This document shows, piece by piece, positions 1 through 64,000 of a stretch of DNA of 64,000 bases (its first letter is position 1; every line of letters starts with the position of its first letter). This stretch comes from Limnoperna fortunei (Eukaryota; Mollusca; Bivalvia; Mytilida; Modiolidae): the NCBI GenBank assembly GCA_944474755.1, contig OX104114.1, positions 22,467,220 through 22,531,219 of the forward strand. Reading direction: 5' to 3'. The notes beneath the pieces were generated by a model. The model saw nothing but the letters and a program-made list of their open reading frames with translations, searched no databases and was not told where the DNA came from. A program made the position numbers and the translations under genes.

Positions 1-2
1 CA

Positions 3-1397
3 GATGTTAACCGAGCCCAGTGTCCAATAGGGACATCGTGTACATCTTGTATAACAAATGATGTATCTGATGACGTATTTTATCAAGATGGTGACGTAAT
101 GGTATGTGGCATTTTACCTGTACACAATAAGGACAGCCAGGACCCACTTAAATGTGGTCAAATAAGAACAAGTCTTGGAGTAGAAATTGGTGAATCTATG
201 GCTTTTGCAGTATCTGTTGTAAATAAAAAGTCCGGACCTTATAAAGATTTCTTACCGGGCAAAAACGTTGGTTTTGCAATTATCAACAGCTGCAATCAGC
301 CGCTGGTTGTTCAAAACAGACTGTTAGAAATGTTTCAAAAAGGTGTCTTGTTGAAGAATGGAAGTTATACGCCAGTGGCCAACAAATTACTTGGCTGTGT
401 AGGTGCATACGGAAGTAGTATAAGTGTTGCGTCGTCACAGGTGTTGTCCCAGCTTGGTATTATTCAGATAGCTTATGCATCGACAGCTGCTTTGTTAAGT
501 GACAGGGCAGTATATCCATATTTCATGCGCACGTGCACACCAGACGACAAGCAAGCAAAGGCCATGATCCGAATAATAGGGAAACTGAATTCAAACTTTA
601 TCCAAGTAGTTTATACTGACGACACTTATGGAGTGGGTGGAAGAGATGCTATTAGGAAAGAAGCCAAACTGGCTAAAATCTGTATTAAAAATGAAATCGC
701 CGTGCAAGAGGGGGAGGTTTACCAGGCCATATTAGATAAATTAAGAGTAAACAGCTTTGCGAAAATTGTAATTTTATTTTTACGGTCACACATTGTAGAT
801 CCTGTAACTGCTGCTTTAAATGATCGCATGGAATATGGCGAATTTATGTTTATTGGTTCCGAAGCATGGGGATACAGACCGGACGAATTTCAAGCCAGAA
901 AAAAACTTGTTGGAAGTATTACTTTAGCCCTTCAAATGGCAGAATCAGATAACTTCACATCTTATTTACGAAATTTGGACATATTTTCAAACAATCTAGA
1001 CCCGTGGATTAAAACTTATGCAGAAAATAAATTTAACTGTTATTCTGCGACAAGTTTTGATAAGTCTAAAGGTAGTTTGTGTAACAAAACACTGAACATA
1101 GCAAGCGTTAAACAAGAAATATGGACACCATTCGCTTTAAATGCTATGCTAGTATTACTAGCTGGTACCAATGACGCTTTTAATGCATTATGTGGACCAA
1201 ATTCGCCAACACTGTGTGACCAATATCGTAGAAATCCGCTCTCTGTAAGAAACAGAATTTTAAATCAAACGCTTGATATATTCGGTGATGGCAATTCGAT
1301 ACGGGTATTTGATGATAATGGGGATGGAAACGTGGGCTACAGAATTTATAACGTACAGCGCAGCAAACAGGATGCAAATGTATTGGTATATGTGCAG
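3..1397 (+). CDS. Exon with most of the Venus flytrap (ANF-receptor) domain
   Basis: The exon is open from base 3 and ends at VYVQ before a GTAAGC donor at 1398. It shows the class C GPCR pattern: GD.MVCGILPVH (residues 30-41), KCGQIRTS (50-57), LLGCVGAYGSSIS (about 129-141), IAYASTAALLSD (156-167), YPYFMRTCTPDD (171-182), DDTYG (206-210), GSEAW, then NAMLVLLAG...ALC and FDDNGDGNVGYRI. In mGluRs the Ser of the GSSS block, the Thr of the AYS.TS block, the Asp after P-S and the Tyr of NYG contact the amino-acid backbone of glutamate; by eye S138/S139, T161, D181/D182 and Y209 are equivalent, so an alpha-amino acid ligand is plausible. The Asp that binds the amino group in GSDGW is Glu here. The frame runs on into the intron to a stop at 1500-1502. 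Confidence 0.85.
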
Positions 1398-4300
1398 GTA
1401 AGCAATTTTCGACTTAGTTTGTGTATTGAATTGACAGAAGGTTTGTACACGTCTAGAAATAAAAAAATACGTTTGTCAATGTTCAATCATTTTCTACGAT
1501 AAGATTCAGAATTAATTATGTAACTGCATGACATGTCCGTTTATTGTAGTGTCGATATGTTTATTTGTTTTATTTGTCGGGTAATGTTTCTGTTTAAACT
1601 GCAGTAAAACAGGCTATTTACGTATGACTTGTATACTCAGATTTACTAGTGACGCATATATAGTTAGGTATTTACGCGGAAGCTAAATTTACCCTTGTAC
1701 TGTAAATTGTTTGTATTTTATTGTGTATGGCAACAATTGGTATGTTTTCTGGAATATTACTGAATGCCAGTAGAATGATGATCATTGGGCCTATCATATG
1801 TTTACTTTTTACCTTAATCACCTTGATCATCTTACCTTCTACTTTTACCTACTACACCTACCTTTGTCAGATACGCCATGATATGGCTAAACGCACAATT
1901 AATCTAAAACTAGTCATTTAGTTCCATATATGAACGGATAATAATCTTCGTACACTATTATAGAGAAAACTTCATAAGTTTTGAACTGAGGTTGCGTGTT
2001 CAAGTCTCACTGCGGTCAGGGTCGACTCTAATTTTAATTGACAAGGATTGTCAGTTTTCCTACCGAAGATCAGGTTTTTTTCGGTACTCCAGCTTACCCC
2101 CCCCCCCCCCCCCCAAATAAAACCTAGACACCATGAAAAATAGCTGAAAGTGGCATAAGACACTATGTTCACGAACAAACAAATCATAAGTTTGAAAAAC
2201 GTTTCTATTACCAGAATGTATTTGTGTATGCACAGTTAAATATGTTTAAAGTATGCATGAGTGCACGATCGCCTATTACAGTGTGTATGTATTTATACAG
2301 TATAAGATTTCTGTGTGGATTTTGCTTCCATTTTGATTTCACTTTGCCTGCCTACTTAATGTATGTTTGTATTATCTGGTTGTTTGCATGTATAATATAA
2401 ATCGATTTGATTATAAAATGAAGCAAAAGTATGTTCGTATATCAAGGATGGTTTTTAAACAAATTTAAAAATCCAAAACATTATTGATTAAAAACCAGCG
2501 TTAGCGAACCGAGGAAAATGTTGTAATTAGGACAATTACCTTTAAAGTAGTAAACTCAATGTGTGTATATATTGTATCGAGATCTAATGTAATGGATCTT
2601 TTCGCGGAAAGATTAACAATTTCATAAGAAGGAAGGTGATGTTTGTCCAATGGGATTTAAAATATTTCGCTATTAAATATCGATGGTTGAAAATCGTGTG
2701 AAATTCTTTTGAGCATTTGTGACACACATCATTAATATCGTTAAAGATAAAGGTGTTATTAAGGGGTTTCTTTTAAGCCACCTAATATTGTAACCAACGA
2801 GGATTAATATTATATTTTTTCCAATGGTGTTTACAGCTACTTGAAACAATTTTATTATCTATATTGTTGCGTAAATTTTTTATTGTGGGGGAAGGACCAA
2901 GGGTATACATTGAAAGTTCTATTAATATTTATAAACTATGCGTTTTACAGGTAGGACAGTCACCATTAGATGAAAACGACTTTTTGTTTGATACAACTAA
3001 AATTGTAACACCTGATCAAATTAGTCTTCCATCAATTTGTCCGAATTACAAGTCATGTCAGGAATGCTTCCCTGATGACGGAAGTCCAGCAAGTACCGCA
3101 AAAACAATAACGTAAAATTTATTTATTATTTTTGCACATTCATATTTATATCGTGGTTATATTATAAAGAGGAAAGCGTAATGTAGTTGACGATTTGCCG
3201 GCCTCAGTTGACGATCTCATGGTTTTATGCATGGTCGCAAGGAGTTAGCATCAAATCACCAATTGATCCTGGCAATCCCCAAAGCTTAAGTCTAACGATA
3301 AAAACCTTATATGGACAAATTGTAAACTGCTTTTTTTATCGATAAAAACACACCTGAGGTTCATTAATGTCGTGAGATAATTTTACATTGCCCAATAAGA
3401 ATTGAAGTTACAGTCAGTGTTGCATTAAAATTATATAATATACCTTGCTGAGAAGAACGGAATTTGTCGAATTATGAAAGGTTTTCGGTTCTGAAAAAAG
3501 AAGTCCAATTGTTATAAAATCACACTAAACTATTAAAGTAATTTAAGATACTGCATGATTTTCTTCATCATATGTATGGAGTGCAACTGTACAGGGCGCA
3601 TCGGTGGCCGAGTAGTTTAGGTAGTTCGTCTACTATTGATCACGTGGTCTGTCAACACTGAGATTGCGGGTTCGATTCTCACTGCAGGCAGGGTGTACTA
3701 GACTCCAATCTTAATTGACAAGGATTGCCAGTTTTCCTACCGCAGGTCCGGGGTTCTCTCCGGGTACTTCGGCTTCCTCCTGCAATAAAACCTGGACGCC
3801 ATGATATATATAGCTGAAAAATTGCTGAAAGTGGCATTAAACACCATCAAACAAACAATCAAACAAACAACTGTACATTCTATAACTTTACAATTTATAA
3901 GAAATGTTATGTGTCCCTTACAAATAACTCCATACACACAGCGGTACATAAATAGAACCATTCCAAATTATATATGACATTAATTAACAAAAAAAACCCC
4001 CACTTTTTTAAAAGTAAAACAGGCGATAAACAATCAAAACATAGAACAAATAATTCATACCACGGAACCAATTAAGAATTTTAAATTATTTACGTTTTTT
4101 GAAACGAGAAAATGCATCTAGTTTCATAAAACGTAAATAATCTATAATTATTCATGGAATAATACCGCATATAACGATCAAAGAAAAATACTGCAAAATA
4201 GCGATACAGTGGTGATATCAGCTGTCTAGAGAAGTGACCCTGCTACAGTACTGACACCGTCCAGTAACACGTGGTCAACATTAACGAGAGCAGAGACCGT

Positions 4301-5134
4301 AAAGTTTTATATGACTATCCGTCATTTGTGTGACAGATACCCATAACTGTCTACAAATTCATGTTCACTCGATGTCGACAGCTTATTTACAAAAACACTA
4401 AATTAAATGTATTGCACAATCTCCATTTCAGGGAAGACAATAAGACAACTACAACCATTCTGGGCGTGTTCGTTGGTGTTTTAGCATTGATTTTGTCAAT
4501 CATGGTTGGGATGATTGTTTACACGAGGTGCCGTAGATTTCCAGGTAAATTTGCTTACAGTCATTGAGTTGCCGTAGATTTTTCGGTAATTTGGCTTACA
4601 CGAGTTGCCGTAGATTTTCAGGTGATGTGCCGCATAATTATATTTAAGTAATGATAAATAATTCTGTAATTAACATGTATATATACAAAGAAAGACATAA
4701 ACAACAACATTTAGTTTTTTTCAGTATAGTCATTATTAAAGTCAAATAATTGTTTCGATAAACTGTCAACAAGGATAACAGATTTTAAATTTGTGTGAGT
4801 AAAATATAAGAAAAGCATGCACAAATCTGTCCAAAACTCCTAGAAGTTCAAATATGTTCGAAATTTTACTTCAGTTAATAAGGCCAATGTATTCATGCAG
4901 TGTAACTTACAGATGTACAACCATAATAAATTACCAGTTACTAAAGTGACTGTTTTATTTTTAGATACGGATATGTACATGGATCCAGTCAACGATACAT
5001 ATCTGACAACTTCCAGAGCTACACACGACACAAACGATTATGTTTCAACGCACAACAAGTTAGAATCTAATATGCCACCAAATTCTACTGGGTCTGTTGA
5101 TTCCAGTATATCAGACCCTCAGTTCTGCTGTTGA
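3..5134 (+). CDS. Single-pass receptor with mGluR-like Venus flytrap ectodomain (spliced gene, 5' end outside window)
   Basis: I join four exons: 3-1397, 2951-3111, 4432-4544 and 4965-5134. All junctions have GT/AG and phases 0, 2 and 1 that fit, giving 612 residues from base 3 (codon 1) to a TGA at 5132. The frame is still open at the window edge, so the signal peptide and true start lie upstream. Order: Venus flytrap domain (about residues 28-490), short stalk with three cysteines (CPNYKSCQECFPDD), one hydrophobic helix (about 528-549) followed by basic residues, and a ~60-residue cytoplasmic tail. In mGluRs the flytrap is followed by a nine-cysteine domain and seven helices; both are absent here. 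I infer an extracellular small-ligand sensor at the plasma membrane that either signals through its tail or works as a decoy or partner chain. Alternative: a degenerate mGluR paralogue, but the intact frame across three introns argues against decay. Confidence 0.8.
1398..2950 (+). other. Intron 1
   Basis: It is bounded by GTAAGC at 1398 and TTTTACAG at 2943-2950. It contains a SINE fragment (1984-2188) with an internal run of C. I see no other gene; the small open frames in it have no recognisable protein. Confidence 0.8.
1984..2188 (+). repeat. tRNA-derived SINE, 5'-truncated copy
   Basis: It shares with the copy at 3594-3870 the order: box B-like GTTCAAGTCTC, a TTAATTGACAAGGATTG block, CAGTTTTCCTACCG, AATAAAACCT.GACNCCATG, and GCTGAAAGTGGCAT, then an AAACAAATC tail. 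The box A half is missing and a run of about 18 C sits in the middle. Confidence 0.75.
2951..3111 (+). CDS. Exon with end of flytrap domain and extracellular stalk
   Basis: It starts after a TTTTACAG acceptor and continues in phase 0 (VGQSPLDEND...). The first residues complete the last strand of the flytrap. Then follows a short stalk with three cysteines in CPNYKSCQECFPDD and a Ser/Thr-rich stretch. The donor is a weak-looking AAC|GTAAAA at 3112; using it leaves two bases that complete a Thr codon with exon 3. Reading through gives an immediate stop at 3113-3115, so intron retention would yield a secreted flytrap. Confidence 0.75.
3112..4431 (+). other. Intron 2
   Basis: It is bounded by GTAAAA at 3112 and CATTTCAG at 4424-4431. 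It contains a near-complete SINE (3594-3870). Nothing else is recognised. Confidence 0.7.
3594..3870 (+). repeat. tRNA-derived SINE, near full length
   Basis: The left part is tRNA-like: box A-like TGGCCGAGTAG at 3605-3615 and box B-like GGTTCGATTCT at 3669-3679, the expected RNA polymerase III internal promoter. A tRNA-unrelated body follows, ending in GCTGAAAGTGGCATTAAACA and a CAAACAAACAATC tail. Two other copies lie at 1984-2188 (+) and 58528-58745 (-). Body and tail resemble the tRNA-type SINEs common in molluscs (such as RUDI/V-SINE); the family name is not verified. Confidence 0.8.
4432..4544 (+). CDS. Exon encoding the single transmembrane helix
   Basis: One base completes a Thr codon from exon 2. 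Then come EDNKTTTT, a 22-residue hydrophobic run starting ILGVFVGVLALIL (about residues 528-549), and the stop-transfer group RCRRFP. The donor is CCAG|GTAAAT at 4545. Only this helix is encoded; no second hydrophobic segment follows. The last part of the exon and its donor are repeated twice more just downstream. Confidence 0.8.
4520..4625 (+). repeat. Three tandem copies of the exon 3 end / splice donor segment
   Basis: Copies at about 4520-4559, 4566-4600 and 4597-4625 share ACGAG(G/T)TGCCGTAGATTT followed by a potential donor (CCAG|GTAAAT, TTCG|GTAATT, TTCAG|GTGATG). An in-frame TGA at 4565-4567 means only the first donor keeps the frame into the tail exon. Confidence 0.7.
4545..4964 (+). 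other. Intron 3
   Basis: It runs from GTAAAT (4545) to TTTTTAG (4958-4964). Apart from the donor-like tandem copies at its start I see no element. Confidence 0.75.
4965..5134 (+). CDS. Last coding exon: cytoplasmic tail and stop
   Basis: After the acceptor the frame reads DTDMYMDPVNDTYLTTS, then THDTNDYVSTHNKLE, a Ser/Asn-rich stretch and a DPQFCC C-terminus before TGA (5132-5134). Three tyrosines sit in acidic surroundings (MYMD, DTYLT, NDYVS) and could be phosphorylation/SH2 sites. No kinase, cyclase or ITAM spacing is present. The final CC could be lipidated; both ideas are inference. Confidence 0.8.
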
Positions 5135-6127
5135 ATATGTGATTTATAGACGTAATCTCGATCGTTCACGGTACAGAATTGCCAGACAGTGTTTGGTTAT
5201 AACGCTAAACGTAAACCGTTTAAAGACAGGTTTACTCATTTTTGGTGATGTCACTTGTAATTTCAGAAGATTCGGGCAACTGAATTCTTCCTGATGTTGT
5301 CCAAACATTTCATTTCAAATATTTACTCCTTATTACATCAAACTTCTCATATGTTGCATTTAAACAGAGTTTAGCTTCACGCAGCAGTCACTTCCGTTAC
5401 TTTGGTGTCGTTTCTTGCTGCTCTGTGTTGAAATTAATGAGAATCGGTCCGTTTTTTGCTTAATAATCTGCATGCACTAAATAATAAAACTGTTAAACAG
5501 TGGGCTTAAAATTTGTCTTTCATTTCGCTTACTATGTTGTTTTTGACGTCATCAAGTGAATTTACTGTTTAAATGTTCCTGCAGACTGAAAAATCGAAGC
5601 ACGGTGCTGCAAGGAACAATTTACATAGAATTAATTTCCGTATTTAACAGAAGTGCATCAGTATGTATTGAACATGCAGTATTGTTTAAAATTGTATGTT
5701 TTTATTTTGCTTTTTACTGGGTTGATATTTGTACATTTGAGAGAGGCGACGAAATATGGTTACACAATATCCCGGACTCTTAAAAGATAAGAAAATAGCT
5801 GCTTCCTTTTAAATCATTATGTATACTCGTGTATATATTTTATTTTTCTATTTCATCTAATGTATCAGGTTATTTTTTATACATTTTTGTTAATTATTTC
5901 TTACATTGTATATATTGTATCTAAATAAAATATTAATAAAAGATTCCATGTTTTTGAAACACAACTTAGAGCATTTGTGTTTGTTAATGTATTTTTATTG
6001 AAAAAAAGATAATGAAATGAATGTACGACCCTTTAGAAAACATTCGGTATCGAGTTCTCTATTTAACACCATAAATTGTTAAAAATTGTTAATGAGAACT
6101 ATGACACGCGTGGTTACTAGTTACTAG
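5135..6127 (+). other. 3' UTR of the receptor gene and downstream spacer
   Basis: AATAAA poly(A) signals lie at 5483-5488, 5924-5929 and 5935-5940, so the message probably ends near 5500 or 5960. Nothing further is recognised up to the tandem array. Confidence 0.6.
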
Positions 6128-6283
6128 TGTTTAACTGTCGATGCAGCTATATCACACAAATATTTAGAATGATGACCCGTGCTACTTCTTACTATGAGTA
6201 TTATAACTATCGCCCTAGCTACGTTCAGCGCAACAAATATTTAGAATGATGACCCGTGCTACTTCTTACTATAAGTATTATAA
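6128..6283 (+). repeat. Left half of a degenerate ~77-bp tandem array (interrupted target site)
   Basis: Two neighbouring units (for example AATATTTAGAATGATGACCC at 6159 and 6236) are 77 bp apart. The array stops at AGTATTATAA (6283) and resumes in register at 57219. Confidence 0.85.
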
Positions 6284-6477
6284 TTAAAATGTACGTTTCA
6301 CGAAACGTTGAAGTCGCCTCCCGTTCCGCACTTTTGACCGAGTAGAGCACAACTTCATAACATGAGCTTTCAGTTGGCCAAGTTTCATTTCGATCGGTTA
6401 AAAGATGAGCGAGAAAACGAGCGGACAACATTGCGAGGGGAAAAAGGAAAACATAAGAAATATGAAAATAATAATAA
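6284..6477 (-). mobile_element. Family B element, internally deleted
   Basis: It has the B right end (ACGTTTCACGAAACGT palindrome, GAAGTCGCC subterminal repeat) and the B tail. The ~590-bp middle is lost between two direct copies of a ~45-bp segment containing GATCGGTTAAAAGATGAGCG. It is the outermost element of the first block, paired with hpB at 18528. Confidence 0.75.
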
Positions 6478-7242
6478 TTAAAATTTACGTTTCGCGAAAC
6501 GTGAAGTCTCCCAAACGAAGTTACTGATAGTCCTGTACAAAAAATAGCGCGTCATATAAAAATTCTGAGTTGACCATTGAACTCGACATACTAAATTTAC
6601 TTTAGGAACCAATTTTCATTGAGTTCCGACAATGTTGAATTTTTGCCGATTTGGCGACTTTGGTGGCCATTTTTAAAAAAATGGCGGGTCGTATAAAAAA
6701 TCTGAGTGTACCGTTGAACTCGGCATACCAAATTTACTTTTAGAACCTATTTTCGTTGAATTATGACAATGTTGAATTTTTGCCCATTTGGCAACTTTGG
6801 CGGCCATTTTACAAAAAATGGCGCGTCGTATAAAAATTCTGAGTTGACCATTCGACTCGGCATACCAAATTTACTGTTAAAACCCATTTTCGTTGAAATC
6901 CGACAAACTTGAATTTTGGCGATTCGGTGGCCATTTTGAAAATGGCGGCCGGTTCGCGCGCGATTTTTTGCCAAAAATAAATCAAGACCACTATGCTGAA
7001 CCTACATACCAAGTTTCATCGAAATCCATCTGGCGGTTCTCCGGGAACTGCATTTTGGCGGGAAAACTTAAATGGCGGCCATTTTGAAAGTGGCGGCCAT
7101 CTTGGAAATTCCGAAAGATGATTGCACATCTAGCCAATAGGGTCTAACATCCTACCAAGTTTCAAATTGATCCCATTTACGGTTTCTGAGAAAAGTGTCG
7201 GAAATCTCTACGGAAAAACCAGAAGAAGAATAATAATAATAA
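6478..7242 (-). mobile_element. Family A element
   Basis: It begins TTAAAATTTACG with the perfect palindrome ACGTTTCGCGAAACGT. The subterminal repeat AAGTCTCCCAAACGAAG is at 6504-6520. The core has ~136-bp repeats (GACAATGTTGAATTTTTGCC at 6628 and 6764). The tail is AGAAGAAGAA(TAA)n. It pairs with hpA at 18470. Confidence 0.8.
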
Positions 7243-8029
7243 TTAAAATTTACGTTTCCCGAAACGTTGAAGTCGCCTCCCGTTCCGCACTTTTGACCGA
7301 GTAGAGGGAACTAAAAGTCAAGAGCACAACTTCATAACATGAGCTTTCAGTTGGCCAAGTTTCATTTCGATCGGTTAAAAGATGAGCGAGAAAACGAGCA
7401 AACTTTAAAACGGCCGCCATTTTGAAACCGGAAGTCGGACAAAAAATTTTTTTTGCAAAAATGCTCAGGATAGTTAGCTGTATCAGTATACCAATTTTCA
7501 TTGAAATTGCTCTGGCCATAACTGAGATCTGACAACGGCCGCCATTTTGTAAAACTTTAAAACGGCCGCCATTTTGAAACCGGAAGTCGGACAAAACATT
7601 TTTAAATAGTGGCACACTTAGGGTATCATAAGCTACCTGTATACCAAATTTCGTCTAAATCGGATGACGTTTAAATTTTTACATTTTTAGGGGGGTGGTG
7701 TTCGGATGGCGGCCATTTTGAAATGTCGGCCGCGTCAAATTTTTTTTGCAAAAATGCTCGGGATAGTTAGCTGTACCAGTATACCAATTTTCATTGAAAT
7801 TGCTTTGGCAATTACTGAGATCTGACAACGGCCGTCATTTTTTTCAACGGCGGCCATTTTAAAAATGGCGGCCATTTTGAAAATTTCAAAAGTGGATTGC
7901 ACAACTCCAGGTCACCCTTAACATGTTCCCAAAGTTTCATTTCGATCGGTTAAACGATGAGCGAGAAAACGAGCGGACAACATTGCGAGGGGAAAAAGGA
8001 AAACATAAGAAATATGAAAATAATAATAA
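7243..8029 (-). mobile_element. Family B element, full length
   Basis: 787 bp. It has right-end palindrome ACGTTTC-CC-GAAACGT, subterminal GAAGTCGCC, core phrases with GGCGGCCATTTTG, then GAGGGGAAAAAGG and (TAA)n. Two younger B elements are inserted in its microsatellite; its own hairpin is the second hpB at 9694. Confidence 0.8.
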
Positions 8030-8789
8030 TTAAAATTTACGTTTCCCGAAACGTTGAAGTCGCCTCCCGTTCCGCACTTTTGACCGAGTAGAGGGAACTA
8101 AAAGTCAAGAGCACAACTTCATAACATGAGCTTTCAGTTGGCCAAGTTTCATTTCGATCGGTTAAAAGATGAGCGAGAAAACGAGCAAACTTTAAAACGG
8201 CCGCCATTTTGAAACCGGAAGTCGGACAAAAAATTTTTTTTGCAAAAATGCTCAGGATAGTTAGCTGTATCAGTATACCAATTTTCATTGAAATTGCTCT
8301 GGCCATAACTGAGATCTGACAACGGCCGCCATTTTGAAACCGGAAGTCGGACAAAACATTTTTAAATAGTGGCACACTAAGGGTATCATAAGCTACCTGT
8401 ATACCAAATTTCGTCTAAATCGGATGACGTTTAAATTTTTACATTTTTAGGGGGGTGGTGTTCGGATGGCGGCCATTTTGAAATGTCGGCCGCGTCAAAT
8501 TTTTTTTTGCAAAAATGCTCGGGATAGCTAGCTGTACCAGTATACCAATTTTCATTGAAATTGCTTTGGCAATTACTGAGATCTGACAACGGCCATCATT
8601 TTTTTCAACGGCGGCCATTTTGAAAATGGCGGCCATTTTGAAAATTTCAAAAGTGGATTGCACAACTCCAGGTCACCCTTAACATGTTCCCAAAGTTTCA
8701 TTTCGATCGGTTAAAAGATGAGCGATAAAACGAGCGGACAACATTGCGAGGGGAAAACATAAGAAATATGAAAATAATAATAATAATAA
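8030..8789 (-). mobile_element. Family B element
   Basis: It lacks a ~26-bp GTAAAACTTT phrase found in its neighbour at 7243. The tail ends in GAGGGGAAAACATAAG (short-tail subtype). It is directly followed by its own hpB at 8790, so the complete element is 8030-8841. Confidence 0.82.
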
Positions 8790-8841
8790 GAAACGGAGTA
8801 AAAACAATAAGTCGCCCGACACTTCGTGGTCGGCGACTTAA
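8790..8841 (-). repeat. Terminal hairpin hpB
   Basis: 52 bp: GAAACGGAGTAAAAACAATA, then arms AAGTCGCC / GGCGACTT with CGA/TCG and CAC/GTG inner pairs around a TTC loop. On the minus strand it forms the 5' end of the element at 8030. Confidence 0.85.
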
Positions 8842-9638
8842 TTAAAATTTACGTTTCCCGAAACGTTGAAGTCGCCTCCCGTTCCGCACTTTTGACCGAG
8901 TAGAGGGAACTAAAAGTCAAGAGCACAACTTCATAACATGAGCTTTCAGTTGGCCAAGTTTCATTTCGATCGGTTAAAAGATGAGCGAGAAAACGAGCAA
9001 ACTTTCAAACGGCCGCCATTTTGAAACCGGAAGTCGGACAAAAAATTTTTTTTGCAAAAATGCTCAGGATACCGGTAGTTAGCTGTATCAGTATACCAAT
9101 TTTCATTGAAATTGCTCTGGCCATAACTGAGATCTGACAACGGCCGCCATTTTGTAAAACTTTAAAACGGCCGCCATTTTGAAACCGGAAGTCGGACAAA
9201 ACATTTTTAAATAGTGGCACACTTAGGGTATCATAAGCTACCTGTATACCAAATTTCGTCTAAATCGGATGACGTTTAAATTTTTACATTTTTAGGGGGG
9301 TGGTGTTCGGATGGCGGCCATTTTGAAATGTCGGCCGCGTCAAATTTTTTTTTGCAAAAATGCTCGGGATAGTTAGCTGTACCAGTATACCAATTTTCAT
9401 TGAAATTGCTTTGGCAATTACTGAGATCTTACAACGGCCGTCATTTTTTTCAACGGCGGCCATTTTGAAAATGGCGGCCATTTTGAAAATTTCAAAAGTG
9501 GATTGCACAACTTCAGGTCACCCTTATTATGTTCCCAAAGTTTCATTTCGATCGGTTAAAAGATGAGCGAGAAAACGAGCGGACAACATTGCGAGGGGAA
9601 AAAGGAAAACATAAGAAATATGAAAATAATAATAATAA
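8842..9638 (-). mobile_element. Family B element
   Basis: Full-length B, long-tail subtype (GAGGGGAAAAAGG), with a small ACCGGT insertion near 9070. It is paired with hpB at 9639. Confidence 0.82.
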
Positions 9639-9745
9639 GAAACGGAGTAAAAACAATAAGTCGCCCGACACTTCGTGGTCGGCGACTTAATAAGAAACGG
9701 AGTAAAAACAATAAGTCGCCCGACACTTCGTGGTCGGCGACTTAA
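9639..9745 (-). repeat. Two hpB terminal hairpins
   Basis: Copies at 9639-9690 and 9694-9745 are separated by one TAA. In the bracket reading the first closes the B at 8842 and the second the B at 7243. Confidence 0.82.
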
Positions 9746-10739
9746 CAAGTGCTGATTGTGATTGCAAGCAAGTCACAAAAAAATCCCCTCCCGTGCCCAC
9801 TTTTGTCACAATTCGGACAACTTTTCAATTTTCGCACTTTGGCGGCCATTTGGAATATGGCGGCCATCTTGGACTTTGGCAGCCATCTTGGATTTGTTCG
9901 ACATGTTGTTCGTAATATCAATATTGACCTAAATGCCAATTTTTGTTGAAATCAGACAACTTTTAAATATTCGCACTTTGGCAGCCATTTTGAATATGAC
10001 AGACATCTTGGATTTGTTCGAAAGTGTCGCCATGTTGTTCGTAATATCAATATTGACCTAAATGCCAATTTTCGTTGAAATCGGACAACTTTTCAATTTT
10101 CGCACTTTGGCGGCCATTTTGAATATGGCGGCCATCTTGGACTTTGGCGGCCATCTTGGATTTGTTCAAACATGTCACCATGTTGTTCGTAATATCAATA
10201 TTCACCTAAATGCCAATTTTCGTTGAAATCGGACAACTTTTCAATTTTCGCACTTTGGAGGCCATTTTGAATATGGCGGCCATCTTGGACTTTGGCGGCC
10301 ATCTTTGATTTGTTCGAACATGTCACCATGTTGTTCGTAATATCAATATTGACCTAAATGCCAATTTTCGTTGAAATCGGACAACTTTTCAATTTTCGCA
10401 CTTTGGCGGCCATTTTGAATATGGTGGCCATCTTGGATTTTTCGGAAAATGGTCCCATATTGTCCGGGACCTTAATATTGACCTATAAACCTATTTTGGT
10501 TCATATCCATATTGTTTGTGATTTTTTATGATTAATTTTGTATTTTTTTCAAATTCAAAATGGCCGCCAATCCAAGATGGCCGCCATTTTCAAAATTTCG
10601 AAATCGGAAACAACATTTCCTAGTGGTGACCTATCTTTCTGGTAAGTTTCATTGACCTATGTCTTTTCGTCTTCGAGAAATCCTACGGACAAAGTTAGGT
10701 CCAGAAGAAGAAGAAGAAGAAGAAGAAGAAGAAGAAGAA
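9746..10739 (-). mobile_element. Family E element, first copy (tail split by LINEs)
   Basis: It starts CAAGTGCTGATTG with an imperfect palindrome GTGATTGCAAGCAAGTCAC, then subterminal AAATCCCC. The core has 130-148-bp repeats (ATCAATATTGACCTAAATGCC phrases near 9917, 10046, 10194, 10341). The tail is a long (GAA)n. Two LINEs sit in the (GAA)n; the tail resumes at 18390-18415, followed by hpE. Confidence 0.8.
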
Positions 10740-10934
10740 TTTTTGAATTTTCAATACCCTTTATTAAATAAAACAATATATCACAGTAGTACAAGGTATC
10801 AAAAATTCAAGTAACATAAAAAATAATCCTTACAAATACATTATTATGACAAGCTATTTAACAATTTTGAAAATACATATAATTATATAGACTTTAAACC
10901 CAAAAGTATACAAAAATACAATAGAAATATAAAA

Positions 10935-11089
10935 GACTTTGTCCAACTGATCAAGGTCAGTTTAAACTGATACAAGCCAGTTTAAACTTTAACATTTTAA
11001 CCTACCTATTGTTAAAATTAAAGAGCCCTATAAATGACTTTGTCCAAATGATCAAAGTCAACATGGACTGGTACACGCCAGTCCATGTT
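10935..11089 (-). other. Paired 3' UTR hairpins of LINE copy 1
   Basis: Two similar modules each start with GACTTTG..CAAAGTC (first copy has AAGGTC). They continue with a perfect stem: AGTTTAAACTG/CAGTTTAAACT (10959-10988) and AACATGGACTGG/CCAGTCCATGTT (11060-11089). The arms differ but remain complementary. A role in template recognition by the reverse transcriptase is inference. Confidence 0.7.
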
Positions 11090-11172
11090 TTAACCTTTAT
11101 TTCATCGCGGTTTACAATATAAATAAACAGAACTAAAATAGATACAAAAACAAAAAAACAATCAACTTACCA

Positions 11173-11960
11173 TTATATATTTACAATAAGCTTGTCATTA
11201 GAAATATAACATAAAACATTGTTAAGACACCAAAAATCTGAAAAAGAATCAATATTGTTCATAAACTTACAATATGAAAACTCGATTGCCAGTCGGGCGC
11301 GGATGCGCGACCTGAATTCCTGGAGTGGGTCTGTTTGTCCGCCTCCCGTCCTCAGGTGCTGCAGGGTCACGTAGGTGGCCATCTTCGCCTGTGTGGCAAT
11401 CCACTGGAACAGTCGTCTTGGGGTCCTGTACCGCTTCATCCATCGTTGCGTGTTGGTACATTCTCCCAACACGACTGTTCCGTCCTCCATCACCATTGGC
11501 AGTCTGTTAGTCTCTGGACAGCCGACCCTGGATGACATGTGGTCGGCTGGTACTGTGATGTCTGGACAGCTGATCCAAGATGGCGGTTGATCAGCTGGAC
11601 TCGATTTCCTAACTGGACAGCTGTCCGATGTTGGCGTGTGGACAGCTGGAGGAGATCGATTTGCACTGACCTGAGGTGGCGTTAGGTCAGTGCTAGTAAA
11701 AGTAGAAGGTCCAAATATAAATGATTCTATTGAACCTACATTATTTGTGCTTAATTTACAAAGAATATTATGAACGTTATTTAATAAAACACTAATACGC
11801 GGACAGGAAATAAAAATATGATGTATGTCATCTTGTACACCACAAGAGGGACATACATCAGACTGCTGATAACCAGCTTTACAATAAAATTTACTAGTTG
11901 CAATAGCACCATGAAGGATTCTCCAGTTAAGGTCACCTTCATGCATGCTATGAGGATATA
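11173..11960 (-). CDS. LINE ORF2 C-terminal fragment
   Basis: The fragment reads HSMHEGDLNWRILHG, then the metal-binding-like CX2CX7HX4C motif (CPSCGVQDDIHHIFISC), a Pro/Ser-rich linker and the C-terminal block FRSRIRARLAIEF. It has no start of its own and lacks endonuclease and reverse transcriptase, so it is a dead 5' truncation. Confidence 0.8.
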
Positions 11961-12180
11961 AGAAGAAGAAGAAGAAGAAGAAGAATTTGAATTTTCAATA
12001 CCCATTATTAAATAAAACAATAAATCACAGTTGTACAAGGTATCAAAAATTCAAGTAACATAAAATATAAACCTAACAATACATTATTTTGACAAGCTAC
12101 ATTTAACAATTTTGAAAATACATATAAATAAGTTAACTTTAAACCCAAAAGTATATAAAATAAGACAAATATTTTTAAAG

Positions 12181-12334
12181 ACTTTGTCCAAATGATCAAA
12201 GTCAGTTTAAACTGATACAAGCCAGTTTAAACTTTAAACATTATTACCTACCTATATTAAAATTAAAAAAACCTATAAATGACTTTGTCCGAATGATCAA
12301 AATCAACATGGACTGGTACACGCCAGTCCATGTT
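12181..12334 (-). other. Paired 3' UTR hairpins of LINE copy 2
   Basis: Stems lie at 12204-12233 (AGTTTAAACTG arms) and 12305-12334 (AACATGGACTGG arms), each after a GACTTTGTCC..ATGATCAAA module. Confidence 0.7.
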
Positions 12335-12418
12335 TTAACCTTTAACACATCGCGATTTACAATATATAAACAAGAAAAAAAAAATATAAATCAAAAATAC
12401 AGATAAAATAACTTAACA

Positions 12419-15400
12419 TTAAATATTCACAAAAAGCTTGTCATTAGAAATAAAACACAATACATTATTAAAACACCAAAAATCTGAAAAAGAATGAACA
12501 TTATTTATAAACTTACAATAGGCAAATTCAATTGCCAACCGGGCGCGGATGCGCGACCTGAATTCCTGGAGTGGGTCTGTCTGTCCGCCTCCGGTCCTCA
12601 GGTGCTGCAGGGTCACGTAGGTGGCCATCTTCGCCTGGTTGGCAATCCATAGGTACAGCCGTCTTGGGATCCTCTGGGTCTTCGTCCATCGGTGCGTGCT
12701 GGTACCTTCTCCCAACACGACTGCACCATCCTCCATTAACACAGGTTCCATCACCGTCTCAGGACAGCCGGTCGTGGATGACGTGCGGCCGGCTGGTGTA
12801 TCTGGACAGCTGATCCTAGGTGGCGGTGGATCAGCTGGAATCGATCTCCTAACTGGACAGCTGTCCGATGGTGGCGTGTGGACAGCTGGAGGTGATCGAT
12901 TTGCACTGACCTGAGGTGGCGTATGGTCAGTGCTTATGGTAGAAGGTCCAAATATAAAAGAGTCTATTGAACCTAGATCATTTATAATTAATTTACGCAA
13001 CATATTTTTAACATGGCTTAATAAAATTTGTAAACGTGGACAGGAAACAAAAATGTGGTATAAGTCCTCCTGCAAACCACAAGAGGGACAAACATCCGAC
13101 TGCTGATAACCAGATTTAAAGTAAAATTTACCGGTTGCAATAGCACCATGAAGGATTCTCCAGTTAAGGTCACCTTCATGCATGCTATGAGGATATTCAT
13201 AAACATGACTATATATAACATTAAGGGGAACATTTGATTTTAAAATATTATTCCAAGGGGACAGTAACTTTTTGGTACGGGAACAATTAAAATTCTGAAC
13301 AACAGATAACAAATAAATCATTTTGTTGGGACATTTATCCAGAACAACACCCTTACTTAATTCAGGTGCATTGTCAATATTTACTTTAAAAATATATTGG
13401 TGAACAAAACCAACATCAATATCATTATGTAGAAAACGGTCAATCAATATACTCCACTCCGGAGGAAAAGACGACCATAATACATCCAGATGTTTTTGGA
13501 TACAGCGTTCAGAACGAGTGCTTAAAATTCCAACAAGATCTACTGCAGTAAATTTTCTTTTTAGACTAGTATCAAAAAGATCTTTAACTTTGGTTATACC
13601 GGCAATTACAAAATTTTCAAAATAAAAAGGTTCATCAGTTTTAGTGTTAATTAATAAAGGATTAAAGAACAAAGGTTCTTCTAAAATGTCTGCAACTGAG
13701 GTATCATCTATTTTTATTCTAGATGATTCAAAATATTTCCAGGCTTTTATTAAATCTTGATAAAAGCTTGGAATGTTAGTGTATTGAAAATCCCCATCAA
13801 GTAATAACAATTGAACATCATAATTCAAATTAGAAACAGTAGACAAAAAATATTTACAAAAATAGTAACAAGGGTGAACATCTTCACCATTCATTAATGT
13901 CAAAAATCTATACATAAATTGAATTCGAAAATCACGAATTCTAGACAAAATATGAACTAGACCCTGTCCTCCAGTACATACGGGAAGATATAACATTTCT
14001 TTTGAAACCCAATGTTTTCCTTGCCATAGAAAATCTACAAATTTGTTTTGAATGGCACTAATAATTTCATCGGGCACGGCCACGGAATTTAATCGATGCC
14101 ATAATTTTGACGCGGAAAGTAAATTGATAACAAGTGTTCGTCCTCTGAGTGACAAACCGCGAGCAAATGGTTTCCACCTGTCAAGTTTGACAGTAATATC
14201 CTCCTCCATCCCTTCCCAATTTTGTTTATAGAAATCCTTATTGTTTCCAACAAAAGTACCCAAAACCTTTAAACCTTTATTATTCCACTTGAGACCAAGT
14301 GGACAATCATTTCTATTTTTCCAACTTCCCACCCACAAACCCTCTGACTTTTGTAAATTAATTTTTGAATTGGAAGCTTTCTGGTATATATCTAACCAGA
14401 AAGACAACCTACCAAAATCAGAGTCTTGCGTTAATAAAGTATCCAAATCATCTGCATATGCAGATAAACAACTTTTCTTACCATCAGATAATGGAAGTTC
14501 AAGTCCTGATAAGCCGTCGTTTGATCTTAGTTTGTGTAAAAGAGGTTCAAGACATATGGCATATAATTGACCAGACAAAGAACATCCTTGTCGTATACCT
14601 CTTTTAAATTGAAAAGGGGATGATAACGAGTTATTAATTTTAAGTAAGCTATGTACATCTGTATAAATAGTTTTTATACAGGATATAAAATAATCGCCAA
14701 AAACGAAGGCTTCTAATGTCTTCATCAAATAACCATGATGAACACGATCAAACGCCTTCTCTTGGTCAAGGGAAACAATAGCAAGGGGGATATGTTCCTG
14801 ATTAGCATAACACGTAGCATCAGAAATAAAACGAATATTATCACTTATATGACGACCGGGAACACAATAACTTTGATCGATATTTAATATATCGGGAAGA
14901 ACGGTACGGAGTCTTAACGAGAAAGCTCTCGTTAATATTTTATAGTCGCAACAGAGAAGAGACACAGGTCTCCAGTTTTTCAACAAACTACTATCACCTT
15001 TCTTTGGAATCATCGTCAGAACGGCTCTTCTGCACGAAAGCGGAAGTCTGTTTTCTTCAATAGAAGAAACAAAAACTTCGTGTATATCTTTCCCAACGAT
15101 GTTCCAAAAGGTTTTGTAAAATTCACTAGGCAACCCATCAATACCAGGGGACTTATTATTATTCATTTTTAAAACGGCACAGGACAATTCATCATAGCTT
15201 ATTACACTATCTAATGTTTGCTTTTGGGTGTCACTTATTGTAGGAAGGTCTTTCAAAATTTCATTTTGACAACCTTCATCAACAGGATCGGGGCTATACA
15301 AATCGGAGTAAAAATTTCGGGCAAGGGTTTTTATTTCCTGATCAGAATCAGTTATACTGCCATCAGGCAAGGTTAAATGGGATAAAAGTTTCTTTGTACC

Positions 15401-16543
15401 ACGTTTCTTTTCAAGGTCGAAGAAATATTTTGTAGGTTTATCTGAATCATTAACATATCTGAATCTTGAACGAACCCAAGCACCACGGGCCTGGATTCGT
15501 TCAAGTTCAGATAACTGATGTTGCTTCTCAATTAAAATGACATTAAGATCAGGGTTAGTTGCAATATTTGATTTTAATAACTCAATATCAGATTGCAAAC
15601 TATCAAATTTACGTTTAAAATCATAATTCTTTTTAATGGAAAATTCTTGCGAAAGTTCCTTTATTTTGTATTTTCCTCGATCCCACCAATCTTGAATACA
15701 CTTAAACTCAGATTTCTGTAATTGCCAGGAAAGCCAAAAGTTATTTATCATGTCAACATACAATTTATCATCTAACAGAGATGTATTTAAACACCAGTAA
15801 GCACTCTTGTGTTTACTTGGTATTTCTTTAAAATAAACACGAACGTAATTATGATCAGAATATGAACATCGTTTTATTTCTGAGGATCGAATAAACTGAC
15901 TATAATGTTTAGATATATAAATTCGATCAAGTCTTGCGGCGACACCGTCATTTCTCGACCAAGAATATATTTTATCATACGGATGAATATTGCGAAACGT
16001 ATCAATAAATTTGAAACGTTTAACAATATTTTTAAAATCATTACAAGAATGGGGGTGGGGTTCAACATCTCCTGTCCTATCTAAAGAAGGATTGGTAGTA
16101 CAATTGAAATCACCTCCAAGAAATATTGGATAGGAAGAATCAAGTTGATTCAAATGGTGTTTTAAATATTTCAAAAATTCTAGTTTTTCTTTGGGACAGG
16201 TGGGGGAATAGACATTCAACAAATAAACAGTTTGCTCATGTAATTTGATAGTAGCATGTAAAATGCGACCAGGTAATATAACTTTATGATCTAGAATAGT
16301 ATATTCTAAATTATTCGAAAAACATATCGCTAATCCAGCAGAAATAGTTGAGAGATGAGAGAACACTATTTCTCCTCTCCATATCATTTTCCATATACCT
16401 TCATCAGAAGGAATGGTATGAGTATCTTGAAGAAAAACTATACCTGCATTTAATTTAGATTTTAAAGAATCTAATATAAAATATCTTTTAAACGAGTCAC
16501 GACAACCTTGAGTATTCAAGGAAACTAATGAAAAACCGGACAT
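12419..16543 (-). CDS. LINE ORF2: APE endonuclease - reverse transcriptase
   Basis: I start at MSGFSLVSLNTQG (1374 residues), as in the copy at 45183; an upstream in-frame Met adds 20 residues. Endonuclease (1-240): N10, Q39-D40-T-H, N110, GGDFNC (143-148), DRIY (206-209), SDH (229-231). The usual QETH glutamate is Asp. Reverse transcriptase (~460-730): KSPGIDGLPSEFY, LDQEKAFDR with catalytic D593, RQGCSLSG, YADD (696-699). A CX2CX7HX4C motif is at 1152-1168, then a Pro-rich linker (~1208-1270) and a conserved C-terminal block. It would nick (TTC)n DNA and copy LINE RNA by target-primed reverse transcription. One oddity: EAFVFGDYF here versus EAFGFGDYF in the other copies. Confidence 0.92.
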   Translation of the reverse strand: MSGFSLVSLNTQGCRDSFKRYFILDSLKSKLNAGIVFLQDTHTIPSDEGIWKMIWRGEIVFSHLSTISAGLAICFSNNLEYTILDHKVILPGRILHATIKLHEQTVYLLNVYSPTCPKEKLEFLKYLKHHLNQLDSSYPIFLGGDFNCTTNPSLDRTGDVEPHPHSCNDFKNIVKRFKFIDTFRNIHPYDKIYSWSRNDGVAARLDRIYISKHYSQFIRSSEIKRCSYSDHNYVRVYFKEIPSKHKSAYWCLNTSLLDDKLYVDMINNFWLSWQLQKSEFKCIQDWWDRGKYKIKELSQEFSIKKNYDFKRKFDSLQSDIELLKSNIATNPDLNVILIEKQHQLSELERIQARGAWVRSRFRYVNDSDKPTKYFFDLEKKRGTKKLLSHLTLPDGSITDSDQEIKTLARNFYSDLYSPDPVDEGCQNEILKDLPTISDTQKQTLDSVISYDELSCAVLKMNNNKSPGIDGLPSEFYKTFWNIVGKDIHEVFVSSIEENRLPLSCRRAVLTMIPKKGDSSLLKNWRPVSLLCCDYKILTRAFSLRLRTVLPDILNIDQSYCVPGRHISDNIRFISDATCYANQEHIPLAIVSLDQEKAFDRVHHGYLMKTLEAFVFGDYFISCIKTIYTDVHSLLKINNSLSSPFQFKRGIRQGCSLSGQLYAICLEPLLHKLRSNDGLSGLELPLSDGKKSCLSAYADDLDTLLTQDSDFGRLSFWLDIYQKASNSKINLQKSEGLWVGSWKNRNDCPLGLKWNNKGLKVLGTFVGNNKDFYKQNWEGMEEDITVKLDRWKPFARGLSLRGRTLVINLLSASKLWHRLNSVAVPDEIISAIQNKFVDFLWQGKHWVSKEMLYLPVCTGGQGLVHILSRIRDFRIQFMYRFLTLMNGEDVHPCYYFCKYFLSTVSNLNYDVQLLLLDGDFQYTNIPSFYQDLIKAWKYFESSRIKIDDTSVADILEEPLFFNPLLINTKTDEPFYFENFVIAGITKVKDLFDTSLKRKFTAVDLVGILSTRSERCIQKHLDVLWSSFPPEWSILIDRFLHNDIDVGFVHQYIFKVNIDNAPELSKGVVLDKCPNKMIYLLSVVQNFNCSRTKKLLSPWNNILKSNVPLNVIYSHVYEYPHSMHEGDLNWRILHGAIATGKFYFKSGYQQSDVCPSCGLQEDLYHIFVSCPRLQILLSHVKNMLRKLIINDLGSIDSFIFGPSTISTDHTPPQVSANRSPPAVHTPPSDSCPVRRSIPADPPPPRISCPDTPAGRTSSTTGCPETVMEPVLMEDGAVVLGEGTSTHRWTKTQRIPRRLYLWIANQAKMATYVTLQHLRTGGGQTDPLQEFRSRIRARLAIEFAYCKFINNVHSFSDFWCFNNVLCFISNDKLFVNI

Positions 16544-16626
16544 TACAATTGTAATTGTAATACAAATACAGAACAAAGAAGCATAATTAAATATACAATA
16601 CATATTGACTTAGATATATTTTATCT

Positions 16627-18183
16627 CTAAGCATGAGTTTTCAGGTAGGTTTTTAATTTCTTTATCAATTTATTTAAACGGGCTTTCAGCTGGGAAGAGG
16701 ACTCGGGGTTTCGTCGAAGGTCGATAAAATCTTGACATAGTTGCCTGAGGTTGGTGGTATACTCTAGGCATTTTTCTACTGGTTTTTTGTTACTTTTGAG
16801 TTCCACAAGAAGTCTATCCAGCTCCTCAGTGGATAATTTGTGCTCAGTATCCACTACTACTTGTGATAAATTTTGCTCTGACAAATCAGAGGAAATAGAC
16901 TCAATGTCTATATCCTCGTCTTCATTGCTGTTGGAAATACAATTAGATGAAGGGGGTAAATCCCATATACTTGTATTCTCTTCAGTAGAAACATCTTGAC
17001 TTTTATCAGTTGTGGGAGTTTTAACACATATAACTAAATCATTACTCTCTGCTGCTTTTCGTTTGACTGCAGCTTTAACTGGCAACTGATCAGTCTCGTG
17101 TTTTTCAATAGGGGGGTTATTAGCAACAATTTTATTAGAAATAGTAGATTTCTCGAATTTTTCCACAGTAGTAAAATTGGCTGGGGTTTTTGAGGCTGTA
17201 GCACAGACGCCAGAGTTCGAGGCAACAGCCTGCTGACTAGTCTCAGTTGGGGGTACCGGTTCAGCCGTAAATATGGCATCTGTATTTGTTTCCGATTTTT
17301 TGTTCTCGGCTGCAGTTCTGTTTTCGGGACATCGATTTTGTATATGTCCAGTCTGTTTACATTTAAAACAAATAACATCGTCATTTACAAATATTCTATA
17401 ATTTTGTCTTTGATAGTACATATCAAAGTATTCCGGTAACACGATATGGGGATGGGGAAGAAGGGAAACCTGCCTCCTAAAAGACTTAACATGTTTTAGT
17501 GCTGGCAGTTTGATGCCTAGTGCAATAGGCTTAATATCGGAAAGAATGCGTCCATAGCGCATCAATTCGTCTTCTAATAGGTCATTCGGTATAAAAGGGG
17601 GGCAGTTTGACAATGTTACTTTTTTGGGAATTTTAACGAGGCATTGAACATCAATATATTCATCCCCGATACTTAAGCCATTTGAACACAAATGCTCAAC
17701 ATCGTCAAGGTTGGATAAGAATATCACAACTCCAGACCTCATACGAGAGGCAGCCACTATATTCTCTGGTTTCACAACAGAGGAAACAGCAATAACATAC
17801 TGTTCAATAGAGACTGACTGTATGTTTCTTAATTTTACTCCATGTTTCTTCGACACAAAACCAAACGGCTTATGTCCGAACGAAGGCATGTTATCGTCTT
17901 GTTCAAATCTTGAACTTTCTCTTTCGGGCAGTACATTGTTTTCACCTGACAAATCTGAACTTTTTGCTCTTGAACTTTCACAGCTCAATTTTGATTTAAC
18001 AATGTTATTAACATTATTAGCCTGAGGCTCGGATTTACCACCTACCTTTGACGGCATTGTCCTCTTAATTAAATTAAGATCTCTATTGTCCGTATTACAT
18101 GACAAAGAATTGCCCGAGGCAACTACAGTCGACAACTGAGTAGATTTACCCATGACCACACTGGAAAACGAAGGCGACGCCAT
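16627..18183 (-). CDS. LINE ORF1: nucleic-acid-binding gag-like protein with CCHC knuckle
   Basis: 518 residues from MASPSFSSVV. This start matches the 518-residue ORF1 of the copy at 45183; the frame stays open upstream but that part lies in the 5' UTR. Layout: low-complexity Ser/Asn-rich N-terminus (1-100), RRM-like alpha/beta region (about 125-265), CCHC zinc knuckle CFKCKQTGHIQNRC (272-285), acidic Ser-rich linker, and a C-terminal helical basic segment ending KLKTYLKTHA. The role known for this class is RNA packaging into a ribonucleoprotein with ORF2. Confidence 0.88.
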   Translation of the reverse strand: MASPSFSSVVMGKSTQLSTVVASGNSLSCNTDNRDLNLIKRTMPSKVGGKSEPQANNVNNIVKSKLSCESSRAKSSDLSGENNVLPERESSRFEQDDNMPSFGHKPFGFVSKKHGVKLRNIQSVSIEQYVIAVSSVVKPENIVAASRMRSGVVIFLSNLDDVEHLCSNGLSIGDEYIDVQCLVKIPKKVTLSNCPPFIPNDLLEDELMRYGRILSDIKPIALGIKLPALKHVKSFRRQVSLLPHPHIVLPEYFDMYYQRQNYRIFVNDDVICFKCKQTGHIQNRCPENRTAAENKKSETNTDAIFTAEPVPPTETSQQAVASNSGVCATASKTPANFTTVEKFEKSTISNKIVANNPPIEKHETDQLPVKAAVKRKAAESNDLVICVKTPTTDKSQDVSTEENTSIWDLPPSSNCISNSNEDEDIDIESISSDLSEQNLSQVVVDTEHKLSTEELDRLLVELKSNKKPVEKCLEYTTNLRQLCQDFIDLRRNPESSSQLKARLNKLIKKLKTYLKTHA

Positions 18184-18389
18184 CTTTAAACCAAAAATTA
18201 AACCAATAAACAAAAACACAATCCACCAAAAATCTCGGCAATCCGAGAATAAATAACGAAAATAGCCCCACAAAATGAAAGCACTTCTTCTTCTGAATAC
18301 AACAATATAAATTTTGACGAACCACAATACAAAATAACCAATAAATAAATGATTTGAGCGGAGCTCCGAAAAACACGTCCTATCCCTTC

Positions 18390-18415
18390 AAGAAGAAGAA
18401 GAATAATAATAATAA
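18390..18415 (-). repeat. Resumed (GAA)n(TAA)n tail of the E element at 9746
   Basis: AAGAAGAAGAA followed by (TAA)n lies right after the LINE 5' end and right before hpE, completing the element interrupted at 10739. Confidence 0.75.
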
Positions 18416-18579
18416 GAAACGGTGCAAAAACAATAAATCCCCGACACTTCGTGGTCGGGGATTTAATAAGAAACAGAGTAAAAACAATAAGTCTCCAAAC
18501 TTCGTTTGGGAGACTTAATAATAATAAGAAACGGAGTAAAAACAATAAGTCGCCCGACACTTCGTGGTCGGCGACTTAA
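18416..18579 (-). repeat. Terminal hairpins hpE, hpA, hpB in series
   Basis: hpE 18416-18466 (arms AAATCCCC/GGGGATTT), hpA 18470-18518 (AAGTCTCC/GGGAGACTT), hpB 18528-18579. They close, in this order, E (9746), A (6478) and B (6284). This exactly balances the first block. Confidence 0.82.
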
Positions 18580-18582
18580 TAA

Positions 18583-19199
18583 CTAGTGCTGATTGTGTTG
18601 GGATGCCAACACAGAATGTCTCCCAAACGAATCCCCATGGATAGTATTTCATTCAAATCAGTACATTAAAATATGCCTAGAAATCAAATTTTGTTGAAAT
18701 CGGACAAAGTTGACTTTTTCCTGCAGTAAAATGGCCGCCATTTTGAAACCGGAAGTCGGACAAAACATTTTTAAATAGTGACACACTCAGGGTATCATAA
18801 GCTACTTGTATACCAAATTTCGTCTAAATCGGATGACGTTGAAATTTTTGCATTTTTAGGGGGGTGGTGTTCGGATGGCGGCCATTTTGAAATGTCGGTC
18901 GCGTCAAATTTTTTTTTGCAAAAATGCTCAGGATAGTTAGCTGTATCAGTATACCAATTTTCATTGAAATTGCTTTGGCAATTACTGAGATCTGACAACG
19001 GCGTCATTTTTTTTCAACGGCGGCCATTTTGAAAATGGCGGCCATTTTGAAAATTTCAAAAGTGGATTGCACAACTTCAGGTCACCCTTAACATGTTCCC
19101 AAAGTTTCATTTCGATCGGTTAAAAGATGAGCGAGAAAACGAGCGGACAACATTGCGAGGGGAAAAAGGAAAACATAAGAAATATGAAAATAATAATAA
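18583..19199 (-). mobile_element. CB chimera element
   Basis: The right end is family C (CTAGTGC, palindrome GTGTTGGGATGCCAACAC, ATGTCTCCCAAACGA). The tail is family B (GAGGGGAAAAAGGAAAACATAAG). It is the leftmost element of the second block; its partner is probably hpB at 57167, the last hairpin of the pile. Confidence 0.75.
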
Positions 19200-19834
19200 C
19201 TAGTGCTGATTGTGTTGGGATGCCAACACAGAATGTCTCCCAAACGAACCCCCATTGCCACTATAATCCCCATGGATAGTATTTCATTCAAATCAGTACA
19301 TTAAAATATGCCTAGAAATCAAATTTTGTTGAAATCGGACAAAGTTGACTTTTTCCTGCAGTAAAATGGCCGCCATTTTGAAACCGGAAGTCGGACAAAA
19401 CATTTTTAAATAGTGACACACTCAGGGTATCATAAGCTACTTGTATACCAAATTTCGTCTAAATCGGATGACGTTGAAATTTTTGCATTTTTAGGGGGGT
19501 GGTGTTCGGATGGCGGCCATTTTGAAATGTCGGTCGCGTCAAATTTTTTTTTGCAAAAATGCTCAGGATAGTTAGCTGTATCAGTATACCAATTTTCATT
19601 GAAATTGCTTTGGCAATTACTGAGATCTGACAACGGCGTCATTTTTTTTCAACGGCGGCCATTTTGAAAATGGCGGCCATTTTGAAAATTTCAAAAGTGG
19701 ATTGCACAACTTCAGGTCACCCTTAACATGTTCCCAAAGTTTCATTTCGATCGGTTAAAAGATGAGCGAGAAAACGAGCGGACAACATTGCGAGGGGAAA
19801 AAGGAAAACATAAGAAATATGAAAATAATAATAA
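19200..19834 (-). mobile_element. CB chimera element
   Basis: Near-identical to the previous chimera, but it keeps an 18-bp CCCCATTGCCACTATAAT segment missing there. It or the next chimera pairs with hpB at 56423; the other lacks a hairpin. Confidence 0.72.
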
Positions 19835-20470
19835 CTAGTGCTGATTGTGTTGGGATGCCAACACAGAATGTCTCCCAAACGAACCCCCATTGCCACTATA
19901 ATCCTTATGGATAGTATTTCATTCAAATCAGTACATTAAAATATGCCTAGAAATCAAATTTTGTTGAAATCGGACAAAGTTGACTTTTTCCTGCAGTAAA
20001 ATGGCCGCCATTTTGAAACCGGAAGTCGGACAAAAATTTTTTAAATAGCGGCACACTCAGGGTATCATAAGCTACCGGTATACCAAATTTCGTCTTAATT
20101 GGATGACGTTTAAATTTTTGCATTTTTAGGGGGGTGGTGTTCGGATGGCGGCCATTTTGAAATGTCGGTCGCGTCAAATTTTTTTTTGCAAAAATGCTCG
20201 GGATAGTTAGCTGTATCAGTATACCAATTTTCATTGAAATTGCTTTGGCAATTACTGAGATCTGACAACGGCCGTAATTTTTTTTCAACGGCGGCCATTT
20301 TGAAAATGGCGGCCATTTTGAAAATTTCAAAAGTGGATTGCACAACTTCAGGTCACCCTTAACATGTTCCCAAAGTTTCATCTTGATTGGACATTGCATC
20401 TCTGAGAAAATGTGCGGACAACATTGCGAGGGGAAAAAGGAAAACATAAGAAATATGAAAATAATAATAA
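19835..20470 (-). mobile_element. CB chimera element, different junction
   Basis: The C sequence continues further here, through TTGATTGGACATTGCATCTC to GTGCGGACAA, before switching to the B tail. The C-to-B switch therefore happened at another point than in the two chimeras to the left. Confidence 0.72.
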
Positions 20471-21250
20471 TTAAAATTTACGTTTCCCGAAACGTTGAAG
20501 TCGCCTCCCGTTCCACACTTTTGACCGAGTAGAGGGAACTAAAAGTCAAGAGCACAACTTCATAACATGAGCTTTCAGTTGGCCAAGTTTCATTTCGATC
20601 GGTTAAAGGATGAGCGAGAAAACGAGCAAACTTTAAAACGGCCGCCATTTTGAAACCGGAAGTCGGACAAAAAATTTTTTTGCAAAAATGCTCAGGATAG
20701 TTAGCTGTATCAGTATACCAATTTTCATTGAAATTGCTCTGGCCATAATTGAGATCTGACAACGGCCGCCATTTTGTAAAACTTTAAAACGGCCGCCATT
20801 TTGAAACCGGAAGTCGGACAAAACATTTTTAAATAGTGGCACACTTAGGGTATCATAAGCTACCTGTATACCAAATTTCGTCTAAATCGGATGACGTTTA
20901 AATTTTTACATTTTTAGGGGGGTGGTGTTCGGATGGCGGCCATTTTGAAATGTCGGCCGCGTCAAATTTTTTTTTGCAAAAATGCTCGGGATAGTTAGCT
21001 GTACCAGTATACCAATTTTCATTGAAATTGCTTTGGCAATTACTGAGATCTGACAACGGCCGTCATTTTTTTCATCGGCGGCCATTTTGAAAATGGCGGC
21101 CATTTTGGAAATTTCAAAAGTCGATTGCACAACTTCAGGTCACCCTTAACATGTTCCTAAAGTTTCATTTCGATCGGTTAAAAGATGAGCGAGAAAACGA
21201 GCGGACAACATTGCGAGGGGAAAACATAAGAAATATGAAAATAATAATAA
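20471..21250 (-). mobile_element. Family B element
   Basis: Short-tail subtype. The A element at 21251 is inserted in its microsatellite; its own hpB is at 22104. Confidence 0.8.
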
Positions 21251-22042
21251 TTAAAATTTACGTTTCGCGAAACGTGAAGTCTCCCAAACGAAGTTACTGA
21301 TAGTCCTGTGCAGCCTGTGCGGCCATTTTACAAAAAATAGCGCGTCATATAAAAATTCTGAGTTGACCATTGAACTCGACATACTAAATTTACTTTAGGA
21401 ACCAATTTTCATTGAGTTCCGACAATGTTGAATTTTTGCCGATTTGGCGACTTTGGTGGCCATTTTTAAAAAAATGGCGGGTCGTATAAAAAATCTGAGT
21501 GTACCGTTGAACTCGGCATACCAAATTTACTTTTAGAACCTATTTTCGTTGAATTATGACAATGTTGAATTTTTGCCCATTTGGCAACTTTGGCGGCCAT
21601 TTTACAAAAAATGGCGCGTCGTATAGAAATTCTGAGTTGACCATTGGACTCGGCATACCAAATTTACTGTTAAAACCCATTTTCGTTGAAATCCGACAAA
21701 CTTGAATTTTTGGCGATTCGGCGGCCATTTTGAAAATGGCGGCCGGTTCGCGCGCGATTTTTTGCCAAAAATAAATCAAGACCACTATGCTGAACCTACA
21801 TACCAAGTTTCATCGAAATCCATCTGGCGGTTCTCCGGGAACTGCATTTTGGCGGGAAAACTTAAATGGCGGCCATTTTGAAAGTGGCGGCCATCTTGGA
21901 AATTCCGAAAGATGATTGCACATCTAGCCAATAGGGTCTAACATCCTACCAAGTTTCAAATTGATCCCATTTACGGTTTCTGAGAAAAGTGTCGGAAATC
22001 TCTACGGGGAAACCAGAAGAAGAATAATAATAATAATAATAA
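21251..22042 (-). mobile_element. Family A element
   Basis: The core retains the left repeat starting TGTGCAGCCTGTGCGGCC. It is followed directly by its own hpA, so 21251-22091 is a complete A. Confidence 0.82.
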
Positions 22043-22155
22043 GAAACAGAGTAAAAACAATAAGTCTCCAAACTTCGTTTGGGAGACTTAATAATAATAA
22101 TAAGAAACGGAGTAAAAACAATAAGTCGCCCGACACTTCGTGGTCGGCGACTTAA
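22043..22155 (-). repeat. Terminal hairpins hpA and hpB
   Basis: hpA 22043-22091 closes the A at 21251; hpB 22104-22155 closes the B at 20471, showing A nested in B. Confidence 0.82.
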
Positions 22156-22938
22156 TTAAAATTTACGTTTCCCGAAACGTTGAAGTCGCCTCCCGTTCCG
22201 CACTTTTGACCGAGTAGAGGGAACTAAAAGTCAAGAGCACAACTTCATAACATGAGCTTTCAGTTGGCCAAGTTTCATTTCGATCGGTTAAAAGATGAGC
22301 GAGAAAACGAGCAAACTTTAAAACGGCCGCCATTTTGAAACCGGAAGTCGGACAAAAAATTTTTTTTGCAAAAATGCTCAGGATAGTTAGCTGTATCAGT
22401 ATACCAATTTTCATTGAAATTGCTCTGGCCATAACTGAGATCTGACAACGGCCGCCATTTTGTAAAACTTTAAAACGGCCGCCATTTTGAAACCGGAAGT
22501 CGGACAAAACATTTTTAATAGTGGCACACTTAGGGTATCATAAGCTACCTGTATACCAAATTTCGTCTAAATCGGATGACGTTTAAATTTTGACATTTTT
22601 AGGGGGGTGGTGTTCGGATGGCGGCCATTTTGAAATGTCGGCCGCGTCAAATTTTTTTTTGCAAAAATGCTCGGGATAGCTAGCTGTACCAGTATACCAA
22701 TTTTCATTGAAATTGCTTTGGCAATTACTGAGATCTGACAACGGCCGTCATTTTTTTCAACGGCGGCCATTTTGAAAATGGCGGCCATTTTGAAAATTTC
22801 AAAAGTGGATTGCACAACTTCAGGTCACCCTTAACATGTTCCTAAAGTTTCATTTCGATCGGTTAAAAGATGAGCGAGAAAACGAGCGGACAACATTGCG
22901 AGGGGAAAACATAAGAAATATGAAAATAATAATAATAA
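22156..22938 (-). mobile_element. Family B element
   Basis: Short-tail subtype, complete with hpB at 22939 (22156-22990). Confidence 0.82.
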
Positions 22939-22990
22939 GAAACGGAGTAAAAACAATAAGTCGCCCGACACTTCGTGGTCGGCGACTTAA
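22939..22990 (-). repeat. Terminal hairpin hpB
   Basis: It closes the B at 22156 and is immediately followed by the next A element. Confidence 0.83.
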
Positions 22991-23650
22991 TTAAAATTTA
23001 CGTTTCGCGAAACGTGAAGTCTCCCAAACGAAGTTACTGATAGTCCTGTGCAGCCTGTGAATCACTTTGGTGGCCATTTTTAAAAAAATGGCGGGTCGTA
23101 TAAAAAATCTGAGTGTACCGTTGAACTCGGCATACCAAATTTACTTTTAGAACCTATTTTCGTTGAATTATGACAATGTTGAATTTTTGCCCATTTGGCA
23201 ACTTTGGCGGCCATTTTACAAAAAATGGCGCGTCGTATAAAAATTCTGAGTTGACCATTGGACTCGGCATACCAAATTTACTGTTAAAACCCATTTTCGT
23301 TGAAATCCGACAAACTTGAATTTTTGGCGATTCGGCGGCCATTTTGAAAATGGCGGCCGGTTCGCGCGCAATTTTTTGCCAAAAATAAATCAAGACCACT
23401 ATGCTGAACCTACATACCAAGTTTCATCGAAATCCATCTGGCGGTTCTCCGGGAACTGCATTTTGGCGGGAACACTTAAATGGCGGCCATTTTGAAAGTG
23501 GCGGCCATCTTGGAAATTCCGAAAGATGATTGCACATCTAGCCAATAGGGTCTAACATCCTACCAAGTTTCAAATTGATCCCATTTACGGTTTCTGAGAA
23601 AAGTGTCGGAAATCTCTACGGGGAAACCAGAAGAAGAATAATAATAATAA
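22991..23650 (-). mobile_element. Family A element, internal deletion, no hairpin found
   Basis: The core jumps from CTGTGAATCAC to TTTGGTGGCC, losing about one core repeat. This is the only A in the window with no hpA left for it in the bracket reading. Confidence 0.75.
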
Positions 23651-24279
23651 TTAAAATTTACGTTTCGCGAAACGTGAAGTCTCCCAAACGAAGTTACTGA
23701 TAGTCCTGTGCAGCCTGTGGCGGGTCGTATAAAAAATCTGAGTGTACCGTTGAACTCGGCATACCAAATTTACTTTTAGAAGCTATTTTCGTTGAATTAT
23801 GACAATGTTGAATTTTTGCCCTTTTGTCAACTTTGGCGGCCATTTTACAAAAAATGGCGCGTCGTATAAAAATTCTCAGTTGACCATTGGACTCGGCATA
23901 CCAAATTTACTGTTAAAACCCATTTTCGTTGAAATCCGACAAACTTGAATTTTTGGCGATTCGGCGGCCATTTTGAAAATGGCGGCCGGTTCGCGTGCGA
24001 TTTTTTGCCAAAAATAAATCAAGACCACTATGCTGAACCTACATACCAAGTTTCATCGAAATCCATCTGGCGGTTCTCCGGGAACTGCATTTTGGCGGGA
24101 AAACTTAAATGGCGGCCATTTTGAAAGTGGCGGCCATCTTGGAAATTCCGAAAGATGATTGCACATCTAGCCAATAGGGTCTAACATCCTACCAAGTTTC
24201 AAACTGATCCCATTTACGGTTTCTGAGAAAAGTGTCGGAAATCTCTACGGGGAAACCAGAAGAAGAATAATAATAATAA
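23651..24279 (-). mobile_element. Family A element, larger internal deletion
   Basis: The core starts at CTGTGGCGGGTCG, losing about two core repeats. It is inserted in the microsatellite of the A at 22991 and closed by hpA at 24280. Confidence 0.78.
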
Positions 24280-24328
24280 GAAACAGAGTAAAAACAATAA
24301 GTCTCCAAACTTCGTTTGGGAGACTTAA
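24280..24328 (-). repeat. Terminal hairpin hpA
   Basis: Arms AAGTCTCC-AAAC / GTTTGGGAGACTT with one bulged base. It closes the A at 23651. Confidence 0.8.
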
Positions 24329-24965
24329 CTAGTGCTGATTGTGTTGGGATGCCAACACAGAATGTCTCCCAAACGAACCCCCATTGCCACTATAATCTCC
24401 ATGAATAGTATTTCATTCAAATCAGTACATTAAAATATGCCTAGAAATCAAATTTTGTTGAAATCAGACAAAGTTGACTTTTTCCTGCAGTAAAATGGTC
24501 GCCATTTTAAATCGGAAGTCGGACAAAAAATTTTTAAATAGTGGCACACTCAGGGTATCATAATCAACCTGTATACCAAATTTCGTCTAAATTGGATGAC
24601 GTTTAAATTTTTGCATTTTTAGGGGGGGGGGGTGTTCGGATGGCGGCCATTTTGAAATGTCGGCCGCGTCAATTTTTTTTTGCAAAAATGCTCAGGATAG
24701 TTAGCTGTATCAGTATACCAATTTTCATTGAAATTGCTTTGGCAATTACTGAGATCTGACAACGGCCGTCATTTTTTTTCAACGGCGGCCATTTTGAAAA
24801 TGGCGGCCATTTTGAAAATTTCAAAAGTGGATTGCACAACTTCAGGTCACCCTTAACATGTTCCCAAAGTTTCATCTTGATTGGACATTGCATCTCTGAG
24901 AAAATGTGCGGACAAGATTGAACGGAAAGAAAAAAGAAAGAAAGAAAGAAGAAGAATAATAATAA
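24329..24965 (-). mobile_element. Family C element
   Basis: True C at both ends: tail GGACAAGATTGAACGG, then (GAAA)n, (GAA)n and (TAA)n. Complete with hpC at 24966. Confidence 0.82.
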
Positions 24966-25016
24966 GAAACCGGACAAAAACAATATGTCTCCCAAAACTT
25001 CGTTTGGGAGACATAA
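24966..25016 (-). repeat. Terminal hairpin hpC
   Basis: Arms ATGTCTCCCAAAA / TTTGGGAGACAT. The right arm is the inverse of the 16-base ATGTCTCCCAAACGAA found inside the right end of C elements. Confidence 0.85.
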
Positions 25017-26276
25017 CTAGTGCTGATTGTGTTGGGATGCCAACACAGAATGTCTCCCAAACGAACCCCCATTGCCACTTTATTCTTGTGCATGTTGAAA
25101 ACCCCCAAATAGACATGATATTCTTAGTTTGTGCATTAAAATATACCTACATATGAAATTTCGTTGCAATCGGACTAAGTTAACGGTAGGGGGGGGAGTG
25201 TGGTGAAACGGCTACCATCACAAAATGGTGTCGTTCGCATCCAATTTTTTTTTTGGCAAAAATGCTCAGGATAGTTAGCTGTATCAGTATACCAATTTTC
25301 ATTGAAATTGCTCTGGCCATTACTGAGATCTGACAATGGCCGCCATTTTTGGAACTTTAAAACGGCCGCCATTTTGAAACCGGAAGTCGGACAAAAATTT
25401 TAAAAGTAGTGGCACACTTAGGGTACCATAATATACCTGTGTACCAAATTTCGTCGAAATCGGATGACGTTTAAATTTTTGCATTTTTAGGGGGTGGTGT
25501 TCGGATGGCGGCCATTTTGAAATGTCGTTCGCGTCCATTTTTTTTTTGGCAAAAATACTCAGGATAGTCAGCTGTATCAGTATATCAATTTTCATTGAAA
25601 TTGCTCTGGCCATTACTTAGATCTGACAACGGCCGCCATTTTTTCAAACTTTAAAACGGCCGCCATTTTGAAACCGGAAGTCGGAAAAAATTTCTTTTTG
25701 GCGAAAATGCTCAGGATAGTTAGCTGTATCAGTATACCACTTTTGATTGAAATTGGTCTGGCCGTTACGGAGATCTGACAACGGCCGCCAGTTTTTAAAA
25801 CTTTGAAACGGCCGCCATTTTGAAACCGGAAGTCGGACAAAAATTTTGAAAGTAATAGCACACTCAGGGTGCCATAATCTACCTGTGTACCAAATTTCGT
25901 CGAAATCGGATGACATTTAAATTTTTGCATTTTTAGGGGGGTGGTGTTCGGATGGCGGCCATTTTGAAATGTCGTTCGCGTCTATTTTTTTTTTTAGTAA
26001 AAATGCTCAGGATAGTTAGCTGTATCAGTATACCAATTTTCTTTGAAATTGCTCTGGCCATTACTGAGATCTGACAATGGTCGCCATTTTTTTCAATGGC
26101 GGCCATTTTGAAAATGGCGGCCATTTTGAAAATTTCAAAAGTGGATTGCACAACTTCAGGTCACCCTTAATATGTTCCCAAAGTTTCATCTTGATTGGAC
26201 ATTGCGTCTCAGAGAAAATGTGCGGACAAGATTGAACGGAAAGAAAAAAGAAAGAAAGAAAGAAGAAGAATAATAA
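25017..26276 (-). mobile_element. Family C element, long form
   Basis: 1260 bp; the core has about three rounds of the TGCTCAGGATAGT..CTGTATCAGTATA phrase against one in short copies. Nearly 30 kb of later insertions separate it from its inferred hairpin at 54932. Confidence 0.75.
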
Positions 26277-27064
26277 TTAAAATTTACGTTTCCCGAAATG
26301 TTGAAGTCGCCTCCCGTTCCGCACTTTTGACCGAGTAGAGGGAACTAAAAGTCAAGAGCACAACTTCATAACATGAGCTTTCAGTTGGCCAAGTTTCATT
26401 TCGATCGGTTAAAAGATGAGCGAGAAAACGAGCAAACTTTAAAACGGCCGCCATTTTGAAACCTGAAGTCGGACAAAAATTTTTTTTTGCAAAAATGCTC
26501 AGGATAGATAGCTGTATCAGTATACCAATTTTCATTGAAATTGCTCTGGCCATAACTGAGATCTGACAACGGTCGCCATTTTGTAAAACTTTAAAACGGC
26601 CGCCATTTTGAAACCGGAAGTCGGACAAAAATTTTGAAAATAGTGGCACACTCAAGGTATCATAAGCTACCTGTATACCAAATTTCGTTTAAATCGGATG
26701 ACGTTTAAATTTTTACAGTTTTAGGGGGGTGGTGTTCAGATGGCGGCCATTTTGAAATGTCGGCCGCGTCAAATTTTTTTTTGCAAAAATGCTCGGGATA
26801 GGGAGCTGTATCAGTATACCAATTTTCATTGAAATTGCTTTGGCAATTACTGAGATCTGACAACGCCGTCATTTTTTTTCAACGGCGGCCATTTTGAAAA
26901 TGGCGGCCATTTTGAAAATTTCAAAAGTGGATTGCACAACTTCAGGTCACCCTTATTATGTTCCCAAAGTTTCATTTCGATCGGTTAAAAGATGAGCGAG
27001 AAAACGAGCGGACAACATTGCGAGGGGAAAAAGGAAAACATAAGAAATATGAAAATAATAATAA
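26277..27064 (-). mobile_element. Family B element
   Basis: Long-tail subtype with scattered differences (CCCGAAATGTTG at the right-end palindrome), so it looks older than its neighbours. Closed by one hpB of the run at 33135-33412. Confidence 0.78.
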
Positions 27065-27850
27065 TTAAAATTTACGTTTCCCGAAACGTTGAAGTCGCCT
27101 CCCGTTCCGCACTTTTGACCGAGTAGAGGGAACTAAAAGTCAAGAGCACAACTTCATAACATGAGCTTTCAGTTGGCCAAGTTTCATTTCGATCGGTTAA
27201 AAGATGAGCGAGAAAACGAGCAAACTTTAAAACGGCCGCCATTTTGAAACCGGAAGTCGGACAAAAAATTTTTTTTGCAAAAATGCTCAGGATAGTTAGC
27301 TGTATCAGTATACCAATTTTCATTGAAATTGCTCTGGCCATAACTGAGATCTGACAACGGCCGCCATTTTGTAAAACTTTAAAACGGCCGCCATTTTGAA
27401 ACCGGAAGTCGGACAAAACATTTTTAAATAGTGGCACACTTAGGGTATCATAAGCTACCTGTATACCAAATTTCGTCTAAATCGGATGACGTTTAAATTT
27501 TGACATTTTTAGGGGGGTGGTGTTCGGATGGCGGCCATTTTGAAATGTCGGCCGCATCAAATTTTTTTTGCAAAAATGCTCGGAATAGTTAGCTGTACCA
27601 GTATACCAATTTTCATTGAAATTGCTTTGGCAATTACTGAGATCTGACAACGGCCGTCATTTTTTTCAACGGCGGCCATTTTGAAAATGGCGGCCATTTT
27701 GAAAATTTCAAAAGTGGATTGCACAACTTCAGGTCACCCTTAACATGTTCCCAAAGTTTCATTTCGATCGGTTAAAAGATGAGCGAGAAAACGAGCGGAC
27801 AACATTGCGAGGGGAAAACATAAGAAATATGAAAATAATAATAATAATAA
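27065..27850 (-). mobile_element. Family B element
   Basis: Short-tail subtype. The G element is inserted in its microsatellite; closed by one hpB of the run at 33135-33412. Confidence 0.78.
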
Positions 27851-28846
27851 TTAAACATGATTATGATCTTATGGATCATAACTGGCTCCCAAACGACCCC
27901 CGTGGACACTGGAGTTCAGACATCCATTCACAGCAACTTAATCAACCAGGAAACCAAGTTTCGTGCAAATCGGAGCATTTTTCAATTTTGTCGGCCATCT
28001 TGGATTCAAAATGGCCGCCATAGAAAGTCCACATGTGCGTCATCTGGTTCGGTATAACATACTCTACTTATATTCCAATTTTCATTGAAATCCGTTAACT
28101 TATGGATTTTTAAGGATTTATTTTCATTTTCAAAATGGCTGTCATTTTAAGATGGCCGTCGTGTTCAAATTCAAATTTCGATGACTATCATCTGATCGCA
28201 ACATGGTACTCTACCTTAAAACCAAGTTTCGTGCGATTACGAGCATTTTGAATTTTTGGCGGCCATCTTGGATTCAAAATGGCCGCCATAAAGTCAACAT
28301 GTGCGTCATATGGTGCAGAATAACATACTCTACTTATATTTCAATTTTCATCTAAATCCGTTAACTTTAGGATTTTTAATGATTTATTTTCATTTTCAAA
28401 ATGGCCTCCATTTTAAGATGGCTGCCTTGTTCAAATTTAAATTTTGATGACCAACATCTGATCGCAACATTGCAATCTACCTAAAAACCAAGTTTTGTGC
28501 GATTACGAGCATTTTAAATTTTTGGCGGCCATCTTGGATTCAAAATGGCCGCCATAAAAAGTCAACATGTGTGTAATATGGTGCGGTATAACATACTCTA
28601 CTTATATTCCAAATTTCATCGAAATCCGTTAACTTTTGGATTTTTAAGGATTTTTTTCATTTTCAAAATGGCCGCCATTTCAAGATGGCCGCCAATTTAA
28701 AAATTTTAAACCTGAAAGGCACCACTTCACATCATGACCTATTTTTGTGTGAAGTTTCATTTGGATCCAATATACGGTCTCTGAGAAAACATCCGGACAA
28801 AATTCTGGCGGAAAGTGGAAGAAAAAAAAAAAATAAATAATAATAA
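27851..28846 (-). mobile_element. Family G element
   Basis: The only G in the window. The right end has an 8-bp stem TTATGATC-TTATG-GATCATAA and subterminal TGGCTCCCAAACGA. The core has three ~267-bp repeats (CATACTCTACTTATAT near 28056, 28323, 28590). The tail is a run of A then (TAA)n. Closed by hpG at 28847. Confidence 0.8.
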
Positions 28847-28897
28847 GAAACGGAGCAAAAACAATATGTCTCCCAAACTTTCGTTTGGGAGCCATAA
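28847..28897 (-). repeat. Terminal hairpin hpG
   Basis: Arms ATGTCTCCC / GGGAGCCAT. The right arm inverse (TGGCTCCCAAACGA) matches the G right end over 14 bases, while the left arm looks like hpC, leaving one mismatched pair. Confidence 0.75.
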
Positions 28898-29974
28898 CTA
28901 GTGCTGATTGTGTTGGGATGCCAACACAGAATGTCTCCCAAACGAACCCCCATTGCCACTATAATCCTTATGGATAGTATTTCATTCAAATCAGTACATT
29001 AAAATATGCCTAGAAATCAAATTTTGTTGAAATCGGACAAAGTTGACTTTTTCCTGCAGTAAAATGGCCGCCATTTTGAAACCGGAAGTCAGACAAAAAT
29101 TTGTTAATAGTGGCACACTCAGGGTATCATAAGCTACCTGCATACCAAATTTCGTCTAAATCGGATGACGTTTAAATTTTTGCATTTTTAGGGGGGTGGT
29201 CTTCGGATGGCGGCCATTTTGAAATGTCGGTCGCGTCAAATTTTTTTTTGCAAAGATGCTCAGGATAGTTAGCTGTATCAGTATACCAATTTTCATTGAA
29301 ATTGCTTTGGCAATTACTGAGATCTGACAACGGCCTTCATTTTTTTTCAACGGCGGCCATTTTGAAAATGGCGGCCATTTTGAAAATTTCAAAAGTGGAT
29401 TGCACAACTTCAGGTCACCCTTAACATGTTCCCAAAGTTTCATCTTGATTGGACCTAGAAATCAAATTTTGTTGAAATCGGACAAAGTTGACTTTTTCCT
29501 GCCGTAAAATGGCCGCCATTTTGAAACCGGAAGTCGGAGAAAAAAATTTTAAATAGTGGCACACTCAGGGTATCATAAGCTACCTGTATACCAAATTTCG
29601 TCTAAATCGGATGACGTTTAAATTTTTTCATTTTTAGGGGGGTGGTGTTCGGATGGCGGCCATTTTGAAATGTCGGTCGCGTCAAATTTTTTTTTGCAAA
29701 AATGCTCAGGATAGTTAGCTGTATCAGTATACTAATTTTCATTGAAATTGCTTTGGCTATTACTGAGATCTGACAACGGCGTCATTTTTTTTCAATGGCG
29801 GCCATTTTGAAAATGGCAGCCATTTTGAAAATTTCAAAAGTGGATTGCATAACTTCAGGTCACCCTTAACATGTTCCCAAAGTTTCATCTTGATTAGACA
29901 TTGCATCTCTGAGAAAATGTGCGGACAAGATTGAACGGAAAGAAAAAAGAAAGAAAGAAGAAGAATAATAATAA
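28898..29974 (-). mobile_element. Family C element with partial internal duplication
   Basis: At about 29451 the sequence jumps from CATCTTGATTGGA back to CCTAGAAATCAAATTTTG, so most of the body is present twice. Closed by hpC at 29975. Confidence 0.75.
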
Positions 29975-30025
29975 GAAACCGGACAAAAACAATATGTCTC
30001 CCAAAACTTCGTTTGGGAGACATAA
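29975..30025 (-). repeat. Terminal hairpin hpC
   Basis: Full 51-bp copy closing the duplicated C at 28898. Confidence 0.83.
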
Positions 30026-30821
30026 TTAAAATTTACGTTTCCCGAAACGTTGAAGTCGCCTCCCGTTCCGCACTTTTGACCGAGTAGAGGGAACTAAAAG
30101 TCAAGAGCACAACTTCATAACATGAGCTTTCAGTTGGCCAAGTTTCATTTCGATCGGTTAAAAGATGAGCGAGAAAACGAGCAAACTTTAAAACGGCCGC
30201 CATTTTGAAACCGGAAGTCGGACAAAAAATTTTTTTTGCAAAAATGCTCAGGATAGTTAGCTGTATCAGTATACCAATTTTCATTGAAATTGCTCTGGCC
30301 ATAACTGAGATCTGACAACGGCCGCCATTTTGTAAAACTTTAAAACGGCCGCCATTTTGAAACCGGAAGTCGGACAAAACATTTTTAAATAGTGGCACAC
30401 TTAGGGTATCATAAGCTACCTGTATACCAAATTTCGTCTAAATCGGATGACGTTTAAATTTTTACATTTTTAGGGGGGTGGTGTTCGGATGGCGGCCATT
30501 TTGAAATGTCGGCCGCGTCAAATTTTTTTTTGCAAAAATGCTCGGGATAGTTAGCTGTACCAGTATACCAATTTTCATTGAAATTGCTTTGGCAATTACT
30601 GAGATCTGACAACGGCCGTCATTTTTTTCAACGGCGGCCATTTTGAAAATGGCGGCCATTTTGAAAATTTCAAAAGTGGATTGCACAACTTCAGGTCACC
30701 CTTAACATGTTCCTAAAGTTTCATTTCGATCGGTTAAAAGATGAGCGAGAAAACGAGCGGACAACATTGCGAGGGGAAAACATAAGAAATATGAAAATAA
30801 TAATAATAATAATAATAATAA
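30026..30821 (-). mobile_element. Family B element
   Basis: Short-tail subtype with an expanded (TAA)n; complete with hpB at 30822. Confidence 0.82.
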
Positions 30822-30873
30822 GAAACGGAGTAAAAACAATAAGTCGCCCGACACTTCGTGGTCGGCGACTTAA
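30822..30873 (-). repeat. Terminal hairpin hpB
   Basis: Closes the B at 30026; directly abuts the next C. Confidence 0.83.
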
Positions 30874-31496
30874 CTAGTGCTGATTGTGTTGGGATGCCAA
30901 CACAGAATGTCTCCCAAACGAACCCCCATTGCCACTATAATCCCCATGGATAGTATTTCATTCAAATCAGTACATTAAAATATGCCTAGAAATCAAATTT
31001 TGTTGAAATCGGACAAAGTTGACTTTTTCCTGCAGTAAAATGGCCGCCATTTTGAAACCGAAAGTCGGACAAAAAATTTTTAAATAGTGGCACACTCAGG
31101 GTATCATAAGCTACCTGTATACCAAATTTCGTCTAAATCGGATGACGTTTAAATTTTTACATTTTTAGGGGGGTGGTGTTCGGATGGCGGCCATTTTGAA
31201 ATGTCGGCCGCGTCAAATTTTTTTTTGCAAAAATGCTCGGGATAGTTAGCTGTATCAGTATACCAATTTTCATTGAAATTGCTTTGGCAATTACTGAGAT
31301 CTGATAACGGACGTCATTTTTTTTCAACGGCGGCCATTTTGAAAATGGCAGCCATTTTGAAAATTTCAAAAGTGGATTGCACAACTTCAGGTCACCCTTA
31401 ACATGTTCCCAAAGTTTCATCTTGATTGGACATTGCATCTCTGAGAAAATGTGCGGACAAGATTGAACGGAAAGAAAAAAGAAAGAAGAAGAATAA
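30874..31496 (-). mobile_element. Family C element
   Basis: Its tail is cut after GAAGAATAA by the insertion of another C at 31497. Its own hpC is the second of the pair at 32194. Confidence 0.8.
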
Positions 31497-32136
31497 CTAG
31501 TGCTGATTGTGTTGGGATGCCAACACAGAATGTCTCCCAAACGAACCCCCATTGCCACTTTAATCCCCATGGATAGTATTTCATTCAAATCAGTACATTA
31601 AAATATGCCTAGAAATCAAATTTTGTTGAAATCAGACAAAGTTGACTTTTTCCTGCAGTAAAATGGCCGCCATTTTGAAACCGGAAGTCGGACAAAAAAT
31701 TTTTAAATAGTGGCACACTCAGGGTATCATAAGCTACCTGTATACCAAATTTCGTCTAAATCGGATGACGTTTAAATTTTTACATTTTTAGGGGGGTGGT
31801 GTTCGGATGGCGGCCATTTTGAAATGTCGACCGCGTCAAATTTTTTTTGCAAAAATGCTCGGGATAGTTAGCTGTATCAGTATACCAATTTTCATTGAAA
31901 TTGCTTTGGCAATTATTGAGATCTGACAACGGCCGTCATTTTTTTTCAACGTCGGCCATTTTGAAAATGGCGGCCATTTTGAAAATTTCAAAAGTGGATT
32001 GCACAACTTCAGGTCACCCTTAACATGTTCCCAAAGTTTCATCTTGATTGGACATTGCATCTCTGAGAAAATGTGCGGACAAGATTGAACGGAAAGAAAA
32101 AAGAAAGAAAGAAAGAAAGAAGAAGAATAATAATAA
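31497..32136 (-). mobile_element. Family C element
   Basis: Inserted in the microsatellite of the C at 30874; closed by hpC at 32137. Confidence 0.8.
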
Positions 32137-32244
32137 GAAACCGGACAAAAACAATATGTCTCCCAAAACTTCGTTTGGGAGACATAATAATAAGAAACCG
32201 GACAAAAACAATATGTCTCCCAAAACTTCGTTTGGGAGACATAA
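32137..32244 (-). repeat. Two hpC terminal hairpins
   Basis: Copies 32137-32187 and 32194-32244 separated by TAATAA. Two nested C elements to the left require exactly two hpC here. Confidence 0.83.
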
Positions 32245-33070
32245 TTAAAATTTACGTTTCGCGAAACGTGAAGTCTCCCAAACGAAGTTACTGATAGTCC
32301 TGTGCAGCCTGTGAATCACCTTATATTTGACTTTACAGGTTGCTATTCACCTATTTTACAAAAAATAGCGCGTCATATAAAAATTCTGAGTTGACCATTG
32401 AACTCGACATACTAAATTTACTTTAGGAACCAATTTTCATTGAGTTCCGACAATGTTGAATTTTTGCCGTTTTGGCGACTTTGGTGGCCATTTTTTAAAA
32501 AATGGCGGGTCGTATAAAAAATCTGAGTGTACCGTTGAACTCGGCATACCAAATTTACTTTTAGAACCTATTTTCGTTGAATTTTGACAATGTTGAATTT
32601 TTGCCCATTTGGCAACTTTGGCGGCCATTTTACAAAAAATGGCGCGTCGTATAAAAATTCTGAGTTGACCATTGGACTCGGCATACCAAATTTACTGTTA
32701 AACCCCATTTTCGTTGAAATCCGACAAACTTGAATTTTTGGCGATTCGGCGGCCATTTTGAAAATGGCGGCCGGTTCGCGCGCGATTTTTTGCCAAAAAT
32801 AAATCAAGACCACTATGCTGAACCTACATACCAAGTTTCATCGAAATCCATCTGGCGGTTCTCCGGGAACTGCATTTTGGCGGGAAAACTTAAATGGCGG
32901 CCATTTTGAAAGTGGCGGCCATTTTGGAAATTCCGAAAGATGATTGCACATCTAGCCAATAGGGTCTAACATCCTACCAAGTTTCAAATTGATCCCATTT
33001 ACGGTTTCTGAGAAAAGTGTCGGAAATCTCTACGGGGAAACCAGAAGAAGAATAATAATAATAATAAAAA
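32245..33070 (-). mobile_element. Family A element, longest left part
   Basis: The core starts with TGTGCAGCCTGTGAATCACC and TTGACTTTACAGGTTGC, then the usual ~136-bp repeats. Complete with hpA at 33071. Confidence 0.8.
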
Positions 33071-33412
33071 GAAACAGAGTAAAAACAATAAGTCTCCAAA
33101 CTTCGTTTGGGAGACTTAATAATAATAATAATAAGAAACGGAGTAAAAACAATAAGTCGCCCGACACTTCGTGGTCGGCGACTTAATAATAAGAAACGGA
33201 GTAAAAACAATAAGTCGCCCGACACTTCGTGGTCGGCGACTTAATAAGAAACGGAGTAAAAACAATAAGTCGCCCGACACTTCGTGGTCGGCGACTTAAT
33301 AAGAAACGGAGTAAAAACAATAAGTCGCCCGACACTTCGTGGTCGGCGACTTAATAATAAGAAACGGAGTAAAAACAATAAGTCGCCCGACACTTCGTGG
33401 TCGGCGACTTAA
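33071..33412 (-). repeat. hpA followed by five tandem hpB hairpins
   Basis: hpA 33071-33119, then hpB at 33135, 33193, 33248, 33303 and 33361, spaced by 3-15 bases of TAA repeat. Two hpB close the B elements at 26277 and 27065; three are surplus. Confidence 0.83.
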
Positions 33413-34047
33413 CTAGTGCTGATTGTGTTGGGATGCCAACACAGAATGTCTCCCAAACGAACCCCCATTGCCACTATAATCCCCATGGATAGTATTTCAT
33501 TCAAATCAGTACATTAAAATATGCCTAGAAATCAAATTTTGTTGAAATCGGACAAAGTTGACTTTTTCCTGCAGTAAAATGGCCGCCATTTTGAAACCGG
33601 AAGTCGGACAAAAAATTTTTAAATAGTGGCACACTCAGGGTATCATAAGCTACCTGAATACCAAATTTCGTCTAAATCGGATGACGTTTAAATTTTTACA
33701 TTTTAGGGGGGTGGTGTTCGGATGGCGGCCATTTTGAAATGTCGGCCGCGTCAAATTTTTTTTTGCAAAAATGATCGGGATAGTTAGCTGTATCAGTATA
33801 CCAATTTTCATTGAAATTGCTTTGGCAATTACTGAGATCTGACAACGGCCGTCATTTTTTTTCAACGGCGGCCATTTTGAAAATGGCGGCCATTTTGAAA
33901 ATTTCAAAAGTGGATTGCACAAGTTCAGGTCACCCTTAACATGTTCCTAAAGTTTCATCTTGATTGGACATTGCATCTCTGAGAAAATGTGCGGACAACA
34001 TTGCGAGGGGAAAAAGGAAAACATAAAAAATATGAAAATAATAATAA
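33413..34047 (-). mobile_element. CB chimera element
   Basis: Same C-to-B junction (GTGCGGACAACATTG) as the chimera at 19835. Closed by one hpB of the pair at 37511. Confidence 0.73.
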
Positions 34048-35516
34048 TTAAAATTTACGTTTCGCGAAACGTGAAGTCTCCCAAACGAAGTTACTGATAG
34101 TCCTGTGCAGCCTGTGAATCACCTTATATTTGACTTTACAGGTTGCTATTCACCTAGATTTCAAATTCTAATAAAATTGAAAAAAATGGTAAATTTTCAA
34201 ATTTTACTGGTATTCTGTTGACACAGACATGTTTCACCTGTCCCACATGAACGTTTGCCTAAAAGAGAATAACAAAAATAAAGTAAGTGGAGCGTGACGC
34301 CAGGGGCATACATATGAACATTGAAATGCTATTGCAATTGATGTAGACAAATGCTAATATGTAACTGCAGACAACATATCAATGGTCTACCATCAATGCT
34401 TCATATTAAACAGACACAAGAAACAAGAGGCCCTAAGGGTCCTGTATCGCTGACCTGGAATTTTTGCTATCAAGGAGCAATAGCTTATACAACAAGGAGC
34501 TGTTTGACAACTTCGGCCCAATGAAGACTTTTGTAGTGCTTGATGAGCTGAACATTTCAGCAATTGAAAGTTTTTCTCTATCTACTATCGTTCTCAAGTT
34601 ACAGGCAAAAAACACCCAAAATCGCTATTTTTGACTTTTCAAGAGAGATAACTATTACAAGAAGCAGTCTGACAAAGTCAAACCAATGGAGACTTTTGTA
34701 GAGCTTGATGAGCTGAGCATTTCAGCAAGTAAAAGTTTTTCTTCATCTACTATCGTTCTCAAGTTAAAGGCAAAAAACCCCCAAAAATCGCTTTTTTTGA
34801 CATTTCAAGAGAGATAACTCCTACAAGGAGCCATATGACAACTTCGAACCATAAAGTCTTTTGTGGAGCTTGATGATCTGAACATTTTAGCAATTTAAAG
34901 TTTTTCTCTATCTACTATCGTTCTCAAGTTATAGGCAAACAAGAGGCCCCATGGGGCCTGTATCGCTCACCTGGAATTTTTGCCATTTTTGCTCATACAA
35001 AAAGTCATATGTCAATTCAAACCAATTAAAATTTTTTTTCATCTACTATTGTTTTCCTGTTCCAGGTGACAAAATAACAATATATCCACAAAAATCGCTA
35101 TTTTGGACCATTCAAGAGAGGTAACTCCTACAAGAAGTGGTCTGACAACTTTGACCCAATGGAGACTTTTGTAGAGTTTGATGAGCTAAACATTTTAGCA
35201 ATTGCAAGGTTTTCTCTATCTTTTATCGTTCTCAAGTTATAGGCAAAAAACACCAAAAATCGCTATTTTTGACCTTCCAAGGGAGATAACTCCCACAAGG
35301 AGCAATCTGACAACTTTGACCTAATGAAGACTTTTGTAGAGCTTGATGAGCTGAACATTTGAGCAATTGAAAGTTTATCTCTATCTACTATTGTTCTCAA
35401 GTTATAGGCAAAAAACAACAAAAATAGCTATTTTGGACCTTTCAAGAGAGATAACTCATACAAGGAGCCGTCTGACAACTTTGACACAAGGAGAAGAATA
35501 ATAATAATAATAATAA
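34048..35516 (-). mobile_element. Family A element with a foreign core
   Basis: The right end matches the A at 32245 up to GCTATTCACCT. The next 1.3 kb has none of the family-A core: unique AT-rich DNA, then ~165-bp satellite repeats (34430-35490). It ends in AGAAGAA(TAA)n and hpA. Alternatively it is an A interrupted by other DNA. Confidence 0.65.
34430..35490 (+). repeat. ~165-bp tandem satellite inside an A-type element
   Basis: Marker CTATCGTTCTCAAGTT recurs near 34585, 34749 and 34915, and again near 35222 and 35386 (spacing ~164-166). GAGCTTGATGAGCTGA and AGAGAGATAACT phrases recur with it. No GGCGGCCATTTTG occurs here. Confidence 0.75.
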
Positions 35517-35565
35517 GAAACAGAGTAAAAACAATAAGTCTCCAAACTTCGTTTGGGAGACTTAA
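35517..35565 (-). repeat. Terminal hairpin hpA
   Basis: Closes the A-type element at 34048. Confidence 0.8.
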
Positions 35566-36388
35566 GAAAATTCTGATTGCACCATTCAACTCGCCATAAC
35601 AAATTTACTTTAAGAACCCAATTTCATTGAATTCCAACGTTGTTGATTTTTTGCCGATTTGGCAACTTCGGCGGCCATTTTACAAAAAATAGCGCGTCAT
35701 ATAAAAATTCTGAGTTGACCATTGAACTCGACATACTAAATTTACTTTAGGAACCAATTTTCATTGAGTTCCGACAATGTTGAATTTTTGCCGATTTGGC
35801 GACTTTGGTGGCCATTTTTAAAAAAATGGCGGGTCGTATAAAAATTCTGAGTGTACCGTTGAACTCGGCATACCAAATTTACTTTTAGAACCTATTTTCG
35901 TTGAATTATGACAATGTTGAATTTTTGCCCATTTGGCAACTTTGGCGGCCATTTTACAAAAAATGGCGCGTCGTATAAAAATTCTGAGTTGACCATTGGA
36001 CTCGGCATACCAAATTTACTGTTAAAACCCATTTTCGTTGAAATCCGACAAACTTGAATTTTTGGCGATTCGGCGGCCATTTTGAAAATGGCGGCCGGTT
36101 CGCGCGCGATTTTTTGCCAAAAATAAATCAAGACCACTATGCTGAATCTACATACCAAGTTTCATCGAAATCCATCTGGCGGTTCTCCGGGAACTGCATT
36201 TTGGCGGGAAAACTTAAATGGCGGCCATTTTGAAAGTGGCGGCCATCTTGGAAATTCCGAAAGATGATTGCACATCTAGCCAATAGGGTCTAACATCCTA
36301 CCAAGTTTCAAATTGATCCCATTTACGGTTTCTGAGAAAAGTGTCGGAAATCTCTACGGGGAAACCAGAAGAAGAATAATAATAATAA
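35566..36388 (-). mobile_element. Family A element lacking its right end
   Basis: It starts abruptly at GAAAATTCTGATTGC without the palindrome. The rest of the body and the tail are normal. Either the right end was deleted, or this is the remainder of the A that begins at 34048. Closed by hpA at 37447. Confidence 0.7.
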
Positions 36389-37389
36389 CTAGAATTGCCA
36401 TTGCGAGCAATAGCAGATGTCGCCCCGAAATTTTTTTTTTCCATCATGTGAATTCCAAAATCGATGATTCCATGTTGCTCCCCACATCAAAATATCTCTA
36501 GAAGTTGATTTTCATTGAATTCCGACAATGTTGCAATTTTTAACGTAACTCGGCAGCCATCTTAAAAATGGCCGCCATTTGAAATTTTTCGTAATATGAA
36601 TTCCAAGATGTAATGGTGACGGTGCTTTGTGTAAAGTTTGATTGGAATCCATCAATGCATAGCAGAGAAATGGAGGCGACAAAAACCTCCATTTCCCCAT
36701 AGGCTTCTATGCAAATGTAACATGGCGGCCATCTTGTAAAAGGTGGCCATTTTAGAATTTTTTGATATGTGAATTCCAAGATGTAATGATGACGGTGCTT
36801 TGTGTAAAGTTTGATTGGAATCCATCAATGCATAGCAGAGAAATGGAGGTGACAAAAAACCTCCATTTCCCCATAGGCTTCTATGCAAACGTAACGGGTG
36901 TGGCTGCGGCCACACGGTGTGAAATTTTTTTTTCAAACTTTCCTGTCTTCTTGAGGTTGATGAGGTCCAACTTCCTATAAAAAAACTTTGGAATATCTCA
37001 AACCATGGTGAAGCTATTGTAGAAAAATCATTTTCCCATAGGCCCCATGTTAAATCTATTTTTAGCCATGGCGGCCATCTTGTTTTTCCGTTCCGCCCCA
37101 AAATCATCTCAAACCTGTATCTCATTATGGTCTTCCATCATACCAAGTTTGGTCCCTTTGTGCTTCTAGGTTTCCGAAAAATTAAGGAAAATACCCAAAA
37201 TCACTCATGCATAACTTTCTGGTTTCCATGGAGATGGTTCCACATATCACCATTTTAAAAGTTGATTGCACAACTTCAGATAGTGGTTCTACTTTATGCC
37301 ATGTGATGTTCTAATCAAATCAGCCATCTCTGAGTTATCAGCCGGACAAAAAAGTGAGGAAGAATAATAATAATAATAATAGTGAAAAA
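36389..37389 (-). mobile_element. Family F element, first copy
   Basis: The right end is CTAGAATTGCC with stem ATTGC-GA-GCAAT and subterminal ATGTCGCCCC. The core has two ~174-bp repeats (GTGACGGTGCTTTGTG near 36616 and 36790), each with a hairpin AAATGGAGG/CCTCCATTT. The tail GGAAGAA(TAA)n ends in AGTGAAAAA. Closed by hpF at 37390. Confidence 0.8.
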
Positions 37390-37620
37390 GAAACAGTAGA
37401 ATAACAATATGTCGCCCCGACAAAGTCTGGGGCGACATAATAATAAGAAACAGAGTAAAAACAATAAGTCTCCAAACTTCGTTTGGGAGACTTAATAATA
37501 ATAATAATAAGAAACGGAGTAAAAACAATAAGTCGCCCGACACTTCGTGGTCGGCGACTTAATAATAAGAAACGGAGTAAAAACAATAAGTCGCCCGACA
37601 CTTCGTGGTCGGCGACTTAA
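37390..37620 (-). repeat. Hairpins hpF, hpA, hpB, hpB
   Basis: hpF 37390-37440 (arms ATGTCGCCCCGAC/GTCTGGGGCGACAT), hpA 37447-37495, hpB 37511-37562 and 37569-37620. They close F (36389), A (35566) and CB (33413); one hpB is surplus. Confidence 0.8.
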
Positions 37621-38385
37621 TTAAAAATTACGTTTCGCGAAACGTGAAGTCTCCCAAACGAAGTTACTGATAGTCCTGTACAAAAAATAGCGCGTCATAT
37701 AAAAATTCTGAGTTGACCATTGAACTCGACATACTAAATTTACTTTAGGAACCAATTTTCATTGAGTTCCGACAATGTTGAATTTTTGCCGATTTGGCGA
37801 CTTTGGTGGCCATTTTTAAAAAAATGGCGGGTCGTATAAAAAATCTGAGTGTACCGTTGAACTCGGCATACCAAATTTACTTTAGAACCTATTTTCGTTG
37901 AATTATGACAATGTTGAATTTTTGCCCATTTGGCAACTTTGGCGGCCATTTTACAAAAAATGGCGCGTCGTATAAAAATTCTGAGTTGACCATTGGACTC
38001 GGCATACCAAATTTACTGTGAAAATCCATTTTCGTTGAAATCCGACAAACTTGAATTTTTGGCGATTCGGCGGCCATTTTGAAAATGGCGGCCGGTTCGC
38101 GCGCGATTTTTTGCCAAAAATAAATCAAGACCACTATGCTGAACCTACATACCAAGTTTCATCGAAATCCATCTGGCGGTTCTCCGGGAACTGCATTTTG
38201 GCGGGAAAACTTAAATGGCGGCCATTTTGAAAGTGGCGGCCATCTTGGAAATTCCGAAAGATGATTGCACATCTAGCCAATAGGGTCTAACATCCTACCA
38301 AGTTTCAAATTGATCCCATTTACGGTTTCTGAGAAAAGTGTCGGAAATCTCTACGGAAAAACCAGAAGAAGAATAATAATAATAA
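37621..38385 (-). mobile_element. Family A element
   Basis: Very similar to the A at 6478, including the GTCCTGTACAAAAAATAGC junction of the core, so both may come from one source copy. Hosts B (38386) and F (39222); closed by hpA at 40278. Confidence 0.8.
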
Positions 38386-39169
38386 TTAAAATTTACGTTT
38401 CCCGAAACGTTGAAGTCGCCTCCCGTTCCGCACTTTTGACCGAGTAGAGGGAACTAAAAGTCAAGAGCACAACTTCATAACATGAGCTTTCAGTTGGCCA
38501 AGTTTCATTTCGATCGGTTAAAAGATGAGCGAGAAAACGAGCAAACTTTAAAACGGCCGCCATTTTGAAACCGGAAGTCGGACCAAAATTTTTTTTTGCA
38601 AAAATGCTCAGGATAGTTAGCTGTATCAGTATACCAATTTTCATTGAAATTGCTCTGGCCATAACTGAGATCTGACAACGGCCGCCATTTTGTAAAACTT
38701 TAAAACGGCCGCCATTTTGAAACCGGAAGTCGGACAAAACATTTTTAAATAGTGGCACACTTAGGGTATCATAAGCTACCTGTATACCAAATTTCGTCTA
38801 AATCGGATGACGTTTAAATTTTTACATTTTTAGGGGGGTGGTGTTCGGATGGCGGCCATTTTGAAATGTCGGCCGCGTCAAATTTTTTTTTGCAAAAATG
38901 CTCGGGATAGTTAGCTGTACCAGTATACCAATTTTCATTGAAATTGCTTTGGCAATTACTGAGATCTGACAACGGCCGTCATTTTTTTCAACGGCGGCCA
39001 TTCTGAAAATGGCGGCCATTTTGAAAATTTCAAAAGGGGATTGCACAACTTCACGTCACCCTTCACATGTTCCCAAAGTTTCATTTCGATCGGTTAAAAG
39101 ATGAGCGAGAAAACGAGCGGACAACATTGCGAGGGGAAAACATAAGAAATATGAAAATAATAATAATAA
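38386..39169 (-). mobile_element. Family B element
   Basis: Short-tail subtype, complete with hpB at 39170. Confidence 0.82.
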
Positions 39170-39221
39170 GAAACGGAGTAAAAACAATAAGTCGCCCGAC
39201 ACTTCGTGGTCGGCGACTTAA
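39170..39221 (-). repeat. Terminal hairpin hpB
   Basis: Closes the B at 38386 and abuts the second F. Confidence 0.83.
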
Positions 39222-40223
39222 CTAGAATTGCCATTGCGAGCAATAGCAGATGTCGCCCTGACATTTTTTTATGATTTCATGTGAATTCCAAAATCGATGA
39301 TTCCATGTTGTTCCCCACATCAAATTATCTCTAGAAGTTGATTTTCATTGAATTCCGACAATGTTGTATTTTTTAACGTAACTCGGCAGCCATCTTAAAA
39401 ATGGCCACCATTTTGAAATTTTTCGTAATATGAATTCCAAGATGTAATGGTGACGGTGCTTTGTGTAAAGTTTGATTGGAATCCATCAATGCATAGCAGA
39501 GAAATGGAGGCGACAAAAAACCTCCATTTCCCCATAGGCTTCTATGCATATGTAACGTGGCGGCCATCTTGGAAAAGGTGGCCATTTTGGAATTTTTTGA
39601 TATGTGAATTCCAAGATGTAATGATGATGGTGCTTTGTGTAAAGTTTGATTGGAATCCATCAATGCATAGCAGAGAAATGGAGGTGACAAAAAACCTCCA
39701 TTTCCCCATAGGCTTCTATGCAAACGTAACGGTTGTGGCTGCGGCCACACGGTGTGAAATTTTTTTTTCAAACTTTCCTGTCTTCTTGAGGTTGATGAGG
39801 TCCAACTTCCTATAAAAAAACTTTGGAATATCTCAAACCATGGTGAAGCTATTGTAGAAAAATCATTTTCCCATAGGCCCCATGTTAAATCTATTTTTAG
39901 CCATGGCGGCCATCTTGTTTTTCCGTTCCGCCCCAAAATCATCTCAAACCTGTATCTCATTATGGTCTTCCATCATACCAAGTTTGGTCGCTCTGTGCTT
40001 CTAGGTTTCCGAAAAATTAAGGAAAATGCCCAAAATCACTCATGCATAACTTTCTGGTTTCCATGGAGATGGTTCCACATATCACCATTTTAAAAGTTGA
40101 TTGCACAACTTCAGATAGTGGTTCTACTTTATGCCATGTGATGTTCTAATCCAATCAGCCATCTCTGAGTTATCAGCCGGACAAAAAGTGAGGAAGAATA
40201 ATAATAATAATAATAGTGAAAAA
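39222..40223 (-). mobile_element. Family F element, second copy
   Basis: Colinear with the F at 36389 with scattered substitutions. Both internal AAATGGAGG/CCTCCATTT hairpins are kept. Closed by hpF at 40224. Confidence 0.82.
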
Positions 40224-40326
40224 GAAACAGTAGAATAACAATATGTCGCCCCGACAAAGTCTGGGGCGACATAATAAGAAACAGAGTAAAAACAATAAGT
40301 CTCCAAACTTCGTTTGGGAGACTTAA
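40224..40326 (-). repeat. Hairpins hpF and hpA
   Basis: hpF 40224-40274 closes F (39222); hpA 40278-40326 closes A (37621), whose body lies 1.9 kb to the left behind the inserted B and F. Confidence 0.82.
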
Positions 40327-40335
40327 TAATAATAA

Positions 40336-42599
40336 TTAAAATTTACGTTTCCCGAAACGTTGAAGTCGCCTCCCGTTCCGCACTTTTGACCGAGTAGAGG
40401 GAACTAAAAGTCAAGAGCACAACTTCATAACATGAGCTTTCAGTTGGCCAAGTTTCCATACCCAACTATATCGGTCATAATTAGGTTAGATAACTCTGTT
40501 TCCCCTCGATAACTGGTTCCCGAATTTACCTTTGACTGGTCCAGATAATTACAGGGAGATAGCAAAATAGTAGAGGGCGACACTGACATTTCTATTTCCT
40601 TAGTATGTAAAAGAAAACATTTTAATTAACAATTTTATGGCTTTTATTTCGTTTTGTGAGCATGCAGTTATGATCACAATTATGTTAATGCAAAAATGTT
40701 GATTGCAAGAATGTCCCTGTCAAAACAATTTCAAAGTAAAGTTGAAGTTTGAAGTTTAAGAGAAAGGTTGTGAATAATTTTAAGAAAATAGTTGTTTAGT
40801 CAAGAAAGAAAAATTAAGATAACCTACTTAGAAGAGAAGAAATTCATTTGTAATTTAATTTTTGTTGTTTTTTAATTTTGAGTTTGATTCTTTCTATATT
40901 ATTTCTATTATTATGTAAATTATATTCATATTTATTTTCATATCTTTATTTGTTATTTCTAACTTGCAAATAGAGTGCAATTGATCTGATCAAATGGCAT
41001 ATGTGGACAAAGTACATATACTTCATATAACTATTACTTATACATTGAATTTCGTCAATATAATCTCAAATCAGAGTTGAAAAAATAATAGTGAAATGAT
41101 TAATTTACACGATACACGTTGTGTATCTATGCACAATATGATGTCTACTTTAGATTAAAAAATGTATTGTCTCAGTTTCTGATTCATCTTGTTTCCTTCA
41201 GATGAATGGTACTGCAATTACCTTTATTACCCTTGTACTGGCCTCAAAGGTATCTACCTGTTAACACCTGGCTTTCATACCCCTGCTGATACAGGATGTT
41301 ATTTGTATTGTATATTATATACAAAATAACAAAAGGAACATTATTATGACAAATCACTAGTTTTATGATCCAAAAGTATTATATAACAAAACCCGTATAT
41401 TTATATATTTTGAATTTTACCGCCAAAACCACATCCGGTATCGCCATTTTTCTCGAAGTCGTGTACAACTGCAAAAAATTTGTCATTTTAAAATAAATTT
41501 GGAAGTGACTTCCCGAATTCAATATCTCATTTGGTTGATAAAATCTTAAAGTTCCATATTTCAACATAATCAGATGGGCAGCACATTTTTATATAAGCAA
41601 AAAATGATTATGTTATTCTTGGACAAAGTGGGGTAGGTTGATGAAATTTTGACATTTTTCAACAGTATCCATATAAAATTTTTCGGTAAAAATATCATTT
41701 TTCAAATCAAATTGGAAGGGGTGTGCTCAATTCAATATCTATTTAAAATGGACTCAAAATATTGGTAATTGATCATACTTTTACGAGATAGCAGCACATT
41801 TTTTTGTTATCGATTAACTTTAATACAAATTGCAGAAATATATGATACGCCCGTGCATTTCTATATAAATGGACATCGCCATGTTACGATCATAGCACAG
41901 GTGACCAAAGTCACGTGATGACCGATATAGTTGGACATGATTTCGATCGGTTAAAAGATGAGCAAGAAAACGAGCAAACTTTAAAACGGCCGCCATTTTG
42001 AAACCGGAAGTCGGACAAAAAATTTTTTTTGCAAAAATGCTCAGGATAGTTAGCTGTATCAGTATACCAATTTTCATTGAAATTGCTCTGGCCATAACTG
42101 AGATCTGACAACGGCCGCCATTTTGTAAAACTTTAAAACGGCCGCCATTTTGAAACCGGAAGTCGGACAAAACATTTTTAAATAGTGGCACACTTAGGGT
42201 ATCATAAGCTACCTGTATACCAAATTTCGTCTAAATCGGATGACGTTTAAATTTTTACATTTTTAGGGGGGTGGTGTTCGGATGGCGGCCATTTTGAAAT
42301 GTCGGCCGCGTCAAATTTTTTTTTGCAAAAATGCTCGGGATAGTTAGCTGTACCAGTATACCAATTTTCATTGAAATTGCTTTGGCAATTACTGAGATCT
42401 GACAACGGCCGTCATTTTTTGCAACGGCGGCCATTTTGAAAATGGCGGCCATTTTGAAAATTTCAAAAGTAGATTGCACAACTTCAGGTCACCCTTAACA
42501 TGTTCCCAAAGTTTCATTTCGATCGGTTAAAAGATGAGCGAGAAAACGAGCGGACAACATTGCGAGGGGAAAACATAAGAAATATGAAAATAATAATAA
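40336..42599 (-). mobile_element. Family B element split by a TIR element
   Basis: B sequence runs 40336-40456 and 41940-42599. Joining the parts restores CCAAGTTTC+ATTTCGATCGG exactly as in other B copies. Closed by an hpB of the run at 43384. Confidence 0.82.
40457..41939. mobile_element. 1.48-kb TIR element, non-autonomous, no visible target duplication
   Basis: The ends are inverted repeats: CATACCCAACTATATCGG at the left, and the inverse of the right end begins CATGTCCAACTATATCGG; both continue GTCAT (~22 bp, 2-3 differences). The interior is AT-rich without a transposase frame. The host B element is restored perfectly by removing it, with no TSD. Superfamily unknown. Confidence 0.8.
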
Positions 42600-43351
42600 T
42601 TAAAATTTACGTTTCCCGAAACGTTGAAGTCGCCTCCCGTTCCGCACTTTTGACCGATTAGAGGGAACTAAAAGTCAAGAGCACAACTTCATAACATGAG
42701 CTTTCAGTTGGCCAAGTTTCATTTCGATCGGTTAAAAGATGAGCGAGAAAACGAGAAAACTTTAAAACGGCCGCCATTTTGAAACCGGAAGTCGGACAAA
42801 AAATTTTTTTTGCAAAAATGCTCAGGATAGTTAGCTGTATCAGTATACTAATTTTCATTGAAATTGCTCTGGCCATAACTGAGATCTGACAACGGCCGCC
42901 ATTTTGTAAAACTTTAAAACGGCCGCCATTTTGAAACCGGAAGTCGGACAAAACATTTTTAAATAGTGGCACACTCAGGGTATCATAAGCTACCTGTATA
43001 CCAAATTTCGTCTAAATCGGATGACGTTTAAATTTTTACATTTTTAGGGGGGTGGTGTTCGGATGGCGGCCATTTTGAAATGTCGGCCGCGTCAAATTTT
43101 TTTTTGCAAAAATGCTCGGGATAGTTAGCTGTACCAGTATACCAATTTTCATTGAAATTGCTTTGGCAATTACTGAGATCTGACAACGGCCGTCATTTTT
43201 TTCAACGGCGGCCATTTTGAAAATTTCAAAAGTGGATTGCACAACTTCAGGTCACCCTTAACATGTTCCCAAAGTTTCATTTCGATCGGTTAAAAGATGA
43301 GCGAGAAAACGAGCGGACAACATTGCGAGGGGAAAACATAAGAAATATGAA

Positions 43352-43383
<32 letters not shown>
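42600..43383 (-). mobile_element. Family B element
   Basis: It lacks one GGCGGCCATTTTGAAAAT unit near 43215 and has a long (TAA)n. Closed by hpB at 43384. Confidence 0.82.
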
Positions 43384-43551
43384 GAAACGGAGTAAAAACA
43401 ATAAGTCGCCCGACACTTCGTGGTCGGCGACTTAATAATAAGAAACGGAGTAAAAACAATAAGTCGCCCGACACTTCGTGGTCGGCGACTTAATAATAAG
43501 AAACGGAGTAAAAACAATAAGTCGCCCGACACTTCGTGGTCGGCGACTTAA
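43384..43551 (-). repeat. Three tandem hpB hairpins
   Basis: Copies at 43384, 43442 and 43500. Two close the B elements at 42600 and 40336; one is surplus. Confidence 0.83.
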
Positions 43552-44186
43552 CTAGTGCTGATTGTGTTGGGATGCCAACACAGAATGTCTCCCAAACGAA
43601 CCCCCATTGCCACTATAATCCCCATGGATAGTATTTCATTCAAATCAGTACATTAAAATATGCCTAGAAATCAAATTTTGTTGAAATCGGACAAAGTTGA
43701 CTTTTTCCTGCAGTAAAATGGCCGCCATTTTGAAACCGGAAGTCGGACAAAACATTTTTAAATAGTGGCACACTAAGGGTATCATAAGCTACCTGTATAC
43801 CAAATTTCGTCTAAATCGGATGACGTTTAAATTTTTACATTTTTAGGGGGGTGGTGTTCGGATGGCGACCATTTTGAAATGTCGGCCGCGTCAAATTTTT
43901 TTTTGCAAAAATGCTCGGGATAGTTAGCTGTACCAGTATACCAATTTTCATTGAAATTGCTTTGGCAATTACTGAGATCTGACAACGGCCGTCATTTTTT
44001 TCAACGGCGGCCATTTTGAAAATGGCGGCCATTTTGAAAATTTCAAAAGTGGATTGCACAACTTCAGGTCACCCTTAACATGTTCCCAAAGTTTCATTTC
44101 GATCGGTTAAAAGATGAGCGAGAAAACGAGCGGACAACATTGCGAAGGGAAAAAGGAAAACATAAGAAATATGAAAATAATAATAA
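43552..44186 (-). mobile_element. CB chimera element
   Basis: C right end with B tail; junction of the same kind as in the chimeras at 18583 and 19200. Closed by an hpB at 54822/54877. Confidence 0.75.
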
Positions 44187-45182
44187 CAAGTGCTGATTGT
44201 GATTGCAAGCAAGTCACAAAAAAATCCCCTCCCGTGCCACTTTTGTCACAATTCGGACAACTTTTCAATTTTGCACTTTGGCGGCCATTTTGAATATGGT
44301 GGCCATCTTGGACTTTGGCAGCCATCTTGGATTTGTTTGACATGTTGTTCGTAATATCAATATTGACCTAAATGCCAATTTTTGTTGAAATCAGACAACT
44401 TTTCAATATTCGCACTTTGGCAGCCATTTTGAATATGACAGCCATCTTGGATTTGTTCGAAAGTGTCGCCATGTTGTTCGTAATATCAATATTGACCTAA
44501 ATGCCAATTTTCGTTGAAATCGGACAACTTTTCAATTTTCGCACTTTGGCGGCCATTTTGAATATGGCGGCCATCTTGGACTGTGGCGGCCATCTTGGAT
44601 TTGTTCAAACATGTCACCATATTGTTCGTAATATCAATATTCACCTAAATGCCAATTTTCGTTGAAATCGGACAACTTTTCAATTTTCGCACTTTGGAGG
44701 CCATTTTGAATATGGCGGCCATCTTGGACTTTGGCGGCCATCTTTGATTTGTTCGAACATGTCACCATGTTGTTCGTAATATCAATATTGACCTAAATGC
44801 CAATTTTCGTTGAAATCGGACAACTTTTCAATTTTCGCACTTTGGCGGCCATTTTGAATATGGTGGCCATCTTGGATTTTTCGGAAAATGGTCCCATATT
44901 GTCCGGGACCTTAATATTGACCTATAAACCTATTTTGGTTCATATCCATATTGTTTGTGATTTTTTATGATTAATTTTGTATTTTTTTCAAATTCAAAAT
45001 GGCCGCCAATCCAAGATGGCCGCCATTTTCAAAATTTCGAAATCGGAAACAACATTTCCTAGTGGTGACCTATCTTTCTGGTAAGTTTCATTGACCTATG
45101 TCTTTTCGTCTTCGAGAAATCCTACGGACAAAGTTAGGTCCAGAAGAAGAAGAAGAAGAAGAAGAAGAAGAAGAAGAAGAAT
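44187..45182 (-). mobile_element. Family E element, second copy (tail split by LINEs)
   Basis: Almost identical to the E at 9746. It too ends in a long (GAA)n that hosts two LINEs; the tail resumes at 54734 and hpE follows at 54765. Confidence 0.82.
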
Positions 45183-45374
45183 TGAATTTTCAATACCCTT
45201 TATTAAATAAAACAATAAATCACAGTTGTACAAGGTATCAAAAATTCAAGTAACATAAAATATAAACCTAACAATACATTATTTTGACAAGCTACATTTA
45301 ACAATTTTGAAAATACATATAAATAAGTTAACTTTAAATCCAAAAGTATATGAAAATACAATAGAAAAAATAAA

Positions 45375-45530
45375 AGACTTTGTCCAACTGATCAAAGTCA
45401 GTTTAAATTGATACAAGTCAATTTAAACTTTAACATTTTAACCTACCTATCGTTAAAATTAAAGAGCCCTATAAATGACTTTGTCCAAATGATCAATGTC
45501 AACATGGACTGGTACACGCCAGTCCATGTT
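45375..45530 (-). other. Paired 3' UTR hairpins of LINE copy 3, with compensatory changes
   Basis: The first stem (45400-45429) is AGTTTAAATTGA/TCAATTTAAACT, whereas other copies have AGTTTAAACTG/CAGTTTAAACT: both arms changed together and pairing is preserved. The second stem (45501-45530) is unchanged. Confidence 0.72.
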
Positions 45531-45611
45531 TTAACCTTTATTTCATCGCGGATTACAATATATATAAACAGAACTAAAAAAGATACAAAAACAAAAACAA
45601 TCAACTTACCA

Positions 45612-48600
45612 TTATATATTTACAATAAGCTTGTCATTAGAAATATAACATAAAACATTGTTAAGACACCAAAAATCTGAAAAAGAATCAATATTGTTAA
45701 TAAACTTACAATATGAAAACTCGATTGCCAGTCGGGCGCGGATGCGCGACCTGAATTCCTGGAGTGGGTCTGTTGGTCCGCCTCCCGTCCTCAGGTGCTG
45801 CAGGGTCACGTAGGTGGCCATCTTCGCCTGGGTGGCAATCCACTGGAACAGTCGTCTTGGGGTCCTGTACCGCTTCATCCATCGTTGCGTGTTGGTACAT
45901 TCTCCCAACACGACTGTTCCGTCCTCCATCACGATTGGCTGTCTGTTCGTCTCTGGACAGCCGACCCTGGATGACGTGTGGTCGGCTGGTACTGTGATGT
46001 CTGGACAGCTGATCCAAGATGGCGGTTGATCAGCTGGACTCGATTTCCTAACTGGACAGCTGTCCGATGTTGGCGTGTGGACATCTGGAGGAGATCGATT
46101 TGCACTGACCTGAGGTGGCGTTAGGTCAGTGCTAGTAAAAGTAGAAGGTCCAAATATAAATGATTCTATTGAACCTACATTATTTGTGCTTAATTTACAC
46201 AGAATATTATGAACGTTATTTAATAAAACACTAATACGGGGACAGGCTATAAAAATGTGATGTAAGTCCTCTTGCAAACCACAAGAGGGACAAACATCAG
46301 ACTGCTGATAACCAGCTTTACAATAAAATTTACTAGTTGCAATAGCACCATGAAGGATTCTCCAGTTAAGGTCACCTTCATGCATGCTATGGGGATATTC
46401 ATAAACATGACTATATATAACATTAGGGGGAACATTAGATCGTAAAATACTACACCAAGGGGACAGTAACTTTTTAGTATGGGAACTATTAAAATTCTGA
46501 ACAACAGATAACAAATAAATCATTTTCTTGGGACATTTATCGAGAACAACGCCCTTACTTAATTCAGGTGCATTGTCAATATCCAATTTAAAAATATATT
46601 GGTGAACAACTCCAATATCAATATTATTATGTAAAAACCTATCTATCAATTTACTCCACTCCGGAGGAAAAGACGACCATAGTAAATCAAGGTGTTGTTG
46701 TATACAGCGTTCGGAACGAATGCTTATTATGCCAACAAGATCGTCTGCAGTAAACTTTCTTTTTAGACTAGTATCAAAAAGATCTTTGATCTTAGTTATA
46801 CCCGCAATTACAAAATTTTCAAAATAAAACGGTTCTTCGGTTTTAGGGTTAACTAATAAAGGATTAAAGAACAGAGGTTCTTCTAAAATGTCTGCAACTG
46901 AGGTATCATCTATTTTTATTCTAGATGATTCAAAATATTTCCAGGCTTTTATTAAATCTTGATAAAAGCTTGGGATGTTAGGATACTGAAAATCCCCATC
47001 AAGTAGTAACAATTGTACATCATAATTCAAATTAGAAACAGTAGACAAAAAATATTTACAAAAATAGTAACAAGGGTGAACATCTTCACCATTCATTAAT
47101 GTTAAAAATCTATACATAAATTGAATTCGAAAATCACGAATTCTAGACAAGATATGAACTAAACCCTGTCCTCCAGTACATACGGGAAGATACAACATTT
47201 CTTTCGAAATCCAATGTTTTCCTTGCCATAGAAAGTCAACAAATTTATTTTGAATGGCATTAATAATTTCGTCGGGCACGGCCACTGAATTTAATCGATG
47301 CCACAATTTTGATGCGAAGAGTAAATTAATAACAAGTGTTCGTCCTCTAAGTGACAAACCACGAGCAAAGGGTCTCCACCTGTCAAGTTTATTGGCAATA
47401 TCCTCTTCCATCCCTTCCCAATTTTGTTTATAAAAATCCTTATTGTTCCCCACAAAAGTACCCAAAACCTTTAAACCTTTATTATTCCACTTGAGGCCAA
47501 GTGGACAATCATTTCTATTTTTCCAACTTCCCACCCACAAACCTTCGGATTTTTGTAAATTAATTTTTGAATTGGAAGCTTTCTGGTATATATCTAACCA
47601 GAAAGACAACCTATCAAAATCAGAGTCCTGTGTTAATAAAGTATCCAAATCATCTGCATATGCAGATAAACAACTTTTCTTACCATCAGATAATGGAAGT
47701 TCAAGGCCTGATAAGCCGTCTTTTGACCTTAGTTTGTGTAAAAGAGGTTCAAGGCATATGGCATATAATTGACCAGACAAGGAACATCCTTGTCGTATAC
47801 CTCTTTTAAATTGAAAAGGGGACGATAACGAGTTATTAATTTTAAGTAAACTATGTACATCTGTATAAATAGTTTTTATACATGATATAAAATAATCGCC
47901 AAAACCGAAGGCTTCTAATGTCTTCATCAAATAACCATGATGAACACGATCAAAAGCCTTCTCTTGGTCAAGGGAAACAATGGCAAGGGGGATATTTTCC
48001 TGATTAGCATAACACGTAGCATCAGAAATAAAACGAATACTATCACTTATATGACGACCGGGAACACAATAACTTTGATCGATATTTAATATATCGGGTA
48101 GAACGGTACGGAGTCTTAACGAGAAAGCTCTAGTTAATATTTTATAGTCGCAACAGAGAAGAGACACTGGTCTCCAGTTTTTTAACAAACTACTGTCACC
48201 TTTCTTCGGAATCATCGTCAGAACGGCTCTTCTGCACGAAAGTGGAAGTCTGTTTTCTTCAATAGAAGAAACAAAAACTTCATGCATATCTTTACCAACG
48301 ATGGTCCAAAAGGTTTTGTAAAATTCACTAGGTAGCCCATCAATACCAGGGGACTTATTATTATTCATTTTTAAAACGGCAGACGACAATTCATCATAAC
48401 TAATAACAGTATCTAATGTTTGTTTTTGGATTTCACTTATTGTAGGAAGGTCTTTCAAAATTTCATTTTGACAACCTTCATCAACAGGATCGGGGCTATA
48501 CAAGTCAGAGTAAAAATTTCTGGCAAGGCTTTTTATTTCCTGATCGGAATCAGTTATACTGCCATCAGGCAATGTTAAATGGGATAATAGTTTCTTTGTA

Positions 48601-49745
48601 CCACGTTTCTTTTCAAGGTCAAAAAAATATTTTGTAGGTTTATCTGAATCATTAACATATTTGAATCTTGAACGAACCCAAGCACCACGGGCCTGGATTC
48701 GTTCAAGTTCAGACAACTGTTGCTTCCTCTCAATTAAAATGGCATTGAGATCTGGATTTGTTGCAATGTTTAATTTCAACAACTCAATATCGTATTGCAA
48801 ACTATCAAATTTACGTTTAAAATCATAACTCTTTTTAACAGAAAATTCTTGCGAGAGTTCCTTTATTTTATATTTTCCCCGATCCCACCAATCTTGAATA
48901 CACTTGAAATCAGATTTTTGTAATCGCCAAGAAATCCAGAAGTTATTAATCATATCAACATACGATTTATCTTCTAAAAGAGATGTATTTAAACACCAGT
49001 ATGCACTCTTGTGTTTACCTTGAATTTCTTTAAAGTAAACACGAACAAAATCGTGATCCGAATATGTACATTCTTTTATTTCAGATGATCTGATGAACTG
49101 ACTGTAATGTTTTGAGATATAAATTCGATCGAGTCTTGCGGCGACACCGTCATTTCTCGACCAAGAATATATTTTATCATACGGATGAATATTACGAAAC
49201 GTATCAATAAATTTGAAACGCTTAACAATATTTTTAAATTCATTACAAGAATGGGGGTGGGGCTCAACATCTCCTGTCCTATCTAAGGAAGGATTGGTAG
49301 TACAATTAAAATCACCTCCAAGAAATATTGGATAGGAAGAATCAAGTTGATTCAAATGGTGTTTTAAACATTTTAAAAAGTCAAGTTTTTCTTTGGGACA
49401 GGTGGGGGAATAAACATTCAAAAAATATACAGTTTGCTCCTGTAATTTGACAGTCGCATGTAAAATGCGACCAGGTAAGATAATTTTATGATCTAGAATA
49501 GTATATTCTAAATTATTTGAAAAACATATCGCTAATCCAGCAGAAATAGTTGAGAGATGAGAGAACACTATTTCTCCTCTCCATATCATTTTCCATATAC
49601 CTTCATCAGAAGGAATGGTATGAGTATCTTGGAGAAAAACTATGTCTGCATTTAATTTAGATTTCAAAGAATCTAAAATAAAATATCTTTTAAAAGAATC
49701 ACGACAACCTTGAGTGTTCAGTGAAACTAATGAAAAACCAGACAT
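45612..49745 (-). CDS. LINE ORF2: APE endonuclease - reverse transcriptase
   Basis: 1377 residues starting directly at MSGFSLVSLNTQG, which supports this start for the other full copy. All catalytic motifs are kept: QDTH, GGDFNC, DRIY, YSDHD, LDQEKAFDRV, YADD, and the CX2CX7HX4C motif CPSCGLQEDLHHIFIAC. The same Asp replaces Glu in QETH as in copy 2, so it is a family feature. The Pro-rich linker is a few residues longer and differs in sequence. Confidence 0.92.
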   Translation of the reverse strand: MSGFSLVSLNTQGCRDSFKRYFILDSLKSKLNADIVFLQDTHTIPSDEGIWKMIWRGEIVFSHLSTISAGLAICFSNNLEYTILDHKIILPGRILHATVKLQEQTVYFLNVYSPTCPKEKLDFLKCLKHHLNQLDSSYPIFLGGDFNCTTNPSLDRTGDVEPHPHSCNEFKNIVKRFKFIDTFRNIHPYDKIYSWSRNDGVAARLDRIYISKHYSQFIRSSEIKECTYSDHDFVRVYFKEIQGKHKSAYWCLNTSLLEDKSYVDMINNFWISWRLQKSDFKCIQDWWDRGKYKIKELSQEFSVKKSYDFKRKFDSLQYDIELLKLNIATNPDLNAILIERKQQLSELERIQARGAWVRSRFKYVNDSDKPTKYFFDLEKKRGTKKLLSHLTLPDGSITDSDQEIKSLARNFYSDLYSPDPVDEGCQNEILKDLPTISEIQKQTLDTVISYDELSSAVLKMNNNKSPGIDGLPSEFYKTFWTIVGKDMHEVFVSSIEENRLPLSCRRAVLTMIPKKGDSSLLKNWRPVSLLCCDYKILTRAFSLRLRTVLPDILNIDQSYCVPGRHISDSIRFISDATCYANQENIPLAIVSLDQEKAFDRVHHGYLMKTLEAFGFGDYFISCIKTIYTDVHSLLKINNSLSSPFQFKRGIRQGCSLSGQLYAICLEPLLHKLRSKDGLSGLELPLSDGKKSCLSAYADDLDTLLTQDSDFDRLSFWLDIYQKASNSKINLQKSEGLWVGSWKNRNDCPLGLKWNNKGLKVLGTFVGNNKDFYKQNWEGMEEDIANKLDRWRPFARGLSLRGRTLVINLLFASKLWHRLNSVAVPDEIINAIQNKFVDFLWQGKHWISKEMLYLPVCTGGQGLVHILSRIRDFRIQFMYRFLTLMNGEDVHPCYYFCKYFLSTVSNLNYDVQLLLLDGDFQYPNIPSFYQDLIKAWKYFESSRIKIDDTSVADILEEPLFFNPLLVNPKTEEPFYFENFVIAGITKIKDLFDTSLKRKFTADDLVGIISIRSERCIQQHLDLLWSSFPPEWSKLIDRFLHNNIDIGVVHQYIFKLDIDNAPELSKGVVLDKCPKKMIYLLSVVQNFNSSHTKKLLSPWCSILRSNVPPNVIYSHVYEYPHSMHEGDLNWRILHGAIATSKFYCKAGYQQSDVCPSCGLQEDLHHIFIACPRISVLLNNVHNILCKLSTNNVGSIESFIFGPSTFTSTDLTPPQVSANRSPPDVHTPTSDSCPVRKSSPADQPPSWISCPDITVPADHTSSRVGCPETNRQPIVMEDGTVVLGECTNTQRWMKRYRTPRRLFQWIATQAKMATYVTLQHLRTGGGPTDPLQEFRSRIRARLAIEFSYCKFINNIDSFSDFWCLNNVLCYISNDKLIVNI

Positions 49746-49821
49746 TACAATAGTAGTGAAAAAAAGAGCAAAAATGCATATTTAATAGGAACAAACATAT
49801 TGATTTAGATAAAAATTGTTT

Positions 49822-51378
49822 CTAAGCATGAGTTTTAATGTATGCCTTTAACTTCTTAATTAGTTTGTTTAGACGTGCTTTTAACTGCGAAGATGTTTCA
49901 GGATTTCTTCTTCGGTCAATGAAGTCTTGACACAGTTGACGAATATTGGTAGTATATTCTAGACACTTTTCCACAGGTTTTTTGTTACTTTTGAGTTCAG
50001 ACAGAAGTCGCTCAAGTTCTTCAGCTGATAACTTTTGATCCGTATCCACTACTATTTGGGATAGGTTTTGCTCAGATAGATCGGATGATACAGACTCAAT
50101 GTCTACATCCTCGTCTTCATTGTTATTATTAATGCAATGGGATGAAGGGGGTAAATCCCAAATACTTGAGTTATCTTGAGAAGAAACATCTTGAATATTA
50201 TTAGTTGTTGGGGTTTTATTACTAATAATTATATCATTATTGTCTGCTGCCTTTCGCTTCATTGCGGATTTGACTGGCAGCTGATCGGTCTCCTGTTTTT
50301 GCGTAGGAGGGTTGACATGTACAGTGGAATTGGAAATAGTAGACTTCACAGGTTTTTCTACATTAGTAGCATGGGCTGGGGTTTTGGAGGCAGAAGCACA
50401 GACGCCAGAGTCCGAGGCAACCAACTGCTTTTCCGTCTCAGTTGGGGGCGCACGTTCAGCTATATACGGGACATCTGTATTGGTAACTGAAATTTTGTTC
50501 TCAGTTGTCGGTCGGTTTTCTGGGCATCTACTTTGAATATGTCCAGTTTTTTTGCACTTGAAACAGACAACATCGTCGTTTACAAATATTCTATAACTTT
50601 GTCTTTGATAGTACATATCAAAATAATCTGGTAATAATACATTGGGGTGGGGAAGAATGGATACTTGTCTTCTAAACGATTTGACGTGTTTTAATGCCGG
50701 CAGTTTGATGCCTAACGCAATAGGCTTAATATCAGATATTATACGGCCATAGCGCATAAGTTCATCTTCTAGCAAGTCATTGGGTATAAAAGGAGGGCAA
50801 TTAGACAATGTAACTTTTTTGGGAATTCTAACAAGGCATTGGACATCAATATGTTCATCCCCGATACTAAGGCCATTTGAACACAAAAGTTCAACATCAT
50901 CAAGATTAGACAAGAATATTACAACACCAGATCTCATACGAGAAGCAGCGACTATATTCTCTGGTTTCACGACGGTGGCAACAGCAATAACATACTGTTC
51001 AATAGAAATTGACAGTATGTTTCTTAATTTGACGCCATGTTTCCTCGACACAAAGCCAAAAGGTTTATGCCCGAACGAAGGCATGTCATCGTCTTGTTCA
51101 GATCTTGAACTATCTCTTTCAGACACTACATTATTATCAGTCGATAAATCTGAACTTTTCGATCTCGAACTTTCTCCGTTCAAATGAGACGTTACAACAT
51201 TATCACTATTAGCCTGGGGCAAGGATTTTAAACCTACCTTGGACGGCATTGTTCTCTTAATTAAATTAAGGTCCCTATTGTCCTTCTCACATAACATAGT
51301 ATTGCCTGAGGCAACAACAGACGACAACTGAGTACTTTTACCATTAACAACAACACTTGAAAATGAAGGCGACGCCAT
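49822..51378 (-). CDS. LINE ORF1: nucleic-acid-binding gag-like protein with CCHC knuckle
   Basis: 518 residues from MASPSFSSVVV. RRM-like middle and CCHC knuckle CFKCKKTGHIQSRC as in the other full copy. Differences cluster in the Ser/Asn-rich N-terminus and the linker after the knuckle, while the RRM-like part is nearly unchanged, consistent with purifying selection. ORF2 starts 76 bp downstream. Confidence 0.88.
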   Translation of the reverse strand: MASPSFSSVVVNGKSTQLSSVVASGNTMLCEKDNRDLNLIKRTMPSKVGLKSLPQANSDNVVTSHLNGESSRSKSSDLSTDNNVVSERDSSRSEQDDDMPSFGHKPFGFVSRKHGVKLRNILSISIEQYVIAVATVVKPENIVAASRMRSGVVIFLSNLDDVELLCSNGLSIGDEHIDVQCLVRIPKKVTLSNCPPFIPNDLLEDELMRYGRIISDIKPIALGIKLPALKHVKSFRRQVSILPHPNVLLPDYFDMYYQRQSYRIFVNDDVVCFKCKKTGHIQSRCPENRPTTENKISVTNTDVPYIAERAPPTETEKQLVASDSGVCASASKTPAHATNVEKPVKSTISNSTVHVNPPTQKQETDQLPVKSAMKRKAADNNDIIISNKTPTTNNIQDVSSQDNSSIWDLPPSSHCINNNNEDEDVDIESVSSDLSEQNLSQIVVDTDQKLSAEELERLLSELKSNKKPVEKCLEYTTNIRQLCQDFIDRRRNPETSSQLKARLNKLIKKLKAYIKTHA

Positions 51379-51800
51379 CTTTAAACCAAATCAAACCAAT
51401 AAACAAAAATCCAATCCACCAAAAATCTCGGCAATCCGAGAATAAATACCGAAATAAACCCCACAAAATGAAAGAACTTCTTCTTCCAAACACAACAATA
51501 CAAATATTTACGAAGTACGATACAAAATAACCAAGAAATAAATGCTTTGAGCGGAGCTCCGAAAAACACGTCCTATCCCTTCAAGAAGAAGAAGAAGAAG
51601 AAGAAGAATTTGAATTTTCAATACCCTTTATTAAATAAAACAATATATCACAGTAGTACAAGGTATCAAAAATTCAAGTAACATAAAATATAATCCTTAC
51701 AAATACATTATTATGACAAGCTATTTAACAATTTTGAAAATACATATAAATAAGTTAACTTTAAACCCAAAAGTATATAAAATAAGACAAATATTTTTAA

Positions 51801-51956
51801 AGACTTTGTCCAAATGATCAAAGTCAGTTTAAACTGATACAAGCCAGTTTAAACTTTAAACATTATTACCTACCTATATTAAAATTAAAAAAACCTATAA
51901 ATGACTTTGTCCGAATGATCAAAATCAACATGGACTGGTACACGCCAGTCCATGTT
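51801..51956 (-). other. Paired 3' UTR hairpins of LINE copy 4
   Basis: Stems at 51826-51855 and 51927-51956, identical in arms to copy 2. Confidence 0.7.
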
Positions 51957-52040
51957 TTAACCTTTAACACATCGCGATTTACAATATATAAACAAGAAAA
52001 TAAAAATATAAATCAAAAATACAGATAAAATAACTTAACA

Positions 52041-54733
52041 TTAAATATTCACAAAAAGCTTGTCATTAGAAATAAAACACAATACATTATTAAAACACCA
52101 AAAATCTGAAAAAGAATGAACATTATTTATAAACTTACAATAGGCAAATTCAATTGCCAACCGGGCGCGGATGCGCGACCTGAATTCCTGGAGTGGGTCT
52201 GTCTGTCCGCCTCCGGTCCTCAGGTGCTGCAGGGTCACGTAGGTGGCCATCTTCGCCTGGTTGGCAATCCATAGGTACAGCCGTCTTGGGATCCTCTGGG
52301 TCTTCGTCCATCGGTGCGTGCTGGTACCTTCTCCCAACACGACTGCACCATCCTCCATCACCATAGAGTCTTTCATCACCGCTGGACAGCCGGCCGTGAA
52401 TGGAGTGTGGCCGGCTGGTGTATCTGGACAGCTGATCCCAGGTGGCGGTGGATCAGCTGGAATCGATCTCCTAACTGGACAGCTGTCCGATGGTGGCGTG
52501 TGGACAGCTGGAGGAGATCGATTTGCACTGACCTGAGGTGGCGTATAGTCAGTGTTTGAAAAAAAAGAAGGTCCAAGCATAAAAGATTTTATGAAACATA
52601 AATCATTTTTGATTAATTTGCACAAAATATTTTGAACTTCATTTAATAAAACTTTTAAACGTGGACAAGCTATAAAAATGTGAAGTAAGTCCTCTTGCAA
52701 ACCACAAGAGGGACAAACGTCAGACTGCTGATAACCAGCTTTACAATAAAATTTACTGGTGGCAATAGCACCATGAAGGATTCTCCAATTAAGGTCACCT
52801 TCTTGCATGCTATGAGGATATTCATAAACATGACTAAATATGACATTAGTGGGGACATTTGATTGTAACATATTATTCCAGGGGGACAGCAACTTTTTTG
52901 CACGGGAACTATTAAAATTTTGAACAACAGATAATAAATAAATCGTTTTCTTAGGACATTTATCAAGAACAACGCCCTTACGTGATTCAGGAGCATTGTC
53001 AATATCTAATTTAAAAATGTATTGGTGAACAACACCAATATCAATATCATTATTTAAAAAACGGTCAATCAATATACTCCACTCCGGAGGAAAAGACGAC
53101 CACAGTAAATCCAGATGTTGTTGGATACAGCGTTCAGAACGAATGCTTAATATGCCAACAAGATCATCTGCAGTAAATTTCCTTTCCAAACTAGTATCGA
53201 AAAGATCTTTAACTTTGGTTATACCGGCAATTACAAAATTTTCAAAATAAAAAGGTTCATCTGTTTTGGGGTTAATTAATGAAGGATTAAAGAACAAAGG
53301 TTGTTCTAAAATGTCAGCCACTGAGGTATCATCTATTTTAATTCTAGACGATTCAAAAGTCTTCCAGGCTTTAATTAAATCTTGATAAAAGCTTGGAATG
53401 TTAGTGTATTGAAAATCCCCATCAAGTAATAACAACTGAACATCATAATTCAACTTAGAAACAGTAGACAAAAAATATTTACAAAAATAGTAACATGGAT
53501 GAACATCTTCACCATTCATTAATGTCAAAAATCTGTACATAAACTGAATTCGAAAATCACGAATTCTAGATAGGATATGAATTAAACCCTGTCCTCCAGT
53601 ACATACAGGAAGATATAACATTTCTTTCGAAACCCAATGTTTTCCTTGCCATAAAAAATTTACAAATTTGTTTTGAATGGCACTAATAATTTCATCAGGT
53701 ACGACCACTGAATTTAATCGATGCCACAATTTTGACGCGGAAAGTAAATTTATAACAAGCGTTCGTCCTCTGAGTGACAAACCACGGGCAAAAGGCTTCC
53801 ACCTGTCAAGTTTGACAGTAATATCCTCCTCCATCCCTTCCCAATTTTGTTTATAAAAATCCCTATTGTTTCCAACAAAAGTACCCAAAACTTTTAAACC
53901 TTTATTATTCCACTTGAGACCAAGTGGACAATCATTTCTATTTTTCCAACTTCCCACCCACAAACCTTCGGACTTTTGTAAATTAATTTTTGAATTGGAT
54001 GCTTTCTGGTATATATCTAACCAGAAAGACAACCTATCAAAATCAGAGTCTTGCGTTAATAAAGTATCCAAATCATCTGCATATGCAGATAAACAACTTT
54101 TCTTACCATCTGATAATGGTAGTTCAAGGCCTGATAAGCCGTCTTTTGACCTTAGTTTGTGTAAAAGAGGTTCAAGGCAAATGGCATATAATTGACCAGA
54201 CAAGGAACATCCTTGTCGTATACCTCTTTTAAAATGAAACGGGGACGATAACGAGTTATTAATTTTAAGTAGACTATGTACATCAGTATAAATAGTCTTT
54301 ATACATGTTATAAAATAATCTCCAAAACCGAATGCTTCTAATGTCTTCATCAAATAACCATGATGAACACGATCAAAAGCCTTCTCTTGATCAAGGGAAA
54401 CAATAGCAAGGGGGATATTTTCCTGATTAGCATAACAAGTAGCATCAGAAATAAAACGAATATTGTCACTGATATGACGACCGGGAACACAATAACTTTG
54501 ATCGATATGTAATATATCGGGTAGAACAGTACGAAGTCTTAGCGAGAAAGCTCTCGTTAATATTTTATAATCACAACAGAGAAGAGACACAGGTCTCCAG
54601 TTTTTCAACAAACTACTGTCACCTTTCTTTGGAATCATCGTCAGAACGGCTCTTCTGCACGAAAGTGGAAGTCTGTTTTCTTCAATAGAAGAAACAAAAA
54701 CTTCGTGCATATCTCTCCCAACGATGTTCCAAA
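52041..54733 (-). CDS. LINE ORF2 fragment: reverse transcriptase and C-terminus, endonuclease lost
   Basis: It begins inside the protein at WNIVGRDMHEV and has no start codon of its own. Reverse transcriptase motifs LDQEKAFDRV and YADD, CPSCGLQEDLLHIFIAC and the C-terminal block are intact. The open frame runs on accidentally through the (TTC)n and hairpins to 54854. Without the endonuclease and 5' UTR it is presumably inactive. Confidence 0.85.
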
Positions 54734-54764
54734 AGAAGAAGAAGAAGAAGAAGAAGAATAATAA
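54734..54764 (-). repeat. Resumed (GAA)n(TAA)n tail of the E element at 44187
   Basis: (GAA)n then (TAA)2 between the LINE truncation point and hpE. Confidence 0.75.
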
Positions 54765-54982
54765 GAAACGGTGCAAAAACAATAAATCCCCGACACTTCG
54801 TGGTCGGGGATTTAATAATAAGAAACGGAGTAAAAACAATAAGTCACCCGACACTTCGTGGTCGGCGACTTAATAAGAAACGGAGTAAAAACAATAAGTC
54901 GCCCGACACTTCGTGGTCGGCGACTTAATAAGAAACCGGACAAAAACAATATGTCTCCCAAAACTTCGTTTGGGAGACATAA
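54765..54982 (-). repeat. Hairpins hpE, hpB, hpB, hpC
   Basis: hpE 54765-54815, hpB 54822-54873 (left arm mutated to AAGTCACC), hpB 54877-54928, hpC 54932-54982. In bracket order they close E (44187), CB (43552), one surplus, and the long C at 25017. Confidence 0.8.
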
Positions 54983-55586
54983 CTAGTGCTGATTGTGTTG
55001 GGATGCCAACACAGAATGTCTCCCAAACGAACCCCCATTGCCACTATAATCCCATGGATAGTATTTCATTCAAATCAGTACATTAAAATATGCCTAGAAA
55101 TCAAATTTTGTTGAAATCGGACAAAGTTGACTTTTTCCTGCAGTAAAATAGCCGCCATTTTGAAACCGGAAGTCGGACAAAAATTTTTTAAATAGTGGCA
55201 CACTCAGGGTATCATAAGCTACCTGTATACCAAATTTTGTCTAAATCGGATGACGTTTAAATTTTTACATTTTGAGGGGGGTGGTGTTCGGATGGCGGCC
55301 ATTTTGAAATGTCGGCCGCGTCAAAATTTTTTTTGCAAAAATGCTTGGGATAGTTAGCTGTATCAGTATACCAATTTTCATTGAAATTGCTTTGGCAATT
55401 ACTGAGATCTGACAACGGCCGTCATTTTTTTTCAACGGCGGCCATTTTGAAAATGGCGGCCATTTTGAAAATTTCTAAAGTGTATTGCACAACTTCAGGT
55501 CACCCTTAACATGTTCCCAAAGTTTCATCTTGATTGGACATTGCATCTCTGAGAAAATGTGCGGACAAGATTGAACGGAAAGAAAA

Positions 55587-55618
<32 letters not shown>

Positions 55619-55634
55619 AGAAGAATAATAATAA
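54983..55634 (-). mobile_element. Family C element
   Basis: Complete with hpC at 55635. Differences include TTTTGAGGGGGG for TTTTTAGGGGGG and AAATAGCCGCC. Confidence 0.82.
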
Positions 55635-55685
55635 GAAACCGGACAAAAACAATATGTCTCCCAAAACTTCGTTTGGGAGACATAA
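55635..55685 (-). repeat. Terminal hairpin hpC
   Basis: Closes the C at 54983. Confidence 0.83.
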
Positions 55686-56272
55686 CTAGTGCTGATTGTG
55701 TTGGGATGCCAACACAGAATGTCTCCCAAACGAACCCCCATTGCCACTATAATCCCCATGGATAGTATTTCATTCAAATCAGTACATTAAAATATGCCTA
55801 GAAATCAAATTTTGTTGAAATCGGACAAAGTTGACTTTTTCCTGCAGTAAAATGGCCGCCATTTTGAAACCGGAAGTCGGACAAACAATTTTTAAATAGT
55901 GGCACACTCAGGGTATCATAAGCTACCTGTATACCAAATTTCGTCTAAATCGGATGACGTTTAAATTTTTACATTTTTAGGGGGGTGGTGTTCGGATGGC
56001 GGCCATTTTGAAATGTCGGCCGCGTCAAATTTTTTTTTGCAAAAATGCTCGGGATAGTTAGCTGTATCAGTATACCAATTTTCATTGAAATTGCTTTGGC
56101 AATTACTGAGATCTGACAACGGCCGTCATTTTTTTTCAACGGCGGCCATTTTGAAAATTTCAAAAGTGGATTGCACAACTTCAGGTCACCCTTAACATGT
56201 TCCCAAAGTTTCATCTTGATTAGACATTGCATCTCTGAGAAAATGTGCGGACAAGATTGAACGGAAAGAAAA

Positions 56273-56340
<68 letters not shown>

Positions 56341-56356
56341 AGAAGAATAATAATAA
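55686..56356 (-). mobile_element. Family C element with expanded (GAAA)n
   Basis: Body lacks one GGCGGCCATTTTGAAAAT unit. The (GAAA)n in the tail (about 56270-56341) has some 18 units against 3-7 in other C copies. Closed by hpC at 56357. Confidence 0.82.
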
Positions 56357-56474
56357 GAAACCGGACAAAAACAATATGTCTCCCAAAACTTCGTTTGGGA
56401 GACATAATAATAATAATAATAAGAAACGGAGTAAAAACAATAAGTCGCCCGACACTTCGTGGTCGGCGACTTAA
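56357..56474 (-). repeat. Hairpins hpC and hpB
   Basis: hpC 56357-56407 closes the C at 55686; hpB 56423-56474 closes one of the CB chimeras at 19200/19835. Confidence 0.78.
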
Positions 56475-56483
56475 TAATAATAA

Positions 56484-57109
56484 CTAGTGCTGATTGTGTT
56501 GGGATGCCAACACAGAATGTCTCCCAAACGAATCCCCATTGCCACTATAATCCCCATGGATAGTATTTCATTCAAATCAGTACATTAAAATATGCCTAGA
56601 AATCAAATTTTGTTGAAATCGGACAAAGTTGACTTTTTCCTGCAGTAAAACGGCCGCCATTTTGAAACTGGAAGTCGGACAAAAAATTTTAAATAGTGGC
56701 ACGCTCAGGGTATCATAAGCTACCTGTATACCAAATTTCGTCTAAATCGGATGACGTTTACATTTTTTACATTTTTAGGGGGTGGTGTTCGGATGGCGGC
56801 CATTTTGAAATGTCGGCCACGTCAAATTTTTTTTTGCAAAAATGCTCGGGATAGTCAGCTGTATCAGTATACCAATTTTCATTGAAATTGCTTTGGCAAT
56901 TACTGAGATCTGACAACGGCCGTCATTTTTTTTCAACGGCGGCCATTTTAAAAATTTCAAAAGTGGATTGCACAACTTCAGGTCACCCTTAACATGTTCC
57001 CAAAGTTTCATCTTGTTTGGACATTGCATCTCTGAGGAAATGTGCGGACAAGATTGAACGGAAAGAAAAAAGAAAGAAAGAAAGAAAGAAAGAAGAAGAA
57101 TAATAATAA
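56484..57109 (-). mobile_element. Family C element
   Basis: Last body of the pile; complete with hpC at 57110. Confidence 0.82.
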
Positions 57110-57218
57110 GAAACCGGACAAAAACAATATGTCTCCCAAAACTTCGTTTGGGAGACATAATAATAAGAAACGGAGTAAAAACAATAAGTCGCCCGACACT
57201 TCGTGGTCGGCGACTTAA
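57110..57218 (-). repeat. Hairpins hpC and hpB, right edge of the pile
   Basis: hpC 57110-57160 and hpB 57167-57218. The final hpB is the outer terminus: the tandem array resumes at 57219. Confidence 0.82.
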
Positions 57219-58215
57219 TTATCGCCCTAGCTACTTTCAGCGCAACATATTTAGAATGATGACCCATGCTACTTCTTACTATGAGTATTATAACTATCGC
57301 CTAGCTACGTTCAGCGCAACAAATATTTAGAATGATGACCCATGCTACTTCTTACTATAAGTATTATAATTATCGCCGTAGCTACGTTCAGCGCAACAAA
57401 TATTTATCATGATGGCTATTGCTTTTTCTTGCTTTGAGTATTTTAACCGTGATATCATTAATTTAACTGTCAACGGAGCTACCACAACAGATATTTGAAA
57501 TGATGACTGGTGTGCCTGCTTTCTTGCAGCATTTTAACTGTTGCCCGAGCTATATGTAGCACAACAGATAGGTGAATGTATGGTCCAAGCAGTATTTTTT
57601 TTTTGTCGCTAGAGTTAGCATAACACATATTTGGAAGGATGCCTCCTGTAGTTGTTTGCTATTACATAGGCATAGCACCCAGAATAATAGCGGTCCGGGT
57701 CGGTTAAAATAGTGATAAGGACGGTTAAGGGTCGACAACCCGTTTACCGTGAATGTTTAAATATAGATACGGGTTTTCCATGCGCTATTATTTGTCACTA
57801 ACCAAATCGCATTTAATTTCAATTTACAAAAACACTGGTACGGTACCAGTAATTTAGTGGTACGGTCAGAACCGTACCGGCCGTACCTCTTGACACGCCT
57901 ATATGTATATGTATTTTAGCTGTCGTCCGTGCTACATAAAGCACGACAGACATTAGAATTATGTTGCTTGGGGCTACGTGCCTTCAGTATTTTAACTGTT
58001 ATCGACGTTATAACAACAGATATTAGTTACGTTAACACACCAGATATTTGGAATTATGGTCCATATGCTTGCTTGCTTGCTATCAGTAAGTAGATGGCCC
58101 ATAGCGTTGCTTGTTATCAGTATTTTAACTGTCGGTGCAGCTAGCACAACAGATATTTGGAATGATGGTCCATATACTTACTTTTTATCAATGCATTAAC
58201 CGTCGCACACAAATG
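57219..58215 (+). repeat. Right half of the degenerate ~77-bp tandem array
   Basis: Units with TATCGCCCTAGCTAC, GCGCAACAAATATTTAGAATG and AGTATTATAA continue the register of 6128-6283 and become more divergent to the right (GTATTTTAACTGTCG, ACAACAGATATTTGGAATG). About 57660-57900 does not fit the units and may be an insertion. Confidence 0.8.
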
Positions 58216-58527
58216 TTCGATGTGAAGTTTACCGCATGCACGTATCTAATATTTGTTTTCTAGCCTTAGAAGTCTGCCAGGACCATTTTAAACATATATC
58301 AAATGTTAAGGATAGTGTCATTTCTTTGGGTACGTTGTATCCTTTACAATTATTTTATCGCTTCTCCTTGGAATCCCGTGATATCTCTGCTCAACTTGTA
58401 TTCCCCATTCTTGGAATCACTCGATTCAGCGCCATAAATACGCAAACAATATGGCTACTCTAGATTTGCTTCGCGTAGATAGAATGCAAGTTCCATATCT
58501 AAGAACAAAAAGTGATGGGATGATTTT
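58216..58527. other. Spacer without recognised features
   Basis: AT-rich; a 75-codon frame on the plus strand (58236-58463) has no recognisable domain. Confidence 0.5.
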
Positions 58528-58745
58528 GTTTGTTTGTTTGAAAGGTGTTTAACGCCACTATCCGCAATTTTTCAGCTATATCAAGGAGTTCAGTTTTTAT
58601 TGGGGAGGAAGCCGGAATACCAGGAGAAAACACCTGACCTTCAGTAGGAAAACTGGCAATCCTTGTCAATTAAGATTGGAGTCGAGCGCATCCTGCACGC
58701 AATTAGACTCGAGTCCGCAATCTCAGTGTTGACACACCACGTGAG
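58528..58745 (-). repeat. tRNA-derived SINE, minus strand, 5'-truncated
   Basis: Read on the minus strand: GAGATTGCGGACTCGAGTCT (decayed box B), TTAATTGACAAGGATTGCCAG, CTGAAGGTC.., TGGCGTTAAACACC and an (AAAC)n tail. Same family as 3594-3870; box A is missing. Confidence 0.75.
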
Positions 58746-59996
58746 AATGGAATGAATGTCATCCTCGGAAAAAAATGTGTATTGGATAGCGTAAGACTAC
58801 CCCGAGAGGAGACATTTTTTATGCCCTACACAGGTTTTCTTATTCACCTTGAAAATAACTTTTTTTACTTTTAATGTCCATTAGATGTTAAATTCATACA
58901 GCTTTCTCAGCTCCCATAGGAACAGCATTAGGTTGCAGTTTTGTAACGTTTGACTGCATTTCTGCTAAGCAAACAACATGAAGTAAGCGACAAGTGCCTC
59001 TTAACCATCATTACGCAATACGCAACATATCGTACCCGATGGATTTAGAATAGAATAAAAGTAAGAGTTATCTCCCTTAGATCATGGGGAGCGAATTTTA
59101 TTTTATTTTTTATCTTACTACGTTTACTTCATGTGAACATTGCAGGTAAATAATTGAATTATTAAAAAAAAAAAAAAAATTTTTATTTTTAAAAACTATT
59201 TTATTTGTATAGATTGCTAAGCAAAATATGTCATTAAAATGTTTTAATTTGACAATTCTAGATGAATTTGTGATGACGAGAAACGTTATAACTATATCAC
59301 AGTAACAGTTTATTGAATATAGGAAAGATCAATAAGCAAAATATTGAAATTGGACAGGCATTCGCGTAGCTGAAGATAAAAGGTTGTCAACACAAAACCT
59401 ACGCGGGGGGGGGGGGGATGGGAGGTATAAAGGCGCCTACTGGTGTGCGTTAGAACTGAAGCCACGCGATCATTAAAATAAAAATAGCCAATATGATACC
59501 ATTATCACGTTTTATGGCCTATAAATTAATTTAACATAAAATTTGACCACTAGTTATCAGTAAAATTAAGGTAATTACGGGTTTTTTTGGACAATTAGAT
59601 AGTGTTTGTCCTCGTTGACAGACTTGATGAAGTCCATATATCGACACTTTTCTACTTAAAAATGTTCTGATAATTCTGTCTATGTCGGAGGTTTGTACAT
59701 TATATCTGACAAGTCTCAAATAACAGGTCGATAATATCAGCTAGGTGTCAGGTTTGCTAAACGGCTAGGAATTAAATCTTGGCCCTACAACCAGCCTTGC
59801 ATTAACATGGTCATGAAATAGTCGAGGAAATGATAACGCGTGAATTTATTTTCCGCATGGCGTTGATGGCAATATTTCAAACTGACCATCCAAGGTGACG
59901 ACGGAATTTTAAAGGGTCGAGTTAGCAAAGACCGGCGAGTATTATTATTATTATTATTATTATTTACAAGCGGTATTTTGGAAAAACGTAAAATGA
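58746..59996. other. Intergenic, no gene recognised
   Basis: Contains a poly(A) run near 59164, a G run near 59405 and (ATT)n near 59941. No convincing coding signal. Confidence 0.5.
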
Positions 59997-60258
59997 AATT
60001 GGACAGGTCAGTAATAGGGATATTAGAATTCGACAGGTCAAAAAGCGATATATTGGAATTGGAGAGGTCATTAAGTGGGATATCGGACAGGTCAATAAGT
60101 GTAAATTTGAATCGGAGAGGTCATTAAGAGGTATATTGGATTTGGACAGGTCACTAAACGGGATAGTAGAAATGGACAATTGATTTATTGGAATTGGACA
60201 GGTCAATAAACGATTTATTGGAATTGGACACGTCAATAAGCGGTATATTGAAATTGAA
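59997..60258. repeat. Degenerate ~28-31-bp tandem array
   Basis: About nine units around TTGGACAGGTCAATAAGCG (variants CATTAAG, CACTAAA). The 90-codon frame on the minus strand is a by-product. Confidence 0.75.
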
Positions 60259-60849
60259 CTGCCTTAATAGCTCTGCCACCAAGGCCCCTTTTTTGGATTG
60301 GACAGATTAATTAGCAGGTTGTTATAATTGGAAGATAATTGAGGAGATAAGAGAGATCTGCAAACTGGTTTGTTTCAACTGTTAAAACAAATAACACGGG
60401 AAACAATTTAGATTTGGTCATGCAACAGGTTAATTACCATAAGGGTGGTCATAAGTACTTTGTTGAAATGGGTCTTTAAAATCAGCTTCTAAAGCAAAAT
60501 CGGTGTTTGAGAGGAGAAATCATTTTATAAACCCAGTGCTATAATATTAATCACGTGTCGGATGACTTTAAAAAAAAATTATTAACACCTCAGCTAAGTA
60601 CTGTCATGATTATATTTATCTGAATACGTGTTCTGTAGAAATTTAACATGATTGCCAAGGCTATTATAGATAATACTGGTATACCGAGTGACCTGTGTAA
60701 CAACTAAATATAACATGTCCTTAATCACGCCACTGTCTGCGTCAACATTGTTTAAATGTTAGAACAATGCTTACATGTCTGTTTTGGGGATCGAACTGTG
60801 TATCTGATCAGCAAGTACAAAATATTGTAAGACATTTCGTAAGACTTTT
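60259..60849. other. Spacer without recognised features
   Basis: No open frame, repeat or RNA gene that I can support. Confidence 0.5.
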
Positions 60850-62335
60850 AAATTACAAATACAAATGCAAATACAAATAATTTTATTGGCTCAAACTCAT
60901 CTACAATAAATGGTTAAGGCCTATGCCAGTAATTGAATACAAAATTGAAATTACAACCCATACAGTAGGGTTACTATTATAATAAAATGTAATATGGATA
61001 ATACCTATTTATTATACAGGTAAATTAACATGGCATTTCCTCATATTTAACCCATCTGATATGAAGGAGGAAGTCAACTTTAATATGTGGTATGAGGTAT
61101 TATTTAAAAGAAAGTTTAAGTCTGGGAAATTTTTAAAACAATGATTCTTGTTTTGAGAAAGATTCAATATCTTTGTATGAAATGTTTCCCTTAGTTTCTT
61201 GTATTTTGAACAGTATAAAATAAAGTGATTTTCATCTTCTATCTGACCAGAATTACAAAAATTACAAACTCTTAACTCTCTTGGAATTTTAAAAGGTGTC
61301 TTCATCTTTCAATCATTAATGTATGAGAGCTAATTCGTATTAGGCATAATGCAGCTCTATCATTTTTGTTTTTCAAGATGTCAACATAAGGTGCTCTTTT
61401 GCCTGTGCTGTAAACCTTCCTGAAAAAGTCTAGTTTTTCTGATTTTGAGATATCTAAAAATTGATTTTGGATACATTGGTCATTTATTCTCTCTTTTATT
61501 TGGTTCAAATTGCTCTTTATAAAGTTCAAATTAGTTGTTACGAATGACATTCCAAGATCATTTAAAAAAAGTTTTGATTTTTTTAAACCAAGGGCTTGTT
61601 TTTTGTAATTTTTGAAAAACATTATTGATTAGTGAGTGTTCAGAAGAAATGATGTGTTGAATAAAATTTACTGCTGAGAATATAATCTTATTTTTGAGTG
61701 GTACTCTATTTAGTTCAGCACGGCATGCATCATTTGATGCTTTGCAATTAACTCCTAGAATTTTTTTTATGAATTTTATATGTAATTTTTCAAACGGATC
61801 AGAATCTTTACATTTATAGTCAACCCCCATACTTCACATCCATATAAAAGAATTGGGGTTACTAAACTGTCAAAAAGTTTTTCTAAAAGTTTGCATGGAT
61901 TTTTTAGACCAATTGTTTTCTTAATTTTAAAGTATGCCTTTCTGGCCTTTTCCATAAGACTGTCTACAGCAAGACAAAAGTTACCATTATATTTCATTCA
62001 ATGTTAAACCTAAGTAACAATAATTTGTAACTGTTTCAAGAAGGGTCTTATTGAATGTAAAATGCTTTAAAAATGTTTTACCATTTGAGTTAAACACCAT
62101 AACTTTGGATTTTTCAGTGTTTACATGTAACTTCCATGATAAGCAATAATCATATAAAATATCAAGACTTTTCTGAAGACCCTCTTGGCTTTTAGACAGT
62201 ATAACAATGTCATCAGCATATAATAAAATATTTAAGGATATATCACCAACAACCACTGGATCAGTTAAAGTATTGTCTAACTTATTTACTATGTCATTTA
62301 TGAAATAGTTAAAGAGCAGAGGGCTCGGGGAAATA
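60850..62335 (-). pseudogene. Frameshifted non-LTR reverse transcriptase relic
   Basis: Minus strand from ~62335: PSPLLFNYFINDIVNKLDN, then LLYADDIVILSKSQEGLQKSL (catalytic YADD, ~62205), VTNYCYLGLTLNE, LMEKARKAYFKIKK, SLVTPILLYGCEVWG, and near the end VCNFCNSGQIEDENHFILYC. The pieces lie in different frames (61987-62256, 61776-61997, 61558-61830, 61302-61622, 61012-61305), so the copy is dead. The N-terminal half is absent. The 3' tail has TTTGTA repeats (60850-60880). Lineage unlike the Tx1 LINEs; CR1/Jockey/RTE-type, not resolved. Confidence 0.82.
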
Positions 62336-64000
62336 ATAGTTGATTTCAGAATGTACCTCTTTGGATCTATAAAAGAGCATAAGCTCGATCATACGCGGTA
62401 AGCAGTATTATTTGTCTTGCAAAATTATTCACCAAAATCAGCTGACATTCACTATACCAAAATAAACCATGCTAACAACGGTTCTCGAGGACAAATTATA
62501 TTCAACTCACTTAACTCTTTCAGCAGCCATAATTTTACGATCTATGGTTGGCCATCGCTATGTATTTTGGGTCCTTAACCACATATCACAGTGATTTTAG
62601 CCAATCGTAGCATCCCAGCTTTGTGATATACTGATTCAACAGTAGTTTTACAGTTTAATATTGTTACATCATTACCAGCCGGCGAAAAAATAGGTTATGG
62701 AACGTTTTGGTTTTGCAGACGACTATTACAAGATAGCGTAAATGGGATCAAACGGTTTTTTTTACATTTAGTTAAGAAATCGACCGACCAATAAAAGACG
62801 AATGTCAAGGGAAGATTATATTATTATTTTGGTTTCAGGCAACCATAACAAACAAAAACAAAAGCAAAAACAAAACAAAAAAAAAACACACACACATAAC
62901 GCAAAAAAACCCACAAAAACGACACACAAACTGTTCTTTATACAGATCTTAATAAGACGAAACACGTGTTTGGCGTAGTGAAGTTTTTAACCTTGGTGAC
63001 CTTTGATTTGCAACCATTGGGTCGACGCCTCTGCTGATGGACTGTTATTCCTTGACAGTATCACCAGCCCAAAAGTTACATACTTCGGTGCTAATGTAAC
63101 TGATTCTTTCAGTGATTTAGCCTGTAATAGATAGGCATATATGGAATTCGACATGTAATAATCTATGTGGTATCTGTATAGGTGGAATCGAGATCTCGTA
63201 GCTAGCTAATTATACTCGCCTGTAGTCAACTTTTAATAAGACGGTTCAAAATATATGATAAACGTTTCCTCAGGAACACTACTGTTATTTAGAAATATTG
63301 TAATTAAAAACAACATCTTTAATATTTCCTTTGTAATTATGCAGTTCGGTACATTGCCATTTTCTGTTGCCTTTGTTTTCATTTATCATGCATGAATTTC
63401 CACTAGTTTCCCTGTACCTATGCGTTGCACAACATTTGGTAATGAAGAATTGAATACTTATCCAAGTGTTTCAGCCAATATTTCTAACCAACAGCAATAT
63501 CGGAAAATAAGAGTATATCAGTTGGAATTTTCTGTACACAATCGTGTCATACAATAAAATTATTGATTTGAATTTTCCTGAACACTTTCCAGAACAATAC
63601 ACATAATATTTCAACAGAAAAGACTTTATTAAACAAGACAAGAAGTCTATTCAGACCGTTGATTCACAGAATGGGGTTTCTGGGTTTTAGCGTGTCCACA
63701 AGAGAACGATTTGCACATTCTTGTAACAACAGATGACCGTCAACTTTGTTGCTGACCTGGGGTAGCAACGTAATCCAAGATCGCTCTATTACGTACCTCT
63801 GCTCAACAAGCTAGCCGTACAACAATAAAGTCGTAGGTTTCCTATACGACCGTCACTGCCAAAAACGTCAACATGAAAATGGAACAAGGGCCTCCTTACT
63901 TTGGCGCATTACCTGGACGCCCCCTTGAACTTGCAAGGGTCCAATAGTCATTTACCTATATTATGATACTATTATGGGATGATTTCTGTATTGGCTTAGC
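62336..64000. other. Intergenic, no gene recognised
   Basis: AT-rich; a CAAAAA/ACACAC simple repeat at about 62850-62900. I see no coding exon that can be supported. Confidence 0.5.

Follow-up and report, generated by a model that had tools for sequence, protein, structure and literature searches.

How does a rolling-circle transposon find its own end when it lies in a stack of foreign ones? To our knowledge, the way in which Helentrons choose their 3′ end is unsettled. The question is raised by a 64,000-nucleotide stretch of the Limnoperna fortunei genome (hereafter, the window), in which six nested families of Helentron type form most of about 51 kb. A role for pairing between the asymmetric terminal inverted repeats (ATIRs) was proposed in 2013 from a few elements (PMC3627910).

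A Nested Cluster in a Host Tandem Repeat

The nested cluster of HINE/Helentron elements lies in a host tandem repeat at 6284–57216 (plus strand, outermost left junction to outermost right junction). Six families contribute 37 left and 42 right ends to it, without exception on the plus strand; two family F right ends, both missed by the end scan, were located by reading the sequence. A sequence-only reading had noticed six hairpins and six left words at 6478–28897: all are in place there, and the cluster itself continues to 57216. The anatomy agrees with the Helitron2/Helentron ends it had proposed, but the direction has to be turned round, the hairpin end being the biological 5′ end. The biological order, on the minus strand of the window, is 5′ ATIR in a hairpin, core, (ATT)n, body, 3′ ATIR, in most cases another hairpin, and finally the 3′ end. 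The core, ATTGTTTTT...GTTTCTT, is common to the families, apart from single-base differences in F, in I and in part of the H copies.

Uninterrupted elements on the minus strand represent family A (23651–24326; window-left is the biological 3′ end and the hairpin at 24299–24326 the 5′ end), family B (22156–22988; hairpin 22958–22988) and family C (24329–25014; hairpin 24985–25014). On the same strand are a family E element with LINE insertions within it (9746–18464; hairpin 18435–18464), a family F element (36389–37438; hairpin 37409–37438) and a family G element with a mismatched hairpin (27851–28895; hairpin 28866–28895). Three chimeric elements, each with a C-type 3′ end and a B-type tail, stand in a row at 18583–20472 (minus strand; starts 18583, 19200 and 19835), and another at 43552–44186 (minus strand) has a nested E element after it. 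At 33133–33412 (minus strand) is a stack of five B-type 5′ ends and their spacers; three of these ends are unpaired in the best nested parse.

The repeats of the cluster, (AAT)n and 137/148-bp arrays, correspond to the microsatellite and central tandem repeats of HINEs, and the four large open frames scanned inside it encode LINE-type proteins (five smaller frames lay outside the scan). By their anatomy, the window copies appear to be protein-less (HINE) members of at least six related Helentron-type families. Canonical Helitron1 elements (5′ TC, single 3′ hairpin before CTRR) are ruled out by the biological 5′ ends, which start with AAGTC, ATGTC, AAATC or ATGGC and carry hairpins; the 3′ ends of families C and F are CTAG.

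The Two Ends Match Each Other

In all six window families, the 5′ ATIR lies at the 5′ end within the hairpin, as in Helitron2/Helentron elements. These hairpins fold better than shuffled sequences (z −3.5 to −7.1, six of six families; the fold was computed for A and B on identical sequences at 18489–18516 and 18547–18577, and for F on 37412–37441, shifted by three bases). The folds, together with at least 9510 genome-wide copies of the R-core against 1 for the control, rule out chance hairpins; whole-genome counts here are of exact matches and are lower bounds.

The same word had been said to recur inside the opposite end of each family, e.g., the family A left word AAGTCTCCCAAACGAAG at 6504–6520 (plus strand), which is the biological 3′ ATIR on the other strand. 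This holds: left word and outer hairpin arm agree in register for 19 bases in A, 16 in C, 14 in G, 10 in F and 8 each in B and E, and among the 720 pairings of six words with six hairpins, the observed score is reached by the observed pairing alone. With families H, I and J, found outside the window, nine were examined in total; the observed score is then reached by 2 of 362,880 pairings, the second being a tie of the near-identical H and J. A search pattern for words that start with WGG hit a single place.

Compensation between the hairpin arms, claimed for every family, applies to five of the six window families, which are complementary across the word. In family G, the inner arm ATGTCTCCC faces GGGAGCCAT with an uncompensated T·C mismatch, and this hairpin occurs in at least 312 exact genome copies. 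Wherever the two arms disagree inside the word, as they do in A, G, H, I and J, the 3′ word has the base of the outer, true 5′ arm at that position (5/5); G, H and I have mismatched hairpins, yet retain end-to-end identity at the mismatch position. The conserved match is therefore end-to-end, the left word following the outer, terminal arm. In family F, the match of the word extends further along the inner arm (12 bases) than along the outer (10), and in B and E the two arms tie at 8.

A covariation test had been suggested for the hairpins. Across nine families (8 distinct rows), the hairpin arms pair in 95.3% of cells, 6 of the 8 pairs vary in both partners, and none of 500 shuffles reaches the covariation score, although related sequences can beat such shuffles without structure. 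Between the two ATIRs, 94.6% of cells pair, with a score of 0.536 against 0.173 for shuffles (8 of 9 families, J being omitted for its likeness to H). Such covariation across families is to be expected of any ATIR-paired element and shows no separate protein per family. The 3′ ATIR lies about 20–60 bp from the 3′ end in six families (positions read by eye), and the 3′ hairpin beats shuffles in A, B, C and G but is no better than shuffles in E and F.

Proteins That Could Serve the Families

A search for Rep/helicase elements carrying each of the end pairs had been suggested; one was found for family C, for family E there is a lead, and no coding partner was linked to A, B, F, G, H, I or J. An intact Helentron at about 34001224–34010993 of contig C7 comprises a C 5′ end, an open frame and a C 3′ end. 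Its 2292-codon frame encodes OTU, DUF6570, Helitron_like_N, PIF1 and Exo_endo_phos domains: a Rep (HUH) domain and a PIF1-like helicase in two pieces of one frame (Helitron_like_N 8.1e-31, PIF1 4.5e-23), and a C-terminal endonuclease at its end (Exo_endo_phos, 5.3e-12). No further end of any of the nine known types was found in its interior. The C end motifs are identical between the HINE copies and this Helentron, and in a second copy the C 5′ end is likewise present, the two largest blocks read being 95.6 and 97.0% identical.

It is doubtful that each family has its own Helentron protein recognising its end pair, with the words co-evolving with a DNA-binding domain and word pairing of minor importance. 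Such an arrangement could account for the Rep domain that accompanies the C end pair, which is 99–100% identical at five loci and no closer than 69% to its next relative, apart from a 35-residue fragment at 74%. It could also account for the Rep locus L034, 63% identical to the C Rep, where some 92 bases of E-family body, 98.9% identical, lie 3.3 kb upstream of the open frame; this neighborhood suggests a separate protein for family E, and a DNA search with the junction returned nothing beyond that locus itself and a further E unit upstream. However, in about 6 kb upstream of each of seven other Rep loci, no core followed by such a hairpin was found, only chance-like matches with up to three substitutions. 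The 5′ core is common to the families, as if one protein could serve all, and the words preserve complementarity rather than a fixed protein site. The numerous C/B chimeras described below also argue against one protein per family.

Pairs, Chimeras and Descent

Innermost left–right pairs agree in type in 21 of 21 cases in the window (20,001 label permutations: mean 5.2, maximum 13) and in 74 of 78 over 21 sequences. The 20 genome loci were a visual selection among 100 places listed for contig C1, both clusters and single copies, several of them adjoining, so that the 78 pairs are a non-random sample with many copies related by descent. One type-matched nested parse accommodates 35 of 37 left ends when these are typed by tail, and 32 of 37 when typed by left word; label permutations (n = 60) reach 27 at most. 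Seven 5′ ends are left over, six of them type B, sitting in stacks of several families.

Recognition of the ends as a matched pair by a cognate factor, as first suggested, is partly supported by these pairs, but the C 3′ word with a B-type tail occurs in at least 250 copies, about as often as C–C (at least 271) over comparable length ranges. End combinations are thus non-random, as the same reading had anticipated, but mismatched ones are many, and strict cognate pairing is weakened. The reverse chimera, a B word with a C tail, is absent from the 66 word–tail pairs of the sample (unrestricted length) and occurs 3 times genome-wide in the sole length range within the pattern's reach; these three copies are no proof of asymmetry, since a B/C chimera with an ordinary B 3′ half would exceed the pattern length. 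We likewise rejected 145 matches to a C body plus B core (against 121 matches to a C body plus C core) as mismatched pairs: of four that were read, two have a B 3′ word and hence matched ends. By coordinates on contigs C1–C4, 25 of 45 such copies have a C word, 8 a B word and 12 neither within the pattern lengths; one of the 12 (C1:5473068) does carry a B word.

Support is 0.875 for a group of four C/B chimeras, of which two are from the window and two from a different contig. A mismatched pair may therefore have moved, but the grouping may come partly from a shared breakpoint interval. Inter-family recombination is frequent, with at least three breakpoint classes (rows compared: 8 of 12 C–C, 9 of 10 C–B, 14 of 35 ordinary-length B–B and two B–C–B mosaics), and C bodies have acquired B-type 3′ ends by exchange. 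Such recombination would suit an explanation by descent only, in which new families arise as one end is copied onto the other by template switching or gene conversion and the match is not under selection. We consider it improbable: bodies recombine, yet the ends match in nearly all innermost pairs, and G, H and I keep end-to-end identity despite mismatched hairpins, that of G in hundreds of exact copies.

Landing Sites and Isolated Copies

TAA precedes 37 of 37 left ends and AA follows 42 of 42 right ends (flanks compared with one sister copy of the host tandem repeat). New copies sit in T-rich sites, mostly (ATT)n beside the elements' own 5′ end, and nest in a single orientation; TT is confined to one strand of (ATT)n, which would account for this. 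To gauge the mobility of mismatched copies, isolated copies were counted, defined as having no listed element within 100 kb, with mismatched copies taken from contigs C1–C4 and lists free of A, E, F, H and ordinary B copies. On the CC, CB and G lists they make up 26 of 98 CC, 27 of 95 G and 4 of 85 CB copies (CC versus CB, p = 4.6e-5). When the pool is enlarged with short B–B and other copies, the figures are 23/98, 23/95 and 3/85, with 6/57 for short B–B (CC versus CB, p = 8e-5; matched B–B control versus CB, p = 0.16). The three isolated CB copies are at C2:64857542, C3:4375524 and C4:38881325.

Growth of the array mostly by unequal recombination and segmental duplication, with few transposition events and with nesting and end pairing as side effects, would explain tandem right ends and the way chimeric copies are in places spaced identically (by 1649 bp at C4:26.08 Mb, for instance), but is very improbable as a full account given the matched C and G copies that stand alone and the same AA/TT context at every window end.

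Proposed Recognition of the 3′ End

We hypothesize that the two copies of the word probably form a base-pairing address that lets the rolling-circle enzyme recognize the right end of the element being copied. On this view, the Helentron enzyme would nick at the 5′ end before unwinding the strand; the 3′ ATIR, once exposed, would pair with the 5′ ATIR, opening the 5′ hairpin and marking where to stop, in line with the proposal of Bao and Jurka for Helitron2. We favor this address because of the end-to-end word match in nine families, the outer-arm agreement and the ATIR covariation, and also because of the autonomous C element, the matched innermost pairs, the nested parse and the R-core count. 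It is disfavored by C/B chimeras nearly as numerous as C–C copies, four of them grouping, and by the few mismatched copies that are isolated, the longer inner-arm match of F, the ties in B and E, and the 3′ hairpins of E and F.

More tentatively, the ATIRs may act as bracket passwords, each family having its own word so that only a complementary 3′ end closes the copy among foreign nested 3′ ends. Elements carrying their own landing site would nest, and an enzyme starting from an outer 5′ end would meet many foreign 3′ ends. One Helentron protein may then serve many families, the address being DNA complementarity and not protein specificity.

Relation to Known Elements and Implications

The families described here are new; their kind is already known. 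Helitron2 as described by Bao and Jurka (2013; PMC3627910) has a 5′ ATIR in the 5′ hairpin and a 3′ ATIR inside the 3′ hairpin, and that paper already reports both compensatory ATIR changes among related elements and a stop through ATIR pairing. The compensatory case there is two Culex elements, whereas here it is nine families in one genome, with mismatched-hairpin families that separate the hairpin from the end-to-end constraint, and a nested cluster. Helentrons and HINEs/DINE-1 (Thomas et al. 2014, PMC4067079) are alike in subTIRs, 3′ palindrome, microsatellite, TT preference and a Rep-helicase-endonuclease partner; the sections available contain no description of elements stacked one inside another in their own (ATT)n on the scale found here. 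Cg_HINE of the Pacific oyster (PMC7492417) likewise has a 5′ subTIR, inverted repeat and microsatellite on one flank, central tandem repeats, and a 3′ subTIR and palindrome on the other; that study could not connect its 11 elements with the autonomous Helentrons it found in Repbase, whereas family C has such a partner. In Fusarium oxysporum, FoHeli Helitron2 also has ATIRs with hairpins, and its copies with several 5′ termini and one 3′ terminus are explained by self-insertion, with stopping at the first 3′ end (PMC5148889); here, in contrast, six of the seven surplus 5′ ends are type B in stacks of several families.

This genome supplies nine families with different words, some with hairpin and end-to-end complementarity in conflict. 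Hundreds of natural mismatched chimeras serve as a control, and one family has an intact Rep-helicase-endonuclease partner. Taken together, these make end recognition directly testable in a laboratory assay.

Results

The interval 6284–57216 of the window, read directly and scanned on both strands, holds a cluster of short elements from six families (A, B, C, E, F and G), all pointing the same way and interspersed with LINE and other insertions. The cluster has 37 left and 42 right ends. Right ends consist of AAGAAACNGNNNAAAAACAAT, one base off in family F, followed by a 28–31-base hairpin. In left ends the family word comes after a stretch that is specific to the family and usually contains a small hairpin; TAA precedes 37/37 left ends and AA follows 42/42 right ends in the window. 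Right-end hairpins fold better than shuffles in 6/6 families (the family F stretch folded was offset by three bases). Both the window reading and the scan bear out the words and positions given by the sequence-only reading. Its statement that the opposite arm stays complementary in each family fails in G, where the inner arm ATGTCTCCC is not the complement of the outer arm GGGAGCCAT; this hairpin, mismatch included, has 312 exact copies genome-wide, a lower bound. The right-end core common to the families occurs 4690 + 4820 times in the 1.335-Gb assembly, against 1 for the control, and three more families (H, I and J) were found beyond the window's six.

In Helitron2/Helentron elements, as described in section 9 of PMC3627910 and in part of PMC4067079, the 5′ asymmetric terminal inverted repeat (ATIR) lies inside the hairpin at the 5′ end, and the 3′ ATIR lies about 20–60 bases inside the 3′ end, ahead of a second hairpin. 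On this anatomy, the 5′ end in the biological sense is the hairpin at the right of each element in the window, and the left-hand word is the 3′ ATIR; the elements are therefore read on the minus strand. They resemble the oyster Cg_HINE, as described in PMC7492417, in having central repeats and an (ATT)n stretch next to the 5′ end.

A difference between the hairpin arms within ten bases allows the left word to agree with one arm or the other. In families A, G, H, I and J (5/5) the word has the base of the outer (terminal) arm where the two differ. The arms of B differ only at positions 9–10, where the word agrees with neither; those of C, E and F are identical over ten bases, and beyond these the F word matches the inner arm for longer than the outer (12 vs 10). 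When nine left words were set against nine outer arms, only 2 of 362,880 arrangements reached the observed pairing score, the second because H and J, being near-identical, score equally. Covariation, a check suggested by the sequence-only reading, favours hairpin-arm pairing (95.3% paired, both sides changing in 6/8 pairs) and ATIR-to-ATIR pairing (94.6%, 5/8) alike, and these counts are not independent events because the families are related by descent. We found no description in open-licence papers of families separating hairpin from ATIR matching.

In a non-crossing parse by tail type, which lets each left end open a bracket and each right end close one, 35/37 left ends in the window find a partner; 60 permutations of right-end labels averaged 23.9 and reached 27 at most. 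Five chimeric left ends were labelled by tail; labelling them by left word instead pairs 32/37. All 21 innermost left–right pairs in the window are of the same type (20,001 permutations: mean 5.2, maximum 13). The parse by tail type leaves 7 right ends without a partner, six of them type B. Right ends are stacked because elements insert into (ATT)n adjoining the 5′ end of another element. Fusarium copies that have a single 3′ end but several 5′ ends are attributed in PMC5148889 to self-insertion and a stop at the first 3′ end; nested Helentron stacks like these were not found described in open-licence papers.

The sequence-only reading suggested that a cognate factor recognises each family's ends as a matched pair. 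End types do agree in 74/78 innermost pairs across the window and 20 further loci, the four exceptions all involving a B-type 5′ end, but chimeras joining a C 3′ word to a B-type tail are numerous and go against a strict rule. They fall into at least three breakpoint classes. Word–tail pairs in the sample were B-B 44, C-C 12, C-B 10 and B-C 0. Genome-wide, in reachable length ranges, at least 271 C words have a C tail and 250 a B tail; the B-word counts (159 with a B tail, 3 with a C tail) represent shortened copies only and are not comparable, because the pattern is too short to span elements whose B 3′ half is ordinary. A grouping with support 0.875 unites four C/B copies from two contigs; one or more mismatched forms may therefore have been copied, although a shared breakpoint interval may contribute to this grouping. 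Isolated copies are 3/85 for C-B vs 23/98 for C-C, which does not settle the mobility of mismatched copies because matched short B-B copies are seldom isolated too (6/57, p 0.16 against C-B). The abundance of C/B chimeras shows that a mismatched product is, at the least, tolerated in the genome.

Of 180 candidates, 150 were scored against the Helitron_like_N profile, which gave 147 matches; the longest open frame had 2992 codons. At about 34001224–34010993 of assembly contig C7, a C-type 5′ end, a 2292-codon open frame and a C-type 3′ end follow in succession, with no other terminus of the nine known types between these ends. The frame, in two pieces, contains OTU, DUF6570, Helitron_like_N, PIF1 and an Exo_endo_phos endonuclease. 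In a second copy (C12:42646134) the C 5′ end is in place, and identity to the C7 copy is 95.6 and 97.0% in the two largest blocks read and 92.8% in the repeat-rich 5′ block; a third (C9:44439574) matches the C7 copy at 99.8% over 5.3 kb, the C 5′ end being absent from the stretch read. The C Rep domain is 99–100% identical at five loci, and the next matches reach at most 69%, except for a 35-residue fragment at 74%. Of the Rep/helicase elements that the sequence-only reading expected for the six end pairs, that of family C was found, and family E has a candidate only. At G000:C7:45721001-45721514 (locus L034 and upstream), a Rep frame is 63% identical to that of C; about 92 bases of E body (98.9% identical) lie 3.3 kb upstream of the frame, with a further E unit upstream of this stretch. 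Judged from sequence, the locus may be an E-family Helentron, or the E body may be a separate copy inserted next to it. Rep fragments at C4:26194078 and C1:59890738, 66–69% identical to C Rep and near large HINE clusters, are possibly remnants of other families' partners.

Other insertions accompany the cluster. LINE copies (endonuclease, RT, CCHC ORF1) lie inside both E elements (10740–18390 and 45180–54740), flanked by (AAG)n tracts (10703, 11960, 45142, 51583, 54733), a microsatellite that may be their target. An insertion of about 1.47 kb within a B element (40462–41934), examined by eye only, has 17-base terminal inverted repeats CCAACTATATCGGTCAT and is probably a DNA transposon. A family A element (34050–36380) includes foreign sequence, about 1.3 kb long and containing 165-bp tandem repeats; next comes an A-type 5′ end that runs straight into A body lacking a 3′ end, and capture or read-through may have produced this arrangement. 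Adjoining the cluster, an open 467-aa frame (99–1502) carries an ANF receptor ligand-binding domain; relatives in Potamilus, Patella and Mytilus show 36–48% identity, and closer matches reach 74%. These relatives make a molluscan host likely.

Discussion

Starting from the observed end anatomy, end-to-end word match, coding partner of family C and orientation and site of nesting, we propose that transposition would begin with a nick at the 5′ end and proceed by rolling-circle unwinding, that the displaced 5′ ATIR would pair with the 3′ ATIR and so signal the stop, and that TT would serve as the insertion site. Such a stop was proposed for Helitron2 in a section of PMC3627910. In Helraiser, a Helitron1 distant from the elements here, PMC4778049 shows a 3′ hairpin to be a termination signal, its deletion making read-through more frequent.

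We favour DNA pairing over one protein for each family, since the families share the 5′ core and since mismatched families keep end-to-end identity and not hairpin complementarity. ATIRs and their compensatory changes have already been published, as has the pairing idea; the elements described here are classed as new families.
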